From Psychromonas sp. MME1 (lineage in GTDB: Bacteria > Pseudomonadota > Gammaproteobacteria > Enterobacterales > Psychromonadaceae), in assembly GCF_041080865.1 (NCBI RefSeq), contig NZ_CP160906.1, positions 868,001 to 932,000 of the forward strand: a stretch of 64,000 nucleotides of DNA. Direction: 5' to 3'. Numbering within the stretch: the stretch's first letter is position 1; every line of letters starts with the position of its first letter. The notes under the pieces were generated by a model. It worked only from the letters and a program-made list of their open reading frames with translations. It was not told where the DNA came from and made no database searches. A program made the position numbers and the translations under genes. Below are positions 1 to 64,000 of the stretch, one piece after another.

Positions 1-1257
1 CCTGAAGCTGGCGTCTATATTTTTGACGAAGCACATCAACTGCCTGACATTGCGAGTTTGTATTTCGGTGAATCTTTATCTAGCCGGCAATTAATCGATC
101 TGGCCAAAGAGATTGATTTCGTTTATCGCAGTGAACTTAAAGAAGCAAAACAGATGGCTAAAGCGGCTGAACAATTGCGAATCTGCACACTCGATTTTCG
201 TTTGGCCTTCGCCTTAGATAAAGGTAGCGGCAGTTGGCGAGATAAATCACGTGAGCGCATCATGCAATTGCATATGCAGCGATTATTACAGGTGATGGAT
301 TTTCTGAAAGAGGTGATAGGTGATTTGTTAGGTAAAAGCGAAGTGTTAGATCACAGCTTCGATCGTCTAAACCAATTCACATTGTTGCTTAAAAAATTAA
401 ATAGTGTCAATGAAACTGGTTTTAGTTATTGGTTTGATTGCTCCAAATTGCACTTTTCCTTAAATATTACCCCACTTAGTGTGGCGGATAGATTTCAATC
501 CGAGTGCCAAAAGAAGCAGGCAGCATGGATTTTTACTTCAGCAACGTTATCAGTAAAAGGGCTGTTTGACCATTTTACAGAACTGCTTGGTTTACAAAAT
601 AGCCAATGTTTACAATTAAGTAGCCCGTTTGATTATGCCAAACAAAGTTTATTTGTAGTACCTAGGTTATTGCCTGAGCCAGGAACCCCAGGCTTAGCCG
701 AAAAACTAATTGAACAATTAGCACCAGTTATTCGTGCTAGTAAAGGGCGGTGCTTCTTTTTATGTACAAGCCATGCGATGATGAACCAATTGGCAAATGG
801 CTTTAGGCAAACTCTCACCATGCCCGTACTTATACAAGGTGAAAAGAGTAAACAGGCATTGCTCGATGAATTTATTAGTCATGGTAATGCGTTGTTAGTT
901 GCAACGGGGAGTTTTTGGGAAGGAGTCGATGTGCGTGGGCAGGTTTTATCCTGTGTTATTATTGATAAAATTCCTTTTACCTCTCCCGATGAACCTTTAC
1001 TTAAAGCAAGAATTGAAGACGCACAATTGAAGGGAAAAGATCCGTTTTCAGATGTACAATTACCGCAAGCAGTGATTACCTTCAAACAAGGAATTGGTCG
1101 CTTAATTCGTGCAGAGCAAGACCGAGGCGTTATAATTGTTTGTGATAACCGTTTAGTGACACGTAAATATGGAAATTTATTTCTTAATAGTTTACCGTGC
1201 ATGCCACGTACGCGATCCCTTGATAATGCGATTGCTTTTTTAGAAACAATTGATTAG
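1..1257 (+). CDS. yoaA: DinG/YoaA-family ATP-dependent helicase (5' truncated by window edge)
   Basis: Superfamily 2, XPD-like 5'-3' DNA helicase of the DinG/YoaA group, a cytoplasmic repair enzyme (known of the family). The open frame already runs at base 1 and encodes the Walker B box DEAH at bases 25-36, so the start and Walker A lie outside the window. Downstream motifs are visible: FTSATL near bases 535-552, the motif V-like stretch GSFWEGVDVRGQ near 907-942, and the motif VI-like QGIGRLIR near 1087-1110. About 418 residues are seen, the C-terminal two thirds. The iron-sulphur cysteines would lie mostly upstream. YoaA is preferred over DinG because tsaB follows, the neighbour order known from Enterobacteria and Vibrio. 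Confidence 0.9.
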   Translation, partial: PEAGVYIFDEAHQLPDIASLYFGESLSSRQLIDLAKEIDFVYRSELKEAKQMAKAAEQLRICTLDFRLAFALDKGSGSWRDKSRERIMQLHMQRLLQVMDFLKEVIGDLLGKSEVLDHSFDRLNQFTLLLKKLNSVNETGFSYWFDCSKLHFSLNITPLSVADRFQSECQKKQAAWIFTSATLSVKGLFDHFTELLGLQNSQCLQLSSPFDYAKQSLFVVPRLLPEPGTPGLAEKLIEQLAPVIRASKGRCFFLCTSHAMMNQLANGFRQTLTMPVLIQGEKSKQALLDEFISHGNALLVATGSFWEGVDVRGQVLSCVIIDKIPFTSPDEPLLKARIEDAQLKGKDPFSDVQLPQAVITFKQGIGRLIRAEQDRGVIIVCDNRLVTRKYGNLFLNSLPCMPRTRSLDNAIAFLETID

Positions 1258-1325
1258 AAAATAAAGTCTTAAACCTGTTGCTGATAAATGTTATACAGGC
1301 ATGATAGATAAGAGATAAAGTAACT

Positions 1326-2039
1326 ATGTCCAGAGCATTAAATATTTTATGTGTTGATACATCAACAGAAGCTTGTTCGGTGGCGGTACTTAGTGCTACC
1401 GGCTTCGACACTGTCATTAATGACCAATTTATGTTGGCCCCCCGTGAGCATACGAATAAAATATTACCGACTGTTGAACAAGTTTTGCAACAAGCAAAGT
1501 TAGCACTCGCTGATATTGATATCGTTGCCTATGGCCGTGGCCCTGGTAGTTTTACTGGTGTTAGAATTGGCATAAGTATTGCTCAAGGTTTAGCCTATGG
1601 CATTGAAAAAAACATGGTGGGTGTTTCGACTTTGCAGGCGATGGCACAACAAGCCTATAAAACAGAGCAAGCATGTGATGTCTATGCGGCTATTGATGCG
1701 CGTATGGGGGAAATTTATTTCGCACATTATCAGTTACAAGGGCAGTTAATGACATTGGTTAATGAAGAAGTGGTAATAAAACCTGCTGATTTATTGGCAC
1801 AACAGCCGCTAATATCCAAAAATGCGGCACTGGTAGGATCTGCGTGGGCTGCTTACCCTGAATTGGTATCATATTTTGCCAATGCGGTGCGCCTTGATAT
1901 TGAATTTCCGAGCGCCAAATATATGTTGGATCAGGTATTATATTGCATTGAAAAGGGTGTAACGCAGTTGCCAGAATTAGCGACACCCGTATATATTCGT
2001 GACAAAGTTACATGGAAAAAGCTACCTGGTAGAGAATAA
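1326..2039 (+). CDS. tsaB: tRNA threonylcarbamoyladenosine biosynthesis protein TsaB
   Basis: TsaB (YeaZ), 237 residues, is the scaffold subunit of the TsaB-TsaD-TsaE complex that makes t6A37 in ANN-decoding tRNAs. It has the ASKHA-type N-terminus with VDTSTEACSVAV (about residues 9-20) and the family signature YGRGPGSFTGVRIG (about 68-81). Length matches the E. coli protein (231). It lies 68 bp downstream of yoaA on the same strand and is probably co-transcribed with it, as in other gammaproteobacteria. No frame problems. Confidence 0.95.
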   Translation: MSRALNILCVDTSTEACSVAVLSATGFDTVINDQFMLAPREHTNKILPTVEQVLQQAKLALADIDIVAYGRGPGSFTGVRIGISIAQGLAYGIEKNMVGVSTLQAMAQQAYKTEQACDVYAAIDARMGEIYFAHYQLQGQLMTLVNEEVVIKPADLLAQQPLISKNAALVGSAWAAYPELVSYFANAVRLDIEFPSAKYMLDQVLYCIEKGVTQLPELATPVYIRDKVTWKKLPGRE

Positions 2040-2066
2040 TTTTTTTAGTTAAAGTGTGGATTATTA

Positions 2067-2366
2067 ATGGCAATACAAAATAATACCAGTTTACATCTCA
2101 GTCCAATATCCGTTGGTAAAAGTACGATTGCTAAAAAATCGTCTGTTACTAGCAGTACCGATATTGCACCTGTAACTCCAAAAGCATCGTCGAAAAATTT
2201 TTCTATGGTCCTCTCGGAAAAGCAGAAAGAGTCAATTAATAAAACTCTTGGTTATGATCAACCAAACTCTAAGCAGCGTGGTGCATTAGAAGCTTATCAA
2301 CAAGTGGCGGTACAAGAAAAAAGAGAACGTATTATTGATAGTATGAGTTTTCATTTTGTTGTTTAA
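2067..2366 (+). CDS. small uncharacterised protein downstream of tsaB
   Basis: 99 residues, starting 27 bp after tsaB and probably in its transcript. The N-terminal half is rich in Ser, Thr and Lys and looks disordered. The C-terminal half is predicted helical, with a stretch GALEAYQQVAVQEKRERI before the end. No signal peptide, membrane segment or catalytic motif is visible. The helical tail resembles short proteins I recall beside tsaB in Vibrio and Shewanella, but I cannot name a family. Function unknown; the reading frame is credible because of spacing and codon use. Confidence 0.7.
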   Translation: MAIQNNTSLHLSPISVGKSTIAKKSSVTSSTDIAPVTPKASSKNFSMVLSEKQKESINKTLGYDQPNSKQRGALEAYQQVAVQEKRERIIDSMSFHFVV

Positions 2367-2374
2367 TAAATGTT

Positions 2375-2627
2375 TATACCCTTGTTATCTCGAGGTGTTT
2401 TGTCAGGCGCCAGCCCATATTTCTGAGCAAGACCTAACATAAAATAATTATTTTTATAGTACAGCAACGTAGTGCTTATTTTCGAATTTGTGTCCATAGG
2501 GCAAGAAAAATAGTATTCATCTGCCTTGTCATGAAATAGCTATGTAGCATATATATACTTCAATTTTATACCTAGTATATCGGTCCTTTTTCTTGCTGTC
2601 TTTGCTTCTTGAAGTATCATGGGTATA
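2375..2627 (+). repeat. dispersed inverted-repeat element, copy A (long form, 253 bp)
   Basis: The left end TATACCCTTGTTATCTCGAG and the inverted right end (TATACCCATGATACTTCAAG when reverse complemented) form imperfect terminal inverted repeats. The interior aligns along most of its length with copy B at 18493-18739, for example CAAGACCTAA near the left and TTTTATACCTA near the right. Both ends begin with TATA. No protein is encoded. It fills the gap between the 99-residue gene and the secreted-protein gene, and its right end faces the latter with a promoter-like sequence. Confidence 0.7.
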
Positions 2628-2629
2628 TA
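2602..2629 (+). promoter_or_regulatory. promoter-like sequence in the right end of repeat copy A
   Basis: TTGCTT, 16 bp, TATATA, reading out of the repeat. The -10 ends 20 bp before the ATG at 2650, so a transcript would have a short leader of about 14 bases that still holds the weak Shine-Dalgarno AGGTG. The same arrangement recurs in repeat copies C and D. Transcription is inferred. Confidence 0.5.
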
Positions 2630-2649
2630 TCTTCTAATTTAGGTGTTTT

Positions 2650-3438
2650 ATGTTCCGTGTATTGACAATTTTCTGTTTTGTTTGTGCGAGTTTTTCATTA
2701 CAAAGCCAACCTTATAAAATTAATTTATCAGCAACTCAAATAAGTCAATTAGGGCAACTTATTTGGCAAAATGAGGGACAACAAAAATTACAGCACTTAA
2801 CTTCATGGAATCAAGCTGAAGATTTTCCTTCTCTCGGCTTAGGACACTTTATCTGGTATCCAACTAAAGAAAAAGGTCCCTTTAAAGAACAGTTCCCTGA
2901 ATTACTTATTTTTTTCCGTGAGTCTGGTGTAAAAATTCCATCCTGGCTTGAACAGACTAAATTGGCTCCTTGGCAATCACGAACGCAATTTTATGAGGAG
3001 TTTGAAGGTGAAAAGCTTGCCTCGTTACGTCTGTTTTTAAGTGAGCAGGTTGATTTACAAGCTAAATTTATTATTAGACGTTTAGAAAAGGCAATACCAT
3101 CGATCATTGCGACCTGCAATCCTGCTGATAAAACTGTGCTGTTACATAATCTATCTTCATTGACCAATAGCGTGAAAGGCACCTTTGTATTACTTGATTA
3201 CGTTAATTTTAAAGGTGAAGGAGTTGCTAATAATGAACGTTATCAAGGTCAAGGATGGGGATTAAAACAAGTGCTTTTAAATATGCCGCGTCAATATGAT
3301 GATGCTATACGTGCATTTTCTTTCTCTGCTGATGAAGTATTAACACGGCGAGTAAAAAATGCGCCGCGCGATGAATTTCGTTGGCTTAATGGGTGGCGAG
3401 CTCGCCTTTATGCTTACCCTCAGATAAGAATTGAATAA
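2650..3438 (+). CDS. conserved secreted protein of unknown function
   Basis: 262 residues with an N-terminal hydrophobic stretch (residues 3-17) ending near SLQSQP, which looks like a Sec signal peptide, so a periplasmic or exported location is inferred. The mature part holds conserved-looking blocks: SLGLGHFIWYP (about 61-71), VNFKGEG (about 186-192) and ERYQGQGWGLKQVL (about 196-209). I recall similar proteins in Legionella and Vibrio without an assigned function. The invariant Glu and aromatic residues would suit a peptidoglycan or glycan enzyme, but that is a guess. It stands alone, driven perhaps by the promoter in repeat copy A. Weak Shine-Dalgarno AGGTG precedes the ATG. Confidence 0.75.
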   Translation: MFRVLTIFCFVCASFSLQSQPYKINLSATQISQLGQLIWQNEGQQKLQHLTSWNQAEDFPSLGLGHFIWYPTKEKGPFKEQFPELLIFFRESGVKIPSWLEQTKLAPWQSRTQFYEEFEGEKLASLRLFLSEQVDLQAKFIIRRLEKAIPSIIATCNPADKTVLLHNLSSLTNSVKGTFVLLDYVNFKGEGVANNERYQGQGWGLKQVLLNMPRQYDDAIRAFSFSADEVLTRRVKNAPRDEFRWLNGWRARLYAYPQIRIE

Positions 3439-3536
3439 TTTTTTTTATTATTTTCTTTTTATTGTTCATGTTTACCTCATATAAACGGTACAATATGGAT
3501 CACACTATAATCTCTCAATTTTAAAAAGGTTTTGTT

Positions 3537-4547
3537 ATGTTTTATCGTATTCTGCGTAGTTTTTTATTCATGTTAAATCCTGAAAAAGCTCATGATTTAT
3601 CCATAAAACAGCTCAAATTAACACATGGCACTATATTAGATCTTTTTTATCGTCAAAAGGTTCAAAGTCGTCCTGTACAAGTGATGGGGTTAACCTTTCC
3701 TAATTCCGTCGGTCTTGCCGCTGGTTTGGATAAAAATGGTGAATGTATTGATGCATTTGCTGCGATGGGGTTTGGCCATATAGAAATAGGTACAGTCACT
3801 CCCGTTGCGCAGCCGGGAAATGAATCGCCGCGTATATTCAGAGTATTAGAGTCTGAAGGCATCATTAATCGTATGGGTTTTAACAACCTTGGCGTAGATA
3901 ATTTGATTGCAAATGTCAAAGAGAGCAATTTTAAAGGTGTTATAGGGATTAATATTGGTAAAAACTTCACTACGCCAGTGGAAAAAGGTAAAGACGATTA
4001 TTTACTTTGTATGGATAAAGTTTATCAACATGCCGGTTATATTGCCGTCAATATCTCTTCTCCAAATACACCAGGGTTACGCTCTTTACAGTATGGCGAA
4101 GCGTTAAATGAACTGCTTGATGCATTAAAAACCAGACAAGCCGAATTAGAAGTTAAATATAATAAATATGTACCGATTGCTTTAAAAGTGGCTCCTGATT
4201 TGAGTGATGAGGAAATTGAGTCAATAGCCTCTTCGTTATTGAAATACAAAATTGATGGATTAATTGCAACGAATACCACTTTAGATCGAGAAATGATCAA
4301 AGGTATGTCTCATGCAGCTGAAGCGGGGGGATTAAGTGGTCGTCCATTGCAAAGTAAAAGTACACAAGTCATTGCTAAATTCGCCTCTCATTTAAAAGGG
4401 GAAATTCCAATAATTGGTGTCGGTGGAATTGATGGTGTTATAGCCGCAAAAGAAAAAATTGCCGCCGGTGCGAGTTTAGTACAAGTTTATTCTGGATTTA
4501 TTTATCACGGCCCACAATTAGTCAAGAATATCGTCAATAACATTTAA
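3537..4547 (+). CDS. pyrD: dihydroorotate dehydrogenase (quinone), class 2
   Basis: PyrD oxidises dihydroorotate to orotate with quinone as acceptor, the fourth step of pyrimidine synthesis, at the inner membrane. 336 residues, the E. coli length. The N-terminal amphipathic membrane-binding region [20 protein letters not shown] is typical of class 2. FMN and substrate motifs are seen: [11 protein letters not shown] (about 60-70), NRMGFNN (about 111-117), the catalytic-serine stretch [15 protein letters not shown] (about 171-185) and IIGVGGI (about 298-304). Monocistronic: a strong terminator follows. The leader contains TATAAT at 3506-3511 without a clear -35. Confidence 0.96.
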
Positions 4548-4561
4548 TTTAATACCATTCA

Positions 4562-4606
4562 AAAAAGGCTAAATAACATCTATTTGTTATTTAGCCTTTT
4601 TATTTT
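4562..4606 (+). terminator. Rho-independent terminator of pyrD
   Basis: A hairpin with left arm AAGGCTAAATAACA and matching right arm TGTTATTTAGCCTT, closed by a 6-base loop, followed by a T-rich tract (TTTTTATTTTT). It lies 15 bp after the pyrD stop. Confidence 0.9.
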
Positions 4607-4980
4607 TGGAACGTCGTTAACAATAGACGACATATATCGCTATAGGTATGGCAATGATACGCGTGTGAATTCACCTATCTGTATTTTTACATCGTTTATT
4701 AAAATATCGACTTGCGCACAGTCACGATTTTTTTTCTGTTACCTAGATCGCATTTATAGTAATTATAGGGGTGTGGTGATATTCATTATTAAATAGCGTT
4801 AAGTGATTTAATATTCATGCAATCAACCTCATTTAAGTTTTTATTCAATAATGTTGCATTCTTATTCGTGTAATGATTTTTATTCTGCTTTTCATTGCTT
4901 CAAAATGCATGATTACAAACTTGAATTAACCACGTGAACTGTCTATAAAGATGCATCTTTTCTTAACTCAAAGGTTTTAA
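4607..4980. other. intergenic region between pyrD and the symporter
   Basis: 374 bp of A+T-rich sequence. An open frame of 70 codons begins inside the pyrD terminator and is not credible. The only clear content is the promoter just upstream of the symporter at 4921-4949. No RNA gene, repeat or remnant of a gene was recognised in the rest. Confidence 0.6.
4921..4949 (+). promoter_or_regulatory. sigma70-like promoter of the symporter gene
   Basis: TTGAAT at 4921-4926, a 17 bp spacer, and TATAAA at 4944-4949, 31 bp before the ATG. The spacing is ideal and both boxes match consensus in four or five of six positions. Confidence 0.65.
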
Positions 4981-6378
4981 ATGAATACTGAAACTCATGT
5001 TTCCAATCGATGGTCAAGTAGATACGCATACATATTAGCGGCAACGGGCGCTGCGGTTGGCTTAGGTAATTTATGGAAGTTTCCCTACATTATGGGCGAA
5101 AATGGCGGTGGCGCATTCGTTCTTGTTTATCTACTTTGTATCCTCTTTATCGGTATCCCGGTAATGATGGCTGAGGTGGCGATTGGTAAACGTGGTCGCT
5201 CTACACCAGCCAATGCTGCTGCGATGGTGTCGGTTGAATCTGGACACTCTTCACACTGGTCTGTAATCGGCTCGATGGGCGTGCTCGCGGGCTTTTTAAT
5301 TCTTAGTTTTTATGTGGTTATCGCAGGTTGGGCTGCTGCCTATGTATTGTATGCGGGTACCGGTGAATTTAGTGCCGCTGCTGCGGATAGCGCGACACAT
5401 GCAGAAGCCATCGGCACACTTTTTGGCAATCTGGTAAGTAGTGTTCCACAGCTGCTTATTTGGACGACATTAACCGTTGTTGCTGTTGTTTATGTTATCT
5501 CCAAGGGGGTTAAAGATGGCCTTGAGACGGCGGTAACATATTTAATGCCGGCACTGTTAGTACTGCTTGTTTGTATTATGTGTTACTCCGCGATTGTCGG
5601 TGATTTTGCTTCTGCCTTCTCTTTTATGTTTGACGTAGATTTTTCTAAGCTAACGATCAAAGGTGTATTAGTTGCACTGGGCCACGCATTTTTCACGCTA
5701 AGTTTAGCCTCAGGTATTATGATGGTTTACGGTGCATATTTACCGGAAGGTGTCTCTATCGCTAAAACATCAGTTATGATCGCCATTGCTGATACGCTTG
5801 TTGCATTGATTGCCGGTCTCGCTATTTACCCAATCGTTTTTGCACATGGTTTAGAGCCAAGTGCTGGCCCGGGTCTATTGTTCCAGTCGTTACCAATTGC
5901 ATTTGGCTCTATGCCAATGGGTGATTTTGTTGGTACATTATTCTTTATCATGGTGGTCTTCGCGGCCTTTACATCGGCAATTGCATTACTGGAGTCTGCT
6001 GCGGCATACTTAGTAGAGCGCCAAGGTTTAACACGTGTTAAAGCTGCGATTATTGCCGGTAGTGGCATTTGGCTATTGAGTTTGGGTACGATTGGCTCAT
6101 TAGCAGGCAGTGAATGGGCGCAAATTAATTTTGGTTTCATGGGCGGTAATATTTTTGATGCCCTTGATTATTTAACGGCGAATATATTGTTACCGCTAGG
6201 TGGGTTATTGATATCGGTATTTGCGGGTTGGATAATTAAAACTGAAGTTGTTAAAAGCGAGTTTAGTTTAGCGCCGTGGCAATTTAGTCTAGTCATGGTA
6301 TTACTGCGTTTTGTTGCACCATTAGGTATTTTATTTGTCTTTGCTAATTCAGTGGGTGTGCTAGATTTTATCAGCTAA
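4981..6378 (+). CDS. sodium-dependent transporter, neurotransmitter:sodium symporter (NSS) family
   Basis: 465 residues, highly hydrophobic, with about 11-12 membrane helices in the LeuT fold. The diagnostic first helix GAAVGLGNLWKFPYI followed by GENGGGAF (residues about 19-42), with unwound Gly residues and the sodium sites, is intact. Family members import amino acids or related amines using the sodium gradient; the substrate cannot be told from sequence. Bacterial homologues such as LeuT and MhsT are the best models. A good Shine-Dalgarno (AAAGG) and promoter precede it and a perfect terminator follows, so it is monocistronic. Confidence 0.92.
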   Translation: MNTETHVSNRWSSRYAYILAATGAAVGLGNLWKFPYIMGENGGGAFVLVYLLCILFIGIPVMMAEVAIGKRGRSTPANAAAMVSVESGHSSHWSVIGSMGVLAGFLILSFYVVIAGWAAAYVLYAGTGEFSAAAADSATHAEAIGTLFGNLVSSVPQLLIWTTLTVVAVVYVISKGVKDGLETAVTYLMPALLVLLVCIMCYSAIVGDFASAFSFMFDVDFSKLTIKGVLVALGHAFFTLSLASGIMMVYGAYLPEGVSIAKTSVMIAIADTLVALIAGLAIYPIVFAHGLEPSAGPGLLFQSLPIAFGSMPMGDFVGTLFFIMVVFAAFTSAIALLESAAAYLVERQGLTRVKAAIIAGSGIWLLSLGTIGSLAGSEWAQINFGFMGGNIFDALDYLTANILLPLGGLLISVFAGWIIKTEVVKSEFSLAPWQFSLVMVLLRFVAPLGILFVFANSVGVLDFIS

Positions 6379-6401
6379 TTGTTAGTAAAAATTAGTTCTG
6401 T

Positions 6402-6445
6402 AACGACAAAGGCGCTTAATTTATTAAGCGCCTTTGTCGTTTTGC
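6402..6445 (+). terminator. Rho-independent terminator of the symporter gene
   Basis: A long perfect hairpin: ACGACAAAGGCGCTTAAT pairs with ATTAAGCGCCTTTGTCGT across a 2-base centre, followed by TTTTGCTTTTT. The loop is very short, so the top few pairs probably open. Confidence 0.92.
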
Positions 6446-6622
6446 TTTTTGGATAAATCGAAGAATTGTTTGTACCCATTTCCCCTGAACCACCTATGCA
6501 AAGTATGATCTTGTCTTCATTTTATTAAGTGTAAATGAATATTAAATATGAGAGAAACCGCTTTCTAGGTATTATTGATTTTTAACGTTGTCGGCAGTAG
6601 GTATCAATTTAGTAAGGTTACT

Positions 6623-8884
6623 ATGGGAATTCATAACGATAGACCAACAATCGGTTTCTTTGCTCCGAGTGTGAGTGGCTTTTATCTTAGTACGCTTTGT
6701 AGTGAGTTAAGAAAACAGTGCGCATTGCGTAGGATGGATTTAGTTGTCATATTAACCAATGAGACAACTGACTTTAATATGCCCTTAGCACTTGATTATA
6801 TTGATGCTGCTTATATTGCAGTGGATGTATTATCTTCTATTTATGTCGAACAGCTTTTAGCGCGAAATATTCCCGTAGTTTCAGCCTCAGAAGAGTATTT
6901 TTCATTAGCGGTTGAATCTGTTATCAGTGACCAAAAAGCATCCGTTCAACTTGCCTTTGACCATCTTTATGACTTAGGGCATCGAAGAATTGGTTTTGTT
7001 GGCACCCTATTTATCACCGATTTCAGATTACGCTATCAAGCGTTACGTGAATGTTATGCACAAAAAGCGATGGTTTTTAATGAAAATTGGCTATTCGATG
7101 TAAGTGACCCTGGCATTGTTGGTGGGGCAAATGCGAGTGAAAAGTTCATTGCACAGGCGTGTGACTGTAGTGCAATCATTTGTGGCTCAGATATGATGGC
7201 TTTAGGAATGGTAAATGCATTAGATAAAAAAAGCGTTAACATGCCGCAACAACTAGCAATTGTAAGTATTGATAATAACCCTCTCGGAGAGAGTTGTATC
7301 CCTACTTTAACTTCAATTGATCAGAACTTACCTGTGATGATTTCGCGAGTTATTGATCGACTTCAGGGACGCCTATCCGGACTACCATTTATTAAAAGCG
7401 CACAATTGATAGCGCCGCGTATAGTGATCCGTGAGAGTTGCGGGGGCGCTGATGAAGTTTTGCTCCCTTGTGCTAATAATGAAAATGAGCAAATACAAAG
7501 CGCTAGCTATATGCAAGATTGCAGTAATTTGGCTTTGGCCATAGGAGGGCGTGACTACCGATGGATGACTAGTCTATCCAAACTATGGGGGCCATTCTTT
7601 ACATGTGTCTGTTTAGGGAAATGGCAATCACAATTTAATTCATCGCGCGATAAAGAACGAATCACCTTGGTCGATGTGATTGATGGTGATGGAGATTGTA
7701 CTATTTTAGATAGCTATATTAATAGTGAGATCGCAATACAAAAATTTCCGCCATTACCGATTGCAACCTATGATGCCAATGAAATACTTTACGTTACCTT
7801 GATCCCAATTACTCCAGAAGGAATTAAATGGGGAGTGATGACTATTATTGATAAACTAGATGTCGGTATGGATCAAGCTTCCTATAATATGTTTTTCTAT
7901 TATGTCTCCCTGATCTCTGTATTTATGCAGCGTGAAGCATTAACCGAATGTGTTCGTGATCGGGAGCGTAATGCGTTGAATTTGGCAAAAAGACTCGAAG
8001 TGATTGCTCATGCAAGCAATGATGGTATATGGACCTGGAATCTAGAACTAAATTTAATGGAGTGGAATGACCAATTGCTTGAAATGCTCGGCTTCATAAC
8101 TGAAGAGGAGAAGCTGTGCTATCGTAATATGTCATTTTTTGAACGTATTCATAGCGAAGATCAAGAAGTTACAAGATCTGCAATCACAGCGCATTTACAG
8201 AAAAGTAAACCCTTCAAATTAGAGTTTCGTATGCGAGCCAAGTCAGGCGCTTACCTTTGGGTTACTGCGTGTGGTGAAGCGATGCGCGAAGCTGATGGGC
8301 GGACGAGCCGATTTGTTGGGGTCCTTACAGATATTACTGAACAATACCATTCTAAGCAACATATTGAATTTTTAGCTTACCATGACAGTTTAACTGAATT
8401 ACCCAATCGAGCTGCATTAATGGAGCGGGTTACTAGTGATATTCGTCAATATCCTGATGCATGTTTTGCTATTATGCTCATGGATCTAAATCGGTTTAAA
8501 GAGATTAATGATACCTTTGGGCATGCTGCAGGGGATGCAGTATTAGTTTATGTTGCAGAGGCTATAAGTTTTACGCTTCGTAAAGAAGATCATGCCTCCC
8601 GGTTTGGTGGGGATGAATTTGTCTTTAAGATTGATGCCAATACGGGCTCTGAAGCATTACTAATAGCGCAGCGGATATTAGATAGTTTTCAGGGGGAATT
8701 TAGCTACGAAGGTTACGAAATTCCTATTGCTGGTAGTATAGGTGTCAGTTTATATCCACAGCATGCGACTCTGCCTGAAGAGCTGATAGATAAAGCTGAT
8801 ACCGCTATGTATCATGCAAAATCCCAGTCGCATAATAAGGTGCAGTTATTTCGTTCGCAATTAGTCGAATCTATAGTTGTGTAA
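6623..8884 (+). CDS. diguanylate cyclase with LacI/GalR-type ligand-binding domain, PAS and GGDEF domains
   Basis: 753 residues if started at the ATG at 6623, which has AAGG upstream; the frame extends 16 codons further without a good ribosome site. Residues about 5-280 resemble the sugar-binding domain of LacI/GalR regulators (PTIGFFAPSVSGFYLSTLCS; LGHRRIGFVG; VSIDNNPLGESC), but no DNA-binding helix-turn-helix and no signal peptide precede it, so it should sense a ligand in the cytoplasm. Residues about 300-455 may be a GAF-like region. A PAS/PAC unit follows (about 460-580). The GGDEF domain (about 590-745) has the active-site motif RFGGDEF (GGDEF at 662-666) and an RxxD inhibitory site (RKED) five residues before it, so it should make c-di-GMP and be product-inhibited. 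No EAL domain. Confidence 0.88.
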   Translation: MGIHNDRPTIGFFAPSVSGFYLSTLCSELRKQCALRRMDLVVILTNETTDFNMPLALDYIDAAYIAVDVLSSIYVEQLLARNIPVVSASEEYFSLAVESVISDQKASVQLAFDHLYDLGHRRIGFVGTLFITDFRLRYQALRECYAQKAMVFNENWLFDVSDPGIVGGANASEKFIAQACDCSAIICGSDMMALGMVNALDKKSVNMPQQLAIVSIDNNPLGESCIPTLTSIDQNLPVMISRVIDRLQGRLSGLPFIKSAQLIAPRIVIRESCGGADEVLLPCANNENEQIQSASYMQDCSNLALAIGGRDYRWMTSLSKLWGPFFTCVCLGKWQSQFNSSRDKERITLVDVIDGDGDCTILDSYINSEIAIQKFPPLPIATYDANEILYVTLIPITPEGIKWGVMTIIDKLDVGMDQASYNMFFYYVSLISVFMQREALTECVRDRERNALNLAKRLEVIAHASNDGIWTWNLELNLMEWNDQLLEMLGFITEEEKLCYRNMSFFERIHSEDQEVTRSAITAHLQKSKPFKLEFRMRAKSGAYLWVTACGEAMREADGRTSRFVGVLTDITEQYHSKQHIEFLAYHDSLTELPNRAALMERVTSDIRQYPDACFAIMLMDLNRFKEINDTFGHAAGDAVLVYVAEAISFTLRKEDHASRFGGDEFVFKIDANTGSEALLIAQRILDSFQGEFSYEGYEIPIAGSIGVSLYPQHATLPEELIDKADTAMYHAKSQSHNKVQLFRSQLVESIVV

Positions 8885-9030
8885 AGTAGTAAATATAAAA
8901 ATAGATCTGTTATGCGATGATTTATTAATTATTTTTTGTCATCGCCACTAAACGTTAGCTAAGTTCATTTAGCGGTATTTGGCTATATTTAACCTAGATA
9001 ACGCTTAGAGTATTTAATGATGGCGCAAAA

Positions 9031-10476
9031 TCATTTTATAAATAAGTTATTATCACGAATAAGGTCACGTGGAAGGCTGTTTTTTATACGGTTGTTGAGT
9101 GCTTTACCCATACCGATTATATTGTCTCGGTAGCAAAGTAGTACTTCTCCTTTAGCATTATTTGTTTGCACTTCGTGAATATCACGGCCTTGAAAGAATT
9201 GTTGAGCCTGCTGTGCATTTAATGCGATTTTGTTTTTACTTGCTTGATCGCCAAAGCTGATAACAAATTCATGCATTGTTTTAAAACCTGTTTTACGACC
9301 CTGACCAAATTGTTCTGCTATTTTGATACCTAAACGAGAAAAACGTAATTCATTAATCAGTGGCTCTATTGGTGTTGGCAACAACCAAAACTCCTGGTCA
9401 CGTTGATAGAGTTCGCCGGTAATATCATTAATGTTAAATTGTGCTGCAAAATAGTCATACAACAGCGCTTTAGTTTTTTTACTGCATTTTATAAAAGGGA
9501 ACTTACCAAGACGTTTATCGGCTAGTGGTGGAAAACTTGCTTGTGTTTTTCTTATAGCCGCAACAAAAAATCCTTCACTATCATAAACCTGTGGCCAGAT
9601 ATGTAAAAAACCTTCTTCTGTTCTGGTTCTATGGGCATCGCTGAAGAGTGTATTAAGATCTAAAAATTCAACACCGTCGGGAAAGCTATTTTTAAGGTAA
9701 TGGCAAACATCCTGGTTTTCTTCCAAACTTAAGGTACAGGTTGAATAGATTAGAATGCCGTTCTCTTTAAGTGCATGATATGCGCTGATGATAAGTTTTT
9801 TTTGTACTGCCGAAATTTCGTCAATAGCATCTTGACTCCAATTTTTCATCGCATTTTTATCTTTTCGCACTGTCCCCTCTCCTGAACAGGGGGCATCTAA
9901 TAAAATCGCATCAAAGTTATCGGGTAACCATGATCCGAAAACGGCTGCATCAAAGTGCGTCAGTGCCACATTTTTGATGCCACAACGCTGGATGTTGGCA
10001 TGTAACATTTTTATGCGGCTGGATGAAAATTCATTGGCAATAATTAACCCTTTATTTTCCAACAAAGCGGCCATCTGTGTTGTTTTAGATCCAGGGGCTG
10101 CAGCTGCATCGAGTAAAATAGTGCTTTCAGTAGGGAAAAAGAAATGAAATAAAGCTGCGACAGGCATCATTGAGCTAGCTTCTTGAATATAGCAAAGTCC
10201 AGCGAGATGCTCAGCACTGTTACCAAGAGGAATGGTTTCATCTTCAATTTCTATCCAAAAACCTTCTTGACACCATGGGATTGGAGTTAATGACCAGCCC
10301 TGTTCCGTTGCACGTTGTTTGAATTTATCCACTGATATCTTCAGAGTATTAACTCTGATAGCTCGTCGCAGTGGAATATGGCTAATATTAATGAGATCTT
10401 GTATATCAAGATGTGTGGGCAATATAGTCGTCATTTTATCTACGAATGCTTGTGGTAGAAGCGGGCTGTTATCCAT
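9031..10476 (-). CDS. rsmF: 16S rRNA (cytosine-5)-methyltransferase RsmF
   Basis: RsmF (YebU) methylates C1407 of 16S rRNA with SAM (known of the family). 481 residues, the E. coli length (479). NSUN-type motifs: SAM loop DAAAAPGSKTTQMAALL (about 113-129), the DAPCSGEGTVRKD catalytic-Cys loop (about 193-205) and the second Cys in YSTCTLS (about 245-251). The C-terminal PUA-like portion is present. Shine-Dalgarno AAGGA precedes the ATG at 10476. It lies downstream of the LetA-like pair on the same strand, the neighbourhood of yebS-yebT-yebU in E. coli, though yebT is absent here. It is convergent with the diguanylate cyclase gene. Confidence 0.95.
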   Translation of the reverse strand: MDNSPLLPQAFVDKMTTILPTHLDIQDLINISHIPLRRAIRVNTLKISVDKFKQRATEQGWSLTPIPWCQEGFWIEIEDETIPLGNSAEHLAGLCYIQEASSMMPVAALFHFFFPTESTILLDAAAAPGSKTTQMAALLENKGLIIANEFSSSRIKMLHANIQRCGIKNVALTHFDAAVFGSWLPDNFDAILLDAPCSGEGTVRKDKNAMKNWSQDAIDEISAVQKKLIISAYHALKENGILIYSTCTLSLEENQDVCHYLKNSFPDGVEFLDLNTLFSDAHRTRTEEGFLHIWPQVYDSEGFFVAAIRKTQASFPPLADKRLGKFPFIKCSKKTKALLYDYFAAQFNINDITGELYQRDQEFWLLPTPIEPLINELRFSRLGIKIAEQFGQGRKTGFKTMHEFVISFGDQASKNKIALNAQQAQQFFQGRDIHEVQTNNAKGEVLLCYRDNIIGMGKALNNRIKNSLPRDLIRDNNLFIK

Positions 10477-10661
10477 TGAGTTCCTTAAATAGTTTATTAA
10501 TCTGCTATGCGTATAATAGCAATCTGTATAAGTATCTGATCTAGCTTGCTGGTTAAAATAATAAATAGTTTGCTATCACCTGGAGTGTGTATTGCTCTGC
10601 CGTATTTTCCCTCAGCGAGCGATGTCCACAATATTATCCAGATTACTCTAATGCTTACAAC

Positions 10662-11306
10662 TTATTGCTTCGACTGGTCATGGTTTAATGTTAAATCCCA
10701 AATTAATCGCGTATCAAAACTATGTGCAGCAAAGAGCGTCGTAAGCACTACAATAGTAAAAGAGGTTGCTGCGAAGCCGGGGTAAACCGATAGCATTTGT
10801 CCTTTATCAAAAACTGCAACCATAATTGATATGACAAAAAGGTCGAGAATTGACCACTTTCCGATTATCTCAACTAACTTGAATGCCCATAACTGTTTTT
10901 GGGGACTTAAATTATGTTGAAAATGTACGCATAGTGCAATCACAGCTAAGGCCAAAATTTTAAAAAAAGGGACGATAATCGAGGCAATAAAGACAATGAT
11001 TGCAATGCTAACCATACCACTGTCTATGAGACTTAGAATCCCTGAAAAAATACTGTCTGGATATAAAACATTATTTTTTAAAAAATAAGTAATAGGGTAG
11101 AGATTTGCCGGAATGATAAATATAGTTGCTGTAATTAAGAAGGCAAAAGTCTTTTGTAAGCTATGATGGATCCGTTGAGATATTCGGCTTTCGCAGTTCG
11201 GGCAATAAAGTGGGTTATCTTTTTTTACACTGAAATGCCCACAGTTATTACATAGTTGCAACCCTTGTTCGATGCCAGTTTTACCTGGGACAGCGATATT
11301 ATTCAT
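10662..11306 (-). CDS. PqiA/LetA-family membrane protein, second half-size subunit
   Basis: 214 residues from the ATG at 11306, which overlaps the stop of the upstream gene by 8 bp (ATGAATAA) and has GGGAGAG in front, indicating translational coupling; a further in-frame ATG at 11330 is less likely. The N-terminus carries a zinc-ribbon-like pair CNNCGH and CPNCES, followed by four predicted membrane helices: one PqiA domain. E. coli LetA (YebS) and PqiA have two such domains in one chain; here they are separate genes. LetA works with the MCE-tunnel protein LetB in lipid transport between membranes, but no letB follows. Function inferred from family. Confidence 0.85.
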   Translation of the reverse strand: MNNIAVPGKTGIEQGLQLCNNCGHFSVKKDNPLYCPNCESRISQRIHHSLQKTFAFLITATIFIIPANLYPITYFLKNNVLYPDSIFSGILSLIDSGMVSIAIIVFIASIIVPFFKILALAVIALCVHFQHNLSPQKQLWAFKLVEIIGKWSILDLFVISIMVAVFDKGQMLSVYPGFAATSFTIVVLTTLFAAHSFDTRLIWDLTLNHDQSKQ

Positions 11307-11892
11307 TAATATATCTCTCCCATAAGTCATGGTGATTGTAATGATGAATAACAGTTAAGTTAACCAATAACAAGCCAATAAAAAAATAAAAGCCAACGTT
11401 AATAAATAGCTGCGCATAGTTAATTAGCTTAAAGATAGCAACCATTAAACTCAGCGCATAAACCTCAAGCATCGACCAATGCAGCAGTAGATGCGTGGTT
11501 TTTAGAATCCTACGTAAAAATAGGGGGCGATAATCAAAAGTTAAACAGGCACAACTAATGGTAATGCATACCATTAATACCGTTGGTGCAACAACCGCAC
11601 AAAAGAGCACAACATAGGAGACAATCGGTGCGCTATTGGCCATCATCAATGCACCTTGAATGATATTTGTGGGCTCAGTTTTACCCAATAAATGAATTGA
11701 GAATAAAGGCAAATAAAATGCAGGCAGAGATATTATTAATGCGGTCAGTGATAAAGCTAATAGAGTAGAGATAGGATATCGACTCTGTTTGAAAATAGTA
11801 TGCTTACAGCGAAAGCATTTTGCGACATGGCCTGCAGGTATGTCAGGAAGTTGTGAAACCATATCACAATGGCCGCAGAGAATAGTTTTCAT
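11299..11892 (-). CDS. PqiA/LetA-family membrane protein, first half-size subunit
   Basis: 197 residues. N-terminal zinc-ribbon-like motif CGHCDM and CFRCKH (residues about 6-31), then four predicted membrane helices, with the conserved RHILKTTHL-like amphipathic stretch seen here as RRILKTTHLLLHWSMLEVY (about 128-146). It corresponds to the N-terminal PqiA domain of LetA/PqiA. The 3' end overlaps the next gene. First gene of a minus-strand unit that continues to rsmF. The start lacks a strong Shine-Dalgarno. Divergent from yebG, with 123 bp between the two. Confidence 0.85.
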   Translation of the reverse strand: MKTILCGHCDMVSQLPDIPAGHVAKCFRCKHTIFKQSRYPISTLLALSLTALIISLPAFYLPLFSIHLLGKTEPTNIIQGALMMANSAPIVSYVVLFCAVVAPTVLMVCITISCACLTFDYRPLFLRRILKTTHLLLHWSMLEVYALSLMVAIFKLINYAQLFINVGFYFFIGLLLVNLTVIHHYNHHDLWERYINE

Positions 11893-11970
11893 TGGTTTAA
11901 TTCATCTGTATAAAATATTAATTAAAGATAGCAAACTTTATTAAAGATTGCATTTTTGCTTTTAATATTT

Positions 11971-11990
11971 TACTGTATATAAAACCATGA
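11971..11990 (+). promoter_or_regulatory. probable LexA (SOS) box upstream of yebG
   Basis: TACTGTATATAAAACCATGA matches the consensus CTGT-N8-ACAG well in its left half and centre; the right half reads CCAT instead of ACAG. It lies 26 bp before the yebG start. YebG is LexA-controlled in E. coli, so position and gene agree. It might also touch the divergent letA-like promoter. Confidence 0.6.
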
Positions 11991-12015
11991 ACTTTAGATA
12001 AATAAAGAGGCCACC

Positions 12016-12276
12016 GTGGCAGTCATCATTAAATACATTGTAGAAAGAAAAGGTGTTGAAAAAATGACCTTTACTAGTAAGAAAGAGGCTGATGCATACG
12101 ATAAAATGCTAGATAGTGCAGATCAATTAGCCGCATTTTTAGGTGCAAGTTCAGTTAACCTTGACGATGAGCAGTTAGAAGAATTAGGTCTGTATCTCGC
12201 AAGTAATAAAGAAATTGTGCAAAATTTATTCAAGGGTAACCTTTATACAGCAGGGGTAGAAACAGACAGTGAATAG
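12016..12276 (+). CDS. yebG: YebG-family DNA damage-inducible protein
   Basis: 86 residues, GTG start preceded by GAGG (12008 region). The N-terminus MAVIIKYIVERKGVEKMTF and the central KEADAYDKMLD are characteristic of YebG, a small SOS protein of unknown biochemical role. The C-terminal domain is acidic. A LexA-like box lies directly upstream. Its usual length in E. coli is 96. Confidence 0.9.
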   Translation: MAVIIKYIVERKGVEKMTFTSKKEADAYDKMLDSADQLAAFLGASSVNLDDEQLEELGLYLASNKEIVQNLFKGNLYTAGVETDSE

Positions 12277-12412
12277 CGTTCCCAATAAGTTGTGTTTATA
12301 AATCATTGAATTGTTGCTTTTCATGTGCGGCAGATTACTTTAAAATGCGCGCTTTATTTATAAAGCAATACAAATGCTTTTTGGTTGGAAGCATCACTGT
12401 GAGGAAAAGCGC

Positions 12413-14320
12413 ATGCCAATTATTACTCTTCCCGATGGGAATCAACGTCATTTTGAAAACACCACTTCCGTTATGGAAATTGCATCTGATATCGGGCCAG
12501 GGCTTGCCAAAGCCTGTATAGCTGGGCGTGTCGATGGTAAATTAGTGGATGCTTGTGATCCTATTGATCGTGATGTTAATGTTTCTATTATTACGGCTAA
12601 AGATGATGAAGGTTTAGAAATTTTACGTCACTCATGTGCGCATTTACTTGGTCATGCCATCAAGCAGCTTTACCCTCAAGCCAAAATGGCTATTGGTCCT
12701 ACCATAGAAAATGGTTTTTATTATGACATTGATTTAGATGTTGTTATCAATGAAGCGGAACTCGCTAAAATTGAAAAGCGCATGAATGAATTAGTGAAAA
12801 CCAATTACCGTGTTATTAAAAAGAAAGTATCGGTTGCTGAAGCTATCGAAGTGTTTAAGGCGCGCGGTGAAGATTATAAGTTAGAAATTCTCGAAGGTAT
12901 TGATAAGGATGACCGTCCTGGGCTTTATCATCATGAAGAGTATATCGACATGTGTCGTGGCCCACATGTGCCGATGATGAAATTCAGTCAATATTTTAAA
13001 CTAATGAAAGTATCTGGCGCATACTGGCGTGGTGACTCTAATAATAAAATGTTGCAACGTATTTACGGTACTGCCTGGGCGGATAAGAAGCAGTTACAAG
13101 CTTATTTAAAACGTTTAGAAGAAGCGGCTAAACGCGATCACCGTAAAATTGGTAAGCAACTTGACCTTTACCATATGCAAGACGAAGCGCCTGGGATGGT
13201 ATTTTGGCATAGTAATGGCTGGACAATTTTCCGTGAGTTAGAGAAGTTTGTTCGCGAACAAACTGAAGCGTTTGGCTATGATGAAGTAAAGGCGCCACAA
13301 ATATTAGATCGCTCACTTTGGGAAAAATCTGGCCACTGGGATAAGTACAAAGATAATATGTTTTGTACCTGTAGTGAAAATCGTGAATTTGCCATCAAAC
13401 CAATGAATTGCCCTGGTCATATCCAAATATTTAATCAAGGTTTGAAATCATACCGCGATTTACCTTTGCGCTTGGCTGAATTTGGATCTTGTCACCGAAA
13501 TGAACCATCAGGCTCTTTACATGGCCTAATGCGCGTTCGAGGATTTACCCAAGATGATGCCCATATTTTCTGTACTGAAGCACAAATTTTAGAAGAAGTG
13601 TCTGCTTGTATTCGCATGGTCTTTGAGTGCTATAAAACATTTGGTTTCGATAATATCGTTGTAAAATTGTCGACACGCCCAGAGCAACGAGTTGGTGATG
13701 ATGCAACATGGGATAAATCAGAAGCGGCATTAGCTAACGCATTAACAGAAAATGATATTCAATTTGAATATTTACCTGGAGAAGGGGCATTTTATGGCCC
13801 TAAAATTGAATTTACCCTATATGATTGTTTGGGTAGAGCGTGGCAGTGTGGTACTATCCAGTTAGATTTCTCAATGCCGGGCCGTTTAGGGGCTTCATTT
13901 GTTGGTGAAGACAATGAACGCCATACGCCAGTGATGATTCATCGAGCAATATTAGGTTCACTTGAACGTTTCATCGGTATCTTAACCGAAGAGTACGCGG
14001 GTGTTTATCCGACATGGTTATCACCTCAGCAAGTAGTAATTATGAATATTACTGATAAACAAGCCGTTTTTGTTGAAGAAATCGTAAATAAATTGAAGAA
14101 ATCGGGTATTAGAGCAATTTCGGACTTGAGAAATGAGAAGATTGGCTTTAAAATCCGCGAACACACATTGAAGCGTGTACCTTACCTGCTTGTTGTTGGT
14201 GACCAAGAAGTCGAAGCAAATGAAGTTGCAGTAAGAACTCGTAAAGGTGATGATTTAGGTAAGTATCAAGTTGAAGACTTTGTTGCTTATATAAAAGAAG
14301 AAATTATCACTCGTCGTTAA
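12413..14320 (+). CDS. thrS: threonine--tRNA ligase
   Basis: ThrRS charges tRNA-Thr and edits Ser-tRNA-Thr. 635 residues from the ATG at 12413, chosen because GAGGA precedes it and the protein then begins MPIITLPDG as in E. coli. TGS domain (1-60), editing domain with HSCAHLLGH (about 73-81), class II core with [11 protein letters not shown] (the zinc-binding Cys about 334) and RYELPLR-like region, here [22 protein letters not shown], and C-terminal anticodon domain. It heads the conserved thrS-infC-rpmI-rplT unit. The 5' leader (12277-12412) contains short stems with an A+T-rich core that could serve as the ThrRS translational operator known in E. coli; I cannot fold it reliably. Confidence 0.97.
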
Positions 14321-14341
14321 TTATTTTTGGAGGAATTTGTT

Positions 14342-14884
14342 ATAAAAGGTGCAAAAAAGGCTCCCGTAGCGAGCAATAAACATCGTTTGAATGAAGAGAT
14401 CACAGGAACAGAAGTTCGTTTATCTGACTCAGAAGGCAAACCTCTTGGTGTTGTTTCTTTAGAAGATGCAAAAGATATGGCATTTGAGCAAAATCTTGAC
14501 CTTGTTGAGATTAGCCCAAATGCAGAACCACCAGTATGTCGCATCATGAATTATGGCAAATTTCTTTTTGAGAAGAGCAAATCCGTTAAAGAACAACGGA
14601 AAAAGCAAGTTCAGGTCCAGTTAAAGGAAATCAAATTCCGTCCTGGAACTGACGAAGGCGATTATCAGGTAAAACTACGCAACCTGACTCGTTTTCTTAC
14701 AGAGGGTAATAAAGCTAAAGTAACGCTTCGCTATCGCGGTCGTGAAATGGCACACCAATCCATTGGGGTTGATCTTTTAAATCGTATAAAAGCGGATTTA
14801 TCTGAGATATCTGTTGTCGAATCTTTTCCAAAGTTGGAAGGTCGTCAAATGGTTATGGTGTTAGGCCCTAAACGTGCTAGCTAA
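14342..14884 (+). CDS. infC: translation initiation factor IF-3, apparently with AUA start codon
   Basis: IF-3 binds the 30S subunit and rejects non-canonical start codons. In E. coli infC itself starts at AUU, which lets IF-3 limit its own synthesis. Here the matching position is ATA at 14342-14344, followed by KGAKKAP (E. coli: KGGKR), 8 bases after a strong GGAGG at 14329-14333. No ATG or GTG exists near the N-terminus; an in-frame TTG at 14327 overlaps the Shine-Dalgarno and cannot be used with it. Product about 180 residues with the conserved [27 protein letters not shown] and [11 protein letters not shown] blocks. Lies 21 bp after thrS. Confidence 0.93.
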
Positions 14885-14906
14885 GGCATAAAGTAATATC
14901 TATTTT

Positions 14907-14930
14907 GCTGTACATTTTAAAGTGTACGGC
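14907..14930 (+). promoter_or_regulatory. hairpin in the infC-rpmI gap, possible L20 autoregulatory site
   Basis: GCTGTACA pairs with TGTACGGC (eight pairs, one G-U) around an 8-base loop. No T-tract follows, so it is not a terminator. In E. coli ribosomal protein L20 represses rpmI-rplT by binding structures in this same interval; assignment here is by position only. Confidence 0.4.
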
Positions 14931-14985
14931 AGGATTTTATTCGCCTTACTGGTTTAATTTAAATTTGAACAATGCGGAGTTCGCA

Positions 14986-15183
14986 ATGCCAAAAATGAAA
15001 TCTAACAAAGGTGCTGCAAAGCGCTTTAAAAAGACTGCTTCAGGTGGTTTTAAACGTAAGCAATCTCACTTACGTCATATCCTTACTAAGAAGTCTACTA
15101 AACGTAAACGCCACCTACGTGCTAAAAGCATGGTAGCGAAAGTAGATGTACCGAGTATTAACAGAATGTTACCATTCGCTTAA
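14986..15183 (+). CDS. rpmI: 50S ribosomal protein L35
   Basis: 65 residues, very basic, starting [17 protein letters not shown] at the ATG at 14986 with GCGGAG upstream. Sequence and length are those of bL35. The frame is open further upstream but without a start that fits the family. 15 bp separate it from rplT. Confidence 0.97.
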
Positions 15184-15198
15184 GTAAGGAATTAAAAG

Positions 15199-15555
15199 AT
15201 GCCTAGAGTAAAACGTGGTGTACAAGCGCGTGCACGTCATAAGAAAGTCTTAAAACAAGCTAAAGGTTATTACGGTGCACGTTCACGTGTTTATCGTGTA
15301 GCAGTACAAGCTGTAACTAAAGCTGGTCAATATGCTTATCGTGACCGTCGTCAACGTAAACGTGTATTCCGTCAATTATGGATAGCGCGTATTAACGCTG
15401 CTTCTCGTATAAGCGGTCTATCTTACAGCCGTTTCATCAATGGTCTTAAAAAGGCTTCTGTTGAAATCGATCGTAAGATCCTTGCTGACATCGCTGTATT
15501 TGATAAAGCAACATTTGCACATTTAGTCGAAGTTGCTAAAAAAGCACTTGCTTAA
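15199..15555 (+). CDS. rplT: 50S ribosomal protein L20
   Basis: 118 residues, starting [20 protein letters not shown], the bL20 signature. L20 is an assembly protein of the large subunit and the autogenous repressor of rpmI-rplT in E. coli. Shine-Dalgarno AAGGA lies upstream. Last gene of the operon; an intrinsic terminator follows. Confidence 0.97.
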
Positions 15556-15577
15556 TTAGATGACTAATTAGATTTTT

Positions 15578-15608
15578 GAAAGGAGACTTAAATGTCTCCT
15601 TTTTTTTG
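15578..15608 (+). terminator. Rho-independent terminator of the thrS-rplT operon
   Basis: AAAGGAGAC pairs with GTCTCCTTT around TTAAAT, followed by a run of T residues. Confidence 0.92.
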
Positions 15609-15735
15609 TCTAAACATTAATTATTTTTATAGTGATGAATTAATTTGATGGTTATATAGATAAACCTTGTTATTATAACTAACGATATTCGACAACTTTT
15701 AACCTGCATTTTTGTACTAATTTAATAAATATTTT

Positions 15736-16929
15736 ATGGATAATTTTATGAACGAGCTTTTTTCAAATCGTATCTCCGGTGTATCCCCTTCATTCATCCG
15801 CGAAATTCTAAAAGTTGCAGTCGATCCCTCAATTATTTCATTTGCTGGTGGCTTGCCTAATCGGGATCTATTTCCTATCGCTGAATTACAGAAAGCCACT
15901 AATGATCTCTTTGCTGATTCGGGTAAAGATATCTTCCAATATAGTAATACGGAAGGTTATTTACCATTAAGAGAATTGATTGCTGCTGATTATAAAAAGA
16001 AAGGATTAGATATTGATGTTAATGAAATTCTAATCACCAATGGATCTCAACAGGGACTTGATTTATTAGGTAAGGTATTACTTAATGAAGGTGATCAAGT
16101 GATTATGGAGGAGCCTGGCTACTTAGGGGCTATTCAAGCCTTTGACGTATATGCCGCGCAATTTCTTTCTGTGCCTGTTGATGAAACTGGCATGGATGTA
16201 GTCGCATTACAAAATGTTTTAGATAGCAGTAATGCGAAACTGATGTACACAGTACCTAATTTCCAAAATCCATCGGGTATTTCCTACAGTGACGAAAATC
16301 GCCAAGCGGTTGCAAATTGTTTAGCTGATAAGAATATATTATTAATTGAAGATAATCCCTATGGTGATCTGCGTTTTTCAGGTCAAGATAAGCAATCTTT
16401 TAAAGCGTTATTACCGGGAAAAACTATTTTATTAGGTTCTTTTTCTAAGATCGTTGTCCCTTCATTCCGTTTAGGTTGGATAGTCGCCCCGAAAGAATTA
16501 ATGGCCAAATTAGTGATTGCAAAACAGGCTGGTGATTTACACTCTAATTATTTCTGCCAACGCCTATTGCACCGTTTTTTACAAGATAATGACCTGCAAG
16601 CGCATATTAAAGAGATTGTGAGTGTCTATGGGCACCAAAAACAAGTGATGGAAAATGCAATTAAACAGTATTTTCCAAAACAAGTGACTTATTTTAATCC
16701 TGAGGGGGGGATGTTCCTATGGGTAACATTGCCAAAAGAGCTATCTGCAATGGCATTATTTGACCTTGCTATTAAAGAGAAAGTTGCTTTTGTACCTGGT
16801 GACCCCTTCTATGTAAATAAACGTGGGTTGAATACATTACGTTTGAACTTCTCAAGCGTAGCGCCTGATGTTATTGAAGAAGGGATCCAACGTTTAGGCA
16901 AAGTATTACATGACTTGTTAGACGCCTAG
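15736..16929 (+). CDS. PLP-dependent aminotransferase, class I/II (2-aminoadipate/aromatic-type)
   Basis: 397 residues of fold type I. The N-terminal block starting NRISGVSPSFIREI and ISFAGGLPN is typical of the LysN/AroJ-like group that lacks the GntR domain of MocR regulators. NGSQQGLDLLGK, the PNFQNPSG loop (about 173-180), the Asp-Asn-Pro-Tyr segment EDNPYGDLRFS, the Schiff-base lysine in GSFSK (about 231-235) and RLGW are seen. It probably transfers amino groups between 2-oxoglutarate and an aromatic, branched or 2-aminoadipate substrate; which one is not decidable. An alternative ATG lies 4 codons on. Monocistronic, closed by a terminator. Confidence 0.85.
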   Translation: MDNFMNELFSNRISGVSPSFIREILKVAVDPSIISFAGGLPNRDLFPIAELQKATNDLFADSGKDIFQYSNTEGYLPLRELIAADYKKKGLDIDVNEILITNGSQQGLDLLGKVLLNEGDQVIMEEPGYLGAIQAFDVYAAQFLSVPVDETGMDVVALQNVLDSSNAKLMYTVPNFQNPSGISYSDENRQAVANCLADKNILLIEDNPYGDLRFSGQDKQSFKALLPGKTILLGSFSKIVVPSFRLGWIVAPKELMAKLVIAKQAGDLHSNYFCQRLLHRFLQDNDLQAHIKEIVSVYGHQKQVMENAIKQYFPKQVTYFNPEGGMFLWVTLPKELSAMALFDLAIKEKVAFVPGDPFYVNKRGLNTLRLNFSSVAPDVIEEGIQRLGKVLHDLLDA

Positions 16930-16951
16930 CATCTCTACTATCGCCGAATAT

Positions 16952-16977
16952 AAAGCCAATCATATGATTGGCTTTTT
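16952..16977 (+). terminator. Rho-independent terminator after the aminotransferase gene
   Basis: AAAGCCAATCAT pairs with ATGATTGGCTTT with almost no loop, then TT and GGGTTTT. Confidence 0.85.
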
Positions 16978-17047
16978 GGGTTTTAATCTAATATAAAATA
17001 TATTGCTATTATATATCTGCCAGCAATATTCTTTTTCGGATACTATT

Positions 17048-17962
17048 ATGCCAATCGCATTTTGTTTAATTATCGCTACGTTTTTGTGGGGTAGCTCCTT
17101 TGTTTCATTGAAATTCGCAATAAGTAGTTATGACCCTATTTTTGTCATGTTTTTTAGAATGATTACTACATTTTTTGTCTGTTTATTGCTATGGCGTTGG
17201 GTTAAGCGTTTTCGGTATAGAGTTGGAGATTGGAAATATTTAATTGGTATGTCATTAGCAGAGCCTTGTCTATATTTTTTATTTGAAGGTAATGCTTTAC
17301 GCTATACCTCTGCATCGCAAGCGGGAGTGATTATCTCCTGTTTACCGATGTTGGTTGCCATTCTCGCCTATTTTATGCTCAAAGAACGGCTATCGAAAGC
17401 CATTGTTATTGGATTTACTTTATGTATTGTTGGCAGTGTTTCGCTAACATTACTGTCACCGCATTCCGATAATGCGCCCAACCCTTTACTCGGTAATTTA
17501 TTGGAGTTTGCTGCGATGCTTTGTGCTGCATACTATTCCGTTAGTGTTAAATATTTACTGACACGATATTCACCGTTATCTTTGATTGCAATTCAGGGGG
17601 CAAGTGGAACGCTATTTTTTGGCACTTTACTCTGTTTTATTGATTTTCCACAACATTATGATATTGATGCGTTACTTAATATTATTTATTTGGGCTCGGT
17701 CGTTACATTAGGGGCCTATGGTTTATATAATTATGCCTTGAGTAAAACGTCGATATTGAAAGTCGCTGCCTATTCAAATTTAACCTTAGTTTTCTCATTA
17801 GTACTCTCTGCACTATTACTTGGCGAAGTATTAAATATAGACCAATGGTTAAGTGTAGGTGTAGTTATTCTTGGCATATTAATTAGTCAATTACATAATC
17901 CGTTGCCATTGGTTCCAGCAGAAGAAAATAATGTACAGTCCATTACACCTCTTAATAATTGA
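17048..17962 (+). CDS. EamA/DMT-family transporter
   Basis: 304 residues from the ATG at 17048 (the frame is open 15 codons further but MPIAFCLIIATFLWGSSFV is the natural start). About ten hydrophobic helices as two EamA repeats; the first repeat shows FLWGSSFVSLKFA and the second LEFAAMLCAAYYSVSVKYL. Members export amino acids, drugs or metabolites; substrate unknown. Close behind an aminotransferase, so amino-acid export is possible but not shown. Confidence 0.85.
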   Translation: MPIAFCLIIATFLWGSSFVSLKFAISSYDPIFVMFFRMITTFFVCLLLWRWVKRFRYRVGDWKYLIGMSLAEPCLYFLFEGNALRYTSASQAGVIISCLPMLVAILAYFMLKERLSKAIVIGFTLCIVGSVSLTLLSPHSDNAPNPLLGNLLEFAAMLCAAYYSVSVKYLLTRYSPLSLIAIQGASGTLFFGTLLCFIDFPQHYDIDALLNIIYLGSVVTLGAYGLYNYALSKTSILKVAAYSNLTLVFSLVLSALLLGEVLNIDQWLSVGVVILGILISQLHNPLPLVPAEENNVQSITPLNN

Positions 17963-18040
17963 TTGCTTATATGGCTATAACAGGTGAAAATAGTTAATCT
18001 CTATTTGCATTGTGCTAAATAGTAAAATGAAGAGAATATT

Positions 18041-18385
18041 ATGAAAACAGAAACACAGGTAAAAAGAAGTAAACGACTTCGTAAAAAATTATATTTAGAT
18101 GAATATAAAGTGCTGGGCTTTGAAGTTTCATTTCAGTTATCAGAAATAGATGAAAATACCTTTGATCTGTTTTTTACTGAGATAATGGATTTTGTTGAAT
18201 CAAGAAATTTAATCATGGGTGGTGCCGGTGGTGGTGAAACCTTTAATATCTTCATTAGCCCTTATTCTCGTTATGCAAGTGCAACAGAAGACGATCGTAG
18301 CACCTTTACTAACTGGCTTGCTGAGCGTAACTTTATTAAAAATGTTATCGTTGGTGAATTAATTGATGCCTATTATGGCGATTAA
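18041..18385 (+). CDS. yggL: YggL-family (DUF469) protein
   Basis: 114 residues. The N-terminus RSKRLRKKLYLDEYKVLGF and the C-terminal FTNWLAERNF match YggL, a small protein that co-purifies with 50S ribosomes in E. coli. A central glycine run (MGGAGGGE) is unusual compared with the E. coli protein. Single gene; repeat copy B follows. Confidence 0.85.
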   Translation: MKTETQVKRSKRLRKKLYLDEYKVLGFEVSFQLSEIDENTFDLFFTEIMDFVESRNLIMGGAGGGETFNIFISPYSRYASATEDDRSTFTNWLAERNFIKNVIVGELIDAYYGD

Positions 18386-18492
18386 TTAAGAATCAACCGC
18401 TGTGTTTTTTGTTAATCAATCATTTTTTCTTAGATAAAGTGATTGATTTCCTATTCATTTAAGCTCTCATAGTAAGCTGTACAGGGGGCATC

Positions 18493-18739
18493 TATACCAT
18501 GATACTCCAAGATGCAAAGCCAGTAGAAAAGAGTACCCATTTGTTAGGCATAAATTTCAGCATTGTTATTATACATAATAAAAAAGATGGGGGCAGTTCT
18601 ATTGCCTTACAGGGCACTAGATAGAAAAGCAGATCTGTGCAGTAACTCTCGAAAAGTGAATAACAATTACCTCTGCTTAGGTCTTGATCAGCTATCCGAG
18701 TGAGCGTCTGAGAAATCATCTTGAGGTAACATTGGTATA
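18493..18739 (-). repeat. dispersed inverted-repeat element, copy B (long form, 247 bp)
   Basis: Ends TATACCATGATACTCCAAGA and TCTTGAGGTAACATTGGTAT are inverted repeats of each other with a few mismatches. In minus orientation it aligns with copy A at 2375-2627 (shared CAAGACCTAA, ATTTATGCCTA, CTTTGCATCTTGGAGTATCA). It takes up most of the 392 bp yggL-queA gap; the rest of that gap holds nothing else recognisable. Its promoter-bearing end faces left, antisense to yggL, with TTGCAT and TATAGA 15 bp apart. The other end abuts the queA leader. Confidence 0.7.
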
Positions 18740-18777
18740 GGTATACACTACGCGCTTTATTTTTCAGGTTTCCCTTT

Positions 18778-20983
<2,206 letters not shown>

Positions 20984-21042
20984 TCGATTTAGTAAATTTA
21001 AACAATAAAATATATCTTTAAACAATAAATGAGGGATACAAA

Positions 21043-21378
21043 ATGAGTTTTTTTATTTCACAAGCACATGCCGCAGCTGAAGGTGCTCCAGAGCAAGGCG
21101 GGCCACAAATGATCTTTATGTTGGTTATTTTCGCTGCGATTTTTTATTTTATGATTTATCGCCCACAGGCAAAACGTACTAAAGAAATGAAAAATCTAAT
21201 GGCAAGTTTAAGCAAAGGCGATGAAGTCTTAACACAAGGTGGATTAATCGGCCGTATCGTTAAAATTTCAGCTGAAAATGATTACGTTCAAATCGAGCTT
21301 AACGAAAATAATACCATTGTTATTAAAAAGACTTTTATCAGTGCCGTATTACCAAAAGGTACACTTAAATCTATCTAA
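21043..21378 (+). CDS. yajC: Sec translocon accessory protein YajC
   Basis: 111 residues. One N-terminal membrane helix (about 22-38, MIFMLVIFAAIFYFMIYRP) followed by a small cytoplasmic domain with GDEVLTQGGLIGRI. YajC joins SecDF in the holo-translocon. 59 bp after tgt and 88 bp before secD, a conserved position. Confidence 0.95.
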   Translation: MSFFISQAHAAAEGAPEQGGPQMIFMLVIFAAIFYFMIYRPQAKRTKEMKNLMASLSKGDEVLTQGGLIGRIVKISAENDYVQIELNENNTIVIKKTFISAVLPKGTLKSI

Positions 21379-21400
21379 TAAAGTTTAAGTTACTCTAAGA

Positions 21401-21440
21401 AAATGACAAAATGGGTTTATCATTTTGTCATTTATTTTCT
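21401..21440 (+). terminator. hairpin between yajC and secD, possible attenuator
   Basis: AAATGACAAAATG pairs with CATTTTGTCATTT across GGTTTAT, then TATTTTCTTT. It looks like an intrinsic terminator inside the operon, which would set secD-secF expression below that of yajC unless a promoter follows. Confidence 0.6.
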
Positions 21441-21466
21441 TTAGTGTGTAATTCAAGGACAGTACT

Positions 21467-23329
21467 GTGTTAAACAAATACCCATTGTGGAAGTATTTAC
21501 TGCTTGGTTTTATCGTATTAATCAGTTTACTCTACGCAACCCCAAATATTTACGGTGAAGATCCATCTATTCAAATTTCTGCGACCCGCGGAGCAAAAGT
21601 TGAACTAGCTACCCTAGGTAAAGTCGAAAGTTTACTGAAAGAAGCGAATATCACTGTTAAAAGTAGCAAATTAGAAAACGGTCAAATTCTGGTACGTTTA
21701 AGTTCCAGTGAAGATCAGCTTCTCGCCCGTGAAACTTTAACTAGTCAACTTAGTGACAATTTCATTATTGCTTTAAATTTAGCGCCATCGACTCCTGCAT
21801 GGTTAGAATCAATAGGCGGTGCTCCGTTAAAGTTAGGACTTGACCTACGTGGCGGTGTTCATTTCTTAATGGAAGTGGATATGGAGGAAGCTATCAGTAA
21901 AGCACAAGAGCAGTTGGTGCAAGATGTCCGTTCGGAATTACGTGAGCAAAAGATCCGCTTTATTGGCATCAATAAAGATAGCAGTGAAACGGGTGTCGTG
22001 GTGCGCTTCGCTGATCAGGAAAGGTTAGATAAAGCTGTTGATCATTTAAAACCGATAAACCCTGGTTATCAATTCATCGAAACGGATGAGAATGATCAGC
22101 TAGCGCTTGTTATTTCAATGACCGAGCAAAAGCTAAAGGCAACGAAAGAAGATGCGTTACAACAAAATTTAGGTATTTTACGTAATCGTGTCAATGAATT
22201 AGGTGTAGCAGAACCTCTGGTGCAGCGCCAAGGCAGTGACCGTATTGTAGTTGAACTTCCTGGTATTCAAGATACTGCGCGAGCAAAAGAGATCATTGGT
22301 GCAACGGCAACCCTTGAATTTCATGCAGCAGATGCTGAAACAGATCTTAATGATGCATTAGCTGGACGTTTACCTTCTTCTTCTGCTGTTTATAAAGATC
22401 GTGATGGACGTCCTGTGGTCGTTAAAAAGCAAATTATCTTAACGGGGAATCACATTGTTGACGCTCAATCGAGTCTCGATGAATATGGTCGTGCACAAGT
22501 TAATATTTCTCTGGACTCGGCTGGTGGTAGCAAAATGTCTCGTTTTACCAAAAGTAACATTGGTAAACCGATGGCAACCTTATTTATTGAGTATTTACCA
22601 ACAGGCAAGAAAAAGGCCAATGGTAAAGCCGAAATTAAGAAGCGTGAAGAAATCGCCAATGTTGCGACTATCCAAGCTCAACTAGGACGTAGTTTCCGTA
22701 TTACTGGGTTAGATAATCCTGCTGAAGCACATAATCTCGCGCTTCTATTGCGTGCGGGGGCTTTGATCGCGCCGATTCAAATTATTGAAGAACGTACTAT
22801 CGGGCCAAGTCTTGGACAGCAAAATATTGATAACGGCGTGAAAGCGATGGTTTACGGACTACTTGCGGTCGTTTTATTTATGTTTATCTATTATCGTAAA
22901 TTTGGCGTGGTAGCTAATGCCGCCTTGTTATTCAATATTGTTATGATTATCGGTGTTATGTCAATGATTCCTGGGGCAACATTAACTTTGCCTGGTATTG
23001 CGGGGATTGTATTGACTGTTGGTATGGCGGTTGATGCCAATGTATTGATATTTGAACGTATTCGAGAAGAGTTGCGTGCGGGTAAATCAGTACAAAAGGC
23101 GATTCACGAAGGGTATGCGAATGCCTTTTCGACGATTGCCGATGCTAATATTACAACGCTGATTACTGCAATTATTTTGTTTGCGGTGGGTACAGGGCCG
23201 ATTAAGGGCTTTGCTGTGACTCTTGCAATTGGTATTGCAACTTCAATGTTTACCTCAATTTTTGGAACGCGTGCGCTTGTGAACGCAATCTGGGGTGGAC
23301 GTAATGATATTAAAAAACTATCAATATAG
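21467..23329 (+). CDS. secD: protein translocase subunit SecD
   Basis: SecD with SecF uses the proton (or, in marine species, sodium) gradient to pull proteins across the inner membrane. 620 residues, GTG start with AAGGA upstream. N-terminal helix (7-25), DLRGG motif in [16 protein letters not shown] (about 125-140), large periplasmic P1 domain, and five C-terminal helices with [21 protein letters not shown] (conserved D4 region, about 510-530). Intact frame. Confidence 0.96.
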
Positions 23330-23342
23330 GGCAGGATAAATT

Positions 23343-24289
23343 ATGTTTGAGTTAATTAGAGCTAAACAAACCATTCCCTTTATGCGTTATTCAAAGCCAG
23401 CTTATTGGTTTTCAATAGTGTTAATTGTTGGTTCGTTATTATCACTGAGTATTAATTGGCTAAATTGGGGACTTGACTTTACGGGGGAACACTAATTGAG
23501 GTGGGGTTTGAGCAGCCAGCAAACTTACCTGATGTACGTGTAACCCTTGCAGATGCTGGATTTCCCGATGCTATCGTGCAACATTTTGGTAGTAGTCGTG
23601 ATGTCATGGTTCGTTTGGCACCACGTGAAGGTGTTAAAGGCGAAGTGATTGGTAATCAAGTTTTGGATGCTTTGCAACACGGCTCTTTTGGGCAAGTGGA
23701 TATGCGTCGTATCGAATTTGTTGGGCCAAACGTGGGGGCTGAGTTAGCTGAAGATGGCGGATTAGCTATTATTCTCGCGCTAGTTTGTATTCTTGTATAC
23801 GTGAGTGCGCGTTTTGAATGGCGTTTAGCAATGGGGGCTGTATTAGCGTTAGCACATGACGTTATTATAACATTAGGTGTTTTTTCATTCTTCAAACTTG
23901 AGGTTGACCTTACGGTCCTCGCGGCACTACTTGCTGTAGTTGGTTACTCTCTCAATGATACGATAGTTGTATTTGACCGTATCCGAGAAAACTTCCGTTT
24001 GTTAGTAACAGCAACACCTGAAGATATTGTTAATGAATCACTAACGCAAACCTTAAGTCGCACACTAATTACATCAGGTACAACCATTTTTGTATTAGTA
24101 TCACTGTTTATTGTTGGAGGAGCAATTATTCATGGCTTCGCAACAGCGCTTTTAATCGGTATTTTTATCGGTACCTATTCATCAATTTATGTTGCGAGTG
24201 CATTGGCAGTTAAATTAGGTATTAATCGTGAACATATGATACCTGTCGTTGTGGAAAAAGAGGGGGCTGATCAAGAACCTCTTTTATAA
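23343..24289 (+). CDS. secF: protein translocase subunit SecF (single-base frameshift)
   Basis: Partner of SecD. The N-terminus MFELIRAKQTIPFMRYSKPA begins at 23343; the frame stops after NWGLDFTG. The rest continues from about 23490 in the next frame (LIEVGFEQ to the end), with RIRENFRL and SGTTIFVLVSLF typical of SecF. The break is at the G-run 23483-23487: six G would restore GLDFTGGTLIEV, the universal motif. The repaired protein is 315 residues, as expected (E. coli 323). SecF is needed for growth in the cold, so a one-base sequence error is much more likely than a pseudogene. Confidence 0.93.
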
Positions 24290-24308
24290 TATTACCCACT
24301 TTTCACCT

Positions 24309-24362
24309 ACCCGTTACCATTCTATATAGTACAAATATAGTTGAATGATAACGGGTTTTTTC
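24309..24362 (+). terminator. Rho-independent terminator after secF
   Basis: ACCCGTTACCATTC pairs with GAATGATAACGGGT (one mismatch) around a 26-base A+T-rich loop, followed by TTTTTT. Confidence 0.85.
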
Positions 24363-24461
24363 ATTATTTATTGCGCATTTATTTAAGCAAAATTTATATC
24401 TCTCTTTACTTTATTCTGATTATGGTTCACTCTTAACGTTCTTATCTACAAGGGTTTATAC

Positions 24462-25400
24462 ATGAAACTTAATTTTCCTATTATCTCATTATTAACGCTA
24501 ATTGCTTTTCTAAGTGGTTGTCAAACAATACCTCCAGATACAGAGGTTTCTCCGGAGCAAACTGAAACTCAAGAAACGTTGCCGTTTGCTTTCCCTCTTG
24601 CTTTAGCGACCCAAGTTAGTTATGAGGATGAAGTTACAATATTACGCCTTAGTCAATTATTAACAGAGAAAAAAGATTTGACCGCGAGAGAGCGTGCGCA
24701 ACTTTTTTATGAGCGTGGTATTACCTATGATCGAATGGGATTAAATGCACATAGTCGTTATGATTTTAACCAGGCCATAACTGCAGATCCTACTTTTCCT
24801 GAGCCTTATAATTTACTCGGTGTTTATTTGCTTTTGGTGCAATCCTATGATGAAGCCTTTGATGCCTTCGATTCTGCATTAGAGTTGTCTGATAAAATGC
24901 AATATAGCCATCTTCACCGAGCAATTGGTTTATATTTAGCAAAACGTTATGGATTAGCAAACAAAGATATAGAAACATTTTACGCGTTTGATAAAACTGA
25001 CCCTTACCGTGTCTTATGGCGCTATATCATCAATAGCCAGCTAGATGAAGATCAGGCATTAAGAGATCTACAATCAGAGCAAGCACCTGAAAATGATAAA
25101 AACTTCGCCTGGGGAATTGTTGATGTTATCGCTGGACGCATAACTGAGCAGCAATTTTTGAGTAGTATATCTAATGGTTTGAAGAGTAACACTGAATTAG
25201 CTCAACGTTTATGTGAAGCTTATTTTTACTTGGGCCATAAACATAAATTGGCTGGAGAGCTGAAAATTGCTATTTACTACTTCAAAATGAGCGTTGCTAC
25301 TAATATTCATGATTTTGTTGAGTATAAATATTCACTGATGGAATTAATGTCAATTCAGCAGATGTTACAAAAAGAGTTAACTAAAACAGTAAGCGAGTAA
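24462..25400 (+). CDS. nlpI: lipoprotein NlpI, TPR adaptor
   Basis: 312 residues. Signal peptide with lipobox LSGC (lipidated Cys at about residue 20), then TPR repeats: RAQLFYERGITYDRMGL, PEPYNLLGVYLLL and YSHLHRAIGLYLAK align along the E. coli NlpI sequence, as does HDFVEYKYSLMEL near the end. NlpI is an outer-membrane-anchored adaptor that brings peptidoglycan hydrolases (MepS with protease Prc, amidases) together. In E. coli it lies beside pnp; here it is monocistronic between secF and trxB. AAGGG upstream of the ATG. Confidence 0.92.
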   Translation: MKLNFPIISLLTLIAFLSGCQTIPPDTEVSPEQTETQETLPFAFPLALATQVSYEDEVTILRLSQLLTEKKDLTARERAQLFYERGITYDRMGLNAHSRYDFNQAITADPTFPEPYNLLGVYLLLVQSYDEAFDAFDSALELSDKMQYSHLHRAIGLYLAKRYGLANKDIETFYAFDKTDPYRVLWRYIINSQLDEDQALRDLQSEQAPENDKNFAWGIVDVIAGRITEQQFLSSISNGLKSNTELAQRLCEAYFYLGHKHKLAGELKIAIYYFKMSVATNIHDFVEYKYSLMELMSIQQMLQKELTKTVSE

Positions 25401-25417
25401 ATAATATTCACCCTGTT

Positions 25418-25445
25418 AAAAAGGTAGCCTAAGCTACCTTTTTAA
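25418..25445. terminator. bidirectional terminator between nlpI and trxB
   Basis: AAAAAGGTAGC and GCTACCTTTTT flank a 4-base loop, with an A-run on one side and a T-run on the other, serving both converging genes. Confidence 0.88.
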
Positions 25446-25449
25446 CTCG

Positions 25450-26408
<959 letters not shown>

Positions 26409-26500
26409 TTAATATATTTGAGTTAGCCTGTAGCTTAAATATCATACTTTACAGAACACTTGCTATATATAGTAAACTGGGAGCTAGAAAATAGCAGCAT

Positions 26501-26532
26501 AAAAAAACGGATATTTCAATGAAATATCCGTT
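26501..26532 (-). terminator. Rho-independent terminator of rne
   Basis: On the minus strand, AAACGGATATTTCA and TGAAATATCCGTTT form a perfect hairpin followed by TTTT. It lies 29 bp past the rne stop. Confidence 0.9.
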
Positions 26533-26560
26533 TGCTTTGATAGGCTAAAACTATTGATAG

Positions 26561-29500
26561 TTAAATAGTTGCTTTTACAGTTTTACTACTTGCCTGATTA
26601 CTAGCGAAACTACTACCTGCTTGCTGAGTTGATTTAGTAAAGGGCAGGCGTGTGGTTGCAGCAATAATGGTTATTTCATTATTGAGATCCAAAGGCTCAC
26701 TAATCGTGCGTGTCATTACTGATGTCGCGTACTGGCTGACATTACTGACCGTCCCAATTTTACTAGCATTGTGATCTACTTCGATTACGGAAGTAGGATT
26801 ATTAACGACAACCGGTGTTTTTTCAGTGACGTTTGCTGGTTGCTTAACGAGTACAGGTGCTTCTTCTGTGACCGTTGGAGTTTGTTCAACGACAACGGGT
26901 GCTTCATCAATGACAACCGTAGGCTGTTCAACAACCACCGGCGCTTGCTCTACAACCACAGCTACTTGCTCAGTGACAGTAGTGGGCTGCTCAACAACAA
27001 GCGGTGCTTCTTCAGTGACAGTAGTGGGCTGCTCAACAACAAGCGGTGCTTCTTCAGTGACCGCAGGAACTTGTTCAACGACAATAGGCTCTGCTTCAGC
27101 AACTACCTGTGTTTCTTCTGCTAGCGTTGTAGTCGCTATAGGAGAAGTTTCTACGGGTTTTGTTGCCTTGCTGTCATTGTCAATAAAGGTTTCCATTTGG
27201 ATTTCTGGTAATATCTGTTTTGCAATTGTAGTGGTTACATCGTTAGCACTATTTTGTAATTTTTTAACCACTTCACTTGTTGTCACATTACCATCAATAT
27301 TGCTAATTTCGTTTGCGATACTGGCTTTGGTATTGCTATTCACACTTTCGTTTGTGTTAGTTGTATCCGTTGATTCCGGGTAACGGCTGCTGACAGGATC
27401 TAGTTGATTGATCGGATTTGTCGTTTCAATCGTTTTTTCATTTAGTTCCGATTTTTTGTTGCGTTGATTATTGTTACGTAAATAGCGCGCTCGTCGTTTG
27501 CTACTTTTTATTGCAACTTCTTCTTTTTCAACAGAATCTGAACTAACATTGTTATTTACTTCTTTAGGTAATGTATCTTTGTTGCTTACTTCATTATTAG
27601 GAGGTGTTTCACTTACTGGTACGCTGTTATTTTCAACAGAGGCTTCATTGTTTTGCAAACGGACTTTTTTACGCATATTTCTGCGTTTACGGCGAACGAC
27701 AACTGCTTCTTCAGACTCTTTCTTATCTAAGTTAGAGTCATTCTGTTCTTGCTTTTTAACTTGATTATTGTCTTTTTTAGGGCGTTTAGGGCGTTCAGAA
27801 CGCTCAGGACGCTCATTAGTAGGACGATTTCTGTTACGGTTACGGCTGCGATTGCGGTTATTTCGTGTCGCTTGTCGATCTGTTGCTTTTTTCTCCGATA
27901 CTGTTGCAGCCTTTTTAGTTTCTTCGCTGACCGTTTCTTCGCTATTTGAGAAAATAGCGGCTATTGATCGGATAAAGCGTGTTAAAATTGATGGTTTGTT
28001 AGCCGTTTTTTCTTTTTCTGTTGAGGCACTTGGGATGTTTTTTTCAGGTGTTTTCTTAGGGCTAGAGAAACCGGTTAAAACGGGATCAGCCTCTTTATTT
28101 TGCTCATCTTTAATTACATTAGGGACGTAAACAGAGTGCTGTTTTTCTAATGCATCGTAGTTAACATCTTCTTTACCATCTTGACGCGTGCGTTTGATTT
28201 CAAAGTGAGGTGTTAATAGGTTGGCGTTAGGAATAATGTAAACTTCACATCCGTGACGTTCTTCTATTTTACTAACGGCATTGCGTTTTTCATTGAGCAA
28301 ATAGGCCGCGACAGCAACGGGCACCGTTGCTTGAATTTGCGCTGTATTTTCTTTTAAACCTTCCTCTTCAATCAAACGTAGGATAGCAAGAGCTAAGGAT
28401 TCATTATCTCGGATGGTACCTTGTCCATGGCAACGAGGGCATACACGAGATGCCGATTCGCCAAGAGAAGGACGAATGCGTTGACGAGACATTTCCATTA
28501 ACCCGAAACGTGAAATACGACCAAGTTGAATACGGGCACGGTCTTGATGAACCGATTCACGCATACGGTTTTCAACTTCCCGTTGATGACGAGGAGGGGT
28601 CATATCAATAAAATCGATAACGACTAATCCACCTAAATCGCGTAGACGTAACTGGCGAGCAATTTCCTCTGCGGCTTCCAGATTTGTATTAAAAGCTGTT
28701 TCTTCAATGTCACCACCACGGGTTGCGCGTGCAGAGTTAATATCGATAGATGTTAATGCTTCCGTTGGGTCGATAACAATAGAGCCACCTGATGGTAGTC
28801 TAACTTCTCGTTGGAAGGCTGATTCAATTTGGCTTTCCACTTGGTAGTGAGTAAATAAAGGTACTTCACCTTGATATAATTTGAGGCGATTAATGAAATC
28901 GGGGCGAGCTACTTTGATATGCTCTTTAGCAAGTTCAAATATCGCTGCTTTATCAATAACGATTTCGCCGATGTCATTGCGTAAATAATCGCGAATTGAA
29001 CGTAAAATAACATTACTTTCAGAATGAATTAAGAAAGGTGCGGGTTTAGAGGCTGCGGCAATTTCAATATTATTCCAGTAGTTAACCAGAACAGATAGAT
29101 CGCTTTCAAGCTCTTCGGGAGATTTACCAACGCCAGCTGTACGTACTATAAGACCCATACCATTTGGTAGCGTTAACTGGCTAAGTGCCTGTTTTAAATC
29201 AGTACGTTCATCTCCTTCAATGCGACGAGATATGCCACCTGCGCGTGGATTATTAGGCATTAATACTAAGTAACTACCAGCCAAACTGATGAAGGTTGTT
29301 AATGCGGCTCCTTTATTGCCACGCTCTTCCTTTTCAATTTGAATAATAACTTCCTGGCCTTCTTTTATTACCTCTTTAATATTAGGTCTGCCCTTAAAGG
29401 AATAACCCGCAGGAAAATATGTTTTAGCGATTTCTTTTAAAGGTAAGAAACCATGTCGGTCAGCACCGTAATCTACGAAAGCAGCTTCTAAGCTTGCTTC

Positions 29501-29647
29501 AACTCGGGTGATTTTACCTTTATATATATTCGCTTTTTTTTGTTCATGTCCTGGACTTTCGATATCAAGGTCATATAACAATTGCCCATCGACAAGGGCA
29601 ACGCGCAACTCTTCAGCTTGAGTTGCATTGATTAGCATTCTTTTCAT
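26561..29647 (-). CDS. rne: ribonuclease E
   Basis: Single-strand endoribonuclease and degradosome scaffold. Start taken at 29647, giving [22 protein letters not shown] as in E. coli; the frame is open 39 codons further upstream but that part is leader. 1028 residues. S1 domain about 38-120, catalytic Asp residues in TSIDINS (about 301-307) and VVIDFIDM (about 343-350), zinc-link CPRCHGQGT (about 404-412). The C-terminal half is low-complexity: an Arg-rich RNA-binding stretch with [15 protein letters not shown], another rich in [10 protein letters not shown], then a long Val/Glu/Pro/Thr repeat region. The last residues are basic and hydrophobic, where PNPase-binding sites lie in relatives. 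The ATG has only a weak Shine-Dalgarno, in keeping with 5'-leader autoregulation. Confidence 0.95.
26830..27090 (-). repeat. tandem repeats in the RNase E C-terminal domain
   Basis: About seven units of 13-14 codons with pattern P-x-V-V-E-Q-x-P-x-V-x-E-E-A. Two successive 42 bp units at 26971-27012 and 27013-27054 are identical at base level, so the array has expanded recently. In-frame unit changes would vary protein length without breaking the gene. Confidence 0.85.
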
Positions 29648-29981
29648 TTTTAATAAACTCTTATATTTTATCGTTATTTTTTGTTTATGTTGGCTATGTT
29701 TCTGTTCACTTGACCTCGTGTCTGACTGTACAGTCTCTCGACTGGGAAATATGCAGAGGTGCATTGGAAAGTGAAAACAGATATTTTATTATCATTGCTG
29801 TAATTAGCTAATAAATAGATAATAAGCAAAAGGCTCAACATTGTATTTTTTATTTAATAGTTGTTATTTTGACTTCAAGCCGACTGGCGAGTCATAACAC
29901 CCTAATCATCTCATTAATATACCTTTAGCCGCAATACAAATTTTTACATATTAACCCTTTAACACGTGATAAGCTTAGCGA
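29648..29981. other. divergent rne / rluC promoter and leader region
   Basis: 334 bp. On the rne side lies a perfect 12 bp palindrome GACTGTACAGTC (29724-29735), about 77 bp before the rne start, able to form a stem in a leader RNA or bind a dimeric regulator. E. coli rne has a long structured leader used for autoregulation; the position fits, the sequence is not comparable by eye. No convincing promoter boxes were picked out on either strand and no gene is encoded. Confidence 0.5.
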
Positions 29982-30920
29982 ATGGAACAGATAAATCACT
30001 CAGTACGCATGATTGAGGTAACTCAAGACAATGCACAACAACGAATTGACAATTTTCTTCGGCTTTATTTGAAAGGTGTCCCGAAAAGTATGATTTATAG
30101 AATCGTACGTAAGGGTGAAGTGCGCGTAAATAAAAAGCGTATAAAACCTGATTATAAACTTGCTGTTGGTGACATAGTACGTATACCACCAGTGCAAGTA
30201 GCTAAGGAAAATGCATTACCTTCACCTAAATTAAATAGCATCGCGCAATTAGAGTCGCGAATTGTTTATGAAGATGAGGCTTTGATTATTTTAAATAAGC
30301 CCTCAGGACTTGCTGTTCATGGTGGTAGTGGACTGGATTTTGGTGCCATTGAAGGGATGCGTGCGTTAAGACCTGATGCGCGTTTTCTTGAATTAGTGCA
30401 TCGCCTTGATAAAGATACCTCAGGTTGTCTGTTGATCGCTAAAAAACGCAGCATGTTAAGGGCATTACACGAGCAATTGCGTAATAAAACCATGAATAAG
30501 CGTTATCTGGCTTTGGTTAAAGGCAGTTGGGATAAAAAATGGCGCACTGTCACCGAACCTTTACTGAAAATAGAGCAAGACTCCGTCGTGAAGGTAAGTA
30601 GTGAGGGCAAAGCCTCTGAAACGCGCTTTAAAATTATGCAGCGTTATCAAGGTGCTACATTGTTAGAAGCCAGTCCCGTGACGGGTAGAACACATCAAAT
30701 TCGTGTACATACCGCCTGTAAAGGACATAATATTGCCTGTGATGTGCGTTATGGTGATGCGTCATTTACTGAAGAGATGCAAAAGTTAGGATTAAACCGT
30801 CTGTTTTTACATGCCGCTCATATTACCTTCTATCACCCCGTATTAGAAAAAGAGATTACTGTGAGTGCGCCATTATGTGCAGAGTTATCCGATTTATTAG
30901 AAAAGTTAACGAGGTGCTAG
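29982..30920 (+). CDS. rluC: 23S rRNA pseudouridine(955/2504/2580) synthase RluC
   Basis: 312 residues. N-terminal S4-like domain (VPKSMIYRIVRKGEVRVNKKR, about 31-50), then the RluA-family catalytic region with HRLDKDTSGCLL (catalytic Asp about 148) and GRTHQIRVHTA. RluC rather than RluD because of the position divergent from rne, as in E. coli and relatives. The HAD gene starts one base after its stop. Confidence 0.93.
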   Translation: MEQINHSVRMIEVTQDNAQQRIDNFLRLYLKGVPKSMIYRIVRKGEVRVNKKRIKPDYKLAVGDIVRIPPVQVAKENALPSPKLNSIAQLESRIVYEDEALIILNKPSGLAVHGGSGLDFGAIEGMRALRPDARFLELVHRLDKDTSGCLLIAKKRSMLRALHEQLRNKTMNKRYLALVKGSWDKKWRTVTEPLLKIEQDSVVKVSSEGKASETRFKIMQRYQGATLLEASPVTGRTHQIRVHTACKGHNIACDVRYGDASFTEEMQKLGLNRLFLHAAHITFYHPVLEKEITVSAPLCAELSDLLEKLTRC

Positions 30921-30921
30921 G

Positions 30922-31566
30922 GTGAAGTATTCACTGTTAATCTTTGATTGGGACGGTACTTTGATGGATTCGCTTGATAAAATAGTAGCGAGTATGCAGC
31001 GGGCGGCTATACAGGTTGATGTTGCAGCCCCTAGTAATGAGGCCATTCGTCATATTATCGGTTTGAGTTTGAACCATGCGATGGATAAGTTATTTCCAGA
31101 GCAGTCGAAACAAACGCGACTGGCTATCATTGATGCCTATCGCGACGATTATCGGCGTTTTAATAGTCAATTAACGCCATTTTATCCAGGGGTTAAAGAG
31201 TGGTTGTTTACACTCAAACAGCGAGGTTATATCTTAGCTATTGCAACAGGTAAAGGTCGTAATGGTTTAAATCATGTTCTTGAATCCCATGGTATGGCTG
31301 ATTTTTTCTCAATAGCCTATTGCTCAGATGAGACAGCTTCAAAGCCAGATCCTCTAATGTTACATAAAATATTGGCTGAAATGGATGTAAAGGCAACCCA
31401 AGCTTTAATGATAGGTGATTCAAGTTATGATTTAGAAATGGCCAATAATGCAACTATCGACTGTATTGGCGTTAGTTATGGTGTACATTGTAAAAGCACT
31501 TTATCTGCTTATAACCCGTTGGCAATTCTAGATAATTTACCCAAACAACTTGATGCATATATTTAA
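30922..31566 (+). CDS. HAD-superfamily hydrolase (phosphoglycolate-phosphatase-like)
   Basis: 214 residues, GTG start immediately after rluC. Motif I FDWDGTLMDS (nucleophile Asp about 9), motif II in ATGKGRNGL, the lysine in SKPDP, and motif IV GDSSYDLEMA are complete, with a four-helix cap like Gph/PGP. Often paired with rluC in gammaproteobacteria. The natural substrate is unknown; general house-cleaning of small phosphoesters is plausible. Confidence 0.88.
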   Translation: MKYSLLIFDWDGTLMDSLDKIVASMQRAAIQVDVAAPSNEAIRHIIGLSLNHAMDKLFPEQSKQTRLAIIDAYRDDYRRFNSQLTPFYPGVKEWLFTLKQRGYILAIATGKGRNGLNHVLESHGMADFFSIAYCSDETASKPDPLMLHKILAEMDVKATQALMIGDSSYDLEMANNATIDCIGVSYGVHCKSTLSAYNPLAILDNLPKQLDAYI

Positions 31567-31593
31567 TTCCCCCAATAACAGTGAAATAATGTG

Positions 31594-32577
31594 ATGTTTA
31601 GTGAATATATAAAAATTACCGGGCGCGGTGAAAAAGGGCGACGCCCTTTAACGCAAAAAGAAGCCTATGATGCTTTGTCTTGCTACCTAAATGGTGATGC
31701 TGAATTATTACAGCTAGCCGTATTGTTGATGTTGCAACGGGTACGCTGCGAAACAGCAGATGAGGCTGCTGGTTACATTCAAGCCCTACGCGATGTGATC
31801 GATCCTCAGTGGAAAAAACTTAGTGTAGATCTTGATTGGCCCTGTTTTGCGGGAAAAAAACGTCAGCCTCCTTGGTTATTATTAGCAGCCAAAGTGATCG
31901 CTTCGCAGGGTAAACGCATCCTTTTACATGGACATAATTCCATTGATGCGGTTAAATTTCAGATAGAAGAAGCTTGTCCTACGCTCAATATTAAAATTGC
32001 TGAAACACCTGAGCAAGCAGAGCTGTTCCTTTCTGAAAGTAATATCTGTTACCTTCCTTTATCTGCGTATTGCCCTGAGCTTGTGCCGTTGTTAGCCCTG
32101 CGCGATAAAGTGGGGTTACGCACACCTCTTAATACCGTCGCACGTAGCCTTAATCCAAGTAACGCACCTTTTGCTATTCACGGCGTTTTTCATAAAGGTT
32201 ATGAAAAACTGCATGCGCAAGCCGCGTTATTAACTGCTGAACAGAATATGATCGCCTTTAAGGGTGAGGGCGGTGAGAGTGAGGTTAATCCAAGGGTAAG
32301 TAGTGATATTTGTGGCGTGCAACAGATTGATGGTGAGGCGACCTATTTTGAAGAAGAGTGGCCTACTTATTTAATTGAAGCGAGTGGCGCACATAGCGAA
32401 GTATCAGCTCAATATTTACAAAACGTTTGGTCTGGAAATGTGCAAGATGAGTACGGTGATGCCGCAGTGATCTGTACTATTGCGTTATTACTAAAACAAT
32501 TCGATAGGCAACGTAGTCAACAAGATTGTTTGGGTGAGGCGCAACGTTTATGGGAAAAACGAGATAAAAATAGTTAA
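31594..32577 (+). CDS. ybiB: YbiB/TrpD2-family DNA-binding protein
   Basis: About 327 residues with the fold of anthranilate phosphoribosyltransferase (TrpD). YbiB/TrpD2 proteins lack the catalytic phosphoribosyl site and bind nucleic acid (known for the E. coli protein, encoded with dinG). Seen: RPLTQKEAYDAL (about 18-29), LLHGHNSID at the position of the TrpD GTGGD region, and FKGEGGESEVNP. The start is uncertain by one codon (GTG at 31591 or ATG at 31594) and lacks a strong ribosome site. Third gene of the rluC-HAD-ybiB run. Confidence 0.8.
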   Translation: MFSEYIKITGRGEKGRRPLTQKEAYDALSCYLNGDAELLQLAVLLMLQRVRCETADEAAGYIQALRDVIDPQWKKLSVDLDWPCFAGKKRQPPWLLLAAKVIASQGKRILLHGHNSIDAVKFQIEEACPTLNIKIAETPEQAELFLSESNICYLPLSAYCPELVPLLALRDKVGLRTPLNTVARSLNPSNAPFAIHGVFHKGYEKLHAQAALLTAEQNMIAFKGEGGESEVNPRVSSDICGVQQIDGEATYFEEEWPTYLIEASGAHSEVSAQYLQNVWSGNVQDEYGDAAVICTIALLLKQFDRQRSQQDCLGEAQRLWEKRDKNS

Positions 32578-32601
32578 CAGCGACTTTAAAAATAAGAGTA
32601 A

Positions 32602-32634
32602 CAGTAGGGGGAATTTATATTCCCCCTACTGCAT
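32602..32634. terminator. hairpin between converging ybiB and csiV
   Basis: CAGTAGGGGGAAT and ATTCCCCCTACTG are perfectly complementary around TTAT. There is no T-run, so termination may be weak or Rho-aided, but the placement between converging genes fits a shared terminator. Confidence 0.65.
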
Positions 32635-32646
32635 TGAGCTGAACGT

Positions 32647-33537
32647 TTAATTCTCCTGCGCTGGGATTTTTCTAATTTGTACAATCATGCCCATCAGAGG
32701 GTGGTCAAAATAGTGTATCTCACCACTGCGTAAGCGGCGGCTTTGGTCAAATAAAACGTCGGTAAGTTTTGTAACCTCTTGCATCGCCATCGGCATTATT
32801 GCTTCACTCTGTTTAATAATTTGTACATCATTTTCACTACTAACAACCTCAACGGATTGATTCTGTTGCGTTGCTGCGGTTGGCGTTGCTTGTTGTACTT
32901 GTTGGCGAATGATTAGCTGACTATCAATATATAAAAAATGGTCCAAGTAGACGGTGAAATTACCATCTATAGCCCATTTGTCGACGGCGGGGGGAGTCGC
33001 TTCTTGATTAACCGCGATAGCTATTTCATTGCTTAAACTATCTTGTAATTCTTGTGAAGCGTTGCTTTTATCTGCGCTACTCTGTGCAAAATTTTCACCT
33101 GCAAAAATATGAATAGGTTTTGCTGCATAACGATTCTTGACAGGCATGCGCCAAGCTAAATGCAGTACGGGCGTATAAGCTGCATGTCGATTTAATTTTT
33201 CTCGCTCTACACTTAATTGTAATTGACCATTTGTTAGTCGTTGAAAATTGTTATTTTCAGAATCAAAAAGCGTGCTATCAATCAGTACAGGATGACTAAC
33301 ATGTAAGCAGGTTGTTGTTTCATAGCAATCTAACGCCGTTTCTGTTTTGATTAGCGGTATACTGTTTGATAGATCAATATTAATATTATCATTTGTTAAA
33401 TGTTCGCTAACATCTTGTAGCTTAACATTACGTTGAAAGAGCAATAGTTCGATTTCAAACCATCTCTCCTCAGCGCTGGCAGGAAAGGCATGCAGTAGTA
33501 ATATTAATGGCAATATAAGTCTGTAATTCAAGATCAT
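32647..33537 (-). CDS. csiV: CsiV-family periplasmic peptidoglycan-binding protein
   Basis: 296 residues with a cleavable signal peptide (cut after FPASA, about residue 22). The mature start ERWFEIELLLFQRN and the VYLDHFLYIDSQL block are typical of CsiV, which in Vibrio cholerae binds peptidoglycan and helps cell wall responses to D-amino acids. It lies just after mfd in the same direction, the usual place. The ATG at 33537 is only one base from AAGGA, so a start three codons later (TTG) is possible. Confidence 0.85.
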   Translation of the reverse strand: MILNYRLILPLILLLHAFPASAEERWFEIELLLFQRNVKLQDVSEHLTNDNINIDLSNSIPLIKTETALDCYETTTCLHVSHPVLIDSTLFDSENNNFQRLTNGQLQLSVEREKLNRHAAYTPVLHLAWRMPVKNRYAAKPIHIFAGENFAQSSADKSNASQELQDSLSNEIAIAVNQEATPPAVDKWAIDGNFTVYLDHFLYIDSQLIIRQQVQQATPTAATQQNQSVEVVSSENDVQIIKQSEAIMPMAMQEVTKLTDVLFDQSRRLRSGEIHYFDHPLMGMIVQIRKIPAQEN

Positions 33538-33552
33538 ATCCTTAAATCTTAT

Positions 33553-36500
33553 TTATTTGAGCGTATGCGCTGAAAAATCATCCAGCAGTTCTGTGATCCA
33601 GCTAATTCTTAATCGAGTATCCGTTAGATCAATGTTAAATTTAAGTTTCGTTGGGCCTTCTAGTTTAAATGTTTTTGTATCTTTTTGCAGTAAAGAAACT
33701 AAGAACATAGGATCAACGGAAGTGTTTTCTGTAAATATGACATGCCCTCCCTTAGCATGAGCTTCTAGACGCTGTATACCAAGTGAGCCTGCTTGTTGTT
33801 TGAATGTGGTGATTGCAATTAAGTTCTTCGTTGCATCGGGTAATAAACCAAAACGATCGATCATCTCCACCTGCAATTCTTTTAAGTTAGTTATATCTTT
33901 ACTGTTAGCTATCCGTTTGTATAAGGCCAGGCGCATATTAACATCATGAATATAATTATCCGGGATAAGGGCTGGAATATGCAATTCCACTTCTGCTTGA
34001 GTCGCAAGTAGATATTCAAGCGTTGGTTCTTTACCATTTTGTAATGCTGTCACTGCCTGATTGAGCATTTCCATATACAAGTTATAACCAATGCTACTAA
34101 TTTGGCCAGATTGCTCATCCCCTAGTAGTTCACCTGCTCCACGGATCTCCAAATCGTGTGTTGCCAGTGTAAAGCCTGCTCCGAGCGTATTTAATGATGA
34201 GATGGCATCAAGGCGTTTTTTAGCATCTTTACTCATTAATTTTTCATTCGGTGTAAGCAGGTAAGCATAAGCTTGATGGTGTGAACGTCCAACACGACCG
34301 CGCAGTTGGTGTAATTGTGCAAGGCCCAAGTGATCAGCTCGATTGATAATAATCGTATTAGCACTGGGGATATCGATACCGGTTTCAATAATAGTGGTAC
34401 AGACGAGGACATTTTGTCTTTGATGATAAAAATCGGTCATAATCCGTTCTAACTGATGTTCATTCATCTGGCCATGTGCGACAGCGACTTTAGCTTGCGG
34501 TAGTAAATGTTGAATATCTGCTGCCGCTTTCTCAATGGTAGCGACTTCATTATGTAAAAAGTAGACCTGACCACCACGCATGATTTCACGCGTGATGGCA
34601 TCACTAATGACTTGGTCGGTTTTTTGTTGCACAAAGGTTTTAACCGCTAACCGTTTTGAAGGTGGGGTAGCGATGATGGAGAGGTCACGCATCCCGTTCA
34701 TGGACATATTTAATGTTCTTGGAATAGGCGTTGCTGTGAGAGTTAAAATATCGACTTGTGCCCGTAAAGCTTTAATTTTTTCTTTTTGGCGCACTCCAAA
34801 TCGATGCTCTTCATCAATAATCAGTAAACCGATGTCAGAAAACTTAAGGTCACTGCTTAATAATTTATGTGTACCAATCAAAATGTCAATTTTGCCTTCA
34901 ATGGTCTCTTGCAGTATCTGTTTTTGCTGTTTAGCCGTTTTAAATCGAGATAATACCTCAATACGCACAGGCCAATTGGCAAATCGATCTTTAAAGCTTT
35001 CATAGTGTTGTTGGGCTAATAATGTCGTAGGCACAAGCAGTGCCACTTGACGCAAGTTATCAGTCGCAATAAAAGCAGCACGCATTGCGACCTCCGTTTT
35101 ACCAAAACCCACATCACCACAAACTAATCTATCCATTGGCTGCTTAGAGCACATATCGGAAATCACTGCATTGATAGAAAGGGATTGATTGTAGGTCTCT
35201 TCAAAGGGGAAGTCATTACGAAATATTGCATAATTAGCTTTATTAAGTTTATATTGAAATCCTATTTTAGCTGCGCGTTGTGCGTAGACATCGAGCAGCT
35301 CTGCGGCAACATCGCGCACTTTTTCAGCGGCGCGTTTTTTGGCTTTTTGCCAAGTGTCATTACCAAGTTTATTAATTGGGGCATTGTCGACGTCATGCCC
35401 ACTATAGCGGCTTATCAGGTGTAAAGCGGTCACGGGGACATAAAGCTTATCGCCTCTTAGATATTCTAATGTGACAAATTCAGTGACATTTCCTGCATTT
35501 TCGATGGTTTGTAAGCCAAGATATTTGCCAACCCCGTGATCAATATGGACAACGGGTTGGCCAATTTTAAGCTCTTCTAAATTACGCAGCGTATGTTCAG
35601 CATTAAAGTTTTCATCATTTGCTTCATTACGACGCCCACGTAGTGATACTTTAATCCCTAATAGTTCATTTTCGGTAATAAATGCGATTTTGCTGCTATT
35701 TAATATAAAACTTTTTGCTACATGGCTGATGGTTACACCGACAGCTTTTGTGTTGCCGGCAAAAGATGTAAATGAGCTAAACTCAGCTATTTTCATCTTT
35801 AACGGTGCTAATAATTCTAATAGCGATTCTTTACGCCCTGGCGATTCAACACTAAAAAGAATTTTGCCATCGAAATGAGTAATAAAATGGGCAATTTTTT
35901 CCAGTGGGTTATTTTTTTTATGCTCGATTTGAACATTTTCAACGAGCGATATATCGAAGTTGGTATTTCCTGCTTTATGCTCGTTAATTGGCGCCTGCGA
36001 GAAAAAATAGCGAGGCCATTTATTTAATTGTTCGAAACATTGTTCATGGCGTAGATATAACTCCGCTGGCGGCAAGAGAGGGCGATAGAGGTCGACACAA
36101 CGCTCTTCGTAACGCGACTGTAAATTATGCCAAAAATCCATGCTGGCTTGGTTAATATCACCGACGATAGCAAGGCGAGAGTTACTTGGTAGATAGTCAA
36201 AAAGGGTAGCGGTTTGCTCAAAAAAAAGTGGCAGATAATATTCAATACCCGCAGGTAAATTTGCCTGTTCTATGGTGTTGTAAATCGATTCTTTACTACT
36301 TGATAGTGGAGAATTGAATTTTTCTTTAAACTTTATTTTAAAACGTTGTAATGCATCAGCGTCCGTTGCAAATTCATGTGCGGGGAGTAATTTTATCTCT
36401 TTGACTGGCTTTAATGAGCGTTGACTTTCACTGTCAAAGGGGCGGATAGAGTCAATTTCATTGTCAAAAAAATCGATACGGTAGGGCTGTTGACTGCCCA

Positions 36501-37032
36501 TGGGATATATATCAAGTAGTGAGCCGCGCGCACAAAATTCGCCATGGTCCATAACCTGTTCAACGGCATAGTAACCCGCTTCTTGTAAATTTGCGCGGAA
36601 TTGTTGCGGATCAATTGTCTGTCCATTTTTAACAATTAACGTGTGCTGCTGTAAATAGGATAAGGGAGCTAGCCTCAGTAAAAGCGTGGTTATGGGGACA
36701 ATTAATATGCCCCCTTGCATCTGCGGTAAGCGATACAAGGTTTCTATACGGGTAGAAATAATATCTTGATGCGGTGAAAAATGGTCATAGGGTAACGTTT
36801 CCCAATCGGGAAAATCAATTAGCTCAAGTTTATCCTCAACAAAATAGCTTAATTCTTGGCGTAACTTTAATGCACTTGGCGTATCGTTAACGATTAAAAT
36901 GAGTGGCGATGATTGCAGTTTCGCGCACTCACTAATTGCCAATGCTTGGCTGCTGCCCTGTAAATTGGCGAGTAATAAACGGTCATTATTATTTTTGAGT
37001 GTTGGAATCGATAATAGTTGCACTGGCTTCAT
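33553..37032 (-). CDS. mfd: transcription-repair coupling factor Mfd
   Basis: 1159 residues, full length. UvrB-homology N-terminal modules (about 1-330), RNA-polymerase interaction domain with HIDHGVGKYLGL (about 497-508), RecG-like translocase with Walker A GDVGFGKTEVA, DEEH box (IDEEHRFGVRQKEK), TATPIPRTL and QLRGRVGRS, and the C-terminal UvrA-masking domain. Mfd removes stalled RNA polymerase at lesions and recruits UvrA. The PilZ-like gene precedes it by 13 bp and csiV follows 15 bp later. Confidence 0.97.
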   Translation of the reverse strand: MKPVQLLSIPTLKNNNDRLLLANLQGSSQALAISECAKLQSSPLILIVNDTPSALKLRQELSYFVEDKLELIDFPDWETLPYDHFSPHQDIISTRIETLYRLPQMQGGILIVPITTLLLRLAPLSYLQQHTLIVKNGQTIDPQQFRANLQEAGYYAVEQVMDHGEFCARGSLLDIYPMGSQQPYRIDFFDNEIDSIRPFDSESQRSLKPVKEIKLLPAHEFATDADALQRFKIKFKEKFNSPLSSSKESIYNTIEQANLPAGIEYYLPLFFEQTATLFDYLPSNSRLAIVGDINQASMDFWHNLQSRYEERCVDLYRPLLPPAELYLRHEQCFEQLNKWPRYFFSQAPINEHKAGNTNFDISLVENVQIEHKKNNPLEKIAHFITHFDGKILFSVESPGRKESLLELLAPLKMKIAEFSSFTSFAGNTKAVGVTISHVAKSFILNSSKIAFITENELLGIKVSLRGRRNEANDENFNAEHTLRNLEELKIGQPVVHIDHGVGKYLGLQTIENAGNVTEFVTLEYLRGDKLYVPVTALHLISRYSGHDVDNAPINKLGNDTWQKAKKRAAEKVRDVAAELLDVYAQRAAKIGFQYKLNKANYAIFRNDFPFEETYNQSLSINAVISDMCSKQPMDRLVCGDVGFGKTEVAMRAAFIATDNLRQVALLVPTTLLAQQHYESFKDRFANWPVRIEVLSRFKTAKQQKQILQETIEGKIDILIGTHKLLSSDLKFSDIGLLIIDEEHRFGVRQKEKIKALRAQVDILTLTATPIPRTLNMSMNGMRDLSIIATPPSKRLAVKTFVQQKTDQVISDAITREIMRGGQVYFLHNEVATIEKAAADIQHLLPQAKVAVAHGQMNEHQLERIMTDFYHQRQNVLVCTTIIETGIDIPSANTIIINRADHLGLAQLHQLRGRVGRSHHQAYAYLLTPNEKLMSKDAKKRLDAISSLNTLGAGFTLATHDLEIRGAGELLGDEQSGQISSIGYNLYMEMLNQAVTALQNGKEPTLEYLLATQAEVELHIPALIPDNYIHDVNMRLALYKRIANSKDITNLKELQVEMIDRFGLLPDATKNLIAITTFKQQAGSLGIQRLEAHAKGGHVIFTENTSVDPMFLVSLLQKDTKTFKLEGPTKLKFNIDLTDTRLRISWITELLDDFSAHTLK

Positions 37033-37045
37033 TGTCTATTCTTTT

Positions 37046-37606
37046 TTAAATTGATTGTGTGCGTTGCTCTGCACGCAGTTTGAGTTGCTTGGACTGAATA
37101 TGTAATGTACTACGAATCAGTAATTCGCGATCTTCTTCGCGTATTCGCTGATAGGTTAATTGAACAGATGTTCCATCGATATTGGTTACCCTTGCATAGC
37201 AGTAGATCGCAGCAGACTCTTCAGGTAAAAAAATTTTTAAGCGTACCAGTTGTGATAAATAAAAGTTTTTTCCTGAGCAATCAAATAAACAACAACCGGC
37301 ACTGAATGCATCGGTTTTAAAACGGTATTGGCTTTCATCTTGCTGACTTAATATGTAAGTTAGCAATATATTTATTTTTTGATTTTGTGTATCTAAGAAT
37401 TGCCATAAAGTTTGCGTTGTTTCATTGTTTAGTTTTAGTCGATGCAACGCTGTAGAGTCAAGTTCAGAAAGGTCGCTGGCCATACGAAAAGGGGCGGGGA
37501 TCTCCGCTTCAAATTGCCCTTGTTCTGGAATACTTTCATCGTCTTGCAGAGGTTGAACATTAATTGCAAGCTGATAGTGCACCAAAAAGTATTCATGTTT
37601 GGTCAT
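37046..37606 (-). CDS. PilZ-like domain protein
   Basis: 186 residues. The C-terminal part shows a PilZ-like pattern: TDAFSAGCCLF (in place of D/NxSxxG), a beta-rich stretch, and IREEDRELLIRSTLHIQ. The RxxxR motif that binds c-di-GMP is not obvious, so ligand binding is uncertain. The N-terminal 90 residues are helical. Vibrio and Shewanella carry a similar gene next to mfd. Given GGDEF and HD-GYP proteins in the window, a c-di-GMP role is conceivable but unproven. Confidence 0.7.
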   Translation of the reverse strand: MTKHEYFLVHYQLAINVQPLQDDESIPEQGQFEAEIPAPFRMASDLSELDSTALHRLKLNNETTQTLWQFLDTQNQKINILLTYILSQQDESQYRFKTDAFSAGCCLFDCSGKNFYLSQLVRLKIFLPEESAAIYCYARVTNIDGTSVQLTYQRIREEDRELLIRSTLHIQSKQLKLRAEQRTQSI

Positions 37607-37794
37607 TATTTTCCCTTATTTTCTGTCTACTGTGATTGTTTTCATCTAATTTTCGGTATCTTGATCTATGAAGATACATTAGAATATTGTGTAATCAATG
37701 TCTTAATCGTTATTTAATGTATTCTTTTTAGGGCTAACTACGAATATTTTGTCATTATAACTCAATGTCAACTAATCAAGAAACAAAGGAATTT

Positions 37795-39021
37795 ATGTTT
37801 TACCCCCTCAGTGCTTTTATCGGCTTACGCTATACAAAATCAAAACGTAATAATAAATTTGTCTCCTTTGTTTCCCTTTTTTCTACGGGCGGGATCACCT
37901 TAGGCGTGTTAGCTTTAATAACCGTGTTATCGGTAATGAATGGTTTTGAAAATGAGTTAAAAACACGCATTTTAGGAGCAGTACCGCACGCGATTATCAG
38001 TAATGAACAACAAACCCTGAGCGATTGGCATGATCAAATACCGGAAATTGAAGCGATTGATGAGGTTAAAAGTGTTGAACCCATCGTTAGCAGTGAAGCA
38101 ATAGTGCAAACGGCGACTAGCTTGCAAGGTGTTATATTTGAAGGGGTTGATCCTCTTTTATATGGTGCAGATGTCGTTAAATCCGGCATGTATGTAGGGG
38201 ATATTAGTGATTTAACGGTAGGTAGTTACCATATTATTATCGGCAAAAATTTAGCGCGCCAACTCGGTGTAACCCTTGGCGATAAAGTACGCGTTATCTC
38301 TGCAAGGGGGAGTCGTTATACTCCGCTTGGGCGTATGCCTAGCCAGCGCAACTTTACCGTTGCCGGTTTATTTGATGTTGGCTCTGATGTGGATCAGCAA
38401 CTGGTTTTGATGAATGTTGATGATGCGGCACGTTTAGTACGTATTAATGATGGGCAAGTGACCGGATTGCGTATCTATCTCTTTGACCCTTTTGCCATTG
38501 AATCTTGGCATTCTCCAAGTTTAAAACCGGGGCAATTACTCACTGATTGGCGGAGTAGCCATGGAGAGTTATTTGCTGCCGTGAAGATGGAAAAGAATAT
38601 GATTTGGTTACTACTTTGTTTAATCATTGCCGTTGCCGCATTTAATATTCTCTCGTCATCGGTGATGGTTGTCAGTGATAAAAGTGCTGAAGTCGCTATT
38701 TTGAAAACCTTAGGCATTGAGGGAAGAACGCTTAATCTAATTTTTATTATTCAAGGAGCATGGAGCGGTATTATCGGCGCATTCGTTGGTACCATCATGG
38801 GGATTTTATTAAGTAGTTATATTAACGAAATTATGTCGATTTTAGGTTTACACCTTCTTTCAAACGCATCGGGAGGAGAGCGAATCCTTCCTGTGCTGTT
38901 TGAACCCATGCAAATTATCGTGATTATGCTGTCAGCGATGCTATTGAGCTTAGTTGCCACATTATACCCAGCATACCGCGCCGGAAAAGTTAGTCCCGTT
39001 GAGGCATTAAGATATGAATAA
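37795..39021 (+). CDS. lolC: lipoprotein-releasing ABC transporter permease LolC
   Basis: LolCDE extracts lipoproteins from the inner membrane for LolA. 408 residues from the ATG at 37795, chosen because AAAGGA lies 5 bases upstream; an ATG 30 bases earlier lacks a ribosome site. MacB-type topology: one N-terminal helix ([19 protein letters not shown]), a large periplasmic domain and three C-terminal helices with the coupling sequence [15 protein letters not shown] (about 302-316). LolC and LolE are paralogues; this is the first copy, thus LolC. Overlaps lolD by 8 bp. Confidence 0.93.
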
Positions 39022-39730
39022 TATAGATAATAAAAATAACATTGAGCATGATAATACGATCTTGTCTTGCCATGATTTAGGTAAAACCTATCAAGATGGC
39101 AAATTATTGAGTACTGTTTTACAAGGGGTTGAATTATCCGTTGCAAAAGGCGAGTTGTTAGCGATTGTTGGTAGTTCTGGCTCTGGTAAAAGTACGCTTT
39201 TACACCTGTTAGGTGCATTAGATGCGCCAACAACGGGGAATGTATTTTATTTAGGGGATAATATCCATCACTTATCATCTAATAAACAGGCAAAATGGCG
39301 TAATCAACATCTCGGTTTTGTTTATCAATTTCACCACCTGTTATCGGAATTTAATGCCTTGGAAAATGTGGCTATGCCATTATTGATTGCCGGCGAAAAC
39401 ATAAAAGACGCGACTCAAAAAGCACAGGCTATGTTGACTCGTGTTGGCTTAGATAAACGGTTAGCACATCGACCAGCAGAGCTCTCTGGTGGTGAAAGGC
39501 AGCGAGTTGCAATCGCGCGGGCATTGATTAATGATCCGCAACTGGTGCTTGCTGACGAGCCAACAGGAAATTTAGATGCGGTTAGTGCAGAAAGTATTTA
39601 TCAGCTAATTAAAGACCTTAATAATGAGTTAGGAACCGCCTTTGTAGTGGTAACACATGATCAACAATTAGCCAATAAATTGGATCGTCAATTACACATG
39701 ATCAGTGGTATTTTGCAGGATAACTTATAA
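39014..39730 (+). CDS. lolD: lipoprotein-releasing ABC transporter ATPase LolD
   Basis: 238 residues. Walker [10 protein letters not shown] (about 53-61), Q-loop [11 protein letters not shown], signature [15 protein letters not shown], Walker [13 protein letters not shown] and switch His in VTHD. The LolD-specific FHHLLSEF is diagnostic. Start ATG overlaps the lolC stop (ATGAATAA), stop overlaps the lolE start (TAATG): tightly coupled. Confidence 0.96.
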
Positions 39731-40973
39731 TGTATCGCCCTTTATCGACGTTCATTGGCTTACGGTATAGTCAAGCCAAGCATAAAAATAGATTCGTCTC
39801 TTTTATCTCTATCGCTTCGATATTAGGTATTGCACTAGGTGTGATGGTGTTAATTGTTGGTTTATCTGCCATGAATGGCTTCGAAAAAGCCTTGCGAGAT
39901 CAATTATTATCCGTTGTCCCCCATGCTGAATTGGAAATGGTGTCTGGTAGTTTCAACGATATAGATGCAACCATTGCTAAAATCGAGGCGCAACCCGATG
40001 TCGTTGCTGCAACACCTTTTATTACTTTGAATGGGTTGTTACAAAAAGATAACAAGATGAAGGCGCTGCAAATACGTGCCATAGATCCTCGCACTGAAAA
40101 CAATGTGACCAATATTGAGAAATTTATAAAAGGGCAGGGTTGGTCTTTATTATCCCCAAATAAAAATACGATTATTCTAGGCAAAAGTGTCGCTGAAAAG
40201 TTGCAATTGTCCATTGGAGATAGCGTCTTTTTGTTATTACCACAACAGGGCGCTCAAACTCGTTTAAAAGCGCCTCGCTCTATTCCTTTTAAGTTGGTTG
40301 GCATATTTGCGATGGGGGGCAATTAGATAGTTCACTGGCTTTTATTCACATTAGTGACGCTCAAAAAATACTGTCAATGGATAGCGCTAATGCAATTGCC
40401 TTTAAGGTTAATGATGTATTAAAGGCACAAAGTATCGCGCGTAGTGTTGGCTACAGTCTTGATAATTATTTATATATTAAAAGCTGGATAACCAGTCAAG
40501 GTTATCTATACCAAGATATCCAAATGGTGAAATCGTTAATGTATATCATTTTATTGCTGGTGGTTGCGGTCGCTTGTTTCAATATCGTGTCGACATTAGT
40601 GATGGCTGTTAATGAGAAACGTGGTGATATTGCTATTTTGAAAACCATGGGGGCTGGCAAGTGGACGTTGCGTTTCATATTTATCGTGCAGGGGGCTTTT
40701 AATGGTTTTGTTGGTTGTTTATTAGGCGCTATGATGGGGATTTATATTGCGCTTAATTTAACAGAGTTGATTACCCACTTAGAAGCGTTATTGGGCCATA
40801 AGTTTTTATCGGGTGATATCTACTTTATCGACTTTTTACCTTCACAAATAAATTATAATCAAGTAATAATTATTACACTGTTAGCCTTTGTGATGAGTGT
40901 GTTAGCGACTATTTATCCTGCCTGGCGAGCTAGTAATATAAAACCGGCACAAGAGCTAGGGTATAGTCACTAG
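39730..40973 (+). CDS. lolE: lipoprotein-releasing ABC transporter permease LolE (single-base frameshift)
   Basis: MacB-type permease, paralogue of lolC ([20 protein letters not shown] against [20 protein letters not shown]). The first frame ends after VGIFAMGGN; the second resumes at once (QLDSSLAFIHISDAQ) and ends with SNIKPAQELGYSH. The break is in the G-run at 40314-40319: seven G instead of six restore AMGGQLDSS, a conserved Lol motif. Repaired length 414, equal to E. coli LolE. LolE is essential, so this is most likely a base-calling error. The 3' end overlaps the convergent esterase gene by 44 bp. Confidence 0.94.
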
Positions 40974-41514
40974 CCTTAAATTGCACCCTGTTGGTAAGTA
41001 GTTGCGCTATTGCTTGGGCTAGCTTTTGGTAGCCCAATGCATTGGGATGTATGGCATCACTGAGCAATGAGGGTTGTTTTAATATTGTTGTAAAAATAGT
41101 GGTATCAATGTGAATAGCCATCTCTGATGCAACGTATTGATACTGTTTAATGGGAGCTAATAATTGCAGGGTATTCGGGATTGCTAGTAATACAACTTGA
41201 ATATCACGCGCTTGTGCAAGTGCGATCATTGCGCGTAAATTATCTACCATTTCATCTAAACTGCGTTGTTGTAGCATATCATTTGCACCGTGGCACAAAA
41301 GCAATAACTGTGGTTCATATCTATCTAATAGCCTTTCTAGCCTAAGTCGTCCTGTCCCGCTTAATTCACCGTTCACACCTGCATTAATAACGTCACGGTT
41401 AATTAACTTACTTAGTTGTGCGGGGTAGCTTTGATGGGGGGAGGCGGGATAACCAAAAGTTAAACTGTCACCAAATGAAAGAATGGGTTGTAGAGGATTT
41501 AGTTGCTGTAACAT
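40930..41514 (-). CDS. SGNH-family esterase/thioesterase (TesA-like)
   Basis: 194 residues. SGNH blocks: FGDSLTFGY (catalytic Ser about 16), GVNGELSG, HGANDML (Asn block) and DAIHPNALGYQKLA (Asp and His). No signal peptide is visible, unlike E. coli TesA, so it is probably cytosolic. Members hydrolyse acyl-CoA, lysophospholipid or aryl esters; specificity unknown. E. coli tesA sits beside the LolD-like ABC gene ybbA; here the partner is lolCDE, convergent and overlapping. Confidence 0.82.
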   Translation of the reverse strand: MLQQLNPLQPILSFGDSLTFGYPASPHQSYPAQLSKLINRDVINAGVNGELSGTGRLRLERLLDRYEPQLLLLCHGANDMLQQRSLDEMVDNLRAMIALAQARDIQVVLLAIPNTLQLLAPIKQYQYVASEMAIHIDTTIFTTILKQPSLLSDAIHPNALGYQKLAQAIAQLLTNRVQFKASDYTLALVPVLYY

Positions 41515-41550
41515 GCCATGGAATCACTATGGGGGAAAATAATAGTTAGT

Positions 41551-41587
41551 AAAAAAACCGCCTAGAACAGAGCGTTATAGGCGGTAT
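41551..41587 (-). terminator. Rho-independent terminator of the BI-1 gene
   Basis: On the minus strand ACCGCCTA and TAGGCGGT close a hairpin with a short inner part, followed by TTTTTTT. It lies just past the stop at 41596. Confidence 0.87.
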
Positions 41588-41595
41588 CAAACGGG

Positions 41596-42261
41596 TTAGT
41601 CGTCAGAAAGTCCCAATATAGTAAGAAGATGGATAAATATATTGAATAGATTTAAATATAAAGAGACGGTTGCGCGTATGTAGTTTGTTTCACCACCGTG
41701 AATAATGCGGCTAGTATCAAACAAAATAAAGCCAGACATAATGAGCACCACGACACTGCTAATGACCACTTGCATCATTGGAATCGCAAAGAAAAAGTTG
41801 GCAATCATTGCAATTAGCACAACGATCATACCCGCCATAAGAAAACCACCCATAAAAGAAAAATCTTTACGTGAAGTTAATACGTAGGCAGATAAAGCAA
41901 AGAAAATAAGTGCAGTTGAACCTAACGCCTGCATGATTAATGCAGGGCCATTTTCCATTGCCATGTAATGGTTAAGCATATTACCTAAAGAGGCGCCCAT
42001 CACCCCGGTAAACATAAATACCCAAAACAGTCCTTTACTAGAGTCTGCTGTTTTAGAAACAACAAATAGTAAAGCGAAACCGACAAGCATTAATATTAAA
42101 GAGAAAGTTGGGCCAATATTCATGATGGTTGCAATCGTTGCTGTAACAGCTGACACCGTTAGTGTCATTGCCAGCAAAACATAAGTATTTCTTAACACTC
42201 TGTTAATAGAGATGCTGCGTCCCTGAGTCTCTGTTTGTGTGTTAAACATGGGTGAATTCAT
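41596..42261 (-). CDS. Bax inhibitor-1 / YccA-family membrane protein
   Basis: 221 residues with seven predicted membrane helices and the C-terminal family pattern FILFDTSRIIHGGETNYIRATVSLYLNL with intrahelical Asp. YccA in E. coli is a substrate and modulator of the FtsH protease; relatives leak calcium or protons. GGAG precedes the ATG by the right distance. Monocistronic, with its own terminator, divergent from yhhQ. Confidence 0.88.
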   Translation of the reverse strand: MNSPMFNTQTETQGRSISINRVLRNTYVLLAMTLTVSAVTATIATIMNIGPTFSLILMLVGFALLFVVSKTADSSKGLFWVFMFTGVMGASLGNMLNHYMAMENGPALIMQALGSTALIFFALSAYVLTSRKDFSFMGGFLMAGMIVVLIAMIANFFFAIPMMQVVISSVVVLIMSGFILFDTSRIIHGGETNYIRATVSLYLNLFNIFIHLLTILGLSDD

Positions 42262-42359
42262 ATGATCTCCAAGATAATGTTAAATAAACGGTAGTGCACC
42301 TATAGGGACAATTATTATTGTATCGCTTTTAGGTGCATGTTTAGTTCTGTAACTATCTG

Positions 42360-42454
42360 TATAGCAAACAATTACCTTTATAGTCAATAGATACACTATT
42401 ATACAAGTATGAAATTTTCCTGCTGACTTTGCATTTAGGAGATGTATGGGTATA
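42360..42454 (+). repeat. dispersed inverted-repeat element, copy D (short form, about 95 bp)
   Basis: The right end TTTGCATTTAGGAGATGTAT then GGGTATA aligns with copies A, B and C, preceded by TTTTCCTGCTGAC (copy C: TTTTCTTGCTGAC). The left end at 42360 (TATAGCAAACAATTACCTTT) is more divergent and is placed because it yields the same length as copy C. The right end carries a near-consensus promoter toward yhhQ. Confidence 0.6.
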
Positions 42455-42456
42455 AT
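42429..42456 (+). promoter_or_regulatory. promoter for yhhQ in the end of repeat copy D
   Basis: TTGCAT, 16 bp, TATAAT, pointing to yhhQ. A start near 42463 gives a leader of about 120 nt that contains a perfect hairpin (CCCGAT and ATCGGG, 42463-42483) and then the preQ1-I aptamer. Confidence 0.65.
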
Positions 42457-42540
42457 GCCGCCCCCGATTAGGGTTCCATCGGGAAAGTTTAATGTTTGAT
42501 AATATTTCGACAAAACTGGTAGTTAATCAATAAAATTTCA

Positions 42541-42580
42541 AGCGGGTTCCCTCACCCCGCACTATTTAATTAAAAAGGTC
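42541..42580 (+). promoter_or_regulatory. preQ1-I riboswitch controlling yhhQ
   Basis: P1 stem GCGGG (42542-42546) with CCCGC (42556-42560). The loop starts with UUC as in the consensus, then CCU (42550-42552), which can form the H-type pseudoknot with AGG (42576-42578) after the A-rich linker ACUAUUUAAUUAAAA. That AGG is the Shine-Dalgarno of yhhQ, so ligand binding would block translation. Architecture, linker and the downstream queuosine-precursor transporter agree with the small preQ1-I class (RF00522). The position 6 bases before the yhhQ start supports translational control. Confidence 0.85.
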
Positions 42581-42585
42581 ACAAT

Positions 42586-43245
42586 ATGTTAATGTTAACC
42601 ACACAGCAAATGAGCCGTGCATTAGTTGTCCTCGTTGCTTTTCAAATTATAATAATTTGTGTTAGTAACTATTTAGTTCAACTTCCTTTTCAAATTTATG
42701 GCTTCCATACCACATGGGGTGCTTTTAGCTTTCCATTTGTCTATTTAGCAACGGATCTAAGCGTTCGTATTTTAGGTAAAAAAACGGCTCGAGAGATAAT
42801 TTTAAAGTCAATGTTTCCCGCATTGTGTATCTCCTATGTAATGGGTGTTGTATTTAATCAGGGTGGTTTTCAAGGTGTTGCTGCACTCGCTGAATTTAAT
42901 GATTTTGTTTTTCGTATCGCCTTTGCTAGTTTTACTGCTTATTTAGTTGGTCAGTTAATGGATATTACTGTCTTTGCTAAATTACGTAAAATAGGGGCTT
43001 GGTGGGTTGCGCCATCTATGTCGACTATTGTCGGAAATTTAGTTGATACGGTCGTCTTTTTTGGCGTTGCATTTTATGCTTCAAGCGATATGTTTATGGC
43101 GCAACACTGGCCGGAAATTGCAACAGTCGATTATGTGTTTAAGTTAATTGTTAGCCTTGGGTTATTTTTGCCAGCCTATGGGGTATTGTTAAAAATACTC
43201 GAGCAAAAAATAATTCAATCGCCAGTATCAAATCAAACAGTTTAA
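42586..43245 (+). CDS. yhhQ: queuosine precursor transporter YhhQ
   Basis: 219 residues, DUF165/QPTR family, with six hydrophobic segments and the signature TTWGAFSFPFVYLATDLSVR (about 44-63). YhhQ takes up preQ0 and preQ1 in E. coli. The preQ1-I riboswitch covers its Shine-Dalgarno AAGG, so uptake should fall when preQ1 is plentiful. It complements queA and tgt at 18.8-21 kb. Single gene. Confidence 0.93.
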   Translation: MLMLTTQQMSRALVVLVAFQIIIICVSNYLVQLPFQIYGFHTTWGAFSFPFVYLATDLSVRILGKKTAREIILKSMFPALCISYVMGVVFNQGGFQGVAALAEFNDFVFRIAFASFTAYLVGQLMDITVFAKLRKIGAWWVAPSMSTIVGNLVDTVVFFGVAFYASSDMFMAQHWPEIATVDYVFKLIVSLGLFLPAYGVLLKILEQKIIQSPVSNQTV

Positions 43246-43481
43246 AACCATTTGTGGCTAAATGAACGAGGATTTTGATGCGACTGAACGGTTTGTTGAA
43301 GTTGTCAATATGGGATCGTCGCAATCATATTTATTAGACTGAATTTTAATTAAAACAAAACAATCGTTTAGGTATTTATTTAGCATCTGTTAATTAATGT
43401 ATTGGCAATAATGGTACCATTTTTCGATTAACTGCTTATAATTCGCTTTTTGAATCTAATTGGCTATTGAAGAGAATCTAA

Positions 43482-44186
43482 ATGTTATTAGCACCTTATT
43501 ACACGAAAAATGGTAATGTAATTACGATATCTGCAACGCAAGCAAGTCATTTTGCTAAACAACAATGTCGCGATTTCAATCCAATTCATGATCCCGAATC
43601 GAAGCGCTTTTGTGTTCCCGGTGACTTATTGTTTGCACTTGCTCTGCAAGAGTATGGTTTGAGTGAAACAATGAGTTTTACTTTTACAAATATGGTGGGT
43701 GATAATGTTGGGTTGGTTTTTCCTGAGGTTGCTGGTGAAGATATTATTATTACCAATGAGCAAGGAAAAAGTGTATTAGAAATTAATCGTCAGGGAGCGA
43801 ACAGTCAAGAGCCGACTCTAATCGGGTCATTGATTAAAAATTATGTGCTTTTTTCAGGACAAAATTTCCCCACATTACTCATGCCATTAATGAAAAAACA
43901 CGATGTGATGTTCAATCCTGCAAGACCTTTAGTGATGTATAATAGTATGAGCTTTGCGTTTGATTCCTTATCGCTCACTAATCCGTTACATGTCAGTCTA
44001 TCCGATGCAAGTTTTGAAGTGTTACCTAAACGTGCTAATAACTTTTTGAATTTTGATATTTTTGATGGTGATAAAGTTATTGGAAGGGGGGTTAAAACAA
44101 TCGTTATTGCTGGATTAAAGCCCTATGACCATGAGCAAATTACAGCCTTTTCAAACGCTTATGAAGCGCGTCGGGAAGCATTTTAA
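43482..44186 (+). CDS. DUF3581-family protein
   Basis: 234 residues. The N-terminal block ATQASHFAKQQCRDFNPIHD followed by KRFCVPGDLLFALAL resembles the hot-dog fold of MaoC-like dehydratases (FNPIHxD and PG) and is the DUF3581 hallmark found in Vibrio, Shewanella and relatives. Function unknown; an acyl-thioester-binding role is my guess from the fold likeness. No membrane segment. The 236 bp upstream gap holds no feature I recognise. Confidence 0.82.
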   Translation: MLLAPYYTKNGNVITISATQASHFAKQQCRDFNPIHDPESKRFCVPGDLLFALALQEYGLSETMSFTFTNMVGDNVGLVFPEVAGEDIIITNEQGKSVLEINRQGANSQEPTLIGSLIKNYVLFSGQNFPTLLMPLMKKHDVMFNPARPLVMYNSMSFAFDSLSLTNPLHVSLSDASFEVLPKRANNFLNFDIFDGDKVIGRGVKTIVIAGLKPYDHEQITAFSNAYEARREAF

Positions 44187-44210
44187 TTGTTAAAACTATC
44201 ATTGTGCTCA

Positions 44211-44253
44211 ATTGTTCATTCAAAAAATACATTTATTTTTTTGAATGAACAAT
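44211..44253. terminator. bidirectional terminator after the DUF3581 gene
   Basis: ATTGTTCATTCAAAAAA pairs with TTTTTTTGAATGAACAAT around a short A+T loop, with internal A and T runs usable in both directions. Confidence 0.75.
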
Positions 44254-44270
44254 ATCCCCAACCATGAAAG

Positions 44271-44597
44271 TTAACCCATCATTTTTTGTTGATTAGCCAA
44301 CGCACTGCTAAGAAACAGTTCTACTTTTGTTAGTGAATTTTTATTAGCACATTTTAAAGTATTAAACATAGCCCATAGATAGGGATCATCGTCATACCAA
44401 CGACGTCGTTTTAAATTAAGTGGAAAATCAAATGCATTTTCCGTATCAAGTAAATTAGGCTGATATTTAGCTAACAATGCCATAACCTCTTTGATAATTG
44501 GTCCCCTCTCGATTTCAGTTAAATCTTTAAGTGTGTTTAATTTTTGACTTAAAGTTAAATGTTGATCATCCCAGCGATTCATCTGCTTCTCACTCAT
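44271..44597 (-). CDS. uncharacterised small protein
   Basis: 108 residues from the ATG at 44597, or 103 from the ATG at 44582, which has a weak GAGAAG upstream and gives MNRWDDQHLTLSQKLNTL. Mostly helical, charged, with a basic-aromatic patch LKRRRWYDDDPYLW in the middle. No signal peptide or membrane segment. No family recognised. An isolated end of the dispersed repeat abuts the 5' end, which argues for the inner start. Confidence 0.6.
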   Translation of the reverse strand: MSEKQMNRWDDQHLTLSQKLNTLKDLTEIERGPIIKEVMALLAKYQPNLLDTENAFDFPLNLKRRRWYDDDPYLWAMFNTLKCANKNSLTKVELFLSSALANQQKMMG

Positions 44598-44627
44598 TTA
44601 TTGAGGTAACATGGATATAGGTATAGC
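44598..44627 (+). repeat. isolated end of the dispersed inverted-repeat element, copy E
   Basis: TTGAGGTAACATGGATATAG followed by GTATAG matches the copy B end (TTGAGGTAACATTGGTATAG) at nearly every base. The opposite end was not found; the 108-residue gene lies where the body would be. It may be a remnant. Confidence 0.5.
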
Positions 44628-44854
44628 AGATAAAAATGATCATGTTAAATTCGTCGCATATTTTTTAATACTTACAGTTCATTTTGTAAGTTATGTCATT
44701 AGTTTAATAAAAACAGGCTGATTAGCCGCTAGAAAGGCCAATAATATTCATAAATAGTGGCGCTCTTAACACTAACTGAATCATTAATAGATGATAAACA
44801 TATTTTATGTCGTTACAATTAGGTTTGATGTATATGAACAGAGGATCCTGTTGA

Positions 44855-46024
44855 ATGATGATTGAGCAACATGTCGACGAGTTAGATATAGGTATGTATA
44901 TCGTTGATATTACGACACCAAAAGGGAAATTTCATCTAGCAAAGGTTGGTTGGATCGAAAGCCCTAAGGCGATTGAGTATTTAAAATTGAAAGGTGTTGA
45001 ACGTGTGCTTATCGACACTAGCAAACAACGCAGTGGAGCCATAAATAAAAAGCCACCGGTACAATCTCGTCAACAGTTGTTTAAGGAAGATGTTTTAAAA
45101 GCGAAGGCGGTGTTTGATCAATCGAAAGAAATTCAAAAAAAATTATTTTATGATGCCGAAAACGGTAATCCGTTAGATTTATCATCAGTGCAAAAAATAA
45201 CTGATGAGTCTATTGATATCATTTTTAAAAACCCGGATGCGCTTGCCTGCGTATTGAATATTCGCATTAAGGATGAATATTTATTAGAGCATTCCGTTGC
45301 TGTAGCCGTGTTAATGACGATTTTTGCTTTCCGCATGAATATTGATAAAGCAATCGTAAAAGAATTGGCCATTGGTGCATTTTTACACGATGTTGGTAAA
45401 ATTAAAATTCCTCCGGCAATTCTTGATAAACCGGGTAAATTAACGGAAGAAGAGTTTGCTATTATGAAAAGTCATGCTAGCCACTCCATTGAAATAATTA
45501 AAAAAACTCCAAATATCAGTGCGTTAAGCTTGGAGGTCGCAGCGTTACATCATGAGAAATTAAATGGTGAAGGTTACCCTAATGGTGTTGCAGATAAAGA
45601 TATATCCATCTATGGGCGCATGATTTCAATCTGTGATATTTTTGATGCATTAACGTCGCACCGTTGTTACAAAGAAGGCTACTCGCAGGTTAAAGCCTTT
45701 GGCATTTTACGTGCTTTGGCTGAGTCTAACCAATTAGATGCAAAATTGGTTGATTCATTTATTAAATGCATTGGCGTCTATCCGGTTGGCTCTGTGGTGC
45801 AATTAGACTCTAATCGGCTGGCTGTTGTTGCTAGTCGTAATCCAGATGATCCCATTCGTCCTTTGGTTAAACCATTTTATAAATTACATCCTAAGCAATT
45901 TGAAGCTGCTAATGATATTGATTTATCGACTATACGAGATGAGCAGATTGTTAAATGTGTGCGCGTTGATGACTTCGATTTAAACATGGCTTTAGTCATG
46001 GAGTTTCTTGCAGATCAAGGTTAA
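44855..46024 (+). CDS. DUF3391 / HD-GYP domain protein (putative c-di-GMP phosphodiesterase)
   Basis: 389 residues. N-terminal DUF3391 (about 3-130), then an HD-GYP domain. Metal and catalytic residues are present: EHSVAV His, HD in FLHDVGKIKIP (about 176-186), HASHS, and HHEKLNGEGYPNG (about 231-243), a GYP-containing variant with Asn for the usual Asp of the DGxGYP motif. Expected to hydrolyse c-di-GMP. Start is one of two adjacent ATG codons after GAGGA. Transcribed alone; upstream 44628-44854 shows no clear promoter by eye. Confidence 0.88.
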   Translation: MMIEQHVDELDIGMYIVDITTPKGKFHLAKVGWIESPKAIEYLKLKGVERVLIDTSKQRSGAINKKPPVQSRQQLFKEDVLKAKAVFDQSKEIQKKLFYDAENGNPLDLSSVQKITDESIDIIFKNPDALACVLNIRIKDEYLLEHSVAVAVLMTIFAFRMNIDKAIVKELAIGAFLHDVGKIKIPPAILDKPGKLTEEEFAIMKSHASHSIEIIKKTPNISALSLEVAALHHEKLNGEGYPNGVADKDISIYGRMISICDIFDALTSHRCYKEGYSQVKAFGILRALAESNQLDAKLVDSFIKCIGVYPVGSVVQLDSNRLAVVASRNPDDPIRPLVKPFYKLHPKQFEAANDIDLSTIRDEQIVKCVRVDDFDLNMALVMEFLADQG

Positions 46025-46133
46025 TTCTAGTGGCTATGATGCGTAATATGCCTTTAAAATAGACAATAGAGGGGGTAGGTGTACTTTTTATAAGCACTCA
46101 AACCATTTTATTAAATTATTTTATATTAAGCAC

Positions 46134-46161
46134 TTGCGCTGAAATAAAACTTCTATACAAT
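46134..46161 (+). promoter_or_regulatory. promoter of tRNA-Leu(UAA)
   Basis: TTGCGC, 16 bp spacer, TACAAT, then a G+C-rich stretch (ACGCCGCAC) typical of the discriminator of stringently controlled stable-RNA promoters. It is 35 bp before the mature tRNA end. Confidence 0.7.
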
Positions 46162-46196
46162 ACGCCGCACTTACTTAGAAAGATAAAAAGTAATTA

Positions 46197-46283
46197 GCCC
46201 GGATGGTGGAATCGGTAGACACAAGGGATTTAAAATCCCTCGCCTTATGGGTGTGCGAGTTCAAGTCTCGCTCCGGGCACCAA
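46197..46283 (+). tRNA. tRNA-Leu (anticodon UAA)
   Basis: Acceptor arms GCCCGGA and TCCGGGC with discriminator A and encoded CCA. Anticodon stem AGGGA/TCCCT with loop TTTAAAA, so anticodon TAA. A long variable arm (CGCCTTATGGGTGTG) and T-arm with GTTCAAGTC mark a class II leucine tRNA. 87 nt. A terminator follows at once, so it is transcribed alone. Confidence 0.97.
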
Positions 46284-46291
46284 TTCAAGAG

Positions 46292-46325
46292 AAAGCTTCA
46301 ACTTATGTTGGAGCTTTTTTTTTAC
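46292..46325 (+). terminator. Rho-independent terminator of tRNA-Leu
   Basis: AAAGCTTCAAC pairs with GTTGGAGCTTT (with G-U) around TTAT, followed by a long T-run. Confidence 0.9.
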
Positions 46326-46477
46326 CTGAAATTTATACCAAGAACATCTTATACCATTCCTTGATTGCTGTAACTTGTTGCTATAATTGCAAAATAAATA
46401 AGGTAGCGTTTATTTTAACAAGCATTAATGCGTAGATAATTATAGGGTTTGGTATTATTAATTTATTAAGGAATGTG

Positions 46478-46759
46478 ATGACTGAATATATTGCGCTTAT
46501 TATGATTGTAGCCATCGTTTATTTTGTACTAGTTCGTAATAAACCCGCACCGAAAACAGATTGGGAAAAATTGCCAGATTTTCAGGAATACCAAGCGTTG
46601 GAGAAAACACAAAATGAAAGCGGGGAGTTATGCTGTCATTATTGTGGTTGCAGCGAGACCGTAAAGCGTCCGTTGAAAAGTGAAAAAGAGAATCCTGATA
46701 AGCTCAAATTTTACCACGCCTGCACGCAATGTAAGGTCGTATTATGGCGCAGTGAATAA
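46478..46759 (+). CDS. small membrane-anchored zinc-ribbon-like protein
   Basis: 93 residues from the ATG at 46478, which lies 5 bases after AAGGA (a GTG one codon earlier is also open). One N-terminal helix (YIALIMIVAIVYFVLV, about 4-19), a linker, then CHYCGC and CTQCK, a possible four-Cys zinc ribbon (first pair about 53-56, second about 84-87). Ends soon after (VVLWRSE). Function unknown; similar short proteins occur in marine gammaproteobacteria, as I recall. Confidence 0.7.
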   Translation: MTEYIALIMIVAIVYFVLVRNKPAPKTDWEKLPDFQEYQALEKTQNESGELCCHYCGCSETVKRPLKSEKENPDKLKFYHACTQCKVVLWRSE

Positions 46760-46867
46760 GCAACAGGGACTGTTTTTACTGAAGTTGTAGAGATTCGCAT
46801 TTGCAATGTGTGAGTGTATAATGTGGCAAAATTGAGTGCCAAATTATGATATTAATGGGAAATTATT

Positions 46868-47746
46868 TTGCATACAAGCAATGAAAAGCGACTGAATAAA
46901 TATATTAGTGATTCGGGTTTTTGTTCTCGTCGCGAGGCTGATAAACTGATTGAGCAACAACGTGTTCAAATTAATGGAAAAATTCCGGAATTAGGGACGA
47001 AAGTCCAAGTTGGTGATGTGGTTACAGTTAACGGTAAATGCATATCAGCTGTTGCAGAGAATAAATCAGATCGCATTTATATCGCCTACAATAAACCAAT
47101 TGGTATTACCTGCACCACGGAGCGTAATGTACATGGCAATATTATTGATGCGGTGAAACATAAAGAGCGTATATTCCCCATCGGGCGTTTAGATAAACCG
47201 TCGGAAGGATTAATTTTTTTAACAAGTGATGGTGATATCGTAAATAAAATATTGCGTGCTGAAAATGCGCATGACAAAGAGTATCAAGTGACCGTTGATA
47301 AACCTCTAAGTGAACGATTTGTTGAGCGTATGCAGCGCGGCGTTCCTATCCTTGATACGATTACTAAGCCCTGTGTCGTTAAAGTTCAGAGTCGCTTTGT
47401 TTTTACTATTATATTAACGCAGGGGTTAAATCGGCAAATACGCCGAATGTGTGAATATTTAGGATATGAAGTGACCAAATTAAAGCGCACTCGTATCATG
47501 AACGTCAAGTTAGATAAATTAAAACCGGGACAATGGCGTAATCTTAGTGAACATGAAATGGATGAAATTAACCAAGCCGTTGCTTCATCTTCAAAAACAG
47601 CGTTAGATACTGCCTTACCTAAAAAACAGTTCAATAGTGACCATGAAAAGCCGCAAAAGAGTGCTAAAAAAATTTTTGTTAATGACAAAAAAAAGCGTGT
47701 TATTGCAAATGATAAGAGTAAACGTACATTAAAGTTAAATCGTTAA
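46868..47746 (+). CDS. rluF: 23S rRNA pseudouridine(2604) synthase RluF
   Basis: 292 residues. S4 domain with RLNKYISDSGFCSRREADKL (about 8-27), catalytic FPIGRLDKPSEGLIFLT (Asp about 106) and LNRQIRRMCEYLGYEV. Aligns with E. coli RluF to a basic, Lys-rich tail of about 50 residues. Start is TTG, with GGGA upstream; no in-frame ATG lies before the S4 domain. The stop overlaps the thiL start (TAATG). Confidence 0.92.
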   Translation: MHTSNEKRLNKYISDSGFCSRREADKLIEQQRVQINGKIPELGTKVQVGDVVTVNGKCISAVAENKSDRIYIAYNKPIGITCTTERNVHGNIIDAVKHKERIFPIGRLDKPSEGLIFLTSDGDIVNKILRAENAHDKEYQVTVDKPLSERFVERMQRGVPILDTITKPCVVKVQSRFVFTIILTQGLNRQIRRMCEYLGYEVTKLKRTRIMNVKLDKLKPGQWRNLSEHEMDEINQAVASSSKTALDTALPKKQFNSDHEKPQKSAKKIFVNDKKKRVIANDKSKRTLKLNR

Positions 47747-48738
47747 TGAGTATCAGTGAATTTGATTTAATCGGGCAATATTTTAAAAATAACGTCGCCC
47801 TCGTAGATAATGATGTTTGTGTCGGGATTGGTGATGATTGCGCTATTTTAGATGTACCAGATGGTTTTCAATTGGCCGTTAGTACGGATACACTGGTTAG
47901 TGATGTGCATTTTTTTGCTGATGTTGATCCCTTTAGATTGGGTTATAAAGCGCTTGCAGTAAATCTGAGTGATTTAGCCGCGATGGGAGCTACGCCTAAG
48001 TGGGTATCCTTAGCAATCACCCTACCGGAAGTTAATGAGCAATGGCTTGCTGAGTTTTCTCGAGGCTTTTTTACATTAGCGAATCAACATCGGGTTAGCC
48101 TCATTGGTGGTGATACGACTCATGGCCCATTATCAATTACAATTTCGGTGAAAGGTATTGTCCCCCGTGGTCAAGCGTTGCTGCGTAATAAGGCCAGTGT
48201 GGGTGAACTTATCTGTGTTTCTGGCAACTTAGGCGATGGTGCATTAGGTCTCGATGCTAAACAATTAAAATGTGCGCTGAGTAGCCCTGAATTGTTTATT
48301 GATGCATTGGAGATAACGCAACCTCGTATAGAGCTGGGCCTTGTATTGCGCTCTTTGGCGAGTAGTTGTATTGATATTTCAGATGGATTAATACAGGATT
48401 TACAGCACATTTTGCAAGCTTCACACTGCTCTGCCAATGTTCATATTGATAAATTACCCTTTTCACCAGCAATGCGAAATGAGATTAATATGGGGGCGAT
48501 AAATTGTCAGCAAGCTTCTCAGTATGCTTTAACAGGGGGCGATGATTATGAGTTACTTTTTACCATTGCTAGTGAAAAATTGCCGCAATTAACGATGCAA
48601 ATGCAAAAAGCTGAAATGCATGATATCACTGTTAAAGTTATCGGAGAGATAACCGAACCGACATCTCCTCAGGTCGCTCTCTTTGAAAATAACAAATCAG
48701 TCTCTTTTATGACCCAAGGCTGGGATCATTTTAAATAA
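47746..48738 (+). CDS. thiL: thiamine-monophosphate kinase
   Basis: ThiL phosphorylates thiamine phosphate to thiamine diphosphate. 330 residues. GIGDDCAIL (about 26-34) and DTLVSDVHF bind metal and ATP; AVNLSDLAAMGA, GGDTTHG and SCIDISDGL are PurM-like family motifs. Coupled to rluF by TAATG overlap, followed by pgpA after 10 bp, the usual thiL-pgpA order. Confidence 0.95.
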   Translation: MSISEFDLIGQYFKNNVALVDNDVCVGIGDDCAILDVPDGFQLAVSTDTLVSDVHFFADVDPFRLGYKALAVNLSDLAAMGATPKWVSLAITLPEVNEQWLAEFSRGFFTLANQHRVSLIGGDTTHGPLSITISVKGIVPRGQALLRNKASVGELICVSGNLGDGALGLDAKQLKCALSSPELFIDALEITQPRIELGLVLRSLASSCIDISDGLIQDLQHILQASHCSANVHIDKLPFSPAMRNEINMGAINCQQASQYALTGGDDYELLFTIASEKLPQLTMQMQKAEMHDITVKVIGEITEPTSPQVALFENNKSVSFMTQGWDHFK

Positions 48739-48748
48739 GGTTAATATA

Positions 48749-49231
48749 ATGAAACGTGATGACTTAAATGGGTTGAAAATTTCTAATCCTATTCATTTTA
48801 CTGCTGTTGGATTTGGCAGTGGGTTAGCGAAAAAAGCGCCAGGAACATTTGGCACCTTAGCTGCAATGCCTATCTACTATTTTTTATCTTTTCTCTCCGT
48901 TGAATTATATATTGGAATTTTGATTCTAAGCAGTGCCATCGGTATTTGGATTTGTCAGGTTACGAGTCGTGATATGGGGGTACATGATCATAAAGCGATT
49001 GTCTGGGATGAATTTGTTGGTTATTGGATCACGATGTTTATGGTGCCTTTTTCTATCAAATGGGCTATTGTCGGGTTTGTTCTGTTTCGTTTTTTTGATA
49101 TTGTTAAACCATACCCTATTTCCTGGTTAGATAAAAAAGTCCATGGTGGCCTCGGTATTATGATTGATGATATTTTGGCGGGCGTGTTTGCCGCTGTCCT
49201 ATTACAATACCTCATTCATATCTATAATTAA
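48749..49231 (+). CDS. pgpA: phosphatidylglycerophosphatase A
   Basis: 160 residues with four membrane helices. Conserved GFGSGLAKKAPGTFGTL (about 22-38) and VWDEFVGYW (about 87-95) carry the acidic active-site residues. PgpA dephosphorylates PGP to phosphatidylglycerol at the inner membrane. Next gene starts 4 bp after the stop. Confidence 0.95.
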   Translation: MKRDDLNGLKISNPIHFTAVGFGSGLAKKAPGTFGTLAAMPIYYFLSFLSVELYIGILILSSAIGIWICQVTSRDMGVHDHKAIVWDEFVGYWITMFMVPFSIKWAIVGFVLFRFFDIVKPYPISWLDKKVHGGLGIMIDDILAGVFAAVLLQYLIHIYN

Positions 49232-49235
49232 TTAT

Positions 49236-50792
49236 ATGTTGCGCTTGTTATTACAGTTATTTCAGTTTGTTGTTATCTTTACTGCCCCTTCTCTCTTTTA
49301 TGATGTGCTTGCGGAAGAAAGGGACGGGGGAGCGACAGTCGAAATCCAACAAAGCCCAGTCGGTAACGGTACACCCGAAGTGCAGATTGCTGTTGCAGAT
49401 ATTCCTCTTTATTTTTCTCCCTATGCAATGTCTCCTTTAGAGGCTCAATATGCACATTTATTTTTTGATCCCTTAGTGCGTTGGTCTACGCATAAAGAGT
49501 TAGAAAAACGTTTAGTGAGTGGCTGGCTGTTACTAAAACCCGGGGTTATTCGTTTTTTTTTAAAAAAAGAGATTAGTTTTCATTCCGGTAATAAATTAAG
49601 TAGCGATGATGTTATTTGGACGCTTGATCAAATTCGTAAAACCCCTCATGCAAAAGCTTTTTTTACAGGTATCCTTAAGATAGAAAAAGTCGATCAGCAT
49701 AGCTTTGATCTACATACAGATTTGTCTGAAGATCAATTATTAGATTATCTGGCGCATTTTTTTGTTTTAGACCATGCATTTTATGAATCACATAATATCA
49801 CCATGAATAATAGTCAAGATATCGTCAACTTTAATAGTAAAACACTGCCTATTTCTGGTTCAGGCCCCTATAAAATAAACCAATATAATCCATTATTACA
49901 TCTACGTGTCGTTAGTAATGATAAATATTGGGGGGAAACTAATGTAATTGCAGGTTTTAATTTTATTAGGATACACTCAGCGAATTCTCGTTTATATGCA
50001 TTACTTGCCGAAGATGTTGATATATGTGAATCGATGGCTAAAAAAGATATTGATACCGTTAGCCATGCCCCATCTAAAAAATTAGTAGAAATATCTTCAT
50101 CGGAAGTTGTTTTTTTAACCATTAGTGATAAACGATCTAATGTGTTTAAACGCCGAGTTGCAAGAGATGCCGTTGCTTTGTCGATCAATAAAATGGGCAT
50201 GTTAAAGCACATTGTTAATAATCTAGGGAGTGTAAAACCCTATTTTACTGCGCAGCAAAATATAGGAGATAAAGAAAATAAAGAGTTGCTTGAATATGAT
50301 GCCAGAACTGCGAGAAATATTTTTTCTAAAATAACGATGCCAGCGGAGCTGCATTTATTAGTGTTAGTCGATAAAGCGGGTAATACAGCACAAATCGCCC
50401 GTGCTTTATTAAATATGATGCAAAAAGTGTCTATTAAACTGACCATTACAGAGGTCTCGGATTTACAAAAATGGAACGCAATGTCCGGTGATTATGACTT
50501 TACTTTATCTTCATGGCAATTTCCGTTGTTAAATCGAGATAACATTTACCAACACTTATTTACGGATAGCCCATTAAGTCAATATATCGACGCACTGTTT
50601 GCTGAATCGCTTAGTGATAATACACTCGCCAGTAAAATATCACTGTTTGAGCAAAGTCAAGAATCACAATGGATCATGCCTTTGTTATTTTTAAATACAG
50701 TATGGGCCAGTGATGATAAATATGATTTAGCATCCATATTTTCCATTAACAGTATCCCATACTGGCATTTATTAACAGTAAATAAGCCATAA
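49236..50792 (+). CDS. extracellular solute-binding protein, family 5 (orphan)
   Basis: 518 residues from the ATG at 49236. Signal peptide (hydrophobic residues about 4-25). The body resembles DppA/OppA-type binding proteins: FHSGNKLSSDDVIWTLDQI (about 127-145), SGSGPYKI, and RDAVALSINKM. No permease or ATPase gene adjoins. It follows pgpA by 4 bp and probably shares its transcript. The C-terminal part is shorter and less regular than in peptide-binding proteins, so ligand and even transport role are open. Confidence 0.78.
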   Translation: MLRLLLQLFQFVVIFTAPSLFYDVLAEERDGGATVEIQQSPVGNGTPEVQIAVADIPLYFSPYAMSPLEAQYAHLFFDPLVRWSTHKELEKRLVSGWLLLKPGVIRFFLKKEISFHSGNKLSSDDVIWTLDQIRKTPHAKAFFTGILKIEKVDQHSFDLHTDLSEDQLLDYLAHFFVLDHAFYESHNITMNNSQDIVNFNSKTLPISGSGPYKINQYNPLLHLRVVSNDKYWGETNVIAGFNFIRIHSANSRLYALLAEDVDICESMAKKDIDTVSHAPSKKLVEISSSEVVFLTISDKRSNVFKRRVARDAVALSINKMGMLKHIVNNLGSVKPYFTAQQNIGDKENKELLEYDARTARNIFSKITMPAELHLLVLVDKAGNTAQIARALLNMMQKVSIKLTITEVSDLQKWNAMSGDYDFTLSSWQFPLLNRDNIYQHLFTDSPLSQYIDALFAESLSDNTLASKISLFEQSQESQWIMPLLFLNTVWASDDKYDLASIFSINSIPYWHLLTVNKP

Positions 50793-50808
50793 TAGCAATT
50801 GCTATATA

Positions 50809-52667
50809 TTAATTATAATAGGCCTGAATTTGCTCTGTGATGCCTTCGCTATCTAGTTTTAATAAATGGTAAATTTGTTGCTGGGTTCCCTGTTCAATAA
50901 ATTGATCTGGTATGCCAATGTTTAAAACGGGTAAAATAATTTTATTAGCCATAAAGTATTCATTTACGGCGGAACCTGGCCTCCCGCAATACTATTTTCT
51001 TCAATAGTTACAAACTGAGAATGATGATCACTGAGCTCTTTGAGTAGCACCTTATCCAGGGGTTTTACAAAGCGCATATCAATGAGCGTAGCATTTAATT
51101 TTTCAGCGACAGGTAATGCTTGTTGCAGTAAGGTGCCAAAACATAAAATGGCTAATTTTTCCCCTTCACGTATGCGTTTTGCTTTACCGATAGGTAGTTT
51201 TTGCATTGATTGACTTACAGGTACGCCGGCACCAACGCCACGAGGGTAACGAACCGCTGCAGGTGTATTAAGTGTGTGGCCTGTATATAGCATGTCTCGG
51301 CACTCTTGCTCATCGGAGGGTGTCATAACAACTAAATTAGGGATACAGCGTAGAAAACTTAAATCGAATGCTCCTTGGTGAGTCGGTCCATCTGGGCCGA
51401 CAATGCCTGCTCTGTCAATCGCAAATAATACACCTAGATTTTGAATTGCAACATCATGGATGAGTTGATCATAGGCGCGTTGTAGAAAACTGGAATATAT
51501 TGCAACAATAGGGTGTAACCCTGCGATAGCCATACCTGCAGCGAGTGTAACAGCATGTTGTTCTGCAATGGCAACATCAAAATATTTGTCAGGATGTTTT
51601 TTTGAGAAACTAACCATGCCAGAGCCTTCTCGCATCGCCGGAGTGATAGCGGTTAATTTTTCGTCTTGATCTGCCATATCATTTAACCACTCTCCAAATA
51701 TTTGTGAGAAAGTCGGTGTGTTCGAAACAGATTTTGGCAATTCTTGATCGGGTGTAAATTTTGGAACCGCATGGTAACGGATAGGGTCCAATTCCGCTTG
51801 TTTATAGCCCTTCCCTTTTTTCGTCATAAGGTGTAAAAATTGAGGCCCTGAATGGTTACGCATATTGCTTAATGTTTCAACTAAATCAATAACATTATGC
51901 CCATCCATTGGACCGATATAATTAAATCCGAACTCTTCAAAGATAGTGGCAGGGGAGACCATTCCTTTTAGGTGTTCTTCTGTTCGTTTTGCGAACTCTT
52001 TAATGGGGGGAATGGTTGATAGGACTTTTTTACTACCTTCGCGTAATTGCGTATAAAGATTGCCAGATAAGATTTTGGCGAGATGATTGTTGAGTGCACC
52101 GACATTTTCAGAGATAGACATTTCATTATCATTGAGAACTACTAACATATCATTATGCAGAGCACCTGCATGATTTAATGCTTCAAAGGCCATTCCTGCG
52201 GTAATTGCACCATCACCAATAATAGCAACAACCTTACGATTTTGTTGTTCTTTTTCTGCCGCAATTGCCATTCCAAGTGCAGCACCAATAGAGGTTGATG
52301 AATGTCCAACACTGAGCACATCATATTCGCTTTCTTCCCGCCATGGGAAAGGGTGTAAGCCTTTAAAGGTGCGAATGCTATGCATTTGGTCCCGACGACC
52401 CGTTAAAATTTTATGTGGGTAGGCTTGATGGCCGACATCAAAAATAAGGTGGTCAAAAGGGGTACGATAAACATAGTGTAGTGCCACGGTTAATTCTACT
52501 ACACCAAGCCCTGATGCTAAGTGTCCACTGCTTTGGCTAACTGTTTTGAGTAAAAACTGGCGTAACTCATTACAAAAGGCGGGGAGTTGCTGTTTTTTTA
52601 ATAAACGCAACTCTTCGGGGTAATTAATATTAGCAAGCAAAGGGTAGTTTTTTAAATCCAAAGGCAT
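50809..52667 (-). CDS. dxs: 1-deoxy-D-xylulose-5-phosphate synthase (frameshift near 3' end)
   Basis: Dxs makes DXP from pyruvate and glyceraldehyde 3-phosphate, the first step of the MEP isoprenoid route and a source of thiamine. ThDP motif [18 protein letters not shown] (about 151-168), GHSSTS and [12 protein letters not shown] with the catalytic Glu. The frame from 52667 stops at 50964 after EENSIAGG; one missing base at about 50978-50981 (on the coding strand GGC-GCA read as GGCCA) restores [20 protein letters not shown] through to QIQAYYN with stop at 50809-50811. Repaired length 619 (E. coli 620). Follows ispA, separated by repeat copy C. Confidence 0.94.
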
Positions 52668-52718
52668 AATAATTCGTCGCGTTTATAAATTTGATAAAAG
52701 ATGAAAGCATTAATGCTG

Positions 52719-52746
52719 ATTATACCCATGGTACTTCAATATGCAA
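52719..52746 (-). promoter_or_regulatory. promoter for dxs in the end of repeat copy C
   Basis: On the minus strand TTGCAT (52741-52746), 16 bp, TATAAT (52719-52724). A start near 52712 would leave a leader of about 45 nt before the dxs ATG at 52667. It would make dxs partly independent of the xseB-ispA transcript. Confidence 0.65.
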
Positions 52747-52816
52747 AGTCAGCAAGAAAAGCATGCTGAAATACAAGCAAGTACGTGACGAGGCATATTG
52801 AGGTATCACAGGTATA
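52721..52816 (-). repeat. dispersed inverted-repeat element, copy C (short form, 96 bp)
   Basis: The best preserved copy. TATACCCATGGTACTTCAAT at the left and the reverse complement of the right end (TATACCTGTGATACCTCAAT) match over 24 bp with four mismatches, both continuing ATGC. The inner part matches copy D. It lies between ispA and dxs, and the last 27 codons of the long ispA frame are read from it. Confidence 0.78.
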
Positions 52817-53767
52817 GTAGTGTAAGTAAAGTGTATTAATATCCCCGTTCATCATAAGGTGGACTAGGATAGGTCCTATCGATTCTCTCTTTATGACATA
52901 TTGAGCAAAGGATTCAAGTAATTCAGTATTATAGGGCAATTGCGTTAAAGCATGAAGTGCTTCTTGATACAGATATTCTGATTTTTCTATTGCGCCTGCG
53001 AGGCCAAGTAGGGCCGGGTAGGTCGATTTATTTAATTGAATATCCGATCCCTGCGGTTTACCGAGAGTTTTAGTATCACCTGTGATATCTAAAATATCAT
53101 CCTGTACCTGAAAGGCTAAACCAATCGCACGTGCAAAATTATGCAATAGTTGTCTGTGTTCACATGGTAAATCAACTTTACTTAGCGCAGCTAGTTCTAC
53201 TGCTGCTATTATTAAAGCACCGGTCTTCGCATTGTGTATCTTTTCAAGGGCAGTTAAGTCAATTTTTTTATTTTCGGCTTGGAGGTCTAAAGATTGACCT
53301 GCGCACATGCCATTATCACCGGAAGCTTTGGCAAGCCGGTTTATCATCGTCAGCTGTGTTTGTGCAGAGAGCCCAGCATTCGCTGTAGATAATATATCAA
53401 AAGCCAATGTTTGTAGTGCGTCACCAGCTAAAATAGCGGTCGCATCATTAAACTTTTTGTGGCAAGTGGGTTTACCTCGACGCAAGTCATCATCATCCAT
53501 AGCTGGTAAATCGTCATGAATTAGCGAATATGCATGGATACATTCTATGGCGCAGGCGATAGGATCTAAGGTGGTTAATTTAGTTCCTAACATATTACCC
53601 ACGATATAAACGAGAATAGGGCGTATGCGTTTGCCACCCAGTAAAGCGCCATAAGCCATTGCTTCGTTTAATTGAGCAGAGATTGGAGCATTTTGGTTAA
53701 TATAATGTTCTAGTTGTGAGTTAACACGGTTTTGATAACGGGTGTTTATTTCAACAAGTTGTATCAT
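52736..53767 (-). CDS. ispA: farnesyl diphosphate synthase, with abnormal C-terminal tail
   Basis: IspA condenses IPP with DMAPP and GPP to farnesyl diphosphate. Aspartate-rich motifs DDLPAMDDDDLRRGKPTCH (FARM) and FQVQDDILDITGD (SARM) are intact, and LLGGKRIRP is at the N-terminus. Start ATG at 53767 preferred; a GTG 6 codons earlier is open and neither has a clear ribosome site. E. coli IspA ends a few residues after the motif seen here as FAQYVIKRE; this frame runs about 43 residues on, through the spacer and into repeat copy C. A stop in another frame lies at 52876-52878, so an indel or a lost stop is likely. The first 300 residues are normal. Confidence 0.93.
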   Translation of the reverse strand: MIQLVEINTRYQNRVNSQLEHYINQNAPISAQLNEAMAYGALLGGKRIRPILVYIVGNMLGTKLTTLDPIACAIECIHAYSLIHDDLPAMDDDDLRRGKPTCHKKFNDATAILAGDALQTLAFDILSTANAGLSAQTQLTMINRLAKASGDNGMCAGQSLDLQAENKKIDLTALEKIHNAKTGALIIAAVELAALSKVDLPCEHRQLLHNFARAIGLAFQVQDDILDITGDTKTLGKPQGSDIQLNKSTYPALLGLAGAIEKSEYLYQEALHALTQLPYNTELLESFAQYVIKRESIGPILVHLMMNGDINTLYLHYYTCDTSICLVTYLLVFQHAFLADFAY

Positions 53768-53859
53768 AGATTTTACTATATTCACTTTTATATAATTGAA
53801 AAATTTCAGCTTGCTATCATTCTGTGACCAGAGTCGTTATAGCAATGGCAATAAAGAAC

Positions 53860-54093
53860 TTAACCATTAAATGGTTGTAAAACCGCTTGTTCGTCTTGTT
53901 GCATTAATATTTTTACCTGTTGTTGGGCATCTTGCAACTTTTGCGAGTTACTGCGAGCGAGCGAAATGCCTCTTTCAAATTGTTTTAACGCATCCTCTAA
54001 AGGTAGATCGCCGTTTTCTAAGTGATTCACAATAGTTTGTAATTCAGTAATTGCTTCTTCATAAAGCATATTTTCAGGTTTCTTTAATGCCAT
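53860..54093 (-). CDS. xseB: exodeoxyribonuclease VII small subunit
   Basis: 77 residues. The block YEEAITELQTIVNHLENGDL and LEDALKQFERGISL is the XseB signature. XseB joins XseA to form ExoVII. First gene of the conserved xseB-ispA-dxs unit; 92 bp separate it from ispA. Confidence 0.95.
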   Translation of the reverse strand: MALKKPENMLYEEAITELQTIVNHLENGDLPLEDALKQFERGISLARSNSQKLQDAQQQVKILMQQDEQAVLQPFNG

Positions 54094-54411
54094 GGAACGC
54101 TCATTTAGCTAAAATTTAAAGAGTACCGTGCCTAGCCAATAAGTCAATTACTGTTAAGGTAAATCTTTTATAAAGGGGGAAGATGTGATCTATTTCTGTT
54201 TGAATGTAAAAAATTAATAAAGATCATGGCAGCTTACCTGTAATATAAGCGAAAATAGATATACTCAACAAATTAATTCATTGAATGAAATTAATAAACG
54301 CTAACGGTATTATTCAGCGTTCTTGAAATCTAACCACTCAGTGTTGATTGGGTGTCTGTTTCGCATTTTCTGAATGTTGGATTGTTTTACATTTACTTAA
54401 AGGAATATTTT

Positions 54412-55185
54412 GTGGATTTAGCAACCCTTATTGGCCTCATCGGTAGTTTTGCATTTGTCATCATGGCGATGATATTAGGTGGTAACATTGGGATGTTTAT
54501 AGACACCGTCTCAATATTAATCGTATTGGGTGGTTCATTATTCGTGGTTATGATGAAATATAATCTCAGCCAGTTTATTGGCGCTGTCAAAATCGCCATA
54601 AAAGCGTTTATGTTTAAAACAGACTCTGCGGAAGAGTTGATTAGCAAATCGGTGGAAATGGCTGACGCAGCTCGTAAAGGGGGCTTTTTAGCACTTGAAG
54701 AGGCTGAGATTAATAATCCTTTTATGCGTAAGGGGATTGATATGTTAGTCGATGGGCATGACGCTGATGTGGTGAGAAGTACGCTGGAAAATGATATCCG
54801 TTTAACGGCAGCAAGGCATGAATCTGGCGCAGAAATATTTAAACAGTTTGGTGACGTTGCTCCTGCTATGGGGATGATCGGTACTTTGGTTGGCTTAGTG
54901 GCAATGCTATCTAACATGGATGATCCTAAATCCATTGGACCTGCAATGGCCGTAGCACTATTAACAACACTATACGGTGCCGTTATAGCGAATATGATGG
55001 CCATTCCTATTTCTGATAAATTAAAATTAAGAGCGGCGGAAGAAGCGTTGAATAAAAATTTAATTCTTGATGGAATATTAGGTATTCAAGATGGTCAAAA
55101 TCCACGTGTTATTGAAGGTGTGCTAAGAAATTATTTACCTGAATCAAAACGAAGTATTGATACAACAGATGAAGCGGGTAATTAA
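54412..55185 (+). CDS. pomA: flagellar motor stator protein PomA (MotA family)
   Basis: 257 residues from a GTG at 54412 preceded 7 bases upstream by AAAGGA; the frame is open 20 codons earlier without a ribosome site. Starts MDLATLIGLIGSFAF as in Vibrio PomA. Four membrane helices, conserved Pro residues in GDVAPAMGMIGTLVGLV and the charged cytoplasmic loop. PomAB stators couple sodium influx to torque; the MDLATL start and closeness to xseB-ispA-dxs support PomA over proton-type MotA. Three bp before pomB. Confidence 0.92.
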   Translation: MDLATLIGLIGSFAFVIMAMILGGNIGMFIDTVSILIVLGGSLFVVMMKYNLSQFIGAVKIAIKAFMFKTDSAEELISKSVEMADAARKGGFLALEEAEINNPFMRKGIDMLVDGHDADVVRSTLENDIRLTAARHESGAEIFKQFGDVAPAMGMIGTLVGLVAMLSNMDDPKSIGPAMAVALLTTLYGAVIANMMAIPISDKLKLRAAEEALNKNLILDGILGIQDGQNPRVIEGVLRNYLPESKRSIDTTDEAGN

Positions 55186-55187
55186 CA

Positions 55188-56198
55188 ATGGCTGATCAGG
55201 AATGTCCAAAATGTCCCCCAGAGGGGTTGCCCGCATGGATGGGCACATTTGCTGATTTAATGTCATTGCTTATGTGTTTCTTTGTTTTGCTATTATCATT
55301 TTCAGAAATGGATGTGCTCAAATTTAAGCAGATTGCAGGCTCAATGAAAAATGCCTTTGGTGTACAAACAAATTTAGAAGTTAAAGATATTCCAAAAGGT
55401 ACCTCCGTTATTGCGCAAGAGTTCCGTCCAGGTAAACCAGATCCAACCCCGATTGAAGTTATCATGCAACAAACTATTGAGATGACAAAAGCAAAACTCG
55501 ATTTTAAAGAGGGTGATTCGAATAATAGCGGTGGACAAACTAAAATCCAAGCACCAAAGCAAGATGCGCCCGATGAAAGTGAGTCAGATAACATTAATGA
55601 GCCACTGGATTCAACGGATTTAGAGTCGCAAGAGCAGCAGCAAGAGGAAGAACAGCAAGATGAAGCAATGGATGAGCCTGTCGAAAATCTTATCCAAGCT
55701 CCGGGCGTTTCTGCCGATCATGGCTTAGCGAGCAAAGTTGCCAAAGATTTACGTGAAGAGATTAATGATGGTGCTATTGAAATAGAGTCATTAGGTCAGC
55801 AGTTAATTATTCGTATTCGTGAAAAAGGGGCATTTCCATCGGGATCTGCTTTTTTACAACCTCGTTTTCGCCCCGTTATTAGCAAAGTTGGCAAGGTACT
55901 CGTTGATGTCCCTGGGGTGATTACTATTTCTGGCCATACTGACAGTGAACCTGTTCATTCAGAATTATATCGCTCGAACTGGGATCTTTCCGCACAGCGT
56001 GCTGTTTCAGTAGCACATGAAATGTTAAAGGTAAAAGGGATGAAAGGTAAAGAGTTGGTCGTTGCTGGTTATGCGAACACTAAGCCTTTAACTAAAGGGA
56101 AAAGTATCGCTGAGCGTCGCCGTAATCGCCGTGTTGAAATCATGGTTATGCAGGGAGAAGCTAAAGAAAGTGATCCGATAGGCTTACCGGCGAATTAA
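55188..56198 (+). CDS. pomB: flagellar motor stator protein PomB (MotB family)
   Basis: 336 residues. Short N-terminus ECPKCPPEGLPAWMGTFADLMSLL carries the single membrane helix with the ion-binding Asp (about 24). A long acidic, Gln-rich linker (about 120-170) is followed by an OmpA-like peptidoglycan-binding domain with SGHTDSEPVHSELYRSNWDL (about 245-264) and RRRNRRVEI. Coupled with pomA. The linker is longer than in E. coli MotB. Confidence 0.92.
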   Translation: MADQECPKCPPEGLPAWMGTFADLMSLLMCFFVLLLSFSEMDVLKFKQIAGSMKNAFGVQTNLEVKDIPKGTSVIAQEFRPGKPDPTPIEVIMQQTIEMTKAKLDFKEGDSNNSGGQTKIQAPKQDAPDESESDNINEPLDSTDLESQEQQQEEEQQDEAMDEPVENLIQAPGVSADHGLASKVAKDLREEINDGAIEIESLGQQLIIRIREKGAFPSGSAFLQPRFRPVISKVGKVLVDVPGVITISGHTDSEPVHSELYRSNWDLSAQRAVSVAHEMLKVKGMKGKELVVAGYANTKPLTKGKSIAERRRNRRVEIMVMQGEAKESDPIGLPAN

Positions 56199-56334
56199 TA
56201 TTTTCGTATCTATAGCGTATTTATGGTTAATTTCTGTATAGTACGGCATTCCTTAATTGATAGTAGTTATTGCATCTATAAGCAGATTTACAGTCTGCTT
56301 TTATTTAAATCATTTATTAAAGTATCAGTAGAAA

Positions 56335-57184
56335 ATGAAAATTCCGAAAAGATTACAGCCACTTGTTGATGATGGATTAGTTGACAAAGTATTACGTCAA
56401 TTAATGAGTGGCAAAGAAGCAACGGTTTATGTTGTCCAGTGTGGGGAATTTATTCGTTGTGCAAAGGTATATAAAGAAGCCTCTAAGCGAAGTTTCAAAC
56501 AGGCGGTTTTATATACCGAAGGTCGTAAAGTACGTAGCGGGCGTCGAGCGCGTGCAATGGAAAAAAATTCTAAATTTGGTCGCGAACAGCAAGAAAATAT
56601 TTGGCAGAATGCAGAAGTCGATGCCCTTTATAAATTAGATGCTGTTGGGGTACGTGTACCCAAGCCTTATGGCTGTTTTGAAGGCGTGTTGTTAATGGAT
56701 TTAATCACTGATACACAGGGCTTTGCTGCACCTCGTTTGAATGATGTTTCGATGTCAAAGGAACAGGCGATAGAAGATCACCTTGAAATGATGCAATATG
56801 TTGTGGCCATGCTTAGTGTTGGTATTATTCACGGTGACTTATCTGAATTTAATGTGTTAGTAGACGAATGGACCGGTTATTATTGACCTACCGCAGGCAG
56901 TTGATGCTGCTGCTAATAATAACGCGAAGCGAATGCTGCTAAGAGATGTTGAAAATATGAAACGCTATTATTCGCAATTTGCGCCAGAGTTATCACATAC
57001 TAAGTATGGCGAAGAGATCTGGCAGCGCTATGAAGCCGGTGAATTATCCGTTAATACGGTGTTAACGGGGGAATTTGTTGAACCAGACAATGCGGTCGAT
57101 GTTGATAATGTTATGAATGAGATAATGACAGCGCGTGATGAATATCAAGAGAAGCAGCAACGCTTAGTGGAGGCAGAGCTTTAA
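56335..57184 (+). CDS. RIO-family serine protein kinase (frameshift)
   Basis: Bacterial RIO1-like kinase of the PA4780 group. ATP loop SGKEATVYVVQCG with lysine in CAKVYKEASKRSFK, catalytic loop IIHGDLSEFNVLV, metal-binding Asp in IIDLPQAVDAA. The two halves lie in different frames, joined at the GG at 56870-56871: two more G give DEWGPVIIDLPQ, the family form. Repaired length about 283, as expected. The break would separate catalytic loop and metal site, so a sequence error is preferred over inactivation. Substrate unknown; eukaryotic and archaeal RIO kinases act in ribosome assembly. Confidence 0.88.
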
Positions 57185-57204
57185 TCTATTCAATTTCCAC
57201 TCTT

Positions 57205-57256
57205 TAATTATTCTACTTGGTGGTATATTTATCATATATATTAAGTAGAATAATTA
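57205..57256. repeat. large inverted repeat between converging RIO-kinase and ampG genes
   Basis: TAATTATTCTACTT and AAGTAGAATAATTA are perfect 14 bp arms around a 24-base A+T-rich centre. Possibly a weak bidirectional terminator; no classic T-run follows beyond the arm itself. Confidence 0.6.
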
Positions 57257-57281
57257 CCCATTCGCTAGTTTATTAGTATCC

Positions 57282-58631
57282 TTATGACTCTATCACTTTT
57301 TTTAATAGTATAATTAATCCCAAAACAGGCACGCCAATTAATGCTGAACTAATAAAAAAGTTTATATAGCCCCAGTGATCCACATAAATCCCTGAAAAAC
57401 CAGCAATAAACTTAGGAAAGAGCAACATCATTGAACTAAATAGGGCATATTGCGTGGCTGAAAATTCAATATTGGTTAGTTTAGAAATGTAGGTAATGAA
57501 TGCTGTTGTTGCAATACCTGCACTGATATTATCCATCGAGATAATTGCCGTTAATAGCAGTAAATCTTTTCCAACAAAAGCTAAGACAGCAAAAATCAAA
57601 TTGGTGATCACAACCAGAAATGCCCCTAAAAACAGTATCGAATAGGTGCTATAGCGAGTTAATAAAATCCCTCCTAAACCTGCGCCTACAAGGGTCATGA
57701 TCACGCCAAATACCTTTGATATAGCCGCTACTTCGCCCTTGCTATAGCCCATATCGACATAGAAGGGGTTAGCCATGATGCCCATGACAATATCGGATAT
57801 GCGGTAACTACCAATGAGAAGTAATATCAATATTGCATTCTTGCCATAGCGTTGAAAAAAATCAGTGAAGGGTTGAATTATCGCTATGCTTAACCAAGCT
57901 AAAAAATGAGCGAGGATGGACGGCAGATGTTGGTATTTTAATTTTTGTTCAAGTTTCTGTGCGTTTATTTGCTGTGAGTTTTGATAAGTGGGTTCATGGC
58001 AAATGAATGTGGTAACAATACCTACCCCCATGCATAGCGCCATAACCAGATAGGATGTTGACCAAGCAGATAATTGATAAGCATCACTACTGCTTGCCCA
58101 AGCAGCTATTGCTAAAGAGCCAGCTCCCGCCATGATCATGGCAAGTCGGTAACCAGTCATATAAGCTGCAGCCATCGCTGCTTGAAGCTTTTCTGGAGCA
58201 GATTCAATACGATAGGCGTCGATGACAATATCTTGTGTAGCAGAACTATAGGCAACAATAATAGCAAAAATAGCGAATGCAGTAAGATTTTGTTGAGGAT
58301 CGCTTAGAGCCATGCCTAATAGTGATAAGACAATAGCAAGTTGTGAAAATAATAGCCATGCTCTACGTCGTCCTAACCAGTTGGTTAGAAAGGGTAATGC
58401 TAAACGATCTACGAAGGGAGCCCATATCCATTTAAATGCATATGCTAGCGCTATCCAACTAAAAAAACCGATACTTGCACGGCTAACATCAGCTTCTCTT
58501 AACCAAAAAGAGAGTGTTGAAAAAACAAGTAAAATTGGTAAGCCTGCGGAGAAACCGAAGAAAAAGAGGATCACGACTCGTTTTTCAAGGTAGACCTTAC
58601 AATTTTCCAGCCAGGACTGCGATTCGCTCAT
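57282..58631 (-). CDS. ampG: muropeptide MFS permease AmpG
   Basis: 449 residues with 12 predicted membrane helices. The N-terminal FGFSAGLPILLVFSTLSFWL (about 20-39) and SSATQDIVIDAYRIE (about 129-143) are AmpG/AT-1 family marks. AmpG imports anhydromuropeptides for wall recycling. Slightly shorter than E. coli (491). Minus strand, upstream of nothing else; rnd lies behind it in the same direction with 93 bp between. Confidence 0.88.
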   Translation of the reverse strand: MSESQSWLENCKVYLEKRVVILFFFGFSAGLPILLVFSTLSFWLREADVSRASIGFFSWIALAYAFKWIWAPFVDRLALPFLTNWLGRRRAWLLFSQLAIVLSLLGMALSDPQQNLTAFAIFAIIVAYSSATQDIVIDAYRIESAPEKLQAAMAAAYMTGYRLAMIMAGAGSLAIAAWASSSDAYQLSAWSTSYLVMALCMGVGIVTTFICHEPTYQNSQQINAQKLEQKLKYQHLPSILAHFLAWLSIAIIQPFTDFFQRYGKNAILILLLIGSYRISDIVMGIMANPFYVDMGYSKGEVAAISKVFGVIMTLVGAGLGGILLTRYSTYSILFLGAFLVVITNLIFAVLAFVGKDLLLLTAIISMDNISAGIATTAFITYISKLTNIEFSATQYALFSSMMLLFPKFIAGFSGIYVDHWGYINFFISSALIGVPVLGLIILLKKVIES

Positions 58632-58723
58632 ATTCGTCGCTCTCTAATAAACCTAGGTGTAATAAACAAAAGGGATAGTGCATCGGAGCAATATTGGTCT
58701 CGTAGTACATTATCAAAATCTAA

Positions 58724-59832
58724 CTAATGTTCAAATTGATGTCCGATCAGTTCAAAGCGCCATTCGGATAATAGTTTCGGTTTTTTGGCTGTTTTCTTTT
58801 GTTCTGCATCGAGTTTCCATAACCAACTCAAATATTCATTAATAATACGTTTTGAAGCGATGAGTTCACCGGTAATTCATATTTTTCCGCGCACAGTTGA
58901 ATTTTACTGCGCATTGCTTTAACTGTCTTTTTGTAGGCTGGAAAATCCACGAGACGCGAAACATAGGGGGGGTATGTTTCCGGATCTTGTTGAGCAACTT
59001 CCTTAATGATAGCTAAAATTGTATCGCCATGAATGCGAATCTCGTTTGGTAGCAAATGTAGACGGTGTAAATCTTCAAACGAAGCTGGGCGATAATGAGC
59101 CAATAACCAAAGGTGGTCTTCTTTTACAACAAAATTTAGCGCTAGATTACGTGATTTAGCCGTGAGCAAACGCCATGTTGCTAGCGCTTTAATAACGGCG
59201 AGACCTTGCCTATCTAATTTAAACAAGTTGTTGAATGATTTGTATGCTTTTTCAGGATCTTGGGTTTGCATTTTTTGATTTAGAATCATTTGGCACTCTT
59301 GTTCGAAAAAGAGAGTCATTTTTTTCTCTTCAAGACGTTTTTGTAAATTTTCTAAGCAAGATTGTAAATAGAGAACATCAATAGCTGCGTAATTTATCTG
59401 CTTAGCACTTAAAGGGCGTTGGCACCAATCAGTGCGTGATTCTCCTTTATCAACAACAATTCCCTCTAATGTTTCCACCATTTTTGCATAACCCAATGAA
59501 GCACCAAGGTTTAAGAAAGCACAGGCTACTTGCGTATCAAATAGCTTAATATTTAAGTCACCTTTATGTTCGCGAATAATCTCTAAATCTTCACTGCTCG
59601 CATGCAAAATACATTTTTTTTCATTGAGTGCAGACCAAAAAGCAGAAAGGTCTGTAATAGCAAGCGGATCAATTAAGGTGATTTTGTTATTTTGTGATAT
59701 TTGCAATAGGCCAAGATTGGCAAGATAGGTACGTGTTCGTACAAATTCGGTATCAAGAGAGATAGGACTATCGTCAAGTGTTGCTATAAAATCATGCAAT
59801 TGTGTTTGTGTCGTTATCATGTCAAATTGCAT
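58724..59832 (-). CDS. rnd: ribonuclease D (single-base frameshift near 3' end)
   Basis: RNase D trims tRNA 3' ends. Start at 59832 because GGAG sits 6 bases before that ATG, and it overlaps an in-frame ATG 12 bases earlier. DEDD residues: SLDTEFVR (Exo I), HASSEDLEII (Exo II), YAAIDVLYLQ (Exo III), then HRDC domains. The frame stops at 58828 after KYELPV; one more base at 58869-58870 (CCGGGTGAA on the coding strand) restores PGELIASKRIINEYLSWLWK and ends at 58724. Repaired length 369 (E. coli 375). Likely sequence error. Confidence 0.93.
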
Positions 59833-60188
59833 AGATACTCCCATATGAATAATAATTGTTATATGTTACTAAAATTATTAAAAATCATCCATTTATATTC
59901 ACTGTGATAAAAGGGATATTTTAAAGCTTGTGAGCTAGCTATTTTATATGGCAAGATTTATAGATGATAAAATCATGCATATTAATCAAGATAACGTGCA
60001 TAAATAGTCATTTGAATAGGATTTTGTGACTCCCATCTTGTGAGATTGACAGTGATCAATTAGAATGGGGCAATCTAATAGTTTATTTTAACCCCCAAGT
60101 AACGATGTTTGTTAATAGCTTTTTTAAAACAGCTGTTTACAAATGTTAGCGTCGAATATTTACAGTGAATAGTACGGTAAGGAAAACA
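59833..60188 (+). promoter_or_regulatory. leuC upstream region with promoter-like and operator-like sequences
   Basis: 356 bp between divergent rnd and leuC. A perfect -35 TTGACA at 60046-60051 is followed after 17 bp by a weak -10 (GGCAAT, 60069-60074). An inverted repeat ATTAGA-N9-TCTAAT (60059-60079) overlaps the -10 and suits a LysR-type T-N11-A operator. A perfect 12 bp palindrome AAACAGCTGTTT lies at 60127-60138. No leucine-rich leader peptide was found. Confidence 0.45.
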
Positions 60189-61586
60189 ATGACTAAAACA
60201 ATGTATGAAAAAATCTGGGATGCTCATTTGGTGCATGAACCAGAATCAGGTTCACCACTTCTTTATGTTGACAGACATTTAATGCACGAAGTAACCAGTC
60301 CTCAAGCATTCGAAGGCCTGAAATTACAAAATCGAGCAGTGCGTAATCGACACAGTATTCTCGGCACCATCGATCATTGTATCCCTACTGTCGATCGTAC
60401 CAACATTGTTGATGTTATTGCCAAGAAACAAGTTGATACAATGACCGCTAACTGTGCATCTCATAATATCAATCTGTATGGATTAGATAGCCTAAATAAT
60501 GGTGTTATCCATATTGTTGTTCCAGAGCATGGCTTTGTTCATCCCGGTATGGTTGTTTGTTGTGGTGATAGCCATACGGCAACTCACGGCGCATTTGGTG
60601 CATTGGCCTTTGGTATAGGCACCTCTGAAGTTGAACATATAATGGCGACACAGACATTACAACAGAAGAAAGCGAAAACGATGCTTGTTAAAGTCGAAGG
60701 TAAACTTTCTAAATTTGCAACCGCAAAAGATATCGCCCTTGCTATTATTGCTGAAACAGGGACTGCTGGTGGTACGGGATACGTCATGGAATTTGCTGGC
60801 GATACCATTACCGATTTGTCGATGGAAGGGCGTATGACGCTCTGTAATATGGCAATCGAAGCGGGTGCGCGTGCAGGGCTTGTTGCTCCAGATCAAAAAA
60901 CCTTTGATTACTTAGAAGGTAAAGAATTTGCTCCTAAGGGCGCTGATTGGGATGCTGCTGTTGCTTATTGGAAGAGTATTCCTTCAGACGAAAATGCACA
61001 ATTTGATGCAACGATTACATTAAAAGCAGAAGATATTGCACCACAAGTTTCTTGGGGGACATCACCTGAGCAAGTCGTTGCTGTAAATGCTGTCGTTCCT
61101 GCGCCTTCTGATTTTGAAAATGAAGTAAAAGCACAGGCATGTGAAAGTGCGCTTAAATACATGGATATTAAAGCGGGGCAAAAAATTACAGATATTAATG
61201 TGGATATCGTCTTTATTGGTTCATGTACTAATGGACGTATTGAAGATTTCCGTGCGGCGGCTGAATTACTCAAAGGTAAAAAAGTAGCTGCAGGTGTTCA
61301 AGCTATCGCAGTACCGGGATCTTTCCCTGTTAAATTCCAAGCGGAAAAAGAAGGCTTAGATAAAGTATTTGTTGAAGCTGGATGGGAATGGCGCGATCCA
61401 GGATGTTCTATGTGTTTAGCAATGAATGGCGATGAGTTAAAAGACGGTCAACGTAGTGCTTCTACATCAAATCGTAACTTCGAAGGTCGTCAAGGTAAGG
61501 GCGGACGTACTCACCTTGTTTCTCCTGCGATGGCAGCAGCTGCATCTATTGCAGGCCACTTCGTTGATATTCGTGATTGGAAATAG
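60189..61586 (+). CDS. leuC: 3-isopropylmalate dehydratase large subunit
   Basis: LeuC, with LeuD, isomerises 2- to 3-isopropylmalate. 465 residues from the ATG at 60189 with AAGGA upstream; a GTG 24 bases earlier is less likely. Aconitase-family motifs: [20 protein letters not shown] (about 128-147), 4Fe-4S cysteines in [13 protein letters not shown] and in [11 protein letters not shown]. 10 bp before leuD. Confidence 0.97.
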
Positions 61587-61596
61587 GAAAAAGATA

Positions 61597-62211
61597 ATGC
61601 AACCATATATTAAACACACTAGTATCGCTGCGTTAATGGATCGTAGTAATGTTGATACAGACCAAATCATTCCAAAAAACTTTATGAAAAAAGTAGAGCG
61701 TACAGGTTTTGGTATCAATTTATTTCATAACTGGCGTTACCTTGCTGATAATGTCACTCCTAATCCCGAATTTGAATTAAATAAGCCTGCTTTCCAAGGT
61801 GCTAAAATTTTAGTTGCGGGTGAAAACTTTGGCTGTGGTTCATCGCGTGAACATGCGCCATGGGCAATCGCTGACTATGGTTTTAATACCATTATTTCTA
61901 CTAGTTTTGCCGATATTTTTTATAGCAACTGTTTTAAAAATAGTATTTTACCTATTAAAGTCAGCGAAGATGAATTAGATGCATTAATGGCTGAAATTGC
62001 GGCTAATGAAGGTGTACAATTTACGGTTGACCTAGCTGCGCAAAAAGTCACAACACCAGGTGGTCTTGATATTAGCTTTGACGTTGATGCATTCCGTAAA
62101 GAGTCATTACTTGAAGGTCTTGATGATATTGCGTGGACGTTAAAACATGAAGATAAAATCACTGCCTTTGAAGAGAAACAGAAACAAGCTTTACCTTGGT
62201 TGTGGAATTAA
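61597..62211 (+). CDS. leuD: 3-isopropylmalate dehydratase small subunit
   Basis: 204 residues from the ATG at 61597. [12 protein letters not shown] (about 20-31) and the swivelling-domain loop [16 protein letters not shown] (about 76-91) are diagnostic. Forms a heterodimer with LeuC. A terminator follows, so the downstream synthase is probably on a separate or attenuated transcript. Confidence 0.97.
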
Positions 62212-62245
62212 GGCCGCTACTATTAAAATAGTGGTCGGTTAATTA

Positions 62246-62273
62246 AAAAGGCGCAATTGTTGCGCCTTTTTTA
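62246..62273 (+). terminator. Rho-independent terminator after leuD
   Basis: AAAAGGCGCAA and TTGCGCCTTTT with almost no loop, followed by TT; A-run and T-run on both sides. Confidence 0.9.
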
Positions 62274-62280
62274 TCGAAAA

Positions 62281-62316
62281 CTGCTTGGATTAATATTTGA
62301 AAATTAATCCAAGCAG
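62281..62316 (+). repeat. inverted repeat in the leader of the leuA-like gene
   Basis: CTGCTTGGATTAAT and ATTAATCCAAGCAG are perfect 14 bp arms with an 8-base centre, followed by CTTTT. It could be a second terminator, an attenuator for the synthase, or an operator. It begins 8 bp after the leuD terminator. Confidence 0.65.
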
Positions 62317-62349
62317 CTTTTAAACAGAATAACAGACGGAGTAAAGGGA

Positions 62350-63876
62350 ATGATACAGCCCAACGTTGTACAATTAATGGATACTACATTACGCGATGGC
62401 GAACAAACTCAAGCGGTTTCATTTTCTCCTGCTGAAAAGGTTAGTATTGCTAAGGCTTTGTTACAAAAATTAAAAATAGATCGTATTGAAGTCGCTTCTG
62501 CACGTGTCTCTGAAGGTGAAAAAGAGGCCGTTAGCAAGCTTAATCGCTGGGCAAGTGGCGAAGGGCTTGTTGATAAAATCGAAGTACTTGGCTTTGTCGA
62601 CCATACATTAAGTGTTGATTGGATAACAGATACAGGTGGAAAAGTTTTAAATCTATTGGCAAAAGGTAGCTTAAAACATTGTACTGAGCAGTTAGGCAAA
62701 ACTCTTGATGAACATGTTTCTGATATAAAACAGACGATCGCCTATGCCAAGCAAAAAGGGTTAAAAGTTAATATTTATCTCGAGGATTGGTCAAATGGCT
62801 ATCAAGACAGTCCTGAATATGTTTTTGCAATGGTAAGTCAATTAGAGCATGAAGGCATTGGCCACTTTATGCTACCTGACACATTAGGGGTCATGTCTCC
62901 CGATGATGTGTTTACAAGTCTAAGTGATATGATTGGACGTTTTCCGCATCTGCAATTTGATTTCCATCCGCATAATGATTATGGCTTAGCCACTGCTAAT
63001 GCGCTGTTTGCCGTTAAAGCGGGTGTTGCTTCAATCCATTGCACCATGAACTGCTTAGGTGAGCGGGCGGGCAATGCGTCACTCACTGAAGTTGCCGTTG
63101 TTTTACAGGATAAATTGGGTAAAAAGGTGAATATTGATGAAAGTGAAATACACAATTTAAGCCAGTTAGTGGAGAATTTTTCAGGTAAACGTATCGCCGA
63201 TAATACGCCAATTGTCGGTGCCGATGTGTTTACTCAAACCAGTGGAATTCATGCCGATGGTGATAGGAAAGGTGGATTGTATATCACTGCATTAACGCCT
63301 GAACGTTTTGCGCGTTCACGCAGTTATGCACTGGGTAAAATGAGTGGTAAGGCTTCGCTTATGAAAAACCTTGAGACGATGGATATTGAACTTGACGATG
63401 AGCAGCAGAAAAAATTGTTGAAACGCATCGTTCGCTTAGCGGATCAAAAATCTAGTATTAGTCCCGATGATTTACCATTTATCATTGCAGATATGCTCGA
63501 ACGCAATGATTATAACTATGTAGAATTGTTAAATTGCTCTATCAACTCTGGATTGGAACTTGAATCAACTGTTAGTATTCGAGTTCGAGTTGCAGATGAG
63601 ATATATAAAACCAGCGGTAGTGGTAATGGTGGTTTTGATGCTTTTATCAGCGCAATGAAAAAAGTGTTAGATAAAGATGGATTCCAGTTTCCTGAATTAA
63701 TTGATTACGAATTACGTATTCCCCCAGGTGGAAAAACCAATGCATTAACCGAATGTAGAGTGACTTGGTCAGATGGTGATAGCCAATTTACGACGCGTGG
63801 CGTAAATGCTAATCAGGTTTTAGCAGGTATTGCTGCAACTATTCGTATGATAAACCTCAAATTTCATAAGGAGTAA
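62350..63876 (+). CDS. alpha-isopropylmalate synthase family enzyme (LeuA/CimA-like, atypical)
   Basis: 508 residues. HMGL-like TIM barrel: DTTLRDGEQTQAVSF (about 11-25) with the metal-binding Asp, FHPHNDYGLATANALFAVKAG with HxH-type metal ligands (about 206-226), NCLGERAGNASL, then a C-terminal allosteric LeuA dimer domain. It is distinct from E. coli LeuA (523 residues) in most blocks and nearer to the citramalate/isopropylmalate group I recall from Bacteroidetes and some marine gammaproteobacteria. Neighbouring leuCD favours a leucine (2-isopropylmalate) role, but citramalate synthesis for isoleucine cannot be excluded. leuB is not in the window. Confidence 0.85.
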   Translation: MIQPNVVQLMDTTLRDGEQTQAVSFSPAEKVSIAKALLQKLKIDRIEVASARVSEGEKEAVSKLNRWASGEGLVDKIEVLGFVDHTLSVDWITDTGGKVLNLLAKGSLKHCTEQLGKTLDEHVSDIKQTIAYAKQKGLKVNIYLEDWSNGYQDSPEYVFAMVSQLEHEGIGHFMLPDTLGVMSPDDVFTSLSDMIGRFPHLQFDFHPHNDYGLATANALFAVKAGVASIHCTMNCLGERAGNASLTEVAVVLQDKLGKKVNIDESEIHNLSQLVENFSGKRIADNTPIVGADVFTQTSGIHADGDRKGGLYITALTPERFARSRSYALGKMSGKASLMKNLETMDIELDDEQQKKLLKRIVRLADQKSSISPDDLPFIIADMLERNDYNYVELLNCSINSGLELESTVSIRVRVADEIYKTSGSGNGGFDAFISAMKKVLDKDGFQFPELIDYELRIPPGGKTNALTECRVTWSDGDSQFTTRGVNANQVLAGIAATIRMINLKFHKE

Positions 63877-63979
63877 TGATCTCCTTGCGACAATTTTTAG
63901 TCGTTAAACCAATATTTGTTTTAATATGTAGCAATGAGTTAATTTGCTATGTTTAGTTAATTTTTTATAAGGTTATTTT

Positions 63980-64000
63980 ATGCGTGTTTGTGGGGTTGAG
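63980..64000 (+). CDS. start of a gene, possibly DUF3010 family (3' truncated by window edge)
   Basis: Only seven codons are visible, MRVCGVE, after AAGG 8 bases upstream. The N-terminus MRVCGVE resembles DUF3010 proteins of gammaproteobacteria (RNase H-like fold, function unknown). With so few residues this is a pointer, not an identification. Confidence 0.4.

Follow-up and report, generated by a model that had tools for sequence, protein, structure and literature searches.

The closest published relative that we found for the repeats described here is ERIC (IRU, RU-1; MITEEc1), an intergenic element of Enterobacteriaceae that duplicates TA (PMC2759123). A comparable link had been reported in 2018 from Photorhabdus, whose ERIC-related MITE, MITEPlu5, was described as similar to IS630 elements that carry CCC close to the terminus (PMC6267812). 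Another paper describes RUP of Streptococcus pneumoniae as non-coding, with a TA target and ends that match IS630-Spn1, and the Correia elements (NEMIS) of Neisseria as having TA termini, a 24-bp terminal inverted repeat and two size species (PMC2229807). Our window is a stretch of 64,000 nucleotides from a 3.59-Mb genome of the genus Psychromonas in which at least 96 sites (clusters) carry ends of one repeat family. Its unit measures 263 bp with the TA at each side (∼259 bp without) and has two unlike ends, L and R, whose 27-bp terminal inverted repeats are identical at 22 of 27 consensus positions.

The family and ERIC both start with TATACCC, have TA termini, lie between genes and duplicate TA, the last two points being taken for ERIC from PMC2759123. 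The L end is identical to an ERIC end at 21 of 27 positions, the two R ends agree at 17 of 27, and over 38 bases the right end of ERIC can be aligned with the L end of a copy from the window's genome (76%). Unlike ERIC, which is 127 bp long, the family has a unit of 263 bp with two hairpin arms, and it was found in Psychromonas, Shewanella and Photobacterium. The interior of ERIC gave no strong match in a blastn search with word size 5, the best internal alignment covering 23 bases (74%, E 0.24). MITEPlu5 (123 bp) and RUP (107 bp) differ from the family in size and host; the CCC-type IS630 elements of the former are ISPlu3, ISPlu8 and ISPlu19, and the likeness of both to our family is one of description. 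For the Correia elements the likeness is one of kind only.

The following features were assigned in the window.

2375..2627, minus strand: copy A, a full-length MITE of 253 bp running L to R on the minus strand, with the R end at 2375-2438 and the L end at 2586-2627.
18493..18739, plus strand: copy B, a full-length MITE of 247 bp, with the L end at 18493-18529 and the R end at 18677-18739.
42415..42454, minus strand: copy C, a one-ended remnant with the L end only (weak, E 0.0013 to 0.0019).
44599..44619, minus strand: a lone R-end remnant with its terminus at 44619 (TATATCC), just upstream of a 108-aa open reading frame.
52721..52816, plus strand: copy D, an internally deleted MITE of 96 bp between ispA and dxs, with the L end at 52721-52760 and the R end at 52766-52816.
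52736..53785, minus strand: an ispA-like reading frame of 349 aa, with copy D supplying its final 26 residues and its stop codon.

The earlier note had proposed four two-ended copies, which held for A, B and D; of C only the right side (42415-42454) is a family end, and TATAGCAAACAATT at 42360 on its left gave no match, even at E 1, with the L-end or the R-end model. Since both an L and an R end are present in D, we classify it as an internally deleted copy. The lone end, placed by that note at 44598-44627, was recovered as a weak R end (the R-end model giving 15.0 bits at E 0.0013 and the full profile 4.6 bits at E 0.42) but terminates at 44619 and not at 44627. The variant CAATATG, ascribed to both ends of C, is in fact shared by the ends of the copy at 52721.

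A profile of 46 copies detected A and B by nhmmer at E 6.6e-57 and 6.9e-55, the best hit in the reversed window being 1.1, although these E values are circular because the profile includes both copies. Relatives of A in its own genome were found by BLAST as well as by profile, and a non-circular BLAST of B against the genome recovered five further copies that matched almost all of the query (E 6e-37 to 3e-21), so that A and B are confirmed as family copies. A chance likeness among palindromic intergenic sequences could draw only on the low scores of C and of the lone end. The BLAST matches, a backwards control pattern that had zero matches in 24 genomes and the recurrence of the L-end 21-mer described below refute it for A, B and D, and we give this explanation no credence.

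Neither A nor B is overlapped by an open reading frame of at least 100 aa. Promoter-like sites at A and B numbered 3 against 2.3 and 1 against 1.7 in shuffled sequences, and one terminator-like site was seen in A against 0.2. Rfam models gave nothing at gathering score for the window copies, the only hit being a tRNA elsewhere, and for seven loci of the same genome gave five weak matches, all below gathering score.

Further copies proved abundant when the genome-wide profile search suggested earlier was run. The L- and R-end models, for which 25 of the 34 L ends and 13 of the 20 R ends were retained once gapped or wrongly typed rows had been removed, detected at least 119 ends at 21.5 bits or more (65 L and 54 R) in the 96 clusters, these counts being lower bounds as only the best 150 of 3419 or 1114 candidates were scored. 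Ends were paired after setting aside 12 of the 99 R-model matches, all below 13.3 bits; ten pairs spanned 235-267 bp and 25, some of them low-scoring, were spread across 51-214 bp, so the two size classes perceived in the window are a sampling effect. The family lies largely outside genes, 77 of 78 assessable copies not being within an open reading frame of more than 150 aa (15 of 93 copies were dropped at locus edges). Eleven copies from this genome were only 79-92% identical to their nearest copy.

Comparisons of filled and empty sites, which were all between species rather than strains, yielded four sites that fit a TA duplication, two of them cleanly. At the first clean site the empty sequence reads AATTAATA-TA-AGCC and the filled one AATTAATA-TA[TACCC...GGGTA]TA-AGCC, while the second adjoins another repeat end; in another comparison the right-hand copy reads TC instead of TA. 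Copy D was absent from the ispA-dxs gap in all 23 relatives, and this empty site is consistent with TA duplication. Duplication of TA is a signature of IS630 elements.

IS630-family elements of ∼1.1 kb were found whose 3' end matches the L end at up to 25 of 27 bases, the highest value being reached by the element at locus L306. Their transposase, represented by P0002, a type present at loci L277 and L306, belongs to IS630 (NF033545, E 1.1e-66, with a DDE_3 match). When an L-end profile made only from MITEs of the window's genome was run against 30 IS630 loci, the top four matches coincided exactly with IS termini, their E values lying between 8e-5 and 0.018. Conversely, the 19 best matches of an IS 3'-end profile in 193 kb of sequence from that genome lay on MITE L ends at 16.3-25.0 bits, compared with 8.7 for the reversed control, and 172 of its 188 matches above control in the named loci were on MITE ends. 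The interior of the MITE showed no likeness to the IS630 elements compared. Together with the empty sites, these matching ends support the earlier suggestion of an IS630/mariner-type MITE with a TA target, and since the L end matches both the IS630 3' end and ERIC (21 of 27), we regard the family as an IS630-type MITE with ERIC-like ends.

The R end matched the 5' end of these IS630 elements much less well. The best match of an R-end profile in the 30 IS630 loci was off the IS termini (L279:3109), the IS 5'-end profile reached 12.6 against a control of 12.2 in the sequence set from the window's genome, and its 93 matches in the named loci were divided into 62 on L, 14 on R and 17 on neither. 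Identities over whole ends barely separate the two, the 5' end of L306 having 20 identities to L and 21 to R and that of L309 having 17 and 15, and the pairing of ends therefore rests on ATGCTT after position 20. The window's genome itself had no DDE_3 match at E 1e-6 and none with P0002 at 1e-40, and no autonomous IS of this group was detected in Psychromonas sp. MB-3u-54 (G013), which has near-identical MITE copies. The negative results for these two genomes, in searches limited to DDE_3 and P0002, and the poor fit of the R end to the IS 5' end speak for a MITE moved by a transposase of another family, with IS630-like ends that arose by convergence or shared TA targeting. However, the L-end and IS 3'-end profiles match each other exactly at the termini and far above the reversed control, L and the 3' end of L306 have 25 of 27 bases in common, and the TA duplication is that of IS630, which makes such an origin improbable.

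Candidates for an autonomous element were listed in the window's genome as inverted end pairs 450-6000 bp apart. The most promising, at 3477521-3481535, had no transposase among its genes on inspection by eye, the genes being ones that we take to be PilZ-like, EpmB-like and EFP-like; inspection likewise found none at 431700-432950, 1179300-1181700, 3569200-3570800 or G013:C124:14000-19000. A 1145-bp element of MB-3u-54 (L246) that seemed to be a parent IS turned out to be a MITE holding an IS5-type IS (DUF4096/DDE_Tnp_1).

Of 115 genera sampled from the order, 11 had relatives of the P0002-type transposase, with TATACCC-type IS ends paired in six of those 11 and single in three more. Among 394 genomes, 23 had the transposase, 32 the MITE and 9 both, mostly a genus effect, with one of the underlying searches scoring two candidates per genome. 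Within Psychromonas the presence of the MITE did not track that of the transposase (the MITE occurred in 7 of the 8 genomes that have the transposase and in 13 of the 16 that lack it), and outside the genus both were found in 2 of 370 genomes, where 15 had the transposase and 12 the MITE. The exact L-end 21-mer was found in 91 stretches from 11 named genomes of Psychromonas, Shewanella and Photobacterium, and 43 of 80 end pairs in the named genomes spanned 262-264 bp. One 263-bp copy, used as query, had no hits among phages and plasmids at E 0.001.

The arms of the element form hairpins in which 23 of 68 pairs had changed on both sides against 11.7 by shuffling, 96.2% of cells still pairing, and the compensatory changes lie mainly within these two arm hairpins. 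Five named copies fold with z of -5.9 to -12.1 and 5 of 10 copies from the window's genome with z of -3.1 to -7.9. Such pairing and folding might indicate a structured regulatory or RNA element selected site by site, for example by acting on adjacent mRNAs, which ERIC is reported to do in Yersinia. Against this, z exceeds -2 on either strand for A, B and three more of the ten copies, the fold of A and B being largely lost (z -1.4 to -1.9), and the orientation of the copies relative to co-directional genes divides 26 to 20. The consensus energies of -61.2 (L to R) and -46.6 kcal/mol (R to L) hinted at selection on one RNA strand, but strand-neutral pairs, chosen without G-U, gave GU in 13 and AC in 20 cells, no sign of such selection, so we do not claim a strand preference. 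D, moreover, is missing from the ispA-dxs gap of all 23 relatives, and upstream of queA, 38 bp from which B lies, no end (E ≤ 0.1) was found within 1 kb in the 20 of 21 relatives with upstream sequence, in which the yggL-queA neighbourhood is itself not kept. This reading was already disfavoured for A and B and is very improbable for the family, and the compensatory changes in the arms are equally well explained by correction at the DNA level and by selection. Pairing or conversion between the ends of one copy, as the earlier note had envisaged, was not supported by the 13 copies from the window's genome, whose L-R matches at terminal positions 8-24 numbered 136 against 139.0 when shuffled (1668 of 2000 shuffles as high); all 87 pairs gave 1224 against 1210.1 (4 of 2000), in a set that mixes species and subfamilies.

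Taken as a whole, the repeats are very probably an IS630/Tc1-mariner-type MITE with ERIC-like ends, moved in trans by an IS630-family transposase with duplication of TA. The family, its ends, the TA duplication at four sites and the IS630 elements with a matching 3' end are observed, and from these we infer mobilisation in trans and the identity of the mobilising IS. A transposase supplied in trans would recognise the 27-bp ends, cut the element out and join it into a TA, which would thereby be duplicated, the chemistry being that expected of the family and the TA following from the empty sites. Of the parent insertion sequence, the 3' end would be represented by L and, with less certainty, the 5' end by R; the interior of the MITE folds into two hairpin arms.

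The window's genome holds an old population of the element, with no transposase detected at the thresholds used, with diverged copies, many of them with one recognisable end, and with the fold of A and B largely gone; its strongly decayed copies stand against the young, near-identical ones of some other species, identical copies being present in Psychromonas sp. MB-3u-54 and P. ossibalaenae. Our analysis links a second ERIC-ended family, from marine bacteria, by one end to a defined group of IS630 elements whose reading frames are intact, with TA duplication seen at empty sites, and concrete enzyme and end pairs are now available for testing. We tentatively raise the possibility, to which we do not yet commit ourselves, that one clade of TATACCC-ended IS630 elements mobilises both the 263-bp family and ERIC, and that the element furthers its own spread through its two-armed fold, which compensatory change maintains and modules of ∼60-80 bp lengthen close to the tips of the hairpins. 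If so, the long-missing transposase of ERIC would become testable with a cloned enzyme.

The repeat family is built on a unit of 263 bp with two unlike ends, L (starting TATACCCATGATACTTCAAGATGCAAAGTCAGC...) and R (starting TATACCCATGTTACCTCAAGATGCTTTGTCAGGC...). These ends were modeled from sequence only, over 42 and 64 positions, respectively. Of the four two-ended copies and one lone end proposed in the earlier note, scanning the window with these models recovered both ends in A, B and D and only an L end in C, and matched the lone end weakly as an R end.

Copies in the window, and variant classes
2375-2627, minus strand: copy A, both ends
18493-18739, plus strand: copy B, both ends
42415-42454, minus strand: copy C, remnant with L end
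44599-44619, minus strand: lone R end
52721-52816, plus strand: copy D, both ends
C1:518416-518471, window's genome: minimal class
C1:3005446-3005501, window's genome: minimal class
C1:3220948-3220998, window's genome: minimal class
Loci L170, L183, L205, L237, L242: minimal class, 51-60 bp
Loci L186, L191, L227, L233, L235 and others: arm hairpin modules of ~60-80 bp, in a single arm or in both, accounting for the 323-344 and 398-400 bp classes

In the window's genome (one contig, 3,590,786 bp), copies D and B as queries returned at least 42 and at least 45 BLAST matches, respectively (40 candidates scored each), and B was covered nearly fully by six non-self matches, five with E values of 6e-37 to 3e-21 and one of 5e-6. 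The L and R models gave at least 103 and at least 99 matches at E ≤10 (150 candidates scored each), and a floor of 21.5 bits left at least 119 ends (65 L and 54 R) in at least 96 clusters. The further copies that the earlier note had sought were plentiful here, and were also found in other Psychromonas, Shewanella and Photobacterium. Ends less than 450 bp apart formed 37 inverted pairs, including 10 at 235-267 bp and 25 at 51-214 bp, some of the short ones with low scores; of the remaining two, one spans 2 bp and the other is an R-R pair of 396 bp, and both look spurious. A minimal class of 51-60 bp, in which the ends make up almost the whole length, recurs in several species.

A search of 84,980 named species genomes for exact matches to 21 bases of the L end gave 91 stretches, from Psychromonas hadalis, P. 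ossibalaenae, P. aquimarina and Psychromonas sp. MB-3u-54, Urea-02u-13 and GLG-1, and outside the genus from Shewanella sp. TC10, S. electrodiphila, Photobacterium indicum, P. profundum and P. frigidiphilum. When one mismatch was tolerated, 15 of 24 Psychromonas genomes (a set that includes the window's genome) had this 21-base sequence, and none of the 24 had its backwards control. A full-copy query of 394 genomes of the order found the repeat in 32 genomes from 4 of 115 genera, several with 263-264-bp matches at 71-74% identity. The 91 stretches held 80 short end pairs, 43 at 262-264 bp, 9 at 323-327, 8 at 338-344, 2 at 398-400, 5 at 55-60 and the rest intermediate. Alignment of 17 named copies and 4 from the window's genome attributed the longer classes to additional stretches that form hairpins and are similarly placed in the left arm, right arm or both. 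Nearest-copy identity was 0.79-0.92 for 11 copies in the window's genome, but reached 1.00 in MB-3u-54 and in P. ossibalaenae; the choice of named loci by exact L-end match biases that sample to young copies. A Photobacterium indicum copy was 0.958 identical to a Psychromonas hadalis copy, a sequence likeness that suggests transfer between families.

Three sites filled in MB-3u-54 and empty in its relative G005 were compared. Site 1 read AATTAATA-TA-AGCC when empty and AATTAATA-TA[TACCC...GGGTA]TA-AGCC when filled, and site 3, which adjoins another repeat end, was alike; site 2 was compatible, but had TC where one TA was expected. The TA duplication anticipated in the earlier note was clean at two sites, and copy D agreed with it (CTGC-TA-ATCA in the relative G019 versus CTAC-TA[...]TA-ATCA). 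The ispA-dxs gap that holds D is 219 bp in the window's genome. Of 23 relatives, 21 have a gap of 11-93 bp and two have longer ones (669 and 673 bp), and neither an L nor an R end was found there in any of the 23; upstream of ispA, an L/R pair lay ~440 bp away in G008 and weak ends were found in G020. The ispA frame (52736-53785) overruns the relatives' end by ~47 aa, apparently because the former stop is out of frame, and takes its final 26 residues and stop from D; similar gene-MITE fusions have been reported for ERIC. In MB-3u-54, an ERIC-like second repeat (TATACCCAAACTACTTGAAGATGCAG...) is nested in a 263-bp copy (L179, 1644-1968), which fits a TA target on our reading provided that two bases mutated; lone ends resembling it occur in L189, L202 and L187. 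Another MB-3u-54 copy contains an IS5-type insertion sequence (L246, 6236-7380).

For copy B, the relatives lack yggL, the upstream neighbor in the window's genome, within a distance of 1.5 kb from queA, so that insertion is indistinguishable from rearrangement. Of 21 relatives, 20 have sequence upstream of queA, and in these 20 no end was detected at E ≤0.1 within 1 kb upstream of it; G020 had one ~1.0 kb upstream. In the stretch 18720-18770, the R end of B adjoins GGTATAC, a motif that 14 of 20 relatives, judged by eye, also have about as far ahead of queA, so B may have taken the place of the upstream portion of the queA promoter.

The consensus fold of 46 copies consisted of a terminal stem and two hairpin arms. 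Pairing cells reached 96.2% (92.0 in shuffles), and two-sided changes 23 pairs versus 11.7 shuffled (sd 1.6; 0 of 500 as high; slid controls 4 to 12), where relatedness persists in the shuffles and the structure derives from the tested alignment. UA/AU and CG/GC pairs occurred without wobble steps. Palindromes can be corrected at the DNA level by template switching, and such correction explains these swaps as well as selection does; a G-U/A-C test on strand-neutral pairs gave no sign of RNA selection. Of 15 copies folded against 60 shuffles each, the five hand-picked named copies had z of -5.9 to -12.1, and among the ten from the window's genome five had -3.1 to -7.9, while A, B and three others had +0.6 to -1.9. 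Relative to neighboring genes, 26 copies were co-directional, 20 opposite, 18 between divergent and 14 between convergent genes (of 93 copies, 15 at the edge of a locus were excluded).

The search for a transposase with matching ends gave a strong match at one end. Pfam DDE_3 was found in 19 of 24 Psychromonas genomes, and not in the window's genome at E 1e-6. Across 30 DDE_3 loci, the four best matches of an L profile built from the window's genome (E 8e-5 to 0.018) all lay exactly at termini of ~1.1-kb IS630 elements; the top R-profile match (E 6.8e-5) was a repeat end outside the IS, and the second (E 0.043) an IS terminus already matched by L. A transposase from locus L277 (341 aa; IS630 by NCBIfam; DDE_3 and winged-helix domains) had relatives at E ≤1e-40 in 23 of 394 genomes, which belong to 11 of the 115 genera. 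Of 30 fetched loci, 14, lying in six genera, had TATACCC-type ends flanking the gene 1098-1137 bp apart, with 7-13 mismatches between the two ends over 27 bases; among 12 further loci scanned singly, L308, L317, L321, L322, L324 and others kept one end, and a broken IS copy of P. hadalis (L320/L332) kept both.

The IS resembles L at its 3' end (TATACCCATCATACTTCAAGATGAAA in the IS630 locus L306) and, in the letters past position 20, R at its 5' end (TATACCCATGATCTTTGAAAATGCTTT). Over 27 bases, L matched the L306 3' end at 25 and its 5' end at 20, and R matched the 5' end weakly, at 21; L matched the ERIC left end at 21. In a 193-kb set of sequence from the window's genome, an IS 3' profile placed its 19 best scores all at L ends (25.0 to 16.3; control 8.7), and its 188 above-control matches in named loci at 98 L ends, 74 R ends and 16 elsewhere. 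The 5' profile was near its control in the 193-kb set (12.6 against 12.2), with 93 matches in named loci (62 L, 14 R, 17 other). No interior likeness was detectable between three MITE copies and the L306 element, ends excluded. Other Psychromonas IS630 groups have different ends (TATACCAATTCC..., ATACCAAAAGAATTT...; L282-L284, L286, L291, L297, L298, L303) and are possible parents of other repeats.

A limited literature search (end sequence, Psychromonas, Shewanella, Photobacterium) found no published description of the 263-bp family. Passages of PMC2759123 give the ERIC sequence and TA duplication, small repeats are reviewed in parts of PMC2229807 and PMC10969869, the latter citing ERIC in Vibrionaceae (Zo 2011), and PMC6267812 already connects a Photorhabdus ERIC-like MITE with IS630 elements of the CCC type, which means that the ERIC-IS630 idea had been put forward before. 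IS630 is a candidate mobiliser with good support at the L end and weak support at the R end, and the weak R-end match lowers our confidence slightly, the sharing of both ends being less sure than that of L alone. Elements of this kind are ordinary, and this particular family is apparently undescribed; it is very probably a non-autonomous IS630-type MITE with ERIC-like ends that would be moved in trans by an IS630-family transposase.
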